Assembly: GCA_037501455.1 (NCBI GenBank) | Contig: CM074855.1 | Location: forward strand, 52,707,001-52,771,000 | Direction: 5' to 3' | Length of the DNA stretch: 64,000 nt | DNA from: Lantana camara | Lineage: Eukaryota; Streptophyta; Magnoliopsida; Lamiales; Verbenaceae | Part shown: piece after piece, positions 1 through 64,000 of the stretch | How positions within the stretch are numbered: the stretch's first letter is position 1 | Layout: the number at the start of each line of letters is the position of its first letter | Translations under genes and position numbers: made by a program | Notes under the pieces: generated by a model | Seen by the model: only the letters and a program-made list of their open reading frames with translations | Told to the model about the DNA's origin: nothing | Databases searched by the model: none

Positions 1-844
1 ATTTAGATAACAACATTAATTTACCGTCAGCTCCTTCGCTCGCTTTGATGTTACAGGGAATGCACCGAAAGTATACAAAAGAGTTTGGGAGTCATGGTTT
101 TCTTGATGGGGTTATGCTTCGAAAGTGAGGATCCGGAATAAAAGGTTTGAATTGTGGAATGATTTACAAGTTCTAAGGAGATTAATGAACATTTGAAGAG
201 GTGAAGTTGGGGGTATGATGTTTAACCACCACAAGATTAACATATACCTCATGTCGTATGGAAGGTTAGATAATTGGACTCCACGGGACTGTCTAAACTG
301 AGGAATGGAAGGAAAGAGGCCTTGGAGATAGTAAATTCGAGAATTTAGTCAACAAGGAAGGAAAATCCTTGAGTTTAAGGTAAAATAGGTTGTCGGCAAA
401 TCAATAACAAGGGTAGCTAAGGAAGAATTTCAAGTAAATTGATCCGGCAGAAGTTAAGCAGTGCAGGAAGAAGAGGAAAGTAACTCAAATGATTCGGCTC
501 AAGATCAAAATTTAGGGATTAAGTTTCGGGATGAATTGTGACATTTTCGATCTTGGAACAAGATTTGGATTAACATGGGAAAATTAAGAAATTGGGCCAT
601 TTTGGGCTTCTAAAGATGATAAATTGGAAGGATTGAACAACGAGGTAATTGATGTAGATCTACAAGAATTGAGATATTTGGATTTCGGGTTAAGAAGGCA
701 GTCGGATGGGAAGAGTAAAGAGAACAACTAATATGGAGATTGCTAGTTCGTGGCAAATCAAAGTACTAAAGATTCTATCTTTGGTTAAATTGAGTTGAAT
801 TTTGGATCCAAGATGAGTTGATGAGTTACTATATAGTGAGGTTA
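1..844. other. unassigned AT-rich sequence, probably transposon interior
   Basis: I see no convincing coding sequence, RNA gene or element boundary here. The stretch runs into the subterminal repeats of the CACTA end to its right, so it may be the interior of that transposon. It may equally be retroelement DNA carried inside it or nested in it. Its purine-rich, gag-free composition resembles the non-coding internal parts of the gypsy elements elsewhere in the window, but I could not align it to any of them by eye. Confidence 0.35.
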
Positions 845-1239
845 AACTTGACAGGTTAAATATTAGGAGATGCACGTCAGCGTCACCATATCCGTACTTA
901 TTATCACACTTGAAAACGTCATAATAGTTTAAAAATGAGACAAAGAAACGCGTCACAATAAACACGTTTATTATGAGGCTAACAAGCGTCACAATAGAAG
1001 GATATTGAGACGCTTTAACGTGCCTCCTAAAAAGGTAGTTAAGGTTGTTAAAATTTCAAATGAGACGCCGCCAGTCATCACAATAGCCAGGATGTTGAGA
1101 TGCCGAATCCCTTCACTATAAGATATTGCAACGCCGGAATAGCCGACACCTTTGGTCGGCATCACAACAGCGAATGCGTCGCAATATCTACTTGTAGTGA
1201 CGACTTTGAGCGTCACAAAATCTTGATTTTCCTGTAGTG
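845..1239 (-). mobile_element. CACTA (En/Spm-type) transposon terminus with subterminal repeats
   Basis: Read on the minus strand, the sequence begins CACTACAGGAAAATC at 1239, the classic terminus of plant CACTA transposons. The next 390 bp hold about eight degenerate copies of GCGTCACAATA, for example near 880, 950, 990, 1165 and 1210, and a few TTGAGACGC copies. Subterminal repeats like these bind the element's own transposase in En/Spm. Only this end is in the window; the other end and any transposase lie to the left. The bases after 1239 are GAG, the expected length for the 3-bp target duplication, but the partner copy is outside. The element interrupts a gypsy LTR. Confidence 0.7.
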
Positions 1240-2034
1240 GAGAATCCAAAAATGGACTTACCTCTTGATTTGGAGAAGAAATGGTGGAGTAGATCTCTAA
1301 AAATCCCACTTTGAGCCCAAACCCTTCTTTCATCCTCCCTTTCTTCTTGGTGCTGCACTTGGAGAAGCTTTTCTCTTCTTTTGAGGGATGAGTCCGAAAT
1401 GGGGGGTGTGGGAGAGAATGAGGGATGGATAGATACATATAATTCAAAGTTGGGGCTAAATTGGGTGTTAGAAGGGGTCCACAAGCAAGAATGGTCAACA
1501 AAAGGGTGCCCTTGGTGCAAGGTGCTCGTTCCGGGCGAAAAAGGGGAAATCAAATGGGCTTAGAAAAATATGAATCTTGATTCCTTGGCTTGATTTCTTT
1601 GTTACAAGTCCAACGCATCTTCCGGAATTCGAATCCGAATTCCCGAGCTCAAGTTATGCCTTCCGGAACACAAGGTGCGCTAAAGCTAGTTAGGCCCTTA
1701 TGTCCCTAACACATAAAACGGTTCCAAAAACCGTATCAAATGAACTCAAAAACAAGTAACGAGCATAAAGACACACTCAAACACGTATTATTCATGCATA
1801 GCACATAGTCACAAAAATAAAAAAACGAAAACAGACACAAACTGAGGAAGAACGAAGGAAAGAGGGCAAATACGTACAAATAGATCACATAAGGTTCAAA
1901 TAAAAGTCATATAATTCAAATACATCACATAAGGAGTATAATAAACATATAATTCACGTAATTAAATAATTAAAAGCGCACGTAGCTCTCTCGTGAAAGC
2001 GTACCTGGAATGGCCGGACGAGCGGGATGTTACA
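1240..2034 (-). mobile_element. GYP-G: Ty3/gypsy LTR, 5' part only
   Basis: On the minus strand an LTR starts at 2034 with TGTAACATCCCGCTCGTCC, the same opening as GYP-F at 4979, and runs 795 bp until the CACTA insertion cuts it. The block at about 1575-1700 (a tract containing GAATTCGAATCCGAATTC, then CCGAGCTCAAG and GTGCGCTAA) also occurs at a similar distance from the start in the array LTRs and in GYP-E, D and D2. The LTR sits in the internal region of COP-1, and TTAAT (2035-2039) would be its target duplication. Its 3' end and any internal domain are outside the window or displaced by the CACTA element. Confidence 0.65.
1624..1643 (-). repeat. LTR stem-loop of GYP-G
   Basis: Perfect inverted repeat with arms GGAATTCG and CGAATTCC around AATC. 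It lies about 400 nt from the LTR start and is the counterpart of the hairpins at 8965, 43839, 47168 and 61298 in other families. Confidence 0.6.
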
Positions 2035-3593
2035 TTAATTATTTAAAATAATTAATCAGGAAACTAAGAGTTAATAAGTTATACTAATTACCCCACGACT
2101 CGTGAGACAGCAATTAGTTTCACTTATTAAGTCTTAAATCCTATTGATGGAATGCTAGGAATCTTATTACCATGATAAAACACCTATTTATTCGAATTTT
2201 GCTCAATATTTAAATGGGATTTTCGAATGACCTCACCAACATATAATGTTATCCAAATTTTAATTGTCTTGTTAATGCAGTTTCACATAAAGTGCATCAC
2301 AGATTCAATTAGCAGATAAGATGTCCTAGCATGAAACTAATTATGTGATGATCATGGGTATCCTATCTTATATGCAATTATGGGAGCCACTCCATAATCA
2401 CTAGTTCTAACATTCATGCCACATAAGATAATTCATATCACATAGGGGTGCAGAATTTAATGGAAAAACGCCTTATCTATTACATTTAATAGAAACCCAC
2501 CTAAACATTTTGAGGGATCTTCTTATAGCCACCGTTCTTCAAGTGCTCCTTGTAGATCCTTCTTATTCCATGGGTGTTTGTCTCCAAAATGAAAATAAAA
2601 ACCTCACTTCCTAAGTTCTACTCTCTTTACATATAGTAATATGACTCAATTTTCATATTGACAATAGACAAGTACACGGGGCATACCCCGACCCAAAAAC
2701 AATAATAAGGAAAGCCACATAATAAACACATAACAGTACGCACATAAGTAGGGCTCCAACACCAATTGAAAACACGTAACTATGGGGCTCCGCCCTAATT
2801 GAAATCATCCATGTGCAGAATTTAAAACCATACATAAGACTAACCCATGATCACCTAAACTAGCATGCTTCCGCTTGAATTTAAATTTACCAATTAAATT
2901 TAAAATTCCCTTGACTTCAAGTTATAGCTAACTTGAGTAATTTGAATACAGTTCATTATTCAAAAATTTATTCAAAATCGAATCACCTGACCTAGACAAA
3001 ACAACAATTAATTCAAAATTAAATTGTTGTCTAAAATATCATTCAAAGTGATATTTATTATTTTCTTGAAAAATAGAACTTGAATTTAATTCATAAAATT
3101 CCAAATTTTATAATTATTTTAAATAAATAATTTTATAAAATTAAAATAAAAAATTTAAAATCAAATCAGATTTTACAAAACGGGATTTTAACGAAACCGA
3201 AAACACGATACGAGAAAGGCGTCCCGTGACAACCCGCGCGGGACAGCCTGCAAGCACGCGCACAAGCGCAAGGCCGGGGCGGGAGTAGACAAAGTTGGGC
3301 GGCAGCATTAAAACACGCAAGGCCGAGCGCGATAGCCAGTTCCGGAATCGTTTCGTAATTTCCAAAATTCCAATTTCATTTCGAATTAAAACAGTTCTAA
3401 ATAATCTGAATTTAAACAGCTTAAAACCAGATTAATCAGGAGATAATTTTCACAAAATTTTCAAGAAACAATTTTGATTCGGCAACTTCGTATTTCAAAC
3501 AAAAAACCATGAATACGCAACATATACTCAAATTCAAGAATTTTCATCAAAATTCATAAAGTAGTAAAGAGACAATACGAACGTTGCAAGGTG
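2035..3593 (-). mobile_element. COP-1 internal region: long non-coding leader of a Ty1/copia element
   Basis: The primer site at 3594-3605 and the LTR end at 3608 make this the beginning of the internal domain of a minus-strand copia element. The first 1.5 kb is AT-rich with a GC-rich patch at about 3180-3340 and has no gag or pol that I can read. A long untranslated leader is usual in large plant copia elements of the SIRE/Angela type. The region stops at 2034, where GYP-G inserted. The rest of the element should continue to the left of GYP-G, outside the window. No frame longer than about 75 codons occurs on the sense strand. Confidence 0.55.
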
Positions 3594-3605
3594 ACTCTGA
3601 TACCA
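3594..3605 (-). other. COP-1 primer binding site (tRNA-iMet)
   Basis: The minus-strand sequence TGGTATCAGAGT lies 2 nt after the LTR end at 3608. It matches the 3' end complement of plant initiator tRNA-Met (TGGTATCAGAGC) except for the last base. It fixes both the orientation of the element and the LTR boundary. Confidence 0.8.
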
Positions 3606-4369
3606 CTTGTTGGAAAGCACGAAAGAGTTGATCAGCGGAAGTTTAAAATTTTTCCACAAGTTTAATCGTTGTCTTGCAATTTTCTTACTATAACGTTGGG
3701 AAAAACAAGAAACTCACTTTAATTGAAGGTTTCTTGTGATGTTGTTACAGCCTAACAAACACCCTTCAAGCAGAAAGTCCCTCGAACTGTCCTTCGATTT
3801 AGACTCCAAAGTAGAAGGCCTCCAAAGCGTATCCACACCAGTCTTAGAACACAATCAAGCAAGTGAGAATGCTAGTTCTATAGCTTTTGTTAATGGCTAG
3901 GATAATTTTTGCTTTGAAAACTTTTCTTTTAATTTTTCTCAAAAACTTAACACTTCGTGAGTGTTGGTCTAAATGATAAGTGAAGCACCATCCTTAGTAT
4001 TTATACTAGTTTGGTTTGAACCCCTAGGGTTTCCAAGAACCAATTGGATTGCTTTCTTGCTCACTAATTAACTAATTTAATTATTGATTTAATTGGAGAA
4101 AATAAGTTCCTAACTTGTTCTCCAAGTCTTGCAAGAATATTCTTCTCTCTCCTACAATAGGAAGTTGGACTTTTCAACTTTCTTAAAGTTAAAATCAATG
4201 TTCAATAAATAAATTAATTCCCAATCAATTATTTATTGGGTTAAGCTTATTTGAGAATAGTCTTAACAATTAATTCAAAATTAATTAAAAGACCAAAATT
4301 AATTAATTACAATTTAATTAATTAATTCTAGAAAAGAATTCACATATGAAGCAAACACACGCCCAAAGC

Positions 4370-4465
4370 CACGTGCATGCCACGTGTACACGACACGTGG
4401 CAGCCACGCAGGGTTGCGTGACAAATGGCAGCCACGTGTCTTTGACACGTGGCAATGCCCACGTG
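4370..4465. promoter_or_regulatory. G-box (CACGTG) cluster in the COP-1 LTR
   Basis: Six exact CACGTG palindromes occur in 96 bp, starting at 4370, 4381, 4394, 4433, 4446 and 4460. Several have the ABRE form ACGTGGC/ACGTGTC. CACGTG is the core bound by plant bZIP and bHLH factors in abscisic-acid, stress and light responses. The cluster sits in the LTR, where plant retroelement promoters lie, and is repeated in COP-3 (five sites) and more weakly in COP-2. A role as the element's inducible enhancer is inferred. Confidence 0.65.
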
Positions 4466-4611
4466 TTTTGCTCCATTTTGATCCTCTGTTAATCATATTA
4501 ACATCCTACCATAACCCTCGTGTTCTGGCATTTGTGTGTGACCATTTAGGTTCATTATTCGATTAGCAGTGACATCAATTAATTAATTCCCTAATTAATT
4601 AATCACTTCAC

Positions 4612-4616
4612 AGATC
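4612..4616. repeat. target-site duplication AGATC, left copy (GYP-E)
   Basis: AGATC precedes the GYP-E terminus TGTAGCACC and occurs again at 47550-47554, directly after the other terminus GGCGTTACA. The copia LTR continues on both outer sides, so the whole of 4617-47549 is one insertion. Confidence 0.8.
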
Positions 4617-4978
4617 TGTAGCACCTCAAACGGAAGACACCACATCCCCCGCACTATAACCTAAACTCGGTTACGAAATGGGAAGTCCGGACCCGAATCT
4701 GAATCATAGCGAACGGGAGACCACTCACACACTATGCTGGGCGGGACTAAAACTCCGAAACCAAATAAGTAATTATCTGAAATTAAATTCACGTGCGGAA
4801 GCAAATCATAAGTTCAATTAAAACATAAGCAGCAAGTGACGGGTTCAACTATTCCTATAAGCCTGTCCCGAATATCAAAAAGTACCATTAATATTTCATA
4901 CATTCAATGCATAACTCAATCAATTACAATATGGGTGTAGTGTGACTCGGACTAGACCAAAAGACTTAACAGACTCAA
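4617..4978 (-). mobile_element. GYP-E 3' LTR fragment (terminal 362 bp)
   Basis: On the plus strand the fragment starts TGTAGCACCTC and contains the module shared by gypsy LTR 3' ends in this window: CACATCCCCCGCACTAT, ATAGCGAACGGGAGAC and a GGCGGGACTA segment. It is therefore the 3' end of a minus-strand LTR. At 4978 GYP-F begins. The last 115 bp overlap the start of the other GYP-E fragment at 44420 with about six differences. This suggests the two fragments are the two diverged LTRs of one element rather than one split LTR. Confidence 0.7.
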
Positions 4979-5264
4979 TGTAACATCCCGCTCGTCCGAT
5001 TTATAAGGTACGCCACGTTTAAACCTTTTAATGTGTTTAATTGTGTGATTTTATATTTTTCGTGGCCCTAATTTTGAAATCTTTTAGAGTTTAGGGCCCC
5101 TTTGCAATTTTCTCTTTTAGGGGTTTCTCGGTCATTTATCGTTCGAATGAGATTTTGACTATTTTGACCCATTCAACGCGTTCGGGGCATCGAGACGAGT
5201 CTGTAGACTCTGAGTTTGCCCTATTCTGACGTCGTTTGCCCCTTCTACCGTTCGTTTTTCGCGT

Positions 5265-5294
5265 GAGGACCCGGGATAAAACACCCGGACCCTC
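5265..5294 (+). repeat. imperfect inverted repeat in GYP-F LTR
   Basis: Arms GAGGACCCGGG and CCCGGACCCTC (9 of 11 paired) flank an 8-nt A-rich loop, about 290 nt from the LTR start. A CT microsatellite follows at about 5320-5351. It may be the GYP-F counterpart of the LTR stem-loop seen in other families, but the sequence is unrelated. Confidence 0.4.
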
Positions 5295-5478
5295 GTTTTT
5301 CGAGCAAACAGTCAGCTGCTCTCTCTCTCTCTTCTCCCGCTCTCTCTCTCTACGTGATACACACACACTCAAGGTGTGAAAACACACAATACTCAAATTT
5401 GCCCGTTTCTCGAAGGATTTCGACGAATCAATAGTCCATTTCGATGAGCTCGACGACGCGGTCACAACCGTACCAAGA

Positions 5479-5483
5479 TCTCA
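5479..5483. repeat. target-site duplication TCTCA, left copy (tandem array)
   Basis: TCTCA lies directly before TGTAGCACCCC at 5484 and again at 31419-31423, directly after GCGTTACA. It brackets the entire four-LTR array. Confidence 0.85.
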
Positions 5484-7580
5484 TGTAGCACCCCGCACGT
5501 GAGGCCCCACATCCCCCGCACTATGGCTCAACACGAGTAACGAAACAGTAACTCCGCACCCGTATCAAACCATAGCGAACGGGAGACAAACATAAAAACT
5601 TTCCTAAGCCAGGCGGAGCTAGACCCTGCAATGAAAACCAATCCACAAAGTATAATGCATAACAAAGCCAAAGTTCAAACATACCAACCATAAGTAGAAT
5701 TTGGGCTCTTCAGGCCTCTTTTAAACAATAACAAAACCCAGTAAGACAATTCAATGACAGTTACATAAATATTCAAGTTCATGAACTGCAGAATCAATTT
5801 GAACAGAAATCCTAATACATGAATGAGTGCAGAGACTCTCCTAACCTAACTCGATCAACTTAAAACTCCAACACCTCCGCCTAGCTCGAAACTCCAAAGT
5901 CAATCCTGCACACTAAAAGATTAGGGAGGGAGAGGGTCAGTCTCTAGAAGACTGAGTGAGCAGGAGCGATATACATATATAAAAACATGCACATGCAAGT
6001 CATAAATTCCGAACAAGGTTTTTATTTGAAATTACTTCCCTAAAAAGGTAAGAGAATGATTAATCAATGCTCGGATTTTATGACTAAACATATTAAATTC
6101 ATTACATTCATAAATCATACATAAATATAAGGCTCGGCGAGTGAGCGTGCACAATCTCCAACCAAACTCCGATCGTGTACGACAAATATCATTAATATGT
6201 TGATTAGGTGTTCATGCGATATATCATAATACATGCAGACCATATATCATAAATCATATTCGTTTGGGCAATCCGTGTCCCGGCCTTCCCGTACGGTGCA
6301 TAATCATACATAAACATAACATAACATAAATCAGTTCCAACCTTCTTCCTCCGGGTGGAGGACGGGCTTGCAAGACCCAACCACCTCAATCATAGGCCAA
6401 TGGGGTTTCATGACTCCCCCAAGGGCACTCAGCTCCCATTCCCGGCTAAACCTCCTAGCGAGGGCCGGTATCACCGTAGTTTGGTTGGGACTAGTATATG
6501 GGATCCCCGTCAGCCCTTGCTTCCTCGGTTAGCCACATATACTAAGTCCCGGGGCCCGTACAATCAGAAATCAGAAATGTGTCTCACCAAACAATCAATT
6601 CATAAGTACATATCATAATTCATAAATCATTTGAAAAGGGTTTATTCGATCAATACATACTATAAGAAATCATACCTTACCGTGTAATTCGACATATGCT
6701 ATATACGTACCTCTCCGTGTCATCCTATCCCGTAGCTAGCATGAAGACACACGGTTTGGAGCATAGCCTCATTACAAAACCATTTTTAAGCTTATATACG
6801 CTCATACATATAATTCAGAAGAATTTACTCGATAACTTCATTTGAAAACCATATATATATAATCATAAGGTTTTTGGCCAAAGCTTTTCACATAAGGGTT
6901 GTAGGGTTTGTTATATAGCTAAAACGAAAATTACCCTCACCCGAACCGTGATGAAACAAGGAACGGGTTAACAAGTGCTCGAAGGATCAAGATCTCTCCA
7001 CCCTGGAGATAAACTGTATCAAAGACAACATGACGTGATGGTGAGACTCGAGACTTCAATGAACCATATATGACGCACGGTAATGAAGTGAATATGAAAT
7101 GAATGCATATATGATTATGTTATATCATAAAAACGTTCATGTGCACTCTTAATGCAATTAAGGCATATAACAAGCCATTCATTCAAATACTTTCAAGAAA
7201 TGAAGGTATCATACTCATTTATTTCATATCCTTCATAATTCTTAGCAATATCTTACAAAATCTTAGAACCATAATCATATTATACCTTCAAACATGTTTA
7301 CATTGAGTATGATACACAAAAAGGCAAAGAACATCACTTAAGACATCAAAAGAATGCAAGAATGTACTTAATATTTCATATGGAAGCATTTAAGCCACGT
7401 CAAAGCAATTCCCTAAAAGCATACTTTAAACCTCATCCAAATATCATGAAATTGCACCATAATGCTCCCAACATATAGCAAAACAAGTTCATAGTTCAAC
7501 ACGAAAGGAGATAAAATCATTAAGGAGGTGAAACGAATCAAATATCGAAAAGGAAGCAACACGGACTGCGCAGGGGAAGG

Positions 7581-7702
7581 GACACGGGGGTGTCACCTTC
7601 CTTAGCCAAACTGAGCCACGACCGTGGCTCAGTACAGACCTTACCAGAGGGTGTGACACGCCCGTGTCTCACTCTTATGAGTAAATGAGACACGGGGGTG
7701 TC
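7581..7702. repeat. mid-LTR palindrome cluster (array family)
   Basis: Four palindromes occur in 122 bp. 7581-7594 and 7689-7702 have arms GACAC/GTGTC. 7610-7633 is a perfect palindrome with 11-bp arms (core arms GAGCCACG/CGTGGCTC) around AC. 7655-7668 has arms GACACG/CGTGTC around CC. Equivalent clusters are at 14881-15002, 22175-22296 and 29469-29590. They lie about 1.83-1.95 kb from the LTR start. Other gypsy families in the window have clusters of the same design with different stems. Confidence 0.75.
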
Positions 7703-8964
7703 ACGGTACAGAACCAAAACCGTTCACAAGCTAAACCGGCAAAAACTGATCCCTTACAAACTCAAACCAAAAGCGTACCAAACCAACTCCAAATGCCCTG
7801 AAACTTAATATACAGCATATTTGTCATGTTATGAACATTTTTAATTTAGAGTGTAAATGCTAAATCACACGTTAAGACCATCGAATCCATGCAACAAAAC
7901 TGGGACCCCAAAATCGCACATATGAGCCCTAATGATTCTATCATGCCTTGATCAAGTACTTAGGGGTTGAATTTGGATCTGAAACTTTGGGTAATGCATG
8001 CTAACATACTAAACTACTAATATACATCATATATATGCAAAATGGTACAATTTAAAGCACATTAGAATGACCAACAAGTTACCAAACACAACAGCCACAA
8101 GTCTGTCATGAAGCATGCATAAAAACAGGCCATGTACTTCGGTTTTGAGGCTTCAAATGGATCCAAATACTTAAAACATGAATGCTAACATATAGAACAA
8201 TGAGTGCAAATCAACTCCATGCAATTGCACACGAAATGGAGACCATTTGATCAAGCAACAACACCAAATTTCACACAGCAGTTCGAAAAACAGGGGAATC
8301 AATTTGATCATCATGTTTGGAGCTCCATATCTCATAATTTCATAAAAGGGTCAAGAGATAAAATCCTCCTAATATCATATACTATCAGTTAGGAAAGAAA
8401 TGGGTCAAGAAACAAGTTCATATGATCATGTATAAGCAAGAAAATCAGCTATACAAGCAAACAAGATCATAAGAGCAAATTTCCCCAAAAACTCTATTCA
8501 TGCTCTTAGCCCAAACCCTAACCAAATCTGATCCAAATCATGAATTAAGGAGATGAAATCAAGTATCATAGAGTAGAGAAGACATAAATATTCATACCTT
8601 AAAGATTTGAGAGAGAAAGGTGGTGGTTTCAGCTCCAAAACCACAAAAATGGCCAAGGTTTTCTCTCTTCTCCTCTTCTTCTCTCTCTCGTTTCAGTTGC
8701 AGCTGGAAAGTGAGGGTTTGGTTCGGTTTTTTCAGCTTAAAGGGAAGAGAAAGGGGTTAATTCAAGGTACAAGAGTCATGGTTAAGGTATGGTTAGGTTA
8801 AGTTAAGTATAAAGGGTCCCACCATGAAGACTAGTCCACGAAAGGAGCTCTTCTTGCACGAGTTGTCCGTTACGGTTGGATTTCGGAGGTCTTAATGATT
8901 TCAAAAAGGTATGAGGCTTGTTCCATTGTCTCCGAATCGTCGATACGAAGGCAACGGAGGTGTC

Positions 8965-8984
8965 GGAATTCGAATCCGAATTCC
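8965..8984 (-). repeat. LTR stem-loop (array family)
   Basis: Perfect inverted repeat with arms GGAATTCG and CGAATTCC around AATC, about 550 nt from the LTR start. Copies lie at 16265-16284, 23559-23578 (outer pair broken by G to A) and 30853-30872. It is followed on the plus strand by CGAGCTCAAG, conserved in all families that have this hairpin. Confidence 0.6.
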
Positions 8985-9527
8985 CGAGCTCAAGATATCA
9001 CGTACGGAACCAAGGGTGCACTAATTGCTCGTTAGCCCCCGATTTGGTTCCACAACTCAAATTAAATCCGTTAACACGTCAAATGAATCCGAAAACGTAA
9101 ACCGAGCACATAGGCATATTCATAACACACATATTTACGATATACTAAATTTTCATACCAATCCGATATCATTACATATAAGAATGAAGCACAAATAAAA
9201 CACTCACGCGCAAGAACGAATTAACATTGTTATAAATGAATTACTAAAACTTAAATTCCATTTTAAATAAATTAAACAAACTAATAACAAGTTAAAATTA
9301 ATTAACGAAATTACCGAAACAGTTAAGGTAACGTGAAACCTCAATTAAGAAATTAAACACTAAATATCAAAGTAAAAGAAAATGAATTACTTAAAATAAC
9401 CATAGTCTGTAGTTTAAATCAAATACAAACACTTATAAACAATTAATCATGTAATTAAATAATTAAATTGCGCAATTTATGAACAAATACGCCACATTAT
9501 TTAAAACTGAAAAACTGGGGCGTTACA

Positions 9528-9545
9528 ATCTCTCCCCCTTAAAAA
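9528..9545 (-). other. polypurine tract of the array element
   Basis: Minus strand TTTTTAAGGGGGAGAGAT directly abuts the LTR start TGTAACG at 9527. Copies are at 16828-16845 and 24122-24139. It marks the plus-strand primer and hence the internal-to-3'-LTR junction. Confidence 0.8.
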
Positions 9546-9563
9546 GAATCCGTCCTCGGATTC
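9546..9563 (-). repeat. hairpin touching the polypurine tract (array family)
   Basis: Perfect 7-bp arms GAATCCG/CGGATTC with a 4-nt loop. Copies are at 16846-16863 and 24140-24157. GYP-D2 has the same hairpin with a shorter stem. TRGAG and GYP-H have a hairpin of unrelated sequence in the same place. Confidence 0.65.
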
Positions 9564-9586
9564 ACACACGCCTGAAAACAAACAAT

Positions 9587-9775
9587 GAGAGATTCCCCGT
9601 CTCTCACAAGCAACAAGGAGAGAGCCCCGTCTCTCGAGCAGCAATGAGAGAACCCCGTCTCTCCAACAACAATGAGAGAACCCCGTCTCTCCAACAACAA
9701 TGAGAGAACCCCGTCTCTCGCAAGCAAAGAGAGTACCCCGTCTCTCAAACAAAAATAAGAGAATCCCCGTCTCTT
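9587..9775 (-). repeat. hairpin array upstream of the polypurine tract, copy 1
   Basis: Seven units of about 27 bp, each an inverted repeat GAGAGA...TCTCTC around CCCCG (plus strand), separated by A/C-rich spacers such as CAACAACAAT. The last unit has A and T at the outer positions instead of G and C (AAGAGA...TCTCTT), so pairing is kept. Units 3 to 5 are almost identical, suggesting recent local duplication. The array lies 60-250 nt inside the 3' LTR. Confidence 0.75.
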
Positions 9776-10844
9776 AACCGAAAATAAAGCAAGGAAGTCT
9801 CCAATACTCCCAAGCAACTCACGCGAAACCAAATTTAAAATCACGTAAGGCACTCATAGCAAGTAATAAATATCACTCCTATTGATTTCAATTACTCCAA
9901 GTAATTTACCACAGTACGAGATCAAAGCTCCTAATAAAAAAAATTGGGTAGGTTAAATCTGCATGGATGCATGTATCATGAATGCTATAAGTACCGTTCA
10001 CCGTAGTTGCAAAAATTTAAGTTGTGAATTGTCGCTGTCCAAGGTATGCTCTGTCCTGAATGTAGTTCAGTGCCCAGCTTGTCTTGAACCTCTTCAGGGT
10101 TCCCCGGTGAAACGATTGATGAATTCCTTAAAGATTATATCCTTAGATCCTTTCTAACTTGTACTGCTACCTAACTTCTTCAATCCTTATCCAAATCGGT
10201 GCTTAACATATCCCCGAGGATCACTACTCTGAGCAAACTTGAAGATTCAATCCCAACCTTACGATTTATTCTTATAGTCTCTCTCAACACAAATCTTTTC
10301 CCACCTTCCGTTCCCATTGTCCGTTCATTCCCTTTCGATCCCCCTCAAAGTTATATTTGATAACTGGTCCCAAATTTCCTTCACCGAAGATGGAAGGTTC
10401 TTGATGATTCTTGAAATTTGAGACCAATACTCCAATTATCAACCCTTTTTCCATTTGGTCTCTACTTAAGCTTCCTTGTAGGTTACCGTTGATATAACTA
10501 ATAACTTATAACTAATAACTCGATGATATTATCCTGGACCCCTTCATACTTCGTTGAATAAATCTGGACCGACACCATCCCCGTATGTGATAGCTTGATT
10601 CGATTTTCCCCCGTGTTAATACTAGCTTAGAAATCCATAGAAACCCTCTTATGATTCCATTACCTCCAGAGCAGAATTCCATACGTAGCTTCCCTCTTAA
10701 TAACTTAACCATAACCACCATCTTATTCATTCCTAATCTCCACCCTCAGGACTTCCAGATTCTCCTTAGTTTGCATCCCCGTCATTACTCCTAACATATT
10801 CATTCGAACACCACTCCCATCCTCCAATTCACCTCTCGGTCGTG

Positions 10845-10855
10845 CTCTCCCCCTT

Positions 10856-10858
<3 letters not shown>
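10845..10858 (-). other. internal polypurine-like tract
   Basis: Minus strand TTTAAGGGGGAGAG repeats the core of the real polypurine tract (TTAAGGGGGAGAG) 1.3 kb inside the element. Copies are at 18145-18158 and 25439-25452. GYP-D2 keeps it at 63450-63463. It could be a central plus-strand primer or the relic of an older 3' end. Confidence 0.5.

Positions 10859-10899
<41 letters not shown>
10859..10899. repeat. poly(T) tract, 41 nt (A-tract in sense)
   Basis: An uninterrupted T run in internal domain 1. The same site is 35 T in domain 3 (25453-25487) and is broken by an A about every eight bases in domain 2 (18159-18194). GYP-D2 has only TTTT there. It is a slippage-prone site directly upstream, in sense, of the internal polypurine-like tract. 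Confidence 0.8.
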
Positions 10900-10902
<3 letters not shown>

Positions 10903-12763
10903 CTTACATTTCAACCTCCATGAATCCTTCTTTCATTGAAATTTTTGCTGAGCCACTTCTGTTTCTTTAATTCACTCCTAAGGTTCAATTCAAACCCTTC
11001 AGTAATTACTTCCTTCTAATCACCAACTCTTCTCTTTCTTTCTCTTCTTGAAATCTAGACCAATTTAGTCCCCTCTTGTATTTCCATTCTTCAACTAAAG
11101 ATAATCCTTTCAAGGGTCAAAAAGGACTTACATTATTTCCTACTCAAGGCTCCCTTATTTGAAAGTTTCAATTGAATTCGTTACTTCGGCTCTGAGATTA
11201 AGGTTTCTCTAAAACTCTTCAACTTAGTTTCTTCGGTGTAGATTGTGCTAGCTAAGCTATATGCCCGGAACTCCAAAATATAACCCAACTATTCTTCTCA
11301 TCTTGATTCGAGTAAGCCTTGATTAATGAATAGCTTGATGAACAAGGTGGAGTCATTCCCTATCAATTAAACACTAAGCCATGCATGTTGGATTAACATG
11401 CCAATACACTTAGTAAACAGTCAAAGATGCAACAATGCAACACGTTGAAGGAATTATATTAATTAAACATAACCGTACCTATAGATACAGAAAGCAATTA
11501 ATTTAAATTGATGCATGATGCCTATGCCATGAATATGCAGAACCTGTCACCGAGGTGGTAAACTTTTAGCTTGATGACGTGTTCCTCATTCCCATGATTG
11601 TAACTTTCTTTGAAGACATCGATAATTCCTTAGCTTTCCATGGTCTTCGAATCTCCCTAATCTTCTTAATCCATTTGTATATCCCATGGCCCGAACGTAC
11701 TATTCTTGAACTCAAGATCTTATTTGTCAATGGAGTTTACCCCTCAACGTACTTCCAAGCATCAACCTCCAAAGGTCGTCCAAATCTTCATCTTGATCTC
11801 CCCTCCGGTTAAAATTCCTTTAGCTTATCCTTTGTTTCCGATCTACACGCATAGTTCACCCATGATAACGTTTTCCATTCTTGCTTGCTTCTTGATGTCT
11901 CCATGTTCCAAGGTTCCAAGAAAACGACGTAATTTGTATTCCTCGATGCTTATAAGTCCCTTTTTCCTTGCATCCCGTTGTTGTCCCACGCTTATATTCG
12001 CATCGAGTGAGCTTCCAGATTTAACCTCATAACGAGCTTTGTGATTAACGGCTCCCAATTCTTGCATCTGAGTTGAGTCGAATCCCTTTTTAACACATGA
12101 TGTATCCGACTCCTTGAAGCTTCCTAATTTGGCTCTCCAATCCCTCATCATTCCAAGCTTGGAGCTTCAAAGGTGAACCTTGGGCATTTACTCTTGTATT
12201 AGATGTCTCCAAAATCGGGGTGGTGAAGAGTTCCACACCCCTCTTGTTGTCTCACGCATCCCTTAAGTCGAAGCTTGAGTCTTTGCAATTCTGGTATGTT
12301 GAGAACCTTCAAGGTTTGTAGGTAGGGCAAGATTGATGAACCTTCCCGTGATCCAAGCTTCCTCCCATGATACGAGCCATGATAAGTGGTTCCATTGTGC
12401 ACGCCACGGAATTTGAACCCTCGGCATTCAAGTTACCTTGTCAATTGTAGTTGGTGTGAATGGTAGCTTTGTTTGCATGATAGTAACCTATATAAGAAAG
12501 ATCAACTCAAATATGGGTGCATGAAGATTAGCGTATGCTTATGACACGTAGTTAAATAAACCAATGCACATAGAATGCAAAATGCAACACTTAACGCAAC
12601 TAAATGAAAGCGTAGATTGTATACACATACTAAGCAATTCCCAACAATTAGTATCATATATGCATGCCAAAACGATGCAATGCACATATATTAACAAGTT
12701 GTTCCTATGCCGTGCGACCTAACTGACTCAAACACGACTCAAGAACACCGGTTTTGCAACCGG

Positions 12764-12775
12764 GCTCTGATACCA
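12764..12775 (-). other. primer binding sites of the array (tRNA-iMet)
   Basis: Minus strand TGGTATCAGAGC, then CCGGTTGCAAAACC, 8 nt after the 3' end of LTR 2. It is repeated at 20058-20069 (exact) and 27352-27363 (last base T). The complement of the initiator-Met tRNA 3' end is the usual primer site of plant Ty3/gypsy elements. Confidence 0.85.
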
Positions 12776-12783
12776 CTTAAGGA

Positions 12784-15700
12784 TGTAGCACCCCGCACGT
12801 GAGGCCCCACATCCCCCGCACTATGGCTCAACACGAGTAACGAAACAGTAACTCCGCACCCGTATCAAACCATAGCGAACGGGAGACAAACATAAAAACT
12901 TTCCTAAGCCAGGCGGAGCTAGACCCTGCAATGAAAACCAATCCACAAAGTATAATGCATAACAAAGCCAAAGTTCAAACATACCAACCATAAGTAGAAT
13001 TTGGGCTCTTCAGGCCTCTTTTAAACAATAACAAAACCCAGTAAGACAATTCAATGACAGTTACATAAATATTCAAGTTCATGAACTGCAGAATCAATTT
13101 GAACAGAAATCCTAATACATGAATGAGTGCAGAGACTCTCCTAACCTAACTCGATCAACTTAAAACTCCAACACCTCCGCCTAGCTCGAAACTCCAAAGT
13201 CAATCCTGCACACTAAAAGATTGGGGAGGGAGAGGGTCAGTCTCTAGAAGACTGAGTGAGCAGGAGCGATATACATATATAAAAACATGCACATGCAAGT
13301 CATAAATTCCGAACAAGGTTTTTATTTGAAATTACTTCCCTAAAAAGGTAAGAGAATGATTAATCAATGCTCGGATTTTATGACTAAACATATTAAATTC
13401 ATTACATTCATAAATCATACATAAATATAAGGCTCGGCGAGTGAGCGTGCACAATCTCCAACCAAACTCCGATCGTGTACGACAAATATCATTAATATGT
13501 TGATTAGGTGTTCATGCGATATATCATAATACATGCAGACCATATATCATAAATCATATTCGTTTGGGCAATCCGTGTCCCGGCCTTCCCGTACGGTGCA
13601 TAATCATACATAAACATAACATAACATAAATCAGTTCCAACCTTCTTCCTCCGGGTGGTGGACGGGCTTGCAAGACCCAACCACCTCAATCATAGGCCAA
13701 TGGGGTTTCATGACTCCCCCAAGGGCACTCAGCTCCCATTCCCGGCTAAACCTCCTAGCGAGGGCCGGTATCACCGTAGTTTGGTTGGGACTAGTATATG
13801 GGATCCCCGTCAGCCCTTGCTTCCTCGGTTAGCCACATATACTAAGTCCCGGGGCCCGTACAATCAGAAATCAGAAATGTGTCTCGCCAAACAATCAATT
13901 CATAAGTACATATCATAATTCATAAATCATTTGAAAAGGGTTTATTCGATCAATACATACTATAAGAAATCATACCTTACCGTGTAATTCGACATATGCT
14001 ATATACGTACCTCTCCGTGTCATCCTATCCCGTAGCTAGCATGAAGACACACGGTTTGGAGCATAGCCTCATTACAAAACCATTTTTAAGCTTATATACG
14101 CTCATACATATAATTCAGAAGAATTTACTCGATAACTTCATTTGAAAACCATATATATATAATCATAAGGTTTTTGGCCAAAGCTTTTCACATAAGGGTT
14201 GTAGGGTTTGTTATATAGCTAAAACGAAAATTACCCTCACCTGAACCGTGATGAAACAAGGAACGGGTTAACAAGTGCTCGAAGGATCAAGATCTCTCCA
14301 CCCTGGAGATAAACTGTATCAAAGACAACATGACGTGATGGTGAGACTCGAGACTTCAATGAACCATATATGACGCACGACAATGAAGTGAATATGAAAT
14401 GAATGCATATATGATTATGTTATATCATAAAAACGTTCATGTGCACTCTTAATGCAATTAAGGCATATAACAAGCCATTCATTCAAATACTTTCAAGAAA
14501 TGAAGGTATCATACTCATTTATTTCATATCCTTCATAATTCTTAGCAATATCTTACAAAATCTTAGAACCATAATCATATTATACCTTCAAACATGTTTA
14601 CATTGAGTATGATACACAAAAAGGCAAAGAACATCACTTAAGACAAAAAAAGAATGCAAGAATGTACTTAATATTTCATATAGAAGCATTTAAGCCACGT
14701 CAAAGCAATTCCCTAAAAGCATACTTTAAACCTCATCCAAATATCATGAAATTGCACCATAATGCTCCCAACATATAGCAAAACAAGTTCATATTTCAAC
14801 ACAAAAGGAGATAAAATCATTAAGGAGGTGAAACGAATCAAATATCGAAAAGGAAGCAACACGGACTGCGCAGGGGAAGGGACACGGGGGTGTCACCTTC
14901 CTTAGCCAAACTGAGCCACGACCGTGGCTCAGTACAGACCTGACCAGAGGGTGTGACACGCCCGTGTCTCACTCTTATGAGTAAATGAGACACGGGGGTG
15001 TCACGGTACAGAACCAAAACCGTTCACAAGCTAAACCGGCAAAAACTGATCCCTTACAAACTCAAACCAAAAGCGTACCAAACCAACTCCAAATGCCCTG
15101 AAACTTAATATAAAGCATATTTGTCATGTTATGAACATTTTTAATTTAGAGTGTAAAGGCTAAATCACACGTTAAGACCATCGAATCCATGCAACAAAAC
15201 TGGGACGCCAAAATCGCACATATGAGCCCTAATGATTCTATCATGCCTTGATCAAGTACTTAGGGGTTGAATTTGGATCTGAAACTTTGGGTAATGCATG
15301 CTAACATACTAAACTACTAATATACATCATATATATGCAAAATGGTACAATTTAAAGCACATTAGAATGACCAACAAGTTACCAAACACAACAGCCACAA
15401 GTCTGTCATGAAGCATGCATAAAAACAGGCCATGTACTTCGGTTTTGAGGCTTCAAATGGATCCAAATACTTAAAACATGAATGCTAACATATAGAACAA
15501 TGAGTGCACATCAACTCCATGCAATTTCACACGAAATGGAGACCATTTGATCAAGCAACAACACCAAATTTCACACAGCAGTTCGAAAAACAGGGGAATC
15601 AATTTGATCATCAAGTTTGGAGCTCCATATCTCATAATTTCATAAAAGGGTCAAGAGATAAAATCCTCCTAATATCATATACTATCAGTTAGGAAAGAAA

Positions 15701-16827
15701 TGGGTCAAGAAACAAGTTCATATGATCATGTATAAGCAAGAAAATCAGCTATACAAGCAAACAAGATCATAAGAGCAAATTTCCCCAAAAACTCTATTCA
15801 TGCTCTTAGCCCAAACCCTAACCAAATCTGATCCAAATCATGAATTAAGGAGATGAAATCAAGTATAATAGAGTAGAGAAGACATAAGTATTCATACCTT
15901 AAAGATTTGAGAGAGAAAGGTGGTGGTTTGAGCTCCAAAACCACAAAAATGGCCAAGGTTTTCTCTCTTCTCCTCTTCTTCTCTCTCTCATTTCAGTTGC
16001 AGCTGGAAAGTGAGGGTTTGGTTCGGTTTTTTCAGCTTAAAGGGAAGAGAAAGGGGTTAATTCAAGGTACAAGAGTCATGGTTAAGGTATGGTTAGGTTA
16101 AGTTAAGTATAAAGGGTCCCACCATGAAGACTAGTCCACGAAAGGAGCTCTTCTTGCACGAGTTGTCCGTTACGGTTGGATTTCGGAGGTCTTAATGATT
16201 TCAAAAAGGTATGAGGCTTGTTCCATTGTCTCCGAATCGTCGATACGAAGGCAACGGAGGTGTCGGAATTCGAATCCGAATTCCCGAGCTCAAGATATCA
16301 CGTACGGAACCAAGGGTGCGCTAATTGCTCGTTAGCCCCCGATTTGGTTCCACAACTCAAATTAAATCCGTTAACACGTCAAATGAATCCGAAAACGTAA
16401 ACCGAGCACATAGGCATATTCATAACACACATATTTACGATATACTAAATTTTCATACCAATCCGATATCATTACATATAAGAATGAAGCACAAATAAAA
16501 CACTCACGCGTAAGAACGAATTCACATTGTTATAAATGAATTACTAAAACTTAAATTCCATTTTAAATAAATTAAACAAACTAATAACAAGTTAAAATTA
16601 ATTAACGAAATTACCGAAACAGTTAAGGTAACGTGAAACCTCAATTAAGAAATTAAACACTAAATATCAAAGTAAAAGAAAATGAATTACTTAAAATAAC
16701 CATAGTCTGTAGTTTAAATCAAATACAAACACTTATAAACAATTAATCATGTAATTAAATAATTAAATTGCGCAATTTATGAACAAATACGCCACATTAT
16801 TTAAAACTGAAAAACTGGGGCGTTACA
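12784..16827 (-). mobile_element. array LTR 2
   Basis: 4044 bp, serving as 5' LTR for internal domain 1 and 3' LTR for domain 2. It shares the ATTACTTCCC/AAGGTAAG variants near 13331 with LTR 1, but CAATTTCACACG near 15522 with LTR 4. It therefore carries a mixed set of markers, as expected after exchange among copies. The LTR stem-loop is at 16265-16284 and the palindrome cluster at 14881-15002. Confidence 0.85.
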
Positions 16828-19800
16828 ATCTCTCCCCCTTAAAAAGAATCCGTCCTCGGATTCACACACGCCTGAAAACAAACAATGAGAGATTCCCCGT
16901 CTCTCACAAGCAACAAGGAGAGAGCCCCGTCTCTCGAGCAGCAATGAGAGAACCCCGTCTCTCCAACAACAATGAGAGAACCCCGTCTCTCCAACAACAA
17001 TGAGAGAACCCCGTCTCTCGCAAGCAAAGAGAGTACCCCGTCTCTCAAACAAAAATAAGAGAATCCCCGTCTCTTAACCGAAAATAAAGCAAGGAAGTCT
17101 CCAATACTCCCAAGCAACTCACGCGAAACCAAATTTAAAATCACGTAAGGCACTCATAGCAAGTAATAAATATCACTCCTATTGATTTCAATTACTCCAA
17201 GTAATTTACCACAGTACGAGATCAAAGCTCCTAATAAAAAAAATTGGGTAGGTTAAATCTGCATGGATGCATGTATCATGAATGCTATAAGTACCGTTCA
17301 CCGTAGTTGCAAAAATTTAAGTTGTGAATTGTCGTTGTCCAAGGTATGCTCTGTCCTGAATGTAGTTCAGTGCCCAGCTTGTCTTGAACCTCTTCAGGGT
17401 TCCCCGGTGAAACGATTGATGAATTCCTTAAAGATTATATCCTTAGATCCTTTCTAACTTGTACTGCTACCTAACTTCTTCAATCCTTATCCAAATCGAT
17501 GCTTAACATATCCCCGAGGATCACTACTCTGAGCAAACTTGAAGATTCAATCCCAACCTTACGATTTATTCTTATAGTCTCTCTCAACACAAATCTTTTC
17601 CCACCTTCCGTTCCCATTGTCCGTTCATTCCCTTTCGATCCCCCTCAAAGTTATATTTGATAACTGGTCCCAAATTTCCTTCACCGAAGATGGAAGGTTC
17701 TTGATGATTCTTGAAATTTGAGACCAATACTCCAATTATCAACCCTTTTTCCATTTGGTCTCTACTTAAGCTTCCTTGTAGGTTACCGTTGATATAACTA
17801 ATAACTTATAACTAATAACTCGATGATATTATCCTGGACCCCTTCATACTTCGTTGAAAAAATCTGGACCGACACCATCCCCGTATGTGATAGCTTAATT
17901 CGATTTTCCCCCTTGTTAATACTAGCTTAGAAATCCATAGAAACCCTCTTATGATTCCATTACCTCCAGACCAGAATTCCATACGTAGCTTCCCTCTTAA
18001 TAACTTAACCATAACCACCATCTTATTCATTCCTAATCTCCACCCTCAGGACTTCCAGATTCTCCTTAGTTTGCATCCCCGTCATTACTCCTAACATATT
18101 CATTCGAACACCACTCCCATCCTCCAATTCACCTCTCGGTCGTGCTCTCCCCCTTAAATTTATTTTTTTATTTTTTTATTTTTTTTATTTTTTGCTCTTA
18201 CATTTCAACCTCCATGAATCCTTCTTTCATTGAAATTTTTGCTGAGCCACTTCTGTTTCTTTAATTCACTCCTAAGGTTCAATTCAAACCCTTCAGTAAT
18301 TACTTCCTTCTAATCACCAACTCTTCTCTTTCTTTCTCTTCTTGAAATCTAGACCAATTTAGTCCCCTCTTGTATTTCCATTCTTCAACTAAAGATAATC
18401 CTTTCAAGGGTCAAAAAGGACTTACATTATTTCCTACTCAAGGCTCCCTTATTTGAAAGTTTCAATTGAATTCGTTACTCCGGCTCTGAGATTAAGGTTT
18501 CTCTAAAACTCTTCAACTTAGTTTCTTCGGTGTAGATTGTGCTAGCTAAGCTATATGCCCGGAACTCCAAAATATAACCCAACTATTCTTCTCATCTTGA
18601 TTCGAGTAAGCCTTGATTAATGAATAGCTTGATGAACAAGGTGGAGTCATTCCCTATCAATTAAACACTAAGCCATGCATGTTGGATTAACATGCCAATA
18701 CACTTAGTAAACAGTCAAAGATGCAACAATGCAACACGTTGAAGGAATTATATTAATTAAACATAACCGTACCTATAGATACAGAAAGCAATTAATTTAA
18801 ATTGATGCATGATGCCTATGCCATGAATATGCAGAACCTGTCACCGAGGTGGTAAACTTTTAGCTTGATGACGTGTTCCTCATTCCCATGATTGTAACTT
18901 TCTTTGAAGACATCGATAATTCCTTAGCTTTCCATGGTCTTCGAATCTCCCTAATCTTCTTAATCCATTTGTATATCCCATGGCCCGAACGTACTATTCT
19001 TGAACTCAAGATCTTATTTGTCAATGGAGTTTACCCCTCAACGTACTTCCAAGCATCAACCTCCAAAGGTCGTCCAAAACTTCATCTTGATCTCCCCTCC
19101 GGTTAAAATTCCTTTAGCTTATCCTTTGTTTCCGATCTACACGCATAGTGCACCCATGATAACGTTTTCCATTCTTGCTTGCTTCTTGATGTCTCCATGT
19201 TCCAAGGTTCCAAGAAAACGACGTAATTTGTATTCCTCGATGCTTATAAGTCCCTTTTTCCTTGCATCCCGTTGTTGTCCCACGCTTATATTCGCATCGA
19301 GTGAGCTTCCAGATTTAACCTCATAACGAGCTTTGTGATTAACGGCTCCCAATTCTTGCATCTGAGTTGAGTCGAATCCCTTTTTAACACATGATGTATC
19401 CGACTCCTTCAAGCTTCCCAATTTGGCTCTCCAATCCCTCATCATTCCAAGCTTGGAGCTTCAAAGGTGAACCTTGGGCATTTACTCTTGTATTAGATGT
19501 CTCCAAAATCGGGGTGGTGAAGAGTTCCACACCCCTCTTGTTGTCTCACGCATCCCTTAAGTCGAAGCTTGAGTCTTTGCAATTCTGGTATGTTGAGAAC
19601 CTTCAAGGTTTGTAGGTAGGGCAAGATTGATGAACCTTCCCGTGATCCAAGCTTCCTCCCATGATACGAGCCATGATAAGTGGTTCCATTGTGCACGCCA
19701 CGGAATTTGAACCCTCGGCATTCAAGTTACCTTGTCAATTGTAGTTGGTGTGAATGGTAGCTTTGTTTGCATGATAGTAACCTATATAAGAAAGATCAAC

Positions 19801-20077
19801 TCAAATATGGGTGCATGAAGATTAGCGTATGCTTATGACACGTAGTTAAATAAACCAATGCACATAGAATGCAAAATGCAACACTTAACGCAACTAAATG
19901 AAAGCGTAGATTGTATACACATACTAAGCAATTCCCAACAATTAGTATCATATATGCATGCCAAAACGATGCAATGCACATATATTAACAAGTTGTTCCT
20001 ATGCCGTGCGACCTAACTGACTCAAACACGACTCAAGAACACCGGTTTTGCAACCGGGCTCTGATACCACTTAAGGA
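16828..20077 (-). mobile_element. array internal domain 2 (non-coding)
   Basis: 3250 bp, same order of parts as domain 1: polypurine tract 16828-16845, hairpin 16846-16863, hairpin array 16887-17075, internal polypurine-like tract 18145-18158, primer site 20058-20069. It differs from domains 1 and 3 by the A-interrupted T tract at 18159-18194 and by substitutions such as CCAAAACTTC near 19075 and CATAGTGCACCC near 19145. No gag or pol is seen. Confidence 0.8.
16887..17075 (-). repeat. hairpin array upstream of the polypurine tract, copy 2
   Basis: Seven inverted-repeat units identical in order and sequence to copy 1, including the compensated last unit AAGAGA...TCTCTT. Confidence 0.75.
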
Positions 20078-23000
20078 TGTAGCACCCCGCACGTGAGGCC
20101 CCACATCCCCCGCACTATGGCTCAACACGAGTAACGAAACAGTAACTCCGCACCCGTATCAAACCATAGCGAACGGGAGACAAACATAAAAACTTTCCTA
20201 AGCCAGGCGGAGCTAGACCCTGCAATGAAAACCAATCCACAAAGTATAATGCATAACAAAGCCAAAGTTCAAACATACCAACCATAAGTAGAATTTGGGC
20301 TCTTCAGGCCTCTTTTAAACAATAACAAAACCCAGTAAGACAATTCAATGACAGTTACATAAATATTCAAGTTCATGAACTACAGAATCAATTTGAACAG
20401 AAATCCTAATACATGAATGAGTGCAGAGACTCTCCTAACCTAACTCGATCAACTTAAAACTCCAACACCTCCGCCTAGCTCGAAACTCCAAAGTCAATCC
20501 TGCACACTAAAAGATTGGGGAGGGAGAGGGTCAGTCTCTAGAAGACTGAGTGAGCAGGAGCGATATACATATATAAAAACATGCACATGCAAGTCATAAA
20601 TTCCGAACAAGGTTTTTATTTGAAATTAGTTCCCTAAAAAGGCAAGAGAATGATTAATCAATGCTCGGATTTTATGACTAAACATATTAAATTCATTACA
20701 TTCATAAATCATACATAAATATAAGGCTCGGCGAGTGAGCGTGCACAATCTCCAACCAAACTCCGACCGTGTACGACAAATATCATTAATATGTTGATTA
20801 GGTGTTCATGCGATATATCATAATACATGCAGACCATATATCATAAATCATATTCGTTTGGGCAATCCGTGTCCCGGCCTTCCCGTACGGTGCATAATCA
20901 TACATAAACATAACATAACATAAATCAGTTCCAACCTTCTTCCTCCGGGTGGTGGACGGGCTTGTAAGACCCAACCACCTCAATCATAGGCCAATGGGGT
21001 TTCATGACTCCCCCAAGGGCACTCAGCTCCCATTCCCGGCTAAACCTCCTAGCGAGGGTCGGTATCACCGTAGTTTGGTTGGGACTAGTATATGGGATCC
21101 CCGTCAGCCCTTGCTTCCTCGGTTAGCCACATATACTAAGTCCCGGGGCCCGTACAATCGGAAATCAGAAATGTGTCTCGCCAAACAATCAATTCATAAG
21201 TACATATCATAATTCATAAATCATTTGAAAAGGGTTTATTCGATCAATACATACTATAAGAAATCATACCTTACCGTGTAATTCGACATATGCTATATAC
21301 GTACCTCTCCGTGTCATCCTATCCCGTAGCTAGCATGAAGACACACGGTTTGGAGCATAGCCTCATTACAAAACCATTTTTAAGCTTATATACGCTCATA
21401 CATATAATTCAGAAGAATTTACTCGATAACTTCATTTGAAAACCATATATATATAATCATAAGGTTTTTGGCCAAAGCTTTTCACATAAGGGTTGTAGGG
21501 TTTGTTATATAGCTAAAACGAAAATTACCCTCACCTGAACCGTGATGAAACAAGGAACGGGTTAACAAGTGCTCGAAGGATCAAGATCTCTCCACCCTGG
21601 AGATAAACTGTATCAAAGACAACATGACGTGATGGTGAGACTCGAGACTTCAATGAACCATATATGACGCACGGCAATGAAGTGAATATGAAATGAATGC
21701 ATATATGATTATGTTATATCATAAAAACGTTCATGTGCACTCTTAGTGCAATTAAGGCATATAACAAGCCATTCATTCAAATACTTTCAAGAAATGAAGG
21801 TATCATACTCATTTATTTCATATCCTTCATAATTCTTAGCAATATCTTACAAAATCTTAGAACCATAATCATATTATACCTTCAAACATGTTTACATTGA
21901 GTATGATACACAAAAAGGCAAAGAACATCACTTAAGACAACAAAAGAATGCAAGAATGTACTTAATATTTCATATAGAAGCATTTAAGCCACGTCAAAGC
22001 AATTCCCTAAAAGCATACTTTAAACCTCATCCAAATATCATGAAATTGCACCATAATGCTCCCAACATATAGCAAAACAAGTTCATAGTTCAACACGAAA
22101 GGAGATAAAATCATTAAGGAGGTGAAACGAATCAAATATCGAAAAGGAAGCAACACGGACTGCGCAGGGGAAGGGACACGGGGGTGTCACCTTCCTTAGC
22201 CAAACTGAGCCACGACCGTGGCTCAGTACAGACCTGACCAGAGGGTGTGACACGCCCGTGTCTCACTCTTATGAGTAAATGAGACACGGGGGTGTCACGG
22301 TACAGAACCAAAACCGTTCACAAGCTAAACCGGCAAAAACTGATCCCTTACAAACTCAAACCAAAAGCGTACCAAACCAACTCCAAATGCCCTGAAACTT
22401 AATATACAGCATATTTGTCATGTTATGAGCATTTTTAATTTAGAGTGTAAAGGCTAAATCACACGTTAAGACCATCGAATCCATGCAACAAAACTGGGAC
22501 GCCAAAATCGCACATATGAGCCCTAATGATTCTATCATGCCTTGATCAAGTACTTAGGGGTTGAATTTGGATCTGAAACTTTGGGTAATGCATGCTAACA
22601 TACTAAACTACTAATATAAATCATATATATGCAAAATGGTACAATTTAAAGCACATTAGAATGACCAACAAGTTACCAAACACAACAGCCACAAGTCTGT
22701 CATGAAGCATGCATAAAAACAGGCCATGTACTTCGGTTTTGAGGCTTCAAATGGATCCAAATACTTAAAACATGAATGCTAACATATAGAACAATGAGTG
22801 CACATCAACTCCATGCAATTGCACACGAAATGGAGACCATTTGATCAAGCAACAACACCAAATTTCACACAGCAGTTCGAAAAACAGGGGAATCAATTTG
22901 ATCATCAAGTTTGGAGCTCCATATCTCATAATTTCATAAAAGGGTCAAGAGATAAAATCCTCCTAATATCATATACTATCAGTTAGGAAAGAAATGGGTC

Positions 23001-24121
23001 AAGAAACAAGTTCATATGATCATGTATAAGCAAGAAAATCAGCTATACAAGCAAACAAGATCATAAGAGCAAATTTCCCCAAAAACTCTATTCATGCTCT
23101 TAGCCCAAACCCTAACCAAATCTGATCCAAATCATGAATTAAGGAGATGAAATCAAGTATAATAGAGTAGAGAAGACATAAATATTCATACCTTAAAGAT
23201 TTGAGAGAGAAAGGTGGTGGTTTGAGCTCCAAAACCACAAAAATGGCCAAGGTTTTCTCTCTTCTCCTCTTCTTCTCTCTCTCGTTTCAGTTGCAGCTGG
23301 AAAGTGAGGGTTTGGTTCGGTTTTTTCAGCTTAAAGGGAAGAGAAAGGGGTTAATTCAAGGTACAAGAGTCATGGTTAAGGTATGGTTAGGTTAAGTTAA
23401 GTATAAAGGGTCCCACCATGAAGACTAGTCCACGAAAGGAGCTCTTCTTGCACGAGTTGTCCGTTACGGTTGGATTTCGGAGGTCTTAATGATTTCAAAA
23501 AGGTATGAGGCTTGTTCCATTGTCTCTGAATCGTCGATACGAAGGCAACGGAGGTGTCAGAATTCGAATCCGAATTCCCGAGCTCAAGATATCACGTACG
23601 GAACCAAGGGTGCGCTAATTGCTCGTTAGCCCCCGATTTGGTTCCACAACTCAAATTAAATCCGTTAACACGTCAAATGAATCCGAAAACGTAAACCGAG
23701 CACATAGGCATATTCATAACACACATATTTACGATATACTAAATTTTCATACCAATCCGATATCATTACATATAAGAATGAAGCACAAATAAAACACTCA
23801 CGCGCAAGAACGAATTCACATTGTTATAAATGAATTACTAAAACTTAAATTCCATTTTAAATAAATTAAACAAACTAATAACAAGTTAAAATTAATTAAC
23901 GAAATTACCGAAACAGTTAAGGTAACGTGAAACCTCAATTAAGAAATTAAACACTAAATATCAAAGTAAAAGAAAATGAATTACTTAAAATAACCATAGT
24001 CTGTAGTTTAAATCAAATACAAACACTTATAAACAATTAATCATGTAATTAAATAATTAAATTGCGCAATTTATGAACAAATACGCCACATTATTTAAAA
24101 CTGAAAAACTGGGGCGTTACA
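20078..24121 (-). mobile_element. array LTR 3
   Basis: 4044 bp. It shares ATTAGTTCCC/AAGGCAAG near 20627 and CTCCGACCG near 20761 with LTR 4, but CAATTGCACACG near 22818 with LTR 1. Private changes include GCTTGTAAGACC near 20960 and a G to A change that breaks the outer pair of the LTR stem-loop at 23559. Palindrome cluster at 22175-22296. Confidence 0.85.
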
Positions 24122-25449
24122 ATCTCTCCCCCTTAAAAAGAATCCGTCCTCGGATTCACACACGCCTGAAAACAAACAATGAGAGATTCCCCGTCTCTCA
24201 CAAGCAACAAGGAGAGAGCCCCGTCTCTCGAGCAACAATGAGAGAACCCCGTCTCTCCAACAACAATGAGAGAACCCCGTCTCTCCAACAACAATGAGAG
24301 AACCCCGTCTCTCGCAAGCAAAGAGAGTACCCCGTCTCTCAAACAAAAATAAGAGATTCCCCGTCTCTTAACCGAAAATAAAGCAAGGAAGTCTCCAATA
24401 CTCCCAAGCAACTCACGCGAAACCAAATTTAAAATCACGTAAGGCACTCATAGCAAGTAATAAATATCACTCCTATTGATTTCAATTACTCCAAGTAATT
24501 TACCACAGTACGAGATCAAAGCACCTAATAAAAAAAATTGGGTAGGTTAAATCTGCATGGATGCATGTATCATGAATGCTATAAGTACCGTTCACCGTAG
24601 TTGCAAAAATTTAAGTTGTGAATTGTCGTTGTCCAAGGTATGCTCTGTCCTGAATGTAGTTCAGTGCCCAGCTTGTCTTGAACCTCTTCAGGGTTCCCCG
24701 GTGAAACGATTGATGAATTCCTTAAAGATTATATCCTTAGATCCTTTCTAACTTGTACTGCTACCTAACTTCTTCAATCCTTATCCAAATCGGTGCTTAA
24801 CATATCCCCGAGGATCACTACTCTGAGCAAACTTGAAGATTCAATCCCAACCTTACGATTTATTCTTATAGTCTCTCTCAACACAAATCTTTTCCCACCT
24901 TCCGTTCCCATTGTCCGTTCATTCCCTTTCGATCCCCCTCAAAGTTATATTTGATAACTGGTCCCAAATTTCCTTCACCGAAGATGGAAGGTTCTTGATG
25001 ATTCTTGAAATTTGAGACCAATACTCCAATTATCAACCCTTTTTCCATTTGGTCTCTACTTAAGCTTCCTTGTAGGTTACCGTTGATATAACTAATAACT
25101 TATAACTAATAACTCGATGATATTATCCTGGACCCCTTCATACTTCGTTGAATAAATCTGGACCGACACCATCCCCGTATGTGATAGCTTGATTCGATTT
25201 TCCCCCTTGTTAATACTAGCTTAGAAATCCATAGAAACCCTCTTATGATTCCATTACCTCCAGACCAGAATTCCATACGTAGCTTCCCTCTTAATAACTT
25301 AACCATAACCACCATCTTATTCATTCCTAATCTCCACCCTCAGGACTTCCAGATTCTCCTTAGTTTGCATCCCCGTCATTACTCCTAACATATTCATTCG
25401 AACACCACTCCCATCCTCCAATTCACCTCTCGGTCGTGCTCTCCCCCTT

Positions 25450-25490
<41 letters not shown>

Positions 25491-27371
25491 CTTACATTTC
25501 AACCTCCATGAATCCTTCTTTCATTGAAATTTTTGCTGAGCCACTTCTGTTTCTTTAATTCACTCCTAAGGTTCAATTCAAACCCTTCAGTAATTACTTC
25601 CTTCTAATCACCAACTCTTCTCTTTCTTTCTCTTCTTGAAATCTAGACCAATTTAGTCCCCTCTTGTATTTCCATTCTTCAACTAAAGATAATCCTTTCA
25701 AGGGTCAAAAAGGACTTACATTATTTCCTACTCAAGGCTCCCTTATTTGAAAGTTTCAATTGAATTCGTTACTTCGGCTCTGAGATTAAGGTTTCTCTAA
25801 AACTCTTCAACTTAGTTTCTTCGGTGTAGATTGTGCTAGCTAAGCTATATGCCCGGAACTCCAAAATATAACCCAACTATTCTTCTCATCTTGATTCGAG
25901 TAAGCCTTGATTAATGAATAGCTTGATGAACAAGGTGGAGTCATTCCCTATCAATTAAACACTAAGCCATGCATGTTGGATTAACATGCCAATCCACTTA
26001 GTAAACAGTCAAAGATGCAACAATGCAACACGTTGAAGGAATTATATTAATTAAACATAACCGTACCTATAGATACAGAAAGCAATTAATTTAAATTGAT
26101 GCATGATGCCTATGCCATGAATATGCAGAACCTGTCACCGAGGTGGTAAACTTTTAGCTTGATGACGTGTTCCTCATTCCCATGATTGTAACTTTCTTTG
26201 AAGACATCGATAATTCCTTAGCTTTCCATGGTCTTCGAATCTCCCTAATCTTCTTAATCCATTTGTATATCCCATGGCCCGAACGTACTATTCTTGAACT
26301 CAAGATCTTATTTGTCAATGGAGTTTACCCCTCAACGTACTTCCAAGCATCAACCTCCAAAGGTCGTCCAAATCTTCATCTTGATCTCCCCTCCGGTTAA
26401 AATTCCTTTAGCTTATCCTTTGTTTCCGATCTACACGCATAGTTCACCCATGATAACGTTTTCCATTCTTGCTTGCTTCTTGATGTCTCCATGTTCCAAG
26501 GTTCCAAGAAAACGACGTAATTTGTATTCCTCGATGCTTATAAGTCCCTTTTTCCTTGCATCCCGTTGTTGTCCCACGCTTATATTCGCATCGAGTGAGC
26601 TTCCAGATTTAACCTCATAACGAGCTTTGTGATTAACGGCTCCCAATTCTTGCATCTGAGTTGAGTCGAATCCCTTTTTAACACATGATGTATCCGACTC
26701 CTTCAAGCTTCCCAATTTGGCTCTCCAATCCCTCATCATTCCAAGCTTGGAGCTTCAAAGGTGAACCTTGGGCATTTACTCTTGTATTAGATGTCTCCGA
26801 AATCGGGGTGGTGAAGAGTTCCACACCCCTCTTGTTGTCTCACGCATCCCTTAAGTCGAAGCTTGAGTCTTTGCAATTCTGGTATGTTGAGAACCTTCAA
26901 GGTTTGTAGGTAGGGCAAGATTGATGAACCTTCCCGTGATCCAAGCTTCCTCCCATGATACGAGCCATGATAAGTGGTTCCATTGTGCACGCCACGGAAT
27001 TTGAACCCTCGGCATTCAAGTTACCTTGTCAATTGTAGTTGGTGTGAATGGTAGCTTTGTTTGCATGATAGTAACCTATATAAGAAAGATCAACTCAAAT
27101 ATGGGTGCATGAAGATTAGCGTATGCTTATGACACGTAGTTAAATAAACCAATGCACATAGAATGCAAAATGCAACACTTAACGCAACTAAATGAAAGCG
27201 TAGATTGTATACACATACTAAGCAATTCCCAACAATTAGTATCATATATGCATGCCAAAACGATGCAATGCACATATATTAACAAGTTGTTCCTATGCCG
27301 TGCGACCTAACTGACTCAAACACGACTCAAGAACACCGGTTTTGCAACCGGACTCTGATACCACTTAAGGA
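24122..27371 (-). mobile_element. array internal domain 3 (non-coding)
   Basis: 3250 bp, collinear with domains 1 and 2. Polypurine tract 24122-24139, hairpin 24140-24157, hairpin array 24181-24369, internal polypurine-like tract 25439-25452, T tract 25453-25487, primer site 27352-27363 with the last primer-site base changed (GAGC to GAGT). The minus-strand frames of 102 and 67 codons are again open (26739-26431 and 26990-26787). Confidence 0.8.
24181..24369 (-). repeat. hairpin array upstream of the polypurine tract, copy 3
   Basis: Seven units as in copies 1 and 2, with loop or spacer substitutions only. The last unit reads AAGAGA TTCCCCG TCTCTT, so the A-T closing pair is kept while the loop changes. 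Confidence 0.75.
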
Positions 27372-30300
27372 TGTAGCACCCCGCACGTGAGGCCCCACAT
27401 CCCCCGTACTATGGCTCAACACGAGTAACGAAACAGTAACTCCGCACCCGTATCAAACCATAGCGAACGGGAGACAAACATAAAAACTTTCCTAAGCCAG
27501 GCGGAGCTAGACCCTGCAATGAAAACCAATCCACAAAGTATAATGCATAACAAAGCCAAAGTTCAAACATACCAACCATAAGTAGAATTTGGGCTCTTCA
27601 GGCCTCTTTTAAACAATAACAAAACCCAGTAAGACAATTCAATGACAGTTACATAAATATTCAAGTTCATGAACTGCAGAATCAATTTGAACAGAAATCC
27701 TAATACATGAATGAGTGCAGAGACTCTCCTAACCTAACTCGATCAACTTAAAACTCCAACACCTCCGCCTAGCTCGAAACTCCAAAGTCAATCCTGCACA
27801 CTAAAAGATTGGGGAGGGAGAGGGTCAGTCTCTAGAAGACTGAGTGAGCAGGAGCGATATACATATATAAAAACATGCACATGCAAGTCATAAATTCCGA
27901 ACAAGGTTTTTATTTGAAATTAGTTCCCTAAAAAGGCAAGAGAATGATTAATCAATGCTCGGATTTTATGACTAAACATATTAAATTCATTACATTCATA
28001 AATCATACATAAATATAAGGCTCGGCGAGTGAGCGTGCACAATCTCCAACCAAACTCCGACCGTGTACGACAAATATCATTAATATGTTGATTAGGTGTT
28101 CATGCGATATATCATAATACATGCAGACCATATATCATAAATCATATTCGTTTGGGCAATCCGTGTCCCGGCCTTCCCGCACGGTGCATAATCATACATA
28201 AACATAACATAACATAAATCAGTTCCAACCTTCTTCCTCCGGGTGGTGGACGGGCTTGCAAGACCCGACCACCTCAATCATAGGCCAATGGGGTTTCATG
28301 ACTCCCCCAAGGGCACTCAGCTCCCATTCCCCGCTAAATCTCCTAGCGAGGGCCGGTATCACCGTAGTTTGGTTGGGACTAGTATATGGGATCCCCGTCA
28401 GCCCTTGCTTCCTCGGTTAGCCACATATACTAAGTCCCCGGGCCCGTACAATCAGAAATCAGAAATGTGTCTCGCCAAACAATCAATTCATAAGTACATA
28501 TCATAATTCATAAATCATTTGAAAAGGGTTTATTCGATCAATACATACTATAAGAAATCATACCTTACCGTGTAATTCGGCATATGCTATATACGTACCT
28601 CTCCGTGTCATCCTATCCCGTAGCTAGCATGAAGACACACGGTTTGGAGCATAGCCTCATTACAAAACCATTTTTAAGCTTATATACGCTCATACATATA
28701 ATTCAGAAGAATTTACTCGATAACTTCATTTGAAAACCATATATATATAATCATAAGGTTTTTGGCCAAAGCTTTTCACATAAGGGTTGTAGGGTTTGTT
28801 ATATAGCTAAAACGAAAATTACCCTCACCTGAACCGTGATGAAACAAGGAACGGGTTAACAAGTGCTCGAAGGATCAAGATCTCTCCACCCTGGAGATAA
28901 ACTGTATCAAAGACAACATGACGTGATGGTGAGACTCGAGACTTCAATGAACCATATATGACGCACGACAATGAAGTGAATATGAAATGAATGCATATAT
29001 GATTATGTTATATCATAAAAACGTTCATGTGCACTCTTAATGCAATTAAGGCATATAACAAGCCATTCATTCAAATACTTTCAAGAAATGAAGGTATCAT
29101 ACTCATTTATTTCATATCCTTCATAATTCTTAGCAATATCTTACAAAATCTTAGAACCATAATCATATTATACCTTCAAACATGTTTACATTGAGTATGA
29201 TACACAAAAAGGCAAAGAACATCACTTAAGACATCAAAAGAATGCAAGAATGTACTTAATATTTCATATAGAAGCATTTAAGCCACGTCAAAGCAATTCC
29301 CTAAAAGCATACTTTAAACCTCATCCAAATATCATGAAATTGCACCATAATTCTCCCAACATATAGCAAAACAAGTTCATAGTTCAACACGAAAGGAGAT
29401 AAAATCATTAAGGAGGTGAAACGAATCAAATATCGAAAAGGAAGCAACACGGACTGCGCAGGGGAAGGGACACGGGGGTGTCACCTTCCTTAGCCAAACT
29501 GAGCCACGACCGTGGCTCAGTACAGACCTGACCAGAGGGTGTGACACGCCCGTGTCTCACTCTTATGAGTAAATGAGACACGGGGGTGTCACGGTACAGA
29601 ACCAAAACCGTTCACAAGCTAAACCTGCAAAAACTGATCCCTTACAAACTCAAACCAAAAGCGTACCAAACCAACTCCAAATGCCCTGAAACTTAATATA
29701 CAGCATATTTATCATGTTATGAAAATTTTTAATTTAGAGTGTAAAGGCTAAATCACACGTTAAGACCATCGAATCCATGCAACAAAACTGGGACGCCAAA
29801 ATCGCACATATGAGCCCTAATGATTCTATCATGCCTTGATCAAGTACTTAGGGGTTGAATTTGGATCTGAAACTTTGGGTAATGCATGCTAACATACTAA
29901 ACTACTAATATACATCATATATATGCAAAATGGTACAATTTAAAGCACATTAGAATGACCAACAAGTTACCAAACACAACAGCCACAAGTCTGTCATGAA
30001 GCATGCATAAAAACAGGCCATGTACTTCGGTTTTGAGGCTTCAAATGGATCCAAATACTTAAAAAATGAATGCTAACATATAGAACAATGAGTGTACATC
30101 AACTCCATGCAATTTCACACGAAATGGAGACCGTTTGATCAAGCAACAACACCAAATTTCACACAGCAGTTCGAAAAACAGGGGAATCAATTTGATCATC
30201 AAGTTTGGAGCTCCATATCTCATAATTTCATAAAAGGGTCAAGAGATAAAATCCTCCTAATATCATATACTATCAGTTAGGAAAGAAATGGGTCAAGAAA

Positions 30301-31418
30301 CAAGTTCATATGATCATGTATAAGCAAGAAAATCAGCTATACAAGCAAACAAGATCATAAGAGCAAATTTCCCCAAAAACTCTATTCATGCTCTTAGCCC
30401 AAACCCTAACCAAATCTGATCCAAATCATGAATTAAGGAGATGAAATCAAGTATAATAGAGTAGAGAAGACATAAATATTCATACCTTAAAGATTTGAGA
30501 GAGAAAGGTGGTGGTTTGAGCTCCAAAACCACAAAAATGACCAAGGTTTTCTCTCTTCTCCTCTTCTTCTCTCTCTCGTTTCAGTTGCAGCTGGAAAGTG
30601 AGGGTTTGGTTCGGTTTTTGCAGCTTAAAGGGAAGAGAAAGGGGTTAATTCAAGGTACAAGATTCATGGTTAAGGTATGGTTAGGTTAAGTTAAGTATAA
30701 AGGGTCCCACCATGAAGACTAGTCAACGAAAGGAGCTCTTCTTGCACGAGTTGTCCGTTACGGTTGGATTTCGGAGGTCTTAATGATTTCAAAAAGGTAT
30801 GAGGCTTGTTCCATTGTCTCCTAATCGTCGATACGAAGGCAACGGAGGTGTCGGAATTCGAATCCGAATTCCCGAGCTCAAGATATCACGTACGGAACCA
30901 AGGGTGCGCTAATTGCTCGTTAGCCCCCGATTTGGTTCCACAACTCAAATTAAATCCGTTAACACGTCAAATGAATCCGAAAACGTAAACCGAGCACATA
31001 GGCATATTCATAACACACATATTTACGATATACTAAATTTTCATACCAATCCGATATCATTACATATAAGAATGAAGCACAAATAAAACACTCACGCGCA
31101 ACAAGAACGAATTCACATTGTTATAAATGAATTACTAAAACTTAAATTCCATTTTAAATAAATTAAACAAACTAATAACAAGTTAAAATTAATTAACGAA
31201 ATTACCGAAACAGTTAAGGTAACGTGAAACCTCAATTAAGAAATTAAACACTAAATATCAAAGTAAAAGAAAATGAATTACTTAAAATAACCATAGTCTA
31301 TAGTTTAAATCAAATACAAACACTTATAAACAATTAATCATGTAATTAAATAATTAAATTGCGCAATTTATGAACAAATACGCCACATTATTTAAAACTG
31401 AAAAACTGGGGCGTTACA
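27372..31418 (-). mobile_element. array LTR 4 (outermost 5' LTR)
   Basis: 4047 bp, ending at GCGTTACA on the right, followed by the TCTCA duplication. It is 3 bp longer than the others through an extra CAA near 31106. It shares markers with LTR 3 near 27920 and with LTR 2 near 30112. Private changes include CCCCGCTAAATCTCC near 28328 and a G to A change removing the ATG of ATGGCCAAGG near 30538. As the outermost 5' LTR it would drive transcription of the whole array on the minus strand, if it is active. Confidence 0.85.
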
Positions 31419-31423
31419 TCTCA
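31419..31423. repeat. target-site duplication TCTCA, right copy (tandem array)
   Basis: Exact repeat of 5479-5483. GYP-F continues immediately afterwards, which confirms the right edge of the array. Confidence 0.85.
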
Positions 31424-33426
31424 ACCAACCGACGACCGATGGCGGAGATATCGCCGTTTTTCCGTCACGCACGGAGGGTGGTGGCAGACCGCGGCTTCGC
31501 CGCCCTTTCGCTGTGGTCTCCGGCGGACTTCCGGCGACACGCGCCCCTAGCCCAGAAAGAAGACCTCCTTGCGTAGCCTTGGACGTTGGAGGCGCGGCAA
31601 TCCGGGCCGCGGCAGCGCCGCACGTGCCGCTTGAAGCTCGCGACGGCGGTGGCGGTGCCGTTACTGTAGTAGCAAGTTTCGCCGCCGGACGAGCATTGGT
31701 GGTTTCCGACATATTTTGGCCTCCTGATTCCATTTCCGGCATCATTTTGGGTCAAGGAAGGCCAGAGGTGGGTGAACTGGCGAGTGGCGCACCGGCGGAC
31801 GTTTGGCGGCAGTTTGGGCCCTTTTTTCGGCCGGTTTTGGTGGTAGCTCCTTCACGGAAGTTTCTCAGATTGATGGAACATGACGGATGGCGTTGGCCCC
31901 GACTCGAGAACTGGCCGGCGACGGCGGACCGGTGGCGGACCGGGGCTGGACCGGCGGTCCGGTTTTCCGATGATTTTTTCGGGGTTTGGCTTTGGGGCAT
32001 TCTTAGGGCTCGTTACAGGCTTTCCAACGGTATGTTCGGATTTCATTTTCGTTTTGCGGTTCGCATTTAATTTCAGTTTTCGTCCTTGGAATTTGGTTCG
32101 GTTTTTCTTCAACGAAGTCCGGCGTGTTTGGTATTTTTGAAATTGGTTGAGGGCTTTTGTTGAGCAGGCCGAGGAGCACGTTTCTGTACTTCCGGGGATT
32201 TTTCCGACCACCGGAGGTGGTGGTCCAGCGGCTGAACGTGGCGGTTCGGCTGGCTACGGTCGCGGCATTCCTGTGACATTCGGTCAACGGGTTCCTTTCG
32301 TTGTGGTGATTCCAACGCCACTTTCCGTTCGTCAATCGGATGTCCGGTTGATTTTATATGAATTTTTGAAGTTGTTGTATTTATCTTCGTTAATTGTTTT
32401 AATTGTAATTTTGACCTTGTATGAACTATGAAATGCAATTACGAGTTGTATGATGTATGAAAATATGTTATGATGTATGGAAGCTTGATTCATGATTTAT
32501 TGAATTTAATTGCCTCATTATATGATTACTTACTTGAGAATAATTCTTGTTTAAGGGATGTTTATTTTTAGAAAATACAAATTTGTATAACTTGAAATAA
32601 TTGAACCCTATCATTTGAAAACGATTAAGCTAATTTTGATTTAAGTGAAAGTTGAATTAGCATGCCTTGGATGATTAATTTGAGACTTTTGCAGTTAAAG
32701 TTTAGTTACATAAATTGAATTTGGATCTAATATGTAATGCATGAATTGAATATGTAAAATATGAATTGTATGAATTGAGTAGGGTTAGAATTTGATTTGT
32801 AACCTCGTGAAATTTGTATGAATTAGGAAGCATGCTCTTATGCTTTATTTGATTTATTAATATGTGTCGATTGATATGAAAGGCGCTACGTGAATTTGCA
32901 TGAAATGAATTAAGTAAACGTTGTTAATTAAATTTGTTATACAATCCATGAATTGTTTGAGTGATAAATGAATAATATGATTTGGCTTGTCTTTCGGTTT
33001 CCCTAATTTGCATTAATTGTGCGTATGAACATGCCTTAATGTTTTGTTTTGCGTAGAATTAATATGAATTCGAAACCTGCTCATGTGATTGCATTTCGTA
33101 TGTGCTTGAGCATTGTCGTGCGTCTCTGTGTGGTTGTTTGAGTTGGAGTCTGAGCCCTGTGTTGTGTTTGTGTGTTCAGTTGGTTCAGGTGCACCCGGAG
33201 TGGTGACAAGTGAGTCGTGCAAGTTCCGAGGTGGACCTTCTGCTTTGTGTTCGGCTGTGTTTGGTACCAGGTGAGGTTAGGATATAGTTATACCCTATTG
33301 CAACGTGCCCGTTTTCGAATGCATGCGATTTATAAGCCTTATGTATATGTAGATATGTGCGAAGTACGTATTTTGCTGGTTTTGTCATATGATTTGATTT
33401 GAAAACTACGAATCGCTATGTATAAG
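31424..33426 (+). mobile_element. GYP-F LTR, second piece, with GC-rich island
   Basis: This is the middle of the GYP-F LTR. The first 600 bp (about 31430-32030) is strikingly GC-rich against an AT-rich background, with many CCGG/GGCGG words and a 13-bp palindrome (31948-31960, arms GGACCG/CGGTCC). Overlapping frames on both strands (up to 185 codons at 31513-32070) follow from the low stop density of GC-rich DNA and match no family I know. The rest is AT-rich with ATGAATTG-type words. TRGAG inserts at 33426. Confidence 0.7.
33422..33426. repeat. target-site duplication ATAAG, left copy (TRGAG)
   Basis: ATAAG precedes TGTAACGCC at 33427 and recurs at 39990-39994, directly after GGTGCTACA. 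This proves TRGAG is a complete insertion. Confidence 0.85.
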
Positions 33427-35926
33427 TGTAACGCCCCGAATTTCATTAACTAAATCTTTACGTTTATTATAATTTTATAAAGTATACTTTACCAAACTTT
33501 CATGAAATTGCATGAATTTATATTGAAGTTAGAATTTATTTCATAACTTGAAAGTCTTTATTTCATGAAACAAATACCGAGAGTGCTTCAAATTACGGAA
33601 TTATCCCTAATTGAACATTTCTTTAAATTTTAGGGACTTAATTGCATAGGTTTCAAAGAGCTAATTGGCAATCTTTTAAAATCACATACACTTGAATGCA
33701 TAACTTGAATTCTTGGAGGATCAAATTGCAATTTGGGACATTCCACACTTTTCAAAAATGGGATGTATCGGTATAAGGCTTCCATATGCTTCCTTGATCA
33801 TTTTATCATCAAAATTCACCAACATCATCATCATTTCTCTCTCGGTATTAAGAAGAAAAGGGAAAGAAGTGATTTTCATCCATATCATCAAGAATTTCAA
33901 GAATTAATCCAAGTTTGGGAAGCTTGATCATCATCTTCATCCATCTTCTCCATTCCTTTCATTGCCAAGGTTGGTTGTGCATGAGTGGATGAGTCTTGAT
34001 CATATATGTATGAGCTAGGGTTTAGGAATTAGATGCTAGATGGAGTATTTGTTGATTGAAGCATGATTTCATGATTATAACATGATTTGTGGCCTGAATT
34101 CTTCGAAATTTTAGTTGAATGATCAAGTTTGACCTTGAGCATGAAACCTTGATTCTTGATGATTTCCCATGATTTATGTGTTTAAATGGAGTGTTATTGA
34201 TTGTTGAATAAATATGCATGCATATTTCCAGAAATTTATGCCTTTTATTGATCAAACTTGAGTTGTTGGAAGCTTTGTTATTATCCCGTAGCCATGCTCT
34301 GTTTCCTCTGTTTCTTTCCAGTTGCAGAAACTGGGAACGACCGTTCCCAGCCTCAAGGCATGGTGGGAACGGGCGTTCCCACTCTTTTAAACCAAGAATA
34401 GGCGGCCGAGCATGGGAACGACCGTTCCCATTTTGGCCTTGGCGCCGGAAGGGCCGTTCCCAACTAAAAGGCGCCCTTTTATTATAAAATCGTGATCGCG
34501 TCTTGAAGGGCCACGGGAACGGCCCTTCCCATTTACAAAGGAAAGACGGAACGACTGTTCCCGTGCGTCTGACAGAACAAAATATTCTGCATAAAATTAC
34601 AATTTTAGCCCCTCGATCCAACGACTTCTTTGACCCCGAATTGCTATTATATGATCCAATATGTACTGAAACAAGATGTTTTCATGCCACATTGTATTTT
34701 ACTCGACATCTCGTTGCATTTCCACCGTTCGTCATATTTGGTCCATTTTAGAGTCAAGTCTCACGTTTACATGTATTCCTTGCACAGACTACCTTCTCGT
34801 GACGTGGAGCAGGGGCCGTAGGCCGTATCTTGACTTGCATTTTGTCGGTAAATGTGAGGTTTAGTTATTAATTATTTAGAACCATATAACCTTTATATGA
34901 ATTTCGGCCAAATTACATATATATATATATCTTTATAATCGTTTTCCAAGAACAAGGGATTTAATAACTATCTGTGTATCGTGTTACAAGTCGTGTTTGG
35001 CGAATTATCGTGTATCGTGTATCGTGTTTATGGGCCCGAGGGTGAGTGTTTGAGCCAACCGGGAAAGTATAGGGCCGATGGGTAACTCACACACCTCTCT
35101 CAAACAGTGGGGATGCCCCCTGAATCCACCAAGAGGTTTGGTGGAGGAAGGAGTCCCGTACGTGGGAGTCATGTTCCCGACGTGCAACGTGATATCGAGG
35201 GTGGTTCGGGCCTTGCAAACCCACCACCATTGGAGAAAGGAGAATATCATGTTATTGATCGTGTGCACTATAATGACTCGTGTGATAACCTAATTAAATG
35301 GAAATATAATTCTTGTTCACTATCAAGGTTGGTTGGAGATCGTGCACTCCCCTCGCCAGGGCCACTGATTGTTATAATAAACGTGATTATCGTGTTAAAC
35401 TTGATAGTTGTAATCTCGGGCGAGTTTATGTTATTCTTGCATTTATATTATTGTAGTTACAAAACCTTACCCGAGGTTATAACTTGCATGTTATTTGCAC
35501 TTATATATATCTATGCCCCTCACTCGGTCTTCACAGACTGACGCCTCCACCTTTCAGGTTTTTGTTCGTGGCGTGCTAGGCGGGAGTCAGGTCGTGTCGT
35601 TTATCCAGCTAAGTCTAGCATAGTTTTCTTTCCATGTATTAGCATTTCAGAGTATCATGTTAATAGTTCTGAGCACTTATACGTGAATGTTATTTGGGAG
35701 ATGATAATGTATTGATATGATGATATAATGTTATTATGCTTCCGCTTATGAATTTCATGTTTCGGATTTATTTCATTTGAGGGTCTAGTCCCTCCTAGCT
35801 AGCTTGTCGTGTATTGCATTGTCACCCGTTCGCTATAGGTTGGTTCATGTACGGATTGGCCGTTTCTTATGTGGATTGATCTATAATGCGGGGGTGTGGT
35901 ACCTCCACGTGTTAAGGGGTGCTACA
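33427..35926 (+). mobile_element. TRGAG 5' LTR
   Basis: 2500 bp, TGTAACGCCCCG...GGTGCTACA. It holds a palindrome cluster at 34331-34561, a run of ATCGTGT words at about 34975-35028, and the conserved 3' module (CCGCTTATGA, CACCCGTTCGCTATAGG, GCGGGGGTGTGG). It has about 200 bp around 35035-35245 (TGGGCCCGAGGGTGAG to ATCATG) that the 3' LTR lacks. Confidence 0.85.
34331..34561. repeat. mid-LTR palindrome cluster (TRGAG 5' LTR)
   Basis: Six palindromes on the stem GGGAACG/CGTTCCC. Units 1-3 (34331-34350, 34363-34382, 34412-34431) are perfect with 9-bp arms and a 2-nt centre (AC, GG, AC). Their outermost bases differ but always pair: CT..AG, GT..AC, AT..AT. Units 4-6 (about 34447-34460, 34515-34530, 34548-34561) are shorter or imperfect. 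They lie 0.9-1.1 kb from the LTR start. Confidence 0.8.
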
Positions 35927-35933
35927 TCTAAGG

Positions 35934-35945
35934 TGGTATCAGAGC
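35934..35945 (+). other. TRGAG primer binding site (tRNA-iMet)
   Basis: TGGTATCAGAGC, then CCGGTTGCAAAA, 7 nt after the LTR end. The downstream CCGGTTGCAAAA is shared with the array element, hinting that the two use closely related leader sequences. Confidence 0.85.
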
Positions 35946-36234
35946 CCGGTTGCAAAATCGAGGTTCTCTTGTTGTGTCGTGTCACGTCTGGGTCGAATGG
36001 CATAGGATTAATTGATACTTGGTGAGTCTTGCATCTTATTTGGAGCTACTTGGACTTACCTGAATTTACTTGAATTAGTTAAATTACTCAATAACTTGTG
36101 CCTTGCATTGATTTCTGCTATTAATTACCAATTATTTGATCTTGAATTATGTGTTATACTTGTATCCTATGATCTTAAATATGTTCATTAGCATTTCCTA
36201 ATCCAACATGCATATCTAGTGTTTCGGTTACAGG

Positions 36235-37258
36235 ATTCCTCGACATAGGAGACATCACCATGATCATTCTCCTCGTGCTCCTTCACCCCCTCCTGCTCAG
36301 CCACAAGATTTTATGAATGCGGTGGTCGGGTTAATTGATCAGAGACTTCAAGAACGGGTTTCCTCCAGCACCACCTGCACCAATAGCCCCACAAGAGAAC
36401 CCTATCTCCGCGATACTACGGGAATTTCAGAATCAACAACCTCCTAAGTTTTATAGGGGTGACGATATCCAGGCAGAGATGTGGTTAAAGGAAGTAGAAA
36501 GAATTTGGCAGCTCATCCCGTGTGATACTCAGGAAAAAGCTCGTTGCACTCTCACCTTTATTCAGGGCGAGGCTTACTCATGGTGGGAGAGTAACCAGAT
36601 TGTATTAGAGGATGCCGGGGAAGCTATAACTTGGGAAGTATTTGTTCGGGAATTCAAAAATAAGTTCATTCCACCCGCTTCCCGCACTCGTAGGTTGAGG
36701 GAATTTACTGAGCTGAAGCAAGAAGGGAAATTTGTTGGCAAGTACATCGCAGAATTTGAAAGATTGTCTTGTTACGCTCCCAACATAGCGAACGATGACT
36801 TCCACAAGGCAACACAATTCGTACGGGGACTTAGGCCGGATATCCAGGATGCCTTGAAAGCTGCTAACACAAGTACCTGGGCCAAGGCCACCACTAAAGC
36901 ATTGAAAGTCGAGGATTCGGATAATGCAAGGAGGTCTATTCCTCGGTTTGAACCGGGTCCAGTTTTGGGATCGGAACAGGGCCCCAATGTGATGCAAGGG
37001 TCCAATGCTGCTTCAATTTTACTCTCTCAGGAAAGGTCTAAGAGGAAAAATTCTCAGATGAATACATCAATTTCAAAGAAGGGTTCTGTCACGGCATCAC
37101 CGTCACAATCAGGAAAGCCACTCTGTACCTATTGTGGATGGGACACACATACTTATGATGGATGTAGAAAGCGCTTGCATTTATGTTTTTGTTGTGGAAG
37201 TTCCGAACATCAAATTGATACGTGTCCAAAACGGAAAGAGCGGTCCACCGGGGGTTAG
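36235..37258 (+). pseudogene. gag: gag polyprotein of TRGAG, start lost and frameshifted
   Basis: Gag forms the virus-like particle and binds the element RNA. The open part (36335-37258, 307 codons) has a Retrotrans_gag-type core (residues about 40-150: YRGDD...W, WWES, W..F...F..KF.PP..R, F..L.QEGKFV..Y...F..L..YAP). It ends in two CCHC zinc knuckles, residues 264-277 (CTYC....H....C) and 284-297 (CFCC....H....C). There is no ATG at its upstream end, because a TAA lies directly before it. The likely true N-terminus is in another frame from 36235, where ATT replaces the expected ATG before CCT CGA CAT AGG, and runs through a His/Pro-rich stretch to about 36350. A single-base indel near 36350-36360 then joins the frames. 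Two lesions therefore make it a pseudogene, though decay is slight. Length fits an isolated plant gypsy gag; protease does not follow. Confidence 0.8.
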
Positions 37259-37466
37259 AGCTCACTTAACAGGCAAGAACCACGGTGAACGGTACCTTCA
37301 AACATGCATATCACGAGCATCATGGGTTTTATTATTAATATAGCTTTTGCTAGCAACAATGTGCTTCGGTATGAAGGATAAATTAGTGTGATTGGCATGA
37401 CCATGCTTGCTTCTTATGTGACAAATGTTTCTATCATTGTTTTGGAGTGCTACTTGGTGTATGTTC
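37259..37466 (+). other. TRGAG 3' non-coding region
   Basis: Contains CACGGTGAACGGTAC at about 37281, a word that also occurs in the array internal domains (reverse strand near 9986), GYP-D2 (near 62431) and GYP-F (near 41618). It seems to mark the shared 3' portion of all these elements. No coding sequence is seen. Confidence 0.5.
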
Positions 37467-37624
37467 GAGAGACGGGGTTTTCGCATTACGTCCTGAGAGA
37501 CGGGGCTCTCTCATAACTTGTTCGAGAGACGGGGCACTCTCATCCCTTACCGAGAAACGGGGTTTTGTCACTTCTTCTGGAAATACGGGGTTCTTTCATT
37601 CTTGTTCAAGAGACGGGGTCTCTT
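37467..37624 (+). repeat. hairpin array upstream of the polypurine tract (TRGAG)
   Basis: Six units built on GAGAGA CGGGG...CTCTC. Several changes are compensated: one unit reads GAAATA...TCTTTC (G to A paired with C to T) and the last reads AAGAGA...TCTCTT. Others (the first and fourth) have lost pairing. Same position and sense as the arrays in the LARD units. Confidence 0.7.
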
Positions 37625-37661
37625 ATGGCTTGTGCACAAGCATCATTTGAAACTTGACAGT

Positions 37662-37679
37662 GGACCTGGGACCAGGTCC
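37662..37679 (+). repeat. hairpin before the TRGAG polypurine tract
   Basis: Perfect 8-bp arms GGACCTGG/CCAGGTCC around GA. It immediately precedes TTTTAAGGGG. GYP-H has the same arms with a 3-nt centre at 54393-54411. Confidence 0.7.
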
Positions 37680-37704
37680 TTTTAAGGGGGGGGGGGGGGA
37701 GAAT
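37680..37704 (+). other. TRGAG polypurine tract with a 14-G run
   Basis: TTTTAA followed by 14 G and AGAAT abuts the 3' LTR start TGTAACG. The G run is longer than in any other polypurine tract here (4-5 G), probably by slippage. Confidence 0.8.
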
Positions 37705-39989
37705 TGTAACGCCCCGAATTTCATTAACTAAATCCTTACGTTTATTATAATTTTATAAACTATACTTTACCAAACTTTCATGAAATTCAATAAATTTATA
37801 TTGAAGTTAGAATTTATTTCATAACTTGAAAGTATTTATTTCGTGAAACAAATACTGAGAGTGCTTCAAATTACGGAATTATCCCTAATTGAACATTTCT
37901 TTAAATTTTAGGGACTTAATTGCATAGGTTTCAAAGAGCTAATTGGCAATCTTTTAAAATCACATACACTTGAATGCATAACTTGAATTCTTGGAGGATC
38001 AAATTGCAATTTGGGACATTCCACACTTTTCAAAAATGGGATGTATCGGTATAAGGCTTCCATATGCTTCCTTGATCATTTTATCATCAAAATTCACCAA
38101 CATCCTCATCCTTTCTCTCTCGGTATTAAAAAGAAAAGGGAAAGAAGTGATTTTCATCCATATCATCAAGAATTTCAAGAATTAATCCAAGTTTGGGAAG
38201 CTTGATCATCATCTTCATCCATCTTCTTCATTCCTTTCATTGCCAAGGTTGGTTGTGCATGAGTGGATGAGTCTTGATCATATATGTATGAGCTAGGGTT
38301 TAGGAATTAGATGCTAGATGGTGTACTTGTTGATTGAAGCACGATTTGATGATTATAACATGATTTGTGGCCTGAATTCTTGGAAATTTTAGTTGAATGA
38401 TCAAGTTTGAGCTTGAGCATGAAACCTTGATTCTTGATGATTTCTCGTGATTTACGTGTTCAAATGGAGTGTTATTGCTTGTTAAATAAATATGCATGTA
38501 TATTTCTAGAAATTTTTGCCTTTTATTGATCAAACTTGAGTTGTTGGAAGCTTTGTTATTATCCCGTAGCCATGCTCTCTGTTTCCTCTGTTTCTTCCCA
38601 ATTGCAGAAACTGGGAACGACCGTTCCCAGCCTCAAGGCATGGTGGGAACGGGCGTTCCCACTCTTTTAAACCATGAATAGGCGGCCGAGCATGGGAACG
38701 GCCGTTCCCATTTTGGCCTTGGTGCCGGAAGGGCCGTTCCCAGCTAAAAGGCGCGCTTTTATTATAAAATCGTGACCACGTCTTGAAGGGCCAAGGGAAG
38801 ACGGAACGGCCGTTCCCGTGCGTCTGACAGAACAAAATATTCTGCATAAAATTACAATTTTACTCCCTCGATCCAACGACTTCTTTGACCCCGAATTGCT
38901 ATTATATGATCCAATATGTACTGAAACAAGATGTTTTCATGCCACATTGTATTTTACTCGACATCTCGTTGCATTTTCGCAGTTCGTCATAGTTGGTCCA
39001 TTTTAGAGTCAAGTCTCACGTATACATGTATTCCTTGCATAGACTACCTTCTCGTGACGTGGAGCAGGGGCTGTAGGCCGTGTGTTGACTTGTATTTTGT
39101 CGGTAAAGGTGAGGTTTAGTTATTAATTATCTAGAACCATATAACCTTTATATGAATTTCGGCCAAATTACATATATATATATATCTTTATAATCGTTTT
39201 CCAAGAACAAGGGATTTAATAACTATCTGTGTATCGTGTTACAAGTCGTGTTCGGCCAATTATCGTGTATCGTGTATCGTGTTTATGGGCCTATAATGAC
39301 TCGTGTGATAACGTGTTATTGATCGTGTGCACTATAATGACTCGTGTGATAACCTAATTAAATGGAAATATAATTCTTGTTCACTATCAAGGTTGGTTGG
39401 AGATCGTGCACACCCCTCGCCAGGGCCACTGATTGTTATAACAAACGTGATTATCGTGTTAAACTTGATAGTTGTAATCTCGGGCGAGTTTATGTTATTC
39501 TTGCATTTATATTATTGTAGTTACAAAACCTTACCCGAGGTTATAACTTGCATGTTATTTGCGCTTATATATATCTATGCCCCTCACTCGGTCTTCACAG
39601 ACTGACGCCTCCACCTTTCAGGTTTTTGTTCGTGGCGTGCTAGGCGGGAGTCAGGTCGTGTCGTTTATCCAGTTGAGTCTAGCATAGTTTTCTTTCCATG
39701 TATTAGCATTTCAGAGTATCATGTTAATAGTTCTGAGCACTTATACGTGAATGTTATTTGGGAGATGATAATGTATTGATATGATGATATAATGTTATTA
39801 TGCTTCCGCTTATGAGTTTCAGGTTTTAGATTTATTTCATTTGAGGGTCTAGTCCCGCCTAGCTAGCTTGTCGTGTATTGCATTGTCACCCGTTCGCTAT
39901 AGGTTGGTTCATGTACGGATTGGCCGTTTCGTATGTGGATTGATCTATGGTGCGGGGTGTGGTACCTCCACATGTTAAGGGGTGCTACA
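37705..39989 (+). mobile_element. TRGAG 3' LTR
   Basis: 2285 bp, starting TGTAACGCCCCG and ending GGTGCTACA before the ATAAG duplication. Compared with the 5' LTR it lacks about 190 bp near 39290 and one palindrome unit near 38790. Elsewhere it differs by scattered substitutions, so the insertion is fairly young but not the newest in the window. Confidence 0.85.
38611..38820. repeat. mid-LTR palindrome cluster (TRGAG 3' LTR)
   Basis: Same stem as in the 5' LTR. The first unit (38611-38630) is identical. The last (core 38803-38816) is GGAACGGCCGTTCC, a perfect palindrome where the 5' LTR has the imperfect GGAACGACTGTTCC. One unit is deleted. Confidence 0.75.
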
Positions 39990-41248
39990 ATAAGCCTATG
40001 TATGCTTTGTCTCAGTTCTGTTATGATTTCGAGGTCAGTCTGCGTGATATGTACGTACGATATGCTAAGTGCGATATGCATTAGATTTTTCTATCTGTCT
40101 GTGTGTGGCAAGTTAAGTTTCCGGTATATGTCTGTTTATCTGTGTGATGGGCCCCGGAGATTGTGGGTAAGGGAGACCCGGGATGACCATGGGGTCGCCG
40201 GTTACGACCCCTATGCACTTCTCCACCAACGGGAGACTTAGTTCTCCTATGCCGACGGAGCGCATTATGGCTGGCCGTGGAAGGAACCGTGCGGGATCCT
40301 CTGGTTCACATGTTTCGTTCTGTGGAATGGTGTGCAGGTGGGATTGTTTTATGAGTTTTGTTTTGGTATGAGTAAGTGTGTTATGTCTGTCCGTCTGTCA
40401 TAAGATTGTGAAACGGGGGTAGATTCTTAAATTAAGATAAAAATTGATATACTTTTAAACTAATAAGATATGCTCCGATATGTGTGTTAAGTCTGCATGA
40501 ATCTGAGTTATACCTGAAGAAGCTTTTGATTTAGATTTGTGTGGTCTGTTTGATAAGTCTCCCTATATGTATATTATCACGGGAAAATGTTTTGGCGTGC
40601 AAAAACTAACCCCAGGTTCACGAACGTTGCTTCTTCTTTGTGTTGTGCTCTATATATATGTATATAGTGTGTGTGTCAGCCCCTCGCTCAGTCTTTGGAC
40701 TGACCCCTCCCCTTTTATGTTTTAGTTCGCAGGCTTTGCTTTGGAGGTCGTTGGAGTTCGTGCTAGGCGGCTGTGTGTCTGGTCTGTCGAGTCTGTGTCT
40801 GTCTGTTTAAGTTTATTAAGTTCTGGCTCTGGTTTATGATTTGTAACTATTATATAAGATATTTTTGTGCAGGTTTGCATTTATGATTTGAATATATGGA
40901 ATTCGGGACAGGTTAAGACAGGTGCTCGGATTAGTTGAACCCGTTGTGAATATATGATTGCTCGGGACAGGTTTGCTGGATTAGTCGAACCCGTTTAGTT
41001 GACTTTGATGTTTGTATGGTACTGTAGGTTTAAGGTATGAAAGTTTTTGAAAGTTGGCATTTCGTACTACTTCCGCTGTCATGTGTTGCATTCTTTCATT
41101 CATACAGGGTTAGATACCGCCTAGCTAGTGGGTGTGTTTTTCGTTAGTCACCCGTTCGCTGTGACTTGGTGCGTGTGCGGACTTTTCATTTCGTACACGT
41201 GTTGGGTCATAGTGCGGGGTGTGATGCCCCACCGCTTGGGGTGTTACA
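39990..41248 (+). mobile_element. GYP-F LTR, third piece (3' end)
   Basis: Begins with the right ATAAG copy and continues GYP-F to GGTGTTACA at 41248. It includes the gypsy LTR 3' module: CGCCTAGCTAG, CACCCGTTCGCTGTG, and GTGCGGGGTGTGATGCCCC. No coding sequence is seen. Confidence 0.75.
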
Positions 41249-41743
41249 TCTTGAGTGGTATCAGAGCCACCAGGTTCAGAACCGGTGCTCTGGAGTCGTG
41301 TCGTGTCAGTCTATGTCGTACGACATCGGAATATGTGCGCATTGAAACCATTTGGCATAAAATTTGGCTTCTTCAGTGCGAATTGCATTGAGGTATATGA
41401 CAATGTGCTCGTTATGACTATGATGGTGCAACATTTTATCAATGTGCTCTTAATTGCTTTTCATTGTTGCACTTAGGTAACTTAACTGCTATGTTTCATT
41501 TGCATATCTGACCATCATGCACCAATTCCAGTAATTCAATTGCAGGACTGCTTCATCAACAATTCAACCAACTTTCCTGAACTCATCACCACTTTATGGC
41601 CAAGATTATCAACACCATGGTGAACGGTACACTAAACATCCATAGCACGAGCATACATGCATCGTTTACTTAATTAAATTTGTTATTATGTGACTTATTT
41701 GCCAATTGTGCTACGTGTTAATTGTTGTGATTTCTGACTCTGA
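41249..41743 (+). mobile_element. GYP-F primer site and remnant of internal domain
   Basis: TGGTATCAGAGC at 41256-41267, 7 nt after the LTR, makes the LTR to its left a 5' LTR. Only about 490 bp of internal sequence remain, without gag or pol. CATGGTGAACGGTAC near 41614 belongs to the 3' portion of related elements, so most of the internal domain was already missing. The sequence then passes without a boundary motif into GYP-D, which implies a deletion that removed the rest of GYP-F. Confidence 0.65.
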
Positions 41744-42747
41744 CTAGTGTGAGGGTTTACCATCAGCCCTTGCCTCCTCGGGTCCCCACTCACACCAAGC
41801 CCCTGGGCCCCATTCAGTGCATAACATTCATTCATTCTCGCCAAAACATTTGGTAGGATATTAAAAGGAAAAGGGATTATACGTTCGAAATCATTTACCC
41901 GAAAGTGACTCGTTATATAAATAGATAACTCTAACTTTGGATAAAACTTTGCACATAAGGATATATTTGGGTCTTTTTATCTAAATAGTAGAAAAACCCA
42001 CCTTGTACTGACAAAAGAAGACACGAAAGCCTCAATGACCGGGCTCGCTTCCAACAGGATCAAAATCTGTGCAATCAATAATACGCTCGGCAATGTAATG
42101 ATTATGACATGAACGTATAAAAGACAAGACTATGTCATGAAGATGTTCATGTGCACTATTAAAGAATTTAAATCATATAAACAAGCCATTCAATCAATCC
42201 AATTCAAGAATTTAAATAGAATCAAAGCACAAATTAAATCACATATAAAATTAGGAATTCGACAATTAAATACATTCAATCACATTTACAATTAGAAAAT
42301 AAACAATAAATACATTCAATTAAATTTAGGAAATTAAATAAAACATAAATTAGATAACAATTAAATTCTATAATTCAATTAAGTTAAACATTATTTAACA
42401 TTTAATCAATAGATATAAATATATATAAATATATCAACACATAATATATATATATATATAAATATACTATAATACATATATGCATGCATGCTACGTACAA
42501 CACATGCAACCACACAACATGCATGCAAAATCCAATTTCAGCAAATCCCATGCATGCATTTCCATGTACCAAACTAATTCATGCATGTAAATTCAAGCAT
42601 TCATAACAATTCTCATGCAGTTAACTACAAATACATACATATATAAATGCATGCAAGCATCCAGCCACACATTATGCATGAAAGAAAAAGGGAAAAAGAA
42701 CTAAAGCAGCAACAACAGACGTAACAGCAAGCAGCAATTCCAGACGC

Positions 42748-42841
42748 AATCTCCCCGCCCGGGGAGATTTTCAGGCCAAAAGTCCCCGCCCGGGGACTTC
42801 CATGCCGAGGACCTTCTGTCAAGGGCTCCCCGGCTGGGGAG
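42748..42841. repeat. mid-LTR palindrome cluster (GYP-D)
   Basis: 42748-42769 is perfect, with arms AATCTCCCCG/CGGGGAGATT around CC. 42780-42799 is perfect, with arms AAGTCCCCG/CGGGGACTT around CC. 42826-42841 has arms CTCCCC/GGGGAG. The first two differ in the outer stem, but with both partners changed. GYP-D2 has a different stem at the homologous place. Confidence 0.8.
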
Positions 42842-43838
42842 ATGCAACGGAAGCTAAAACGCAGCAGCAACTCAACCGATCCCCTGTTTTTCTTGGTTAA
42901 ACACAGCAGCAAGAAAACAGCGACTGGAGCATGAAATGCCGCAATAAAATGACATGGAAGGCAACAACAAAATAGCCCTAATCTACCCACAAAGCTGACA
43001 GCAAAAGCAAGGCAAAGGCACAGCACCTGCGACAGCAACTTCCATACAAAAAAAACAGGGCATACCTCACGCAAAATAGGGCAGGTTTGATCTCAATTAA
43101 TATCAACAAGTTCAGGCCAATTAAGCTATCCAAAACGCAGCAAAACATCACAAATTTAACATGTAATTCAGTCCCAAAAGAGTTCAGACCCGAAAGCTGT
43201 CGTACGTGACCATTTCCTCAAAGTTTTTCAAAGAGCCATAAATGATATCTCATAAATACTCTAACTACCATGTAATCAATGATCATAAATGAGAAGAGGA
43301 TGTTAAAACAATCGTTTTCAGGCTTGGAATCAATCAAATTCATCAAGAAACTAAAGAGATCATCAAAAAGCTCTAAATCTAACTATTTCGATTTCAGCCA
43401 AGAAACTCATGAAACCATGCTCAAATTTGGGGATGAATGAATGAAAATGACTCATATTGAATGTACATAACATACCCAAGCTTACCTTGTGGATTAATGG
43501 AGGTTTGGAAGAGATTTGAGCTTGAATCTCCAAGGATTGGCTTGAGCTACGGGATTTTCTGGAACATAGGAAGAATGGCTGAATTTCTCTAAGTGTTGAG
43601 GGTTATCTCGGTTTGGGGTGGATAAGGATGGTTAGAGGGTTGAGTTAGGGTTCCAAGGAATCAAACCATGGTTAATTTGATCAAGGTTTGAACAAGATAT
43701 GGTCATTTTAGTAAAACATGGTCAGTTTTGTCGCCGTTTCATTTTTCGGTTGGATTTCGGAGGTTCAAATGACGTTGGAAAAATATAGGGCTAAGTTCAC
43801 TAAACTCGAATTTTCGTTACCAGTTCAGCGAAGTTGAC

Positions 43839-43858
43839 GGAACTCGAATCCGAGTTCC
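43839..43858 (-). repeat. LTR stem-loop (GYP-D)
   Basis: Arms GGAACTCG/CGAGTTCC around AATC, perfect. Relative to the array and GYP-G hairpins (GGAATTCG/CGAATTCC) one pair changed from T-A to C-G on both sides. Confidence 0.65.
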
Positions 43859-46290
43859 CGAGCTCAAGATATTAAATACGGAACCAAGGGTGCGCTAAGT
43901 GCTCGTTAGCCCCCGACTTGAATTCCAAAATTCAAATTAAATCCGAAACACATGCAAATGAATCCGAAAATACGAAACGAACATATATTCATATAAAAGA
44001 CACGTATAAGTCCAACATATTAAATTTGCACGGAATTTCGGTATTAATTCAAATAGAAACGAAGCACGTAAACGTGGCTCATAAACAATGTAACAATAAA
44101 ATTCATAACATTACAAATAATATAAAAATTAAATACGTATGTAATTTATAAATACATGCATGCACTAATTAAAATATAACATGCATGCAACAATTATGAT
44201 TTAACAAATTCACTAATTAAATTCAATTAGCGCATTAATATATTAATATTATATAAATTAATATTAATAAAACTTAAAATGTAATAATTAACATTATTAA
44301 CATTAAATATATTTAACAAAATAAAATTAAATATATAAAACACATATAAATAATTATTTCGCGCAATTTAGTAAACTCATACGTCATGTTGTATAACTAA
44401 AAAAAACTGGGGCGTTACATGTCCCGAATATCACAAAGTACCATTAATATTTCATACATTTAATGCATAACTCAGTCAATTACAATATGCGTGTAGTGTG
44501 ACTCGGAGTAGACCAAAAGACTTGACAAACTCAAACTCCCGCCCAACACTCCAAAACTTGTAAGAACTGAAAACAAAGCCAGGTTCAGTCAATAGGTGAC
44601 TGGTGGGTATAAAACAGGGCTTAATAATATAATGTTACAAGAATTTAAACACTCACGCATGCAAGCTATAATCCCGTGCGAGGTTTTTGAAATATTTTCC
44701 CAACTGGGTGAAAATGAAATAAAACAACACTCGGGATTACAACAATCAATATCATTCATTCATTCATGAGGTCAATATGTGAGCCCGGCGAGTGGACGAA
44801 TTCTCCAACCTCCACCTCGTGTGTGCATTTATTCATTTATTCGTTCATTAATGATCACACAATCATTCATTCATTCCCAATCATTAGTTCCTTCATTCAT
44901 TCATTCATTTATACATTCGTGCATTCATTCAATCAATACACTTACACCTTCTTCCTCCGGGTGGTGGACGGGTTAGCAAGACCCGACCACCTCAATCATT
45001 GACCAAAGGGGTGTCATTAGTTCCCCAAAGGCGCTCAGCCCCCTTCCCTCGCTAATATCCTAGCGAGTTCCGAAAACTGTAATTTGGTTGGGACTAGCAC
45101 ATAGGATCACCGTCGGCCCTTGCCTCCCCGGATCGCCATATGTACCAAGCCACGGGCCCCCATATGTGCAATCAATCAATACTCGCCAAAACATTAGGTA
45201 ACGTATTCATAAAATAAAAAGGGGTTCTAACAATCAAAATTATAGACTCCTTGAAAACGACTCAATATAAATATATACTTACTTTGGCTTAAAGTATACA
45301 CATTGAGGGATATTGGTCATTATTTAGCTAGTAGAAGAGAAACCCACCTGTTACACCTTACCGACAATACGAAGAAGAAAAGAGGGTTGAGGAACACCTA
45401 TGAACCCGACATCTGGAGCAAACTATTCAAAGATAACATTATGTGGTCGTGAGACTCAAGACTCCAAATGAACCATATAAGATGCACGACAATGCAATGA
45501 ATGTGATATGGTATGCATAAGAGAATAAATCATGTCTTGGAGATGCATTAAGGCACATAGTCAATCACTTCATTCTTTCTTGGAGCGTTCATAATCATTC
45601 AAGTTCATATCTCCCATGTATCATATCAAATCGATCCATAAATTCCGAACAATGATCATAACGCATATTTCAACAAGTACACACTTCATATGAATTATAA
45701 AAGAAGGATAAAGTAGGCAATTAGGGTTCACTCTCCAAGCATCAAGGCATTCATGCGCACTAAGGAGCAATGAAGGCATGTGAATTCATATCTTGCACAT
45801 AACACGCCAAACGGATCCATAAATTTAACAAATGAGCATAACACACCATATAACATGTTAGGGTTATAATTGGGGTGGGAAATTACAAGAAAAACGGAAA
45901 AGAAGCATAAGAAGAAACTCCGAACACGATCTTGCAAAATCTGACAGTTTTCCACAATGCACAAGCCGCCGTGAAATGAGGATATCTGAAGTTTGAGAAG
46001 TCCAAATTGGGTTTTGTTTGCTGGAGATGAAACTAGGAAAATAGGGCTTTCCAAAGACATATGGCTCGAATCATAGTTCAAAGTGAGGTGAAAATGGCGT
46101 AGGCTCTAAGTTGGACAATGTAGAATTCCGGCGAAGTGGCGACACAATTTTTCCAAGGTCATAACTGACAAACAACAAGGACTTTTAAGGTGATTCGAAT
46201 TGGAGGATGTTATAGACTTCAATAGGTTTCCGTGGGTTCAAAAATCAGGTCAATCGGAGTTTTTTAGCATAGGAAAACGGTCTGTACCAG

Positions 46291-46306
46291 GTAACGGGCG
46301 TTACCC
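46291..46306. repeat. mid-LTR palindrome (GYP-E)
   Basis: Perfect arms GGTAACG/CGTTACC around GG, about 1.25 kb from the LTR start. A decayed second copy (AGTAATGGGCGTTAATGG) lies at about 46326-46343, so this family has a two-member, partly eroded cluster. Confidence 0.65.
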
Positions 46307-47167
46307 AGTTTTGTGCAGGAAGGCAGTAATGGGCGTTAATGGCAACAACGGCCTTCTTCCGAAATTGGTCCTGTTCACCCCTACATCCCTTCTCAAAACA
46401 TAGCACCAACAACTACCACACATTGAGGAAACATAAATCTTCAAACCAAAACAAATTAAGCTCAAAATCCACACGAAACCAAGCCACAATCATGCATATG
46501 TTGAGAGGCAAAAGAATGAGATCCAACTCTTACATTCACTCAAGGTCCAACAATGGAAACTTCATGATATCTTAACCACCACTCAAAATAAGTTCAAAGA
46601 ATCATATATGGGTGTCTTAGGATCATATATCATGCTTCATACTAAAAGAATTCTCAAGATCTCAAGTAAGAATCATCAAAATTTCACAAACCCTTACTAT
46701 TCATTCAATATATCAAACCTGACTCAAATCATGGTGAAATTATACAAAATTGGACTTAAAAGAACCACAAGGAGATGAACAACATAAAAATAAGCTTACC
46801 TTTCAAACTGGAGAAGAAATGGATGTGAGATGAGCCCAAAATTTCAAATGGGGCAAAAGGGTTCTTCTTTCTCTCCTTTCTTCCTTCGCTTCTTTTCTTC
46901 AGCTGAAAATATCTTGTTTTGGGGGGTTGGAATCTCGGTTTGAGCTGATAAGGGTGAGAGAGAGAGAGTGTGCAAGTGGGTTTAGGGTCAAAGGTTAGGT
47001 CATAGTTGTGTTAATTTAGGTCCGTAGCTTAGGTAGAGTCATGAATGGTCATTTTAAATTCGAGTTGCTCGTTTCGGTTGAAATTCAGGGATCCAAATGG
47101 TCTTAGAAAAATATGAGGCTTAACCCATTGTCTCCAAATCGTCGATGTGAATCCAATGGAGGTGACA

Positions 47168-47185
47168 GAACTCCATTCCGAGTTC
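47168..47185 (-). repeat. LTR stem-loop (GYP-E)
   Basis: Arms GAACTC/GAGTTC around CATTCC, about 370 nt from the LTR start. This is the version with the shortest stem. Confidence 0.55.
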
Positions 47186-47549
47186 CCGAGCTCAAGATAT
47201 GCCGCCCGGAACACAAGGTACGCTAAATGCTCTTTAGCCCCCTTTTCGGTTCCGATCGCACAAACGAACACAAAACACAAACATACAAGAACAAAATCAT
47301 GCAACGATCAAATAAACATGTTCACGAAACACATAATTCACTCATGCTAAATTTCCATGAAAAACAGAAATCAAATCAAATAGAAACGACACCCTAACAC
47401 AAACATATATGCATAAGCGTTCAAGAATTCATAAACAATTAATAAAATTAATAAAATAAGTAATAATCAAACATATATAATTAATTAAATTGCGCACATT
47501 AGTAAACACATACGTCATGTTTAAACCCTTGAAAAACTGGGGCGTTACA

Positions 47550-48563
47550 AGATCACACTACCGTAATCTAGCAATGGGTGTGTGACCCCTAGCCGAATAA
47601 AGAAATGAATCGAAGAACCTTTCAGTCAATGACAATAAGTGAAATACGATCCTCCTACAACTCCATCTCTCAATCAAGAACTAAGGTATGGGAACATTCT
47701 CAGGGCCTAAATATTCTTGATCTTTAAAGTTAAGTTCGTTTCATATCCATTTCGATCTCAATCCTAGAAAACCCCATTTTCTAGATGTCTTGATCTTTAT
47801 CCACCTTGGCCAAGGGTTTAATGTCTAATGGACTACGAACAACTCAATCAGTAAGTGATCATTCTTGTTCTTAACAAGTGTAGGTCCTTTGTTGATCCTA
47901 CTAATTATGAATATGCCACTTGTGTAATCCCAACATAGGCCGTGGTTCAGGTGTCTATATGGCGACACCCTTTTGAGCCTATATCAAAGATTACAGAGTT
48001 AGCTCATATGAGATATTACAGAATCTCAAGTCTAAGGATTAATGAATCACATCATTGACCTGTGAGATATTTCCTAATCTGGAAGTTTCAGGAAACATCC
48101 TTTCCCATTCAGGAATGTTCTCACGCGGGACATCTCAGTGATGAAGTTCTTGTAACAATCAGCCTTATGTATTATGAACGCATCAACGTATGAACTTATC
48201 ACTCCATGAAACTGAGTGATCCTTCAAAAGGACATAATCACACAAGCAAGTCTCAGCAGAGTCAAGGTCGACACTCCCACTGTTTGTCGGACTCATCGAC
48301 TTGGAGAAGTTTCTAATCCTCGCCTATGGAGTTAAGAACTTGTTTCATATGTTGTTCCCATAACGATAAAGTTCTTAACGGCCTCATCGGATTAGGGGAG
48401 TTCAATACATGAAAAACACAGTCAACCCAAACAGACATAAATAAGCACATAAAGAAGTGATTGTTTATGAACAAAATCATTCCGTTTATTATTCAAAGAC
48501 TGTTTGTGATTTCACAAGGAAATAGTAAAGCAAACATCTACTTTAAGGGCACTATTCCTAAGA
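47550..48563 (-). mobile_element. COP-1 5' LTR, 5' half
   Basis: Begins with the right AGATC copy and continues the copia LTR interrupted at 4616. The order matches COP-2 and COP-3: ATCTAGCAA.GGTGT, ACCTTTCAGTCAATGA, GATCCTCCTAC, GGCGACACCCTTT, GTGAGATATTTCCTAATCTGGAAG, ACTCCCACTGTTTGTCGGACTC, and the minus-strand 5' end (TTAGGAATAGTGCCC) near 48563. The canonical TG start has been altered (TCTTAGG). Confidence 0.75.
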
Positions 48564-49079
48564 TAAAATGCACCCTAATCAACTCTTAGACTTATTTGAA
48601 AATCATGAATTCTCCTTCCTAAGTAAAGTACATTATCACGTTCAAAAGTGCTCAAAGTGTAAGGGCATACTAACACACTAATTTATCCAATCTCATGCAA
48701 ATTTTCATTAATTCAAAAAGCCTAACCCATTCTAGCAAAAGCTCAACGATCAAACCTCAAAGAAAAAGTTCAAAACGGGGGAAATTTTTCAAAATTCTCA
48801 CAATTTCTCAATTCCTACACAATTCACAAGTTTAAATTTTGTCACCCTCAAGCACAAGTATCTCATCATGCAACATATAACAAGAAAATTCATAACAAAA
48901 TCATACAAGCACTCCCCCCCACTTATTCTTTGCAATGTCCTCATGCAAACAAAAAGAGTAAAGCATAAGAAAACTCCCTTAATCGTTGTAGACCCGGTAA
49001 CGTGCTAGCAAAACTTCCAAAACCTGAAATAAGTAACTAGAAAACAGGGATCAAGTGCAAAAGCAAATGACAATCAACA
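48564..49079 (-). mobile_element. fragment of Athila/Tat-like Ty3/gypsy 3' region
   Basis: Read on the minus strand, it contains CATGAGGACATTGCAAAG followed by AATAAGTGGGGGGGAG, then a T/A-rich tail. This resembles the sequence between pol and the 3' LTR of Athila/Tat gypsy elements, where a GTGGGGGAG-type polypurine stretch follows a conserved GAGGAC..GCAAAG word. COP-1 and COP-2 abut it on either side. No coding sequence remains. The assignment rests on these motifs only. Confidence 0.4.
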
Positions 49080-51409
49080 TGTTGGGAAAAACACGACCAG
49101 GAAGTGCAGCCGAATTTAAAAATTTTCCCAAAAAGCAAGATCGGACTTGCAATTTCTATTTCTAATCTTAGAGATTCAAAAACTTACAAGAATCGTCACT
49201 TTCTTCACACGTTTTGAGCCGTCCTCAAACGCGCTTCATGCGGTAATGGCAACCCTCGTCCCTCGAAAGATTCTTTCTACTTCAGATTCCAAAGCAGGTT
49301 TCCTCTAGAGTAATAATCCACACCAACCTAGATTCAAATCATGTTAGGGAAAGTGCTAGCTATATAACATGTGTAAAGAAATAAACAAAAACGAGAAGAA
49401 AGAGAGCAAGAGAATTCTCCAAATTCTTAAAGCCATCGTGTCGTTTGGGCGTGATCCATGCTCACGCGTAAACCCCAAAGTTCAAACTCCTTAGCCTATA
49501 AATAGGCTAGGGTTTCGAACCCTAAGTCTTGTTCGAATCGGATTCCAACTTTGACTTTTCCTCTATTTTCTTTCTCTCCAAGTAATAGGAGTCTTATTCA
49601 AAATAAGATATATATTCCTTCTAGAAAAGAGCTCCTAATCAAATTAGGAATATTTAATTATTCTAATAATAATTAAATATCTTATTCTAATAATATTTAT
49701 TCTAGTCATATTAGAATAAATATATACTAGAATAATAAATAGAAGATATTCAATATTTATTTATTTATTTATTCTCATCAAAGTAGAATAACTAAATAAC
49801 CAAATATTAAATACTTAGAATCAATTATCTCAATTAAATCCATGAAGGGCTTTAGAATTAATTCTCTTAATTAATTCTAACGGGCTAAAATTAATTCTCT
49901 AATTAATTTTACTTGGCTTCATAATTAATTCTCTTAATTAATTATATTAGGGATTTATAATTAATTCTCCTAATTAATTATACTTGGGCTTTATAATTAA
50001 TTCTCCAATTAATTAACACATGATCCAATCTCTCAACTGGACCACACGCCCAAAAGCATACTCACGTGCCACACGTTTACATTTACACGTGTGGTCTCGT
50101 TTTGATCAACTACTTGATCTTTCTTTCAATACCCTTTGAATCCAGCATTTGTGTGTGACCCTCTAGGTTCATTTTCAGTTAGCAGTGAGACTAATACGCT
50201 TTATTAGTTCACAGATGATACAACCATAATCTAGCAACAGGTGTATGACCCCTACCCGAACAATGAATATATATTCGAAAGAACCTTTCAGTCAATGACA
50301 GCTGTGAGGTACGATCCTCCTACCAACCCATCTTTCGATTAATATCTAGGGCATGAGAATAATGAGAGACCTACTAATCTTAACCTTAAAGCTAAGTTCA
50401 TTTCATATCCATTTGATCTCAATCCAAGAAACCCTTTTCTTGATGTCTTGATCCACTACCTCGGCCGAGGGTTTAGGATGGTATATGAATGACTTACGCA
50501 ATAAGAGATCTTCTTGCTCCTCATCAAGTGTAGGTCCTTTGTTAATTCTCATATGCTTCCATGTGCCACTTGTGCAGCCCCAGCATAAGCCTTGAATCAG
50601 TTGTCTAAGGCGACACATATGATGCACGGACACGGATACGACGACACGGACACGACACGACATGACACGGATACGACGACACGGATTTTTTCTTGAATTT
50701 CCCACGTAAGGAGTGTCGGACACGAGTGTCCGATACGACACGGCATGACACGACACGGCAAAATGATATTTTTAGAAGTGTCCGTGCATCATAGGGCGAC
50801 ACCCTTTAAAGCTTATACACAAGACTATAGAGTTAGCCCACAAAGCATCAATGGATTCTCAAGTCAAAAGATTAATTTATTCACGCCATTGACCTGTGAG
50901 ATATTTCCTAATCTGGAAGTTTCTTTTTCTGGGTATAGAAACTTCCTTTCCCATTTAGGAATCTTCTCATGCGGGACACCTCAGTGTACCCGTTTTAATA
51001 ACGAGCACCCTCATGTATTGCGTATGCATCAACTATGCACTTTACACCCCATGAAACAGGATGATCCTTCTTAAGGACGCAATCCCACGAGCAAGTCTCA
51101 ATCGAGCCAGATCAACACTCCCACTGTTTGTTGGACTCATCGACTTGGAGTGATTTCCAATCCGGCCTTGAGTTAGGGCTTGTTTCATGTGTCATTCACC
51201 TAACGACAAAGTCCCTAATTGCCTTATGGATTAGGGGAGTTCTAATACATGAACACGTAATGGAAACACACAAAAGATGTATTGGCATATAAAGAAGTGT
51301 TTGCCTATGATAATAATCAATCGTGTATTATTCGAAGATTGTCTGTGACACAAGGAAAGTCCCAAAGCAGATTGCGTCGAATCAGCTTTCTAGGGTACTA
51401 CTCCTAATA
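49080..51409 (-). mobile_element. COP-2 3' LTR (contains a MITE)
   Basis: Bounded on the left by TGTTGGGAAAAACACG and on the right by the LTR 5' end TATTAGGAGTAG (minus strand), preceded in sense by the purine-rich GGGCAAGAGGG. Length is 2330 bp, or about 2.14 kb without the MITE and its duplication. It has the same internal landmarks as the COP-1 and COP-3 LTRs, including CACGTG at 50063 and 50086. Long TAATTAATT repeats fill about 49640-50030. Because pol lies upstream in sense, this is the 3' LTR. Confidence 0.75.
50617..50794. mobile_element. hAT-like MITE, 178 bp
   Basis: Terminal inverted repeats are 17 bp with one mismatch at the first base (TATGATGCACGGACAC is shared). The 8-bp target duplication GGCGACAC is at 50609-50616 and 50795-50802. 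The intact target GGCGACACCCTTT is seen at the homologous place in the COP-1 and COP-3 LTRs, which confirms the insertion. An 8-bp duplication fits the hAT superfamily. The interior is a GC-rich run of degenerate GACACG/GATACG units, partly inverted between the halves. It has no coding capacity. Confidence 0.8.
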
Positions 51410-54265
51410 ATATCCCTCTTGCCCGTAAAAGCCATTTAGGTACTCTAAGTCCCATCTTCTCAAGATGCACTTTGGGAGTCTATTGACTATGAGCATTTCC
51501 AAAGTGGATCTACTATATTCTCTGCTGATGTGATCCTCTTGTTTACACATCTCTTAGGAAACACCTTTTCCACATAAAGTGATTAGTAATCCCGTGTTCA
51601 GTCTCTAGGTGAGGTCTTGGTTCTCTTACTTGAGCAACCATCCATTTTATCATACAATATGATAAAAGAGTTGTTCCATGCTAGGAACTTCATCTAACTA
51701 GTTAGATGGAGTTTCTTACCCAAACGCTTAACTTAGTGTTATATAATACGACTAAGTTCTCCACTACGATAATCGAGTTTTGCAATGTCTGTCCTTGGAA
51801 CCGCCTTTCCAACACATTGTATTACCAATCTGGTAGAAGTTGTATCCTTTCAATGATTTCATAATCATCTATGTTTGATGAACAATTACATCAAATATCC
51901 TTCTAACAATAAGATCTTTCTGGGCACTATAAAGATATCCTCATTTATTCTTAAGTACTCTGAGAGTATATTTTACAGCAATCCAGTGACCTTCACTAAG
52001 GTCATATTAGATTCGGCCCACTACGCTTAGTGTTGTGCCATATCAAGTCTAGTACATAACATTGCATACATTATGCACCCTTTTCACTTAAAGGGATTTT
52101 GGACATTCTAACTTTCTTAAAGTTATCTTAGGACATATACTCTTCAAAAGAGATGTTCCATTGTCCATATTAAACTCCTTTTAGTACCGTGGTTATGTAC
52201 TCGTTTGTGATAATCCTTTTATTCTCTTAGATCTATCTCTATAGATCTCAATTGAGAGAATTTAGGATAGTCACTAAGATCTTTCAAGTTAAATTGTTTC
52301 CTAAACAAGAATTGGCAACTTTCACGTCATCCTTGACATTCCTAATGAGAAGGATGTCGTCTTCTAAAGAACAAAAATTGACTCTTACATCACTAACTTT
52401 CATATGTACACTTTGAGACTTACTCGACTTCCATCTGTGTCAAACGATTTGACTATCCTATGGAATCGAATTGTCTAACTCCTAGAAGCCTTTATCAATC
52501 CACAGATTGCTTAGGGATTTGCATACCTTGTTCATACTCCCACTGAATATGAGATTCATAGAAATACCTTATTTTAGTCTCCTTCAATCTCATATTAAAT
52601 AAGACAGTTCTCATTTTCATTTATCATATCTCATAGTCAGAATATGAGGATGTGGTAAACACAATCCAAATGGACTTTTGCATTTTAGCCGTCAAGAAGG
52701 TTGTAATGCTTTCTATTTACTCGAAGCTCTATGAGCTTGATCCTACCAGGTGGATCAACCAAGGTCTAAACTTGGTTGGAATATAAGGAATCCATATTGG
52801 ATTTCAAGGCTTGCTTACACTACTCAGATTCCAAATCTGACAGTGTCTCATGTTTAAGTAATTCCTCGGCTATCTAGGAACGCGTTCTAAACGCATCTTA
52901 AGAGAAGGGTTTCACACGTGTACATACTCTAAAATTTAGCTAAGTTTTATCAGATGGGCTCGTTTCTTCTATATGTGGCGTGGATTTTTATCCTCAAATT
53001 TCTTTGAGGTCTACTTGCTTCTCTTTCTTCTTGTACAGGAACGATTCCTTAAGAAAGTTACATTCCTTAAAACAAACAACCTTTGTTTAAAGGAATCGCA
53101 GAAACAATATCCTTTATTGATAAATAAACTTGAACTCGTTTCAAGCTTATCTCCCACTATCCTCTTCACTTAAGAGGATTCCACTAAATTCTTGGAAAAG
53201 AACAATTAGGGAATTTACAATGCCACATTGCATTTTGCAACTAAAGGACTAATTTCGGAAGGTACTAGATTCAAAATCTCTAACTGCATATTCTAGGGGT
53301 TTATTCCTAGAATTAATATAAGTCAGTAAAGCTTGCTATAGAATGGACCATATCCTATAAGGTCTTGTTCCTTCATTTGGAAACACTAAGGTGTTCTCGA
53401 ATCAGTTTACTGAGAGATAATCCTATTATCTCTAAGATGACTTAACGAATTAGTCACTAATATATTAGCTATCTTGACCACATCGATTTGCTTATGTCTT
53501 ATGACTACTTTGGTTCCTAACCTCCTTTTTGAAATTGTAAGAATTTCATATAAGTTTCGAATTTATACTTCATCAAGTACACTCATTCACAATGGTTAAA
53601 CTATTGATTGTTTCTAGCGCTTACATTAAGCATTTCAATAGCAATTAGCATGGATCGAAATCCATTGTAATTTGGTACGTACCATGTTTCACATAAACTT
53701 GGTTTTGGGAACGTTTCCCTTAAGACAGGATTCATAGGAAGTTAACTCTGTAGGTCCATTTTCGAAAAATGATCCTAAGATGTCTAATTCACTAATTCTT
53801 TCATCTTAACGTGTCAAAATCAATTCGAAACTTTGTCATCTCACTTACTTTTGTTATCTCGTTGTATGTTCAAAACATTAGTACTTTGAGTTTGGCACAA
53901 CGAATTATGCAGAATTAACTCAAGACTTGTGAATTTTATTCCTAGTAGTATTACTAAACGAGATAACCTATCAGAGTACCCATACTCTTTGCAGTTCCCT
54001 TTCAAAGTCCTTATTTGTTACTATAGAAGCAAACGTCCTATTTGATCTATAGTGTCTTTTAGGCGAACCCTTTACATGCCTCTCTATTGGGCTCTTAGGG
54101 GTTTCTTCTTCTTTAGGCCTTCAAGCCTTTGCCTTAGTAGGTTTAGAAAAAGAATTAACCATCATGACCTTTTAGTCCTTTTTAGGATGATTTCAACCAC
54201 AATCAACTAAATGATTTACTATGCTACAATTGAATCATTTAGGTTGAGTATTAAAAGGAGTTAAA
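51410..54265 (-). pseudogene. COP-2 gag-pol remnant (Ty1/copia), heavily decayed
   Basis: In sense (minus) order: a nucleocapsid-like patch with scrambled Cys/His codons at about 54235-54170, then about 1.7 kb too decayed to read. A reverse transcriptase segment follows at about 52370-51900, where the catalytic motif region reads LEDDILLIRN instead of the usual YVDDILLIGND. MSKIP, then a relic of the C-T-R-P-D-I segment and a stop-rich stretch come next. An RNase H end lies at about 51640-51430 (GAACCAAGA, then ...ITSAENI.DPL). Dozens of stops and indels interrupt every frame. Gene order RT-RNaseH next to the LTR is that of copia. The 5' end is missing at about 54265, where GYP-H begins. Confidence 0.6.
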
Positions 54266-54429
54266 TGATGTCGGAAGCAATATAAGAAATCGGGGTGCTC
54301 TCATTTTGTGTTAGGGAGACGGGGCTCTCTCATTACTTGTCTAAGAGACGGGGCTCTCTTATTACTTGTGCATCATTTTAAAACTCGACAGTGGACCTGG
54401 GGACCAGGTCCTTTTTAAGTGGGGAGAAT
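54266..54429 (+). mobile_element. GYP-H 3' internal end: hairpins and polypurine tract
   Basis: Plus-strand counterpart of the TRGAG 3' region: three hairpin units at 54286-54360 (the last AAGAGA...TCTCTT is compensated, the first is decayed), a single hairpin with arms GGACCTGG/CCAGGTCC at 54393-54411, and the polypurine tract TTAAGTGGGGAGAAT ending at 54429. Gag, if ever present, is gone; the left edge meets COP-2. Confidence 0.7.
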
Positions 54430-56068
54430 TGTAACACCCCGGTTTTTCCATTTAATCATTATGTGTTAATTTATAATTTTCAAGACATTAGATTCTTAAT
54501 ATTTTCATGATTTTTATGAAATTAATTGCTAATGTGACTAAATGCTCTTACATGTCTTTATTCGATCATTCCTTATATGTATTGACTTAATTGCATTAAT
54601 ATGAATTGGAGTTAAGTGAACACATTCCTTAAGATAGAGTTTGATTGCATGAACTTAAATAGCTTAGGGACTAAGTTGCAAAATGTGTTGAGTCATGCAT
54701 ATATTTGGAAGACTTTGATAAATATCTCATTCATCTCTCTCTCATTCCATTTTATTTCATTTCATCAAAAGTCCCACACACACTCACACACTAAATACCG
54801 ATTTTTACACCAAGAAAAGGGCAACAAGGATTTCATCAAATTTCAAGTTTAATTAAAGGAATTGTGAAGCTAGGATCATCATCATATCATCCTTTCTCAT
54901 CTTCTTCTTTTCTTTCAAGGTATATGTATGTATATGTGATGAATATATTGAGTTATATATGATGTAGGGTTTGAGAATTTGGATATGGTTTCTTGTTTAA
55001 TTGTGATTAGAAGCATGACTTGGATCTCTATACTTGAAAACTTGCATGAATTCTTGAATAATATTAAGGTGGGATGTTATATATATATATGGGGTTTGGT
55101 TGAGGAATTCTTGATGATCTATGCTTGTTTCTTTGGATTAAATGTGGCCTAAATGACTTACATGAATCATATACATGTTATATGTTAGTTTTGTGTTGAA
55201 TTGTTGCCTTGGTTTGATGTGTGATTGATTTGGGAGCCAAATTTCGTGCCTGCCCTGTTTTCCCTTCATTATGTTGCTGGAGAGTGATCCACGAGCGTGG
55301 ATTTTGACCCACGGCCGTGGATTTTCGTCCAGAAACTTGGGAGTTTCGGTAAGATAATCCACGGGCGTGGATTTTAGTGCATGGAAAAATCCACGGCCGT
55401 GGATCTCCCTCTGTTTTCAGTCTGAGTTGTTTTGTTCCGTTTACCCCTCAAACAAACTCCGATTGACCTGATTCTTGAACCGACGGAAAGATCTTGAAGT
55501 CTAGAACAACCTTCAATTAGAATAATCTCATTATCGTTTCCCATTTGTGAGATATTATCAATTTTTTTTGGTGTCACTGCTTTACCGACAAGCTGCAATT
55601 ATTCAACTTCAAGTTTACGCCATTTTCTCCTCTCTTTGAACTAGAAAACGAGCCATATATCATTGGAAAGGTATTTGTGTCTAGTTTCATTCCCAAAAAA
55701 CAAAACTCAATTCCAACTTCTAGAACTCAAGATATTCCAGTTTTCCCTCAGCATGTGCATTTCCTAAAATTGTCCGTTTTTACCAAACTTCACCAAAACC
55801 TCTCTTATTGCATTCCTTTCACTTCCCTGGCTCCCGTACATGACTTATCTGATATATATACTTATTTTATTTATAATTATGCTCCTATTTGACATTTCTT
55901 AATTGTGTTTGCATGACATATTGATCATGACTTTGTCGTGCGTCGTAAATGGTTCACGCGAGTCGTGTCTCATGATCACTTGTCCCTTTTTACACAGATT
56001 GTCTTTCCATTGATGAGGCGCAAGCTCCATAGTTGTATCCTTGATTAATTGTCGACACGGGTGAGATT
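54430..56068 (+). mobile_element. GYP-H 3' LTR, 5' part
   Basis: Starts TGTAACACCCCGG after a polypurine tract, so it is a 3' LTR on the plus strand. The 1.64 kb present ends where the COP-3 LTR begins. The conserved 3' module of these LTRs (CCCGTTCGCTATGG, GTGCGGGG) is not reached, so the end was displaced or deleted by COP-3. It contains a palindrome cluster (55287-55404). No coding sequence is seen. Confidence 0.65.
55287..55404. repeat. mid-LTR palindrome cluster (GYP-H)
   Basis: Four units on the stem ATCCACG/CGTGGAT: 55287-55302 (centre AG), 55309-55320 (CCACGGCCGTGG, perfect), 55356-55373 (9 paired positions including AATT ends, centre GG) and 55389-55404 (centre GC... as ATCCACGGCCGTGGAT, perfect). 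They lie 0.86-0.97 kb from the LTR start, as in TRGAG. Confidence 0.8.
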
Positions 56069-58024
56069 TTTTGGAAAACACGAATAAGAAAGCAGCGGAA
56101 ATTTAAAAATTTTTCCAACAAAAGGATCTTGGACTCTTAATCGTGTATCCAAATTCGTAGAAATTAGAAACTTACTTTCTTAATTGTCTTTCTTGAAGCG
56201 TTTCAAGCCACCCAAGAACGCTCTTCTCGCGGCTTGATCCCCTCTCCTTGGTAAAGCTCGAATCTTCAAACTTCTAACTTGAAGCTCTCTAGAGATAGTC
56301 CACCAACTTGACTACAATCTAACTAGTAAGGATGCTAGTTCTCTAGTTAGTCTTTAGGCTTAACCTAGGGTTTTGTTTATCTTGGAGAAAGGATGGTGTT
56401 CAACACATGAACCAAAAGAAGATCATCAATTAGCCTCAAGGGGAGCTCGAGCTCCCCTATATATAGGAAGGAGGGTTGGCCAAAAATCCTAGTCCTTATG
56501 GGCTAGGGTTTTGGTCTCTCTCTCCTATTACTTGATTATCAAGTATTTTCCAACTTTGACTTTGAATTCAAATTCAAATCAACTTTCAAGAGAGCTAAAA
56601 TATCCAAACTATTTTTGGATAATTTTATACTTTTTTTATTTAAAATAAATAACTTATTTTTATCTAATCAATTAATTCATAATTAATTAACTAGATTATT
56701 TTTCTCCAAAATAAGACTTTCTTTTTAATTCAAAATTAAACCAAAGTTTATTAAATAATTAACACATTTAATTATTTAATATATATATATACAATATATA
56801 TTTTTACACGTGCGGGACACGTGTCACAAGGACACATGTCACTCACGTGACCCACACGTGTGGCTTCACACGTGTGGAACCCTATTGGCTTGATTAACTC
56901 GTTTAATCATTTTAAAGCCTCAACTCATGTAACCAAGTTGTTGTGTGTGACCCTCTAGGTTCTCAATTCAATTAGCAGTGACCCCAATTAATTAATTCAC
57001 TAATTGATTAATCGGTCCACTGATTAAACGACCATAGTCTAGCAACAGGTGTTTAACCCCTAGTTGAATTGGGATGTTCAGATTCGGCATAACCTTTAAG
57101 TCATTGATTCATGTGAGATACAATCCTCCTACTTACTATCTCTCAACCAAGATCTAGGGTAAGGGAATAATTAGAACCCTAATAATCCGGTCTTAAAGCT
57201 AAGTGCATTTCATATCCATTTGATCTCAATCTAAGAAACCCTTTTCTTGATGTCTTGATCTACTGCCTTGGCCGAGGACTCCATATGGCATATGATTGAC
57301 TTACACAATAAGAGATCACCTTGCAAATGCAAGTGTAGGTCCTTTCTTGATTCTCATTCACTTTCATGAATCACTTGTGCAGCCCCAGCATAAGCCTTGA
57401 ATCAGTTGTCTAAGGCGACACCCTTTAAAGCTTATACGTAAGACTACAGAGTTAACTCATAAAGTGACAAGGAACCTCAAGTCTTAAGGATCAATTAATC
57501 ACATCAATGACTCGTGAGATATTTCTTAATCTGGAAGTTTCTATTTTGCTGAAATAGAAACTTCCTTTCCCATTTAGGAATGTTCTCACACGGGGCACCT
57601 CAGTGAACTTACTTATTGAAGTAAGCACCCTCATGTATCACGCACGTATCAACTATACACTTTGCACCTCCATGAAACAAGGTGGTCCTTCTTAAGGACG
57701 TGATCCCACAAGCAAGCCTTAGAGGAGTCAGGTTGACACTCCCACTATCGGTAGGACTCATCGGCTTGGAGTATTTTACTAATCATGACTTATGTGATAT
57801 AGGGCTCGTTTCATGAACCATTTCACCTAAATGGTAGAGTCTTAAAGTCATCAGGATTAGGGGAGTTCTCATACATGCAAAACTAAAGTAAACGCATACC
57901 AAACGAGAGCATATAAAGAAGTGTTGCCTCAATTCGTTATTTCATTCAAAGATTGTCTGTGATTACAATAAGGAAAAGCACAAAGCGGATATACAATCGG
58001 CTTTCTAGGGCACTATTCCTAAAA
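56069..58024 (-). mobile_element. COP-3 3' LTR
   Basis: About 1956 bp, minus strand, from TTTTAGGAATAGTGCCC at 58024 to the GCTGC/AAATTT-rich end at 56069. A purine tract (CGGGCAAGTGGGAGA, minus strand) abuts it at 58025-58040, with RNase H coding sequence beyond, so it is the 3' LTR. Both terminal TG dinucleotides are eroded to TT. It contains the five-site G-box cluster and the landmarks listed for COP-1. It has no insertion at the GGCGACACCC site (57415), giving the empty site for the COP-2 MITE. Confidence 0.75.
56807..56874. promoter_or_regulatory. G-box (CACGTG) cluster in the COP-3 LTR
   Basis: Five CACGTG palindromes in 68 bp, starting at 56807, 56818, 56844, 56855 and 56869. They sit at the position homologous to the COP-1 cluster, although the surrounding spacing and words differ. 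Confidence 0.65.
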
Positions 58025-58341
58025 ATCTCCCACTTGCCCGTCAAATCCATTCTAAAGCTATTCTAAGTCCAAGCTTCTCGACTAAGGAGATTAGTAAGTG
58101 GATCTGCCACGTTCTCTGTTGATGTGACCCTCTCAATTTGCACATCTCCTCTTTTGATAATATCACGGATTAAGTGATACTTCCTCATAATGTGCTTGGT
58201 CCGTTGGTGAGATCTTGGTTCTCTTGCTTATGCAACCGCCCCAGTGTTGTCACAAAACACAGAAATGGGGTCTTTCATGCTAGGAACAACATTCAACTCT
58301 TGAATGAAGTTTCCAATCCAAACACTTTCCTTAGCTGTATC
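58025..58341 (-). pseudogene. COP-3 pol: C-terminal part of Ty1/copia RNase H
   Basis: RNase H removes the RNA strand during reverse transcription. On the minus strand from 58341 the reading goes TAKESVWIGNFIQ, VVPSMKDPI, CDNTGAVA, then a TAA where copia RNase H normally has Gln, then AREPRSHQRTKHI, RVTSTENVADPL and a terminal TAG near 58065. CDNTGAVA includes a catalytic Asp, and ENVADPLT is the usual end of copia pol. Apart from the single stop the frame is open, so decay is mild compared with COP-2. GYP-D2 inserted at 58342; the upstream pol should lie beyond it, outside the window. Confidence 0.8.
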
Positions 58342-59963
58342 TGTAACACCCGAGCGCAAGGTATCACATCCCCCGCACCGAAACCCGACCCGAATATGAA
58401 ATGGACGATCCATACCCGAACCAAGTCACAGCGAACGGGGATAAACACACCCTCTATGCTAGGCAGGACTAACCCTTGAACCATAAATTGAAGATAAATA
58501 ATAAAGCGGAAGCAATAAACGGACATACATCAAGTATATAAGTAATGAGCATCACAGTTTCAAAATTTAAGTCATTTACACCCTCAAATGCCATCAAGGC
58601 TCAAAACAGGTACGCTCCAATATAGTTCATTTACAATGATCAAAAGTGCAACAGCTGTGTGTGAGACCCAAAATACAAGGGTTAAAAGCAAATGCAAGAC
58701 CTATGACTCGAAATCCCGCCTAGCTCCCTCGACACCTGCACAACACAACTGAAAGCCAAACAGGGTTCAGTCCAAAAGGGACTGGTGGGTATAAAAACTG
58801 GGCATAAGTATAATATATGACAGTAATTAAACATTCACATGCAAGCTATAATCCCAAATGAGGTTTTGAAGAATTTCCCAAGTGGGCGAATAGTAATCAT
58901 CAAAAGGGATTATAACAATTCATTAACGTTAGGTCATTATTGGCCCGGCGAGTGGGCGTTCATTATCTCCAACCAACACCTCGTGTAATTCATTAACATT
59001 CATTCATTCTTTCTTTTCATGCATTTCAATCTTTCGTGTGCATTCAATAACATTCCACCTTCTTCCTCCGGGTTGGTGGCGGGTTTGCAAAGCCCATCCA
59101 CCCATTCACTGACCGAAAGGGGAACATGACTCCCCAGATGGCACTCAGCGTCCATTCCTCCCTAACTCCTAACGAGGTCCGGTTACGCCGTTCAGTAGTG
59201 GGACTAGTGTGAGGGTTTCCCGTCTGCCAATGCCTCCTCGGTTCCCCACTCAGACCAAGCCCCTGGGCCCCATTCATTGTGAACATTCATTCATTCTCGC
59301 CAAAACATTTGGTAGGTTCATGAAAGATAGGCTTTACGTTGAAATCATTTACTCTAGAAAACGACTCTATATACATATAATAGTTTGTAGCTGAAATCTT
59401 TACACGTTGAGGTATATAGGGTCATTTATCTAATAGTAGAGAAACCCACCTTAAACGGCAACAAGGAGAATACACGAGCCTCACAGACCGGCCTCGTCTC
59501 CAACGGACTCAAAATCTGTGCAAGAAAGGTGAAGTGAGACTCAATATGACCATATAAGACGCTCGACAATGTAATGATCATGATATGAATACATAAGAGA
59601 TACGATTATGTCATGAAAATGTTCATGTGCACTATTAATACATTTAAATCATATAATCATATAATCAAGTCATTCACTTTCATTCGAATTCATAATTCTA
59701 CATTTTCAATCAAATTAATTCAAGAATTTCAAATAAAATCATAGCACAATTTATATCACATATAAAAATTAGAACATAAATAATTAAACTCATTCAATCG
59801 CATTCACAATTAGAAGTTAAACAATTAAATTTTGGAAATTAAATAAAACATGAAATAGGTAACATTTAAATTCTAATATTCAATTAAATCAAATAACATT
59901 TAATATTTAATAAACATATATAAATATATAATTAAATATAATATACATATACAATATTATATG

Positions 59964-59999
<36 letters not shown>

Positions 60000-60204
60000 G
60001 CATACATAGCCCATACATGCAAAACCCAATTCATGAAATTTTTCCATGCAATTAAAACACATGCATGCAATAGTTTAGGTATAATTATATACATATATGC
60101 ATGCAAACCCATGCATTAACAATCAACATTTCAAGCAGGAAAGAAAAAGGAAACCAACTGCAGCAGTTCACGGCAACATACAGAACATGCATGGGAAGTT
60201 ACAA

Positions 60205-60328
60205 GGTGACACCCCCCGTGTCACCCCCAAAGAACAAACAGAGACACCCCCGTGTCTCGGTACAAAAATTCAGACCAAATATACACCCCCGTTTCACGCT
60301 GGAACAAACAAGAACGACACACCCGTGT
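60205..60328. repeat. mid-LTR palindrome cluster (GYP-D2)
   Basis: 60205-60225 has arms GGTGACAC/GTGTCACC and a C5 centre. 60241-60258 has arms GAGACAC/GTGTCTC and a C4 centre. 60315-60328 has arms GACAC/GTGTC. A decayed unit lies at about 60282-60299. The first two share the inner GACAC/GTGTC stem but differ in the outer bases with pairing kept. The stem equals that of the array family, not that of its closer relative GYP-D. Confidence 0.8.
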
Positions 60329-61297
60329 CAACCCGTTCAGCAGCAGCAACAAACGAAGACTTTCCCCTTTTTTTTTACAGCAAAATACGCAACAAGAAGG
60401 CAGCAACCCAAAGCATGAAATGTAGCAGCCATAATGCATGAACAACCTAGTTAAAAGGCTAAAAACTGATAGCAAAAGAACAAGAAGACGCAGCAGCTTT
60501 GACAGCAACATTTCAGTTCCAAAAACAAGGCAAAACTCACGCGAAAATAGGGCATAGAATGATCTCAAGTAATCTTAATAAGTTCAGGTCAATTATGCTA
60601 TCAAAACGCAGAAAATCCACACAATTTCAACATGTATATCAGTTCCAAAAGAGCTCAACCAAGAAAAGCTGTCATACGTGACATTTCATGAAAATCTCTC
60701 AAAGTGCCACAAATAATATTTCATAAATACTTCAACTACCATGAAATCAATGATCATAAATGAGATGAGGATGTCAAAATAATCATTCTCAAGATTGGAA
60801 TCAATCAAAACCATTAAGAATTGAATAAGATCAACAAATTGCCCAAAACTTACTATTTTTGAATGCAGTCCATAACCTCATGAAACCATGCACAAATTTG
60901 GGAATGAAAGGATGAAAATGATCATAAATGAACATATATTACAACCCTAAGCTTACCTTGTTGATTGGATGAAGTTTGGATTAGATTTGAGCTCCAAAAT
61001 CTCTAAGGAATGCTAGGTTACGGGACTGAACTGAAAAGCAGTAACTTTGGCTGAGATTTGGGGATTGTGTGAGGGTTGGTTTGGGTAGGGTTAGGTGGTT
61101 GAGTTAGGGTTCTATAGCATCAAACCATGGTTAATTTGGTCAACAAATGAATGACTTATTGCCATCTTAGTGCAACAAGGTCAGTTTGGTCGCCGTTTCG
61201 TTTTTCGGTTGAATTTCGGAGGTTCAACTGACGCTAGAAAAATATAAGGCTAAGTTCACTAAACTCGAATTTTTGTTACAAGTTCAGCGAAGTTGAC

Positions 61298-61317
61298 GGA
61301 ACTCAAATCCGAGTTCC
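61298..61317 (-). repeat. LTR stem-loop (GYP-D2)
   Basis: Arms GGAACTC/GAGTTCC around AAATCC. The innermost pair of the GYP-D version is lost; the rest is kept. Confidence 0.6.
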
Positions 61318-61788
61318 CGAGCTCAAGATATTAAATTCGGAACCAAGGGTACGCTAAGTGCTCGTTAGCCCCCGATTTGGTTCGACGATTCAAATTAAAT
61401 CCGAAACACATGCAATTGAATCCGAAAATACGAAACAAACAAATATTTATATACAAGACACGTATAAGTTCAACATATTAAATATGCACGAAGTTTTGGT
61501 TTCAATTCATATAGAAACGAAGCACATAAATGTCACTCATACGCAATGTAACAATAAAATTCATAACATTGTAAATAATACTTAATGAATACTTATATAC
61601 TTTATCAAAATCATGCATGCAAATATTTAAGTATATACATATATATAGATATATAATTTATAATACATGCATACATAATCAATTTATAAATATAAAATGC
61701 ATGCATTACAATATTTATGCACACGTACACAATTAACATATATATCTATATTATATAAATATATTTAATATTAGTATCATTAAAATGA

Positions 61789-61832
<44 letters not shown>

Positions 61833-61987
61833 TATAAATTTAATATTAATATTATTAAAATAAAATAATTAACATTTAATACATTTAAAATAAATTAAAT
61901 ATGTAAAACACGTATAAATAATTATTTCGCGCAATTTGGTAAACACATACGTCATGCTGCACTAATAAAAAAAACTGGAGCGTTACA

Positions 61988-64000
61988 ACCTCTCCCCCTT
62001 AAAAGAATCCGTCCTTGGATTCACTATCTGTCTGAAAATAATTAATGAAGGAACCCCATTCCTCACAATCAACAAAGAGAGAATCCCCGTCTCTCAAACA
62101 TCAATGAGAAAACCCCGTCTCTCAAGAGCAACAATGAGAGAACCCCGTCTCTCAAAACAACAACGAGAGAACCCCGTCTCTCAAAAACAACAACGAAATT
62201 CAAAATACCAAAAACAGTCATAACGAAGAACCAGCACCAAGGAGAAAACATCAAAATATCCAATTACAGCAACTTAGTCAAACAATCATATAAAGCCAGG
62301 GAACAATCATCACTTACTTACATCCAACATCAATTGTACAACCATAATTAATAAATCAAAGAGTCAAAGCGCAAATTAGTAAGATTATTTAAATTAACAA
62401 TGCGTGTATGCGTATGCCGTGGATGTCTGAGGTACCGTTCACCGTAGTCACGAAATTTAAAATTGTGAGTTGTCGTTGTCCAGTTTATGATCTGTCCCAA
62501 AGATAAACTCAGTGCTCAGTTTGTCTTTAACCTCTTCAGGGTATCCCGGGGAAGCAATTGATGAATCCTTTAAGGAATACACTCTTAGATCCCTTCTGAC
62601 TTTTATTGCTACTCAACTTCTTCAGTCCTTCCTCAACCCCCATTATATTCTTTCAGTCGAACTAATTCTTCCAAGTAATCTAATTGACATTCACTTTTGC
62701 GTTTAGAATACTTGTTCAGACGTCCAGTCCATATCTTTCGTCCTTACCCATATCGGTGCTTAACATATGCCCGAGGATAACCACTCTGGACAACCTTGAT
62801 GATTCAATCCCGACTTTAAGATGTTTATTCTTATGGCCTCTTTCAACACAAATCCTTTCCCATCTTCCATTCCTATTATCCGTTCATTCCCTTTTGACCC
62901 CCTGAAGGTTATATTCGATAATTGGTCCCATATTTCTTAAATCGTAGACAGAAGGTTCTTCATGATTCTTGAAGTTTGGCGTCAATCCTCCAATCATTAT
63001 CCTTTTCTATTTGGTCCCTTCTTAAGTGTCCTCCTGGATTACTATTGATCTAACCAATAACTCAATAATATTGTCTTGGACCCCTTTGTACTTCATTGAA
63101 CTACTCTTGATTGATACCATTCCATTATATGCTAACTTGATTCGATTTTCCCTTGTTAATTCTGACTTAGGAGTTCACAGAAAAGCCCTTATAATTCCAT
63201 CACCCCTAGATCGGAATTCCATACGTAGAAATGTTCAACGAGCCATTTCCCTTATATCTCGTAAAGTCTTCACCCAAATTTAGTAACGTAGCTTCTCTCT
63301 TAACAACTTACCCATTACATCCGTCTTATTCATTTCCAATCGCCACCAGTAAGATTTCCAAATTCTCCTTAATTTGCATCCTCGGTGTTACTACTAACAT
63401 ATTCATTCGAGCATCTCTTCCATCCTCCCACTTATCCCTCGGTCATGCTCTCTCCCCCTTAAAATTTTGCTCTTACAAGTCAAATTCCCTTAATCCTTCT
63501 TCTCTATTCTTATTCGATCCGAACACTCCGAAGCCAAATCTAATCTCACTTTCCTTCGGAGTTCCTTTCCACCGACCTACCCCTTACTTGAAGTTCTTTA
63601 TTTTCCGAAGTCATCTTCCTTATCATGTGCCATCCTGTTTTTTCTTTTCCTCATCATCCAGATGTAGCCAGTCGAAAAGATACTTGATGAGTGAGGTGAA
63701 AGAACGTCCTACCAAATAAACACTAAAATGCATCTCGGGTAAAGATGTCAATGCATGAGTCACATTAACCCCAAGCCATCATTCAGCACATTAGCGCAAC
63801 GAAACCAAACAAAAATGCACGGATAAACATAAGGCCGAAAGAATAAATAATTGATGCGATGTATGATGCACGTGCTATGAATGTTTTGAAACCTGTCACC
63901 AATGTGGTAAGTTGTTAGCTCAATAACTTTTCCTCGTTCCTCCAATCCCGACGTTACTTGACTTGGTGATTATTCCTTGCCTTTCCCACGGTCTTCGAGG
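61988..64000 (-). mobile_element. GYP-D2 internal domain, 3' two thirds (non-coding)
   Basis: From the polypurine tract (about 61988-62004, minus strand TTTTAAGGGGGAGAGGT) the sequence is collinear with the array internal domain up to the window edge. It has the hairpin at 62005-62022 (GAATCC/GGATTC), the hairpin array at 62048-62182, GGTACCGTTCACCGTAGT near 62431, the internal polypurine-like tract at 63450-63463, and CCTGTCACC.A.GTGGTAA at about 63892, which matches 11545. The edge corresponds to about 11650 in the array, so the primer site should lie about 1.1 kb further right. No gag or pol can be read on either strand. Confidence 0.75.
62048..62182 (-). repeat. hairpin array upstream of the polypurine tract (GYP-D2)
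   Basis: Five units. Four are GAGAGA(or GAGAAA)...TCTCTC around CCCCG. The one nearest the LTR is AGGAA CCCCA TTCCT, a different but still perfectly paired stem. Confidence 0.7.

Follow-up and report, generated by a model that had tools for sequence, protein, structure and literature searches.

The closest described parallel to the palindrome clusters reported here is found in the Sireviruses (Ty1/copia), whose LTRs contain repeated motifs (RM boxes; Bousios et al. 2010, PMC2829016). According to the RM section of that paper, these motifs make up CpG islands located upstream of a TATA box, and they recur upstream of env. They are called Sirevirus-specific there, being absent from the classic retrotransposons compared, all of which were Ty1/copia. 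Regulatory roles have been proposed for them (PMC2829016), whereas a first-pass annotation of the present locus named no described function for such clusters. Palindromic cis-regulatory repeat arrays are also stated for other transposable elements in the excerpt of PMC10760457 consulted. The VANC motifs of VANDAL DNA transposons, as presented in the available text of PMC5735166, resemble the arrays described below in forming dense, family-specific noncoding clusters in which the motifs of one array change together. VANC arrays, however, expand through tandem duplication, and the protein that binds them is encoded by the element itself. In contrast, no extra sense gene was seen in the interior of an array-carrying element described below (L133). 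The word palindrome is absent from the VANC text. A report on integration into palindromes was set aside, as the portion available concerns insertion sites rather than arrays within LTRs (PMC6911290).

The arrays described here were found in gypsy LTRs in a 64-kb window, the whole stretch of Lantana camara DNA that was analysed, and in LTRs sampled from the genome. Like the Sirevirus motifs as given in the RM section, they are short LTR palindrome clusters with one sequence per element, a CG-containing core, and element-specific outer arms. The spacers of 119 dyads sampled from the genome were GC in 55 cases, AC in 29, GG in 25, CC in 7, and GT in 3. The first of these centres, CG-GC-CG, equals the ungapped Sirevirus core CGG-CCG in that section, while the other 64 (CGACCG, CGGGCG, CGCCCG, and CGGTCG, respectively) are variants. 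Most LTRs contained 4-6 units, 6 being the maximum found per LTR, compared with at least 8 per element and 3-14 in the 3' LTR in that account of Sireviruses. CpG observed/expected was 0.91 in the clusters against 0.70 in the rest of the LTR piece (19 LTRs). The dyads are also spaced in pairs, a feature that goes unmentioned in the Sirevirus RM section. Sirevirus motif arrays are the nearest known system, and the arrays described here are a separate gypsy version, with paired spacing.

Palindrome arrays in the 64-kb window

Counting inverted repeats with a stem of at least 6, at least 4 G/C in the arm, and a loop of up to 6, we found 62 GC-rich palindromes in the window, compared with a mean of 9.2 (range 3-19) in 30 dinucleotide shuffles. 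A scan for CG-NN-CG centres in which no more than 1 of the 5 outer pairs was mismatched gave 25 matches where 1.0 was expected (maximum 5 in 300 shuffles). Mid-LTR clusters contained 22 of these, a number that includes each of the four copies of the array and the two LTRs of TRGAG, and 3 lay elsewhere. CG cores were extended into dyads in 25 of 109 cases, followed by TA in 60 of 573.

The first array (A), on the minus strand, consists of four dyads with GACAC / GAGCCACG arms and spacings of 34-40-34, and is present in four tandem copies, at 7581..7702 (LTR 9527>5484), 14881..15002 (LTR 16827>12784), 22175..22296 (LTR 24121>20078), and 29469..29590 (LTR 31418>27372). TRGAG, on the plus strand, has a 5' LTR at 33427..35926 and a 3' LTR at 37705..39989, with a TSD (ATAAG) at 33422-33426 and after 39989, and a PBS (TGGTATCAGAGC) at 35934. 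The array of its 5' LTR (34331..34561; type T) contains six GGGAACG-NN-CGTTCCC dyads, of which units 4-6 are imperfect, arranged as three pairs with spacings of 32, 49, 32, 69, and 32. That of the 3' LTR (38611..38817) is without the unit at 34516-34531 of the 5' LTR. The only frame of at least 150 aa between these LTRs encodes gag (PF03732; 36335..37255, plus strand). TRGAG is thus of the TR-GAG type, nonautonomous elements which, in the description available, comprise two LTRs and a gag-only interior.

Three D dyads (CTCCCCG / GTCCCCG) lie in the window copy at 42748..42841, on the minus strand; 14 of 20 relatives have four units, at 31, 42-45, and 31-32. E, also on the minus strand (46290..46340; LTR start 47549), combines a GGTAACG dyad with a decayed second unit 35 bp away. 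H, on the plus strand (55287..55404; LTR start 54430), has four ATCCACG dyads with spacings of 20-50-32; its pair at 20 bp falls outside the 31-35 bp range discussed below. Finally, D2 (60205..60330, minus strand; LTR 61987>58342) consists of four GACAC-type dyads spaced by 34-39-34.5. The A and D2 clusters are known from their window copies. Measured from the LTR start, the arrays lie at +1.82-1.95 kb (A), +0.91-1.14 (T), +1.58-1.67 (D), +1.24 (E), +0.86-0.97 (H), and +1.66-1.78 (D2).

The first-pass annotation had listed palindromes at these positions, and these were indeed found for the clusters in the window. Its description is amended in that A and D2 have four units each and E has a second, decayed unit. 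Two of the four A units have no symmetric inner CG pair, and none of the four D2 units passed the CG-NN-CG scan. Taken as a whole, the observation of these clusters is confirmed, and it reaches far beyond the window.

Array types and their carriers across the genome

In 20 LTRs, taken as every fifth of the first 100 listed (all on C1) among 3,469 LTR starts, 81 GC-rich palindromes were counted against 7 expected. Forty sampled LTR pieces yielded the 119 dyads mentioned above, compared with 1.1 (maximum 4) in shuffles, and 118 of the 119 lay at LTR+820..1260; three couples of pieces (L093/L103, L101/L118, and L111/L123) are near-identical and hence not independent. The scan found no dyad in 7 of the 40 pieces. 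One type alone, GGGAACGNNCGTTCCC, has 37,901 exact copies in the genome, while its reversed control has 0. Nine half-site types were seen, including GGTCGCG, (A)GTACCCG, ATCCCG, and GTGACACG outside the window, which have the CG-NN-CG centre in common and differ in their outer arms. Between families, the form is therefore kept while the sequence changes, as the first-pass annotation had it. Types can also differ between related LTRs: L131 (GGTCGCG) and L093 (GTGACACG) share a 433-bp match at 94%, yet their arrays are unrelated, so that whole arrays have evidently been exchanged in this named pair.

The interior of L133 contains a single 1513-aa frame with gag, protease, RT, RNase H, integrase, and chromo domains, ending about 30 bp before the PPT. 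This order, read in one element only, is that of gypsy and not of Sirevirus (Copia), and with its predicted C-terminal chromodomain L133 is classed as a chromovirus. Its Chromo score of 24.2 bits narrowly misses the curated threshold of 25.1, and the rve score is 26.1 versus 32.6. The antisense strand contains two frames (121 and 114 aa), which gave no Pfam match. No extra sense gene was found in the part read of L133, the one gag-pol interior covered, a part that lacks the PBS and hence the start of the interior. From the LTR start TGTAACRCCCC, the iMet-type PBS, and the chromodomain, we take the array carriers to be Tekay-like. A single weak RVT_3 match was all that five ORF pieces taken upstream of LTR copies of H and T yielded, and a protein search with gag gave 1 match, which was uninformative. 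Among viral contigs, the gag query found no relative, and an LTR-end plus PBS pattern gave 4 stretches, none with an LTR start or LTR-like repeat, which we judged to be chance matches. Retand elements, considered for their extra ORFs and repeats, belong to a different group by LTR size, as far as the portion of PMC11963269 available describes them.

Paired spacing of the dyads

Across 11 arrays, 24 of 39 site spacings were 31-35 bp, a range noticed after the fact and using unit thresholds (3-4 mismatches of 14) of our own choice. In these counts, GTGACACG was represented by L104 and GGTCGCG by L096; weak matches were excluded (L093 at 13 bp, L095 at 428, L114 at 289, and E at 17), and the 39 also leave out L122 (33, 74, 43) as well as L131 and L114, both of which are incomplete. 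A short-long-short order was seen in 9 of the 10 arrays with at least 3 units, with a chance probability of 4e-7 if arrays are independent, although T and T-b, as well as A, D2, and GTGACACG, possibly share descent.

In each of the 16 T-type LTRs, 16 nt lie between units 5 and 6, although this stretch is only 0.707 identical; from one pair to the next, the length is variable (31-47 and 50-55 nt). In the other two T pairs, the inside stretch is fairly conserved (0.917 and 0.880), so their constant length may partly reflect common descent. Among 30 E copies, 26 have the second unit at a distance of 34 or 35 bp, and none was found in the remaining 4. In the genome, 32 bp accounted for 15 of 33 short spacings among the 51 sites listed. 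This paired spacing of 31-35 bp is new here.

Arm conservation and alternative explanations

For 98 pairs of T-type LTRs with a flank identity of at most 0.80, arm identity was 0.980, compared with 0.699 between units, 0.708 upstream, and 0.794 downstream. The corresponding values were 0.936 versus 0.788, 0.784, and 0.657 for 161 D pairs (flank identity of at most 0.85), and 0.993 versus 0.873, 0.747, and 0.847 for 3 distant H rows. CpG positions in T arms were 0.975 identical, while 18 further pairs of CpG columns gave 0.873. Because the arms are 98% identical while T-type flanks are about 70-80% identical, selection evidently acts on the arm sequence. In all 32 H rows, mostly close copies, the arms (0.942) were no better kept than the between-unit stretches (0.952), as expected for dead copies.

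The first-pass annotation had pointed to selection on pairing or on a dyad-binding protein, and had described the outermost TRGAG pair as always complementary. This is true of units 1-3 of the window copy, but across 16 T-type LTRs the pairs were C-G in 14, G-C in 10 (with G.T in 6), and A-T in 14, with 0 compensated changes. Arm changes were one-sided in the 16 T-type LTRs (pairs of units 1-5, unit 6 being out of register), 32 H rows, and 21 D rows, except for two cells in H unit 2. Some mismatches are themselves conserved, at two positions of T unit 4 (each 15 of 16) and as C.A in H unit 2 (30 of 31 rows with letters). RNA pairing was therefore rejected as the main selected trait, whereas arm conservation, the common CG-NN-CG centre, and paired spacing favour the putative protein; the earlier interpretation is partly supported.

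An RNA function in dimerisation or packaging is nonetheless the best of the alternatives, if a rather doubtful one. The units would form hairpins with GNNC loops in an unspliced leader and pair, type by type, with the same array of another genomic RNA. Retroviral packaging signals with palindromic loops offer a parallel, and the near-constant centre, the variable stems, and the stem common to most units of one array would suit such a role. Because they lie downstream of a splice-donor-like AAG/GT in 16 of 20 LTRs (2.2 in shuffles), the arrays may form part of a putative transcript and could then work at the RNA level; the motif is post hoc, relaxed after the strict form, AAGGTWWG, gave 0 of 20. 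Predicted RNA folding was strong for four of the six clusters (z of -8.4 for A, -7.7 for H, -6.1 for T, and -4.2 for D), but no better than shuffles for E (-0.3) and hardly better for D2 (-1.8). Against this role also stand the conserved mismatches, the absence of compensatory drift at about 70% flank identity, and a pair spacing fixed at 31-35 bp in unrelated arrays, unexpected for hairpins.

A further reading, an improbable one, is that hairpin RNA from the arrays feeds small-RNA silencing, the arrays being retained for some regulatory purpose and at the same time a liability. Sirevirus palindrome clusters in maize provide a precedent (Bousios 2016, as cited in the excerpt of PMC10760457), but a liability leaves 98% arm conservation and pair spacing unexplained, making silencing a side effect at most. 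Least probable is a mutational origin, in which fold-back template switching during reverse transcription perfects and extends palindromes without selection: it fits a weak, unit-specific pairing excess directly outside the shared arms (28/65, p 0.005; 49/112, p 0.003), but the identical arms of separate units in one array speak against it as a complete explanation, and it leaves the common centre, fixed position, and pair spacing unexplained.

A proposed recognition system

We consider it probable that these are operator-like arrays in Tekay-like chromovirus LTRs, whose paired dyads bind a type-specific dimeric protein that activates or anti-silences the element. In a typical array, dyads of 16-20 bp form two or three pairs. 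As pair centres are 31-35 bp apart, about three helical turns, two protein dimers would sit on one helix face, an arrangement that favours a dimer of dimers bound to DNA. The CG-(GC, AC, or GG)-CG centre is common to the types, while the outer five or so bases of each arm define the type; within a single protein family, each type would have its own member that recognises them. Recruited to the LTR, this putative protein would act on the DNA to activate the element or to protect it from silencing. We infer DNA binding, the dimer of dimers, and the activating or anti-silencing role; host origin of the factor is a guess, made because L133 shows no extra sense gene. The nonautonomous TRGAG carries the same type as the LTR adjoining a complete gag-pol interior, so that one factor would serve the two of them, and types can change through exchange of whole arrays between LTRs.

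More tentatively, this may amount to a recognition code. The arrays would be read by one host family of dimeric proteins whose members differ in the arms they recognise; an element would change its type by swapping the whole array, and a parasite such as TRGAG would retain that of its helper. With a CGG-CCG-like centre in common, Sireviruses and chromoviruses would then either have arrived at this design separately or rely on a single protein family.

Gypsy LTRs of chromovirus type thus carry palindromic motif arrays as well, a trait reported among Copia elements for the Sireviruses. Tens of thousands of dyads belong to a single type, and the paired geometry suggests a dimer of dimers on the DNA. 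Such arrays could be used as baits for the putative factor on which these retrotransposons may depend, and the type system could be used to ask how nonautonomous elements follow their helpers.

Palindrome clusters in the LTRs of nested gypsy elements

The window holds nested gypsy LTR elements: a tandem array, A, with four LTRs and three interiors (5484-31418, single TSD TCTCA, unit about 7.3 kb), the TRGAG element (33427-39989, TSD ATAAG, gag only), and the LTRs D, E, H, and D2. LTRs in the window start with TGTAACRCCCC or a variant differing at one base. Exact matches to the PBS word TGGTATCAGAGC were found 3' of the TRGAG 5' LTR, 3' of the LTR whose end is at 41248, and in 2 of the 3 array interiors; the third carries it with one mismatch. 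Relatedness between the LTR groups covers parts of their length, and for T1 and T2 no match to D was obtained at the threshold used. The segments 4979-5483, 31419-33426, and 39990-41248 apparently make up one further LTR, starting with TGTAACATCCC and split by the tandem array and TRGAG, with a GC-rich stretch containing GGACCG-G-CGGTCC about 1.0 kb from its start (LTR+1.0 kb). Among the starts listed on C1 of the genome, distances of 7.3-7.5 kb between LTR starts of the same orientation are found repeatedly, and tandem forms like that at 5484-31418 may be common.

The palindromes that the first-pass annotation had placed in the middle of these LTRs were confirmed in position, with 62 palindromes in the window against 9.2 expected from shuffles. 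A scan for palindromic sites (dyads) with CG-NN-CG centres found 25 in the window where 1.0 was expected, 22 of them inside clusters. A lone CG-NN-CG dyad with one mismatch lies late in each TRGAG LTR (35412-35427 and 39476-39491).

In the genome (1.27 Gb, 378 contigs), a pattern of polypurine tract plus LTR start occurred at 3,469 places (control, 0). The first 100 of these, all on C1, served as sample frame, from which every fifth was taken as a first set of 20 pieces covering LTR+450..2050. These pieces contained 81 palindromes versus 6.95 expected (maximum 11 in 20 shuffles), and a CG dyad was present in 19 of the 20, the first at LTR+837..1093. Twenty further pieces drawn from this C1 list (13 picked for rarer start variants, 7 ordinary) contained 59 versus 3.7 (maximum 7). 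The 40 pieces together held 119 dyads, 118 of which lay within LTR+820..1260 (shuffles, 1.1); 31 pieces had at least 2 units of one half-site, the arm that names the type, and 7 had no dyad by scan. The TRGAG type (T-type, GGGAACG) has 37,901 exact genome sites, with about 1 expected at random, and its reversed pattern, of equal symmetry and composition, has 0.

A common centre and a paired spacing

Half-sites included GGGAACG, ATCCACG, GGTAACG, GGTCGCG, (A)GTACCCG, ATCCCG, (G)TGACACG, GAGCCACG, and CTCCCCG/GTCCCCG, and the spacers over 119 dyads were GC (55), AC (29), GG (25), CC (7), and GT (3), with AG in window unit H1. The types therefore share their centre and vary in the outer arms. In the window copy of D2, the units (GACAC type) no longer have the full centre. 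In T-type units 1-5, an A directly follows the right arm in 13-16 of 16 LTRs and the corresponding T on the left varies more, so T-type sites may be oriented.

T-type dyad centres are 32, 47-63, 31-32, 66-71, and 32 bp apart, and among the 11 arrays compared the other types follow this plan, H departing from it: 32-48-32-38-32 in T-b, 34-38-34-50-34 in the GTGACACG type, 33-75-33 in GGTCGCG, 32-43-31 in GTACCCG, 34-42-33-42-33 in ATCCCG, 31-45-32 in D, 34-40-34 in A, 34-39-34.5 in D2, 35 in E, and 20-50-32 in H. Spacings fell within 31-35 bp in 24 of 39 cases and alternated strictly in 9 of 10 arrays of three or more units (H being the exception); as the pattern was spotted post hoc and some arrays may share descent, the order probability of 4e-7 is a guide only. 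The distance between T units 5 and 6 is invariably 16 nt, although the sequence separating them is only 70.7% identical; the inner stretch of the other two T pairs is 16 nt in 16/16 and 15-16 nt, at 91.7% and 88.0% identity. Among the first 51 genome sites listed, 15 of the 33 spacings below 200 were exactly 32. Three turns of B-DNA measure about 31.5 bp, and because the pair spacing approximates this length, two dimers would be placed on or near one helix face.

Conservation of the arms

In the T-type alignment, six dyads are in register in 16 LTRs (unit 4 in 15/16). Between LTRs with flanks at most 80% identical, the arms are 98.0% and the between-unit stretches 69.9% identical, and 71/83 arm columns are invariant versus 211/573 others (Mann-Whitney p 3e-18; rows share descent). 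The arms are likewise better kept in distant members of D and H (H, 3 rows). In the full set of 32 H rows, most of them close copies, arms (0.942) and between stretches (0.952) diverged equally, mainly through CpG decay.

Pairing had been proposed as a selected trait, a reading that was not supported. T stem positions 8 and 9 change on one side only, T unit 4 keeps G.G and C.C mismatches (each 15/16), and H unit 2 keeps C.A in 30 rows, with T-A in one. Across the T, H, and D alignments, arm changes on both sides occurred in just two cells, both in H unit 2, with none in D; T unit 6, not in register when pairs were counted, was left out. The one-sided changes and kept mismatches indicate that sequence is what is conserved, and they weigh against the possibility that the array acts as RNA, which we consider less likely than an intronic enhancer-like role. 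Against a sequence-only account, pairs just outside the shared seven were commoner than expected (28/65 versus 0.277; in a second count, 49/112 versus 0.308). The orthologous unit A unit 3/D2 unit 2 has an aligned A-T pair in one and C-G in the other, and two mutually aligned units of the LTR pieces L095 and L112 keep spacers GC and GG with arms that differ in a mirrored way. Such two-sided changes suit a shifted dimer specificity as well as pairing.

A palindrome within the upstream portion of the LTR (8965-8984, 43839-43858, 61298-61317, and about 47163-47192) changes from T-A to C-G on both sides between families, reading GGAATTC..GAATTCC in A and GGAACTC..GAGTTCC in D and D2, with a near-match in E.

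Array turnover and related systems

A 433-bp match (94%) connects the LTR pieces L131 and L093 and lies, by alignment, downstream of the array; their arrays are unrelated, intervening sequence included, and L131 shares its array with L096. Between L104 and L112, which differ in type, identity is 88% downstream and 78% upstream, and in the window the arrays of D and D2 differ likewise beside an adjoining 81% match. Differing arrays next to matching LTR sequence thus show that arrays can move as cassettes.

Two other kinds of cluster were observed. A second hairpin array, of 28-bp repeats with GAGAGA-CGGGG-TTCTCTC-like units, precedes the polypurine tract in four families of the window (9576-9774, 16876-17074, 24170-24368, 37462-37623, 54319-54424, and 62062-62193). 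Two CACGTG-containing inverted-repeat clusters lie outside the arrays (4370-4466 and 56806-56877).

The nearest parallel is found in the repeated motifs of Sirevirus (Copia) LTRs (PMC2829016), whose CGG-CCG core equals the CG-GC-CG centre of 55/119 dyads here. The two systems differ in element class, number of units, the other centres, and, as far as compared, the paired spacing. As in the motifs of VANC, the anti-silencing system of VANDAL transposons (PMC5735166), many motifs change together. According to PMC10760457, arrays of palindromic repeats are recognised as cis-regulatory regions in several families of elements. Titles and abstract openings in the open-licence literature searched contained no description of gypsy/Tekay palindrome arrays.

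Candidate binding factor and possible transcript context

One interior adjoining a T-type LTR (L106) was examined (L133, C1:32644300-32649060; the PBS side and the following LTR lie outside the sequence read). It contains a single open frame of 1513 aa, matched by gag, protease, RT, RNase H, integrase, and chromo, and this frame stops about 30 bp short of the polypurine tract. The gag of L133 and that of TRGAG share 67% identity over 278 aligned positions. Given this uninterrupted gag-pol frame, the T-type LTR group may have been recently active. Within the stretch read of this single interior, no additional sense gene that could encode a VANC-like protein was seen, and the simplest guess is therefore that a binding factor would be of host origin. 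An AAG|GT site lies upstream of the array in 16 of 20 LTRs. Because the arrays are downstream of this site, they may lie inside a transcribed intron, where an intronic enhancer-like role or, with lower probability, a role as RNA is possible.
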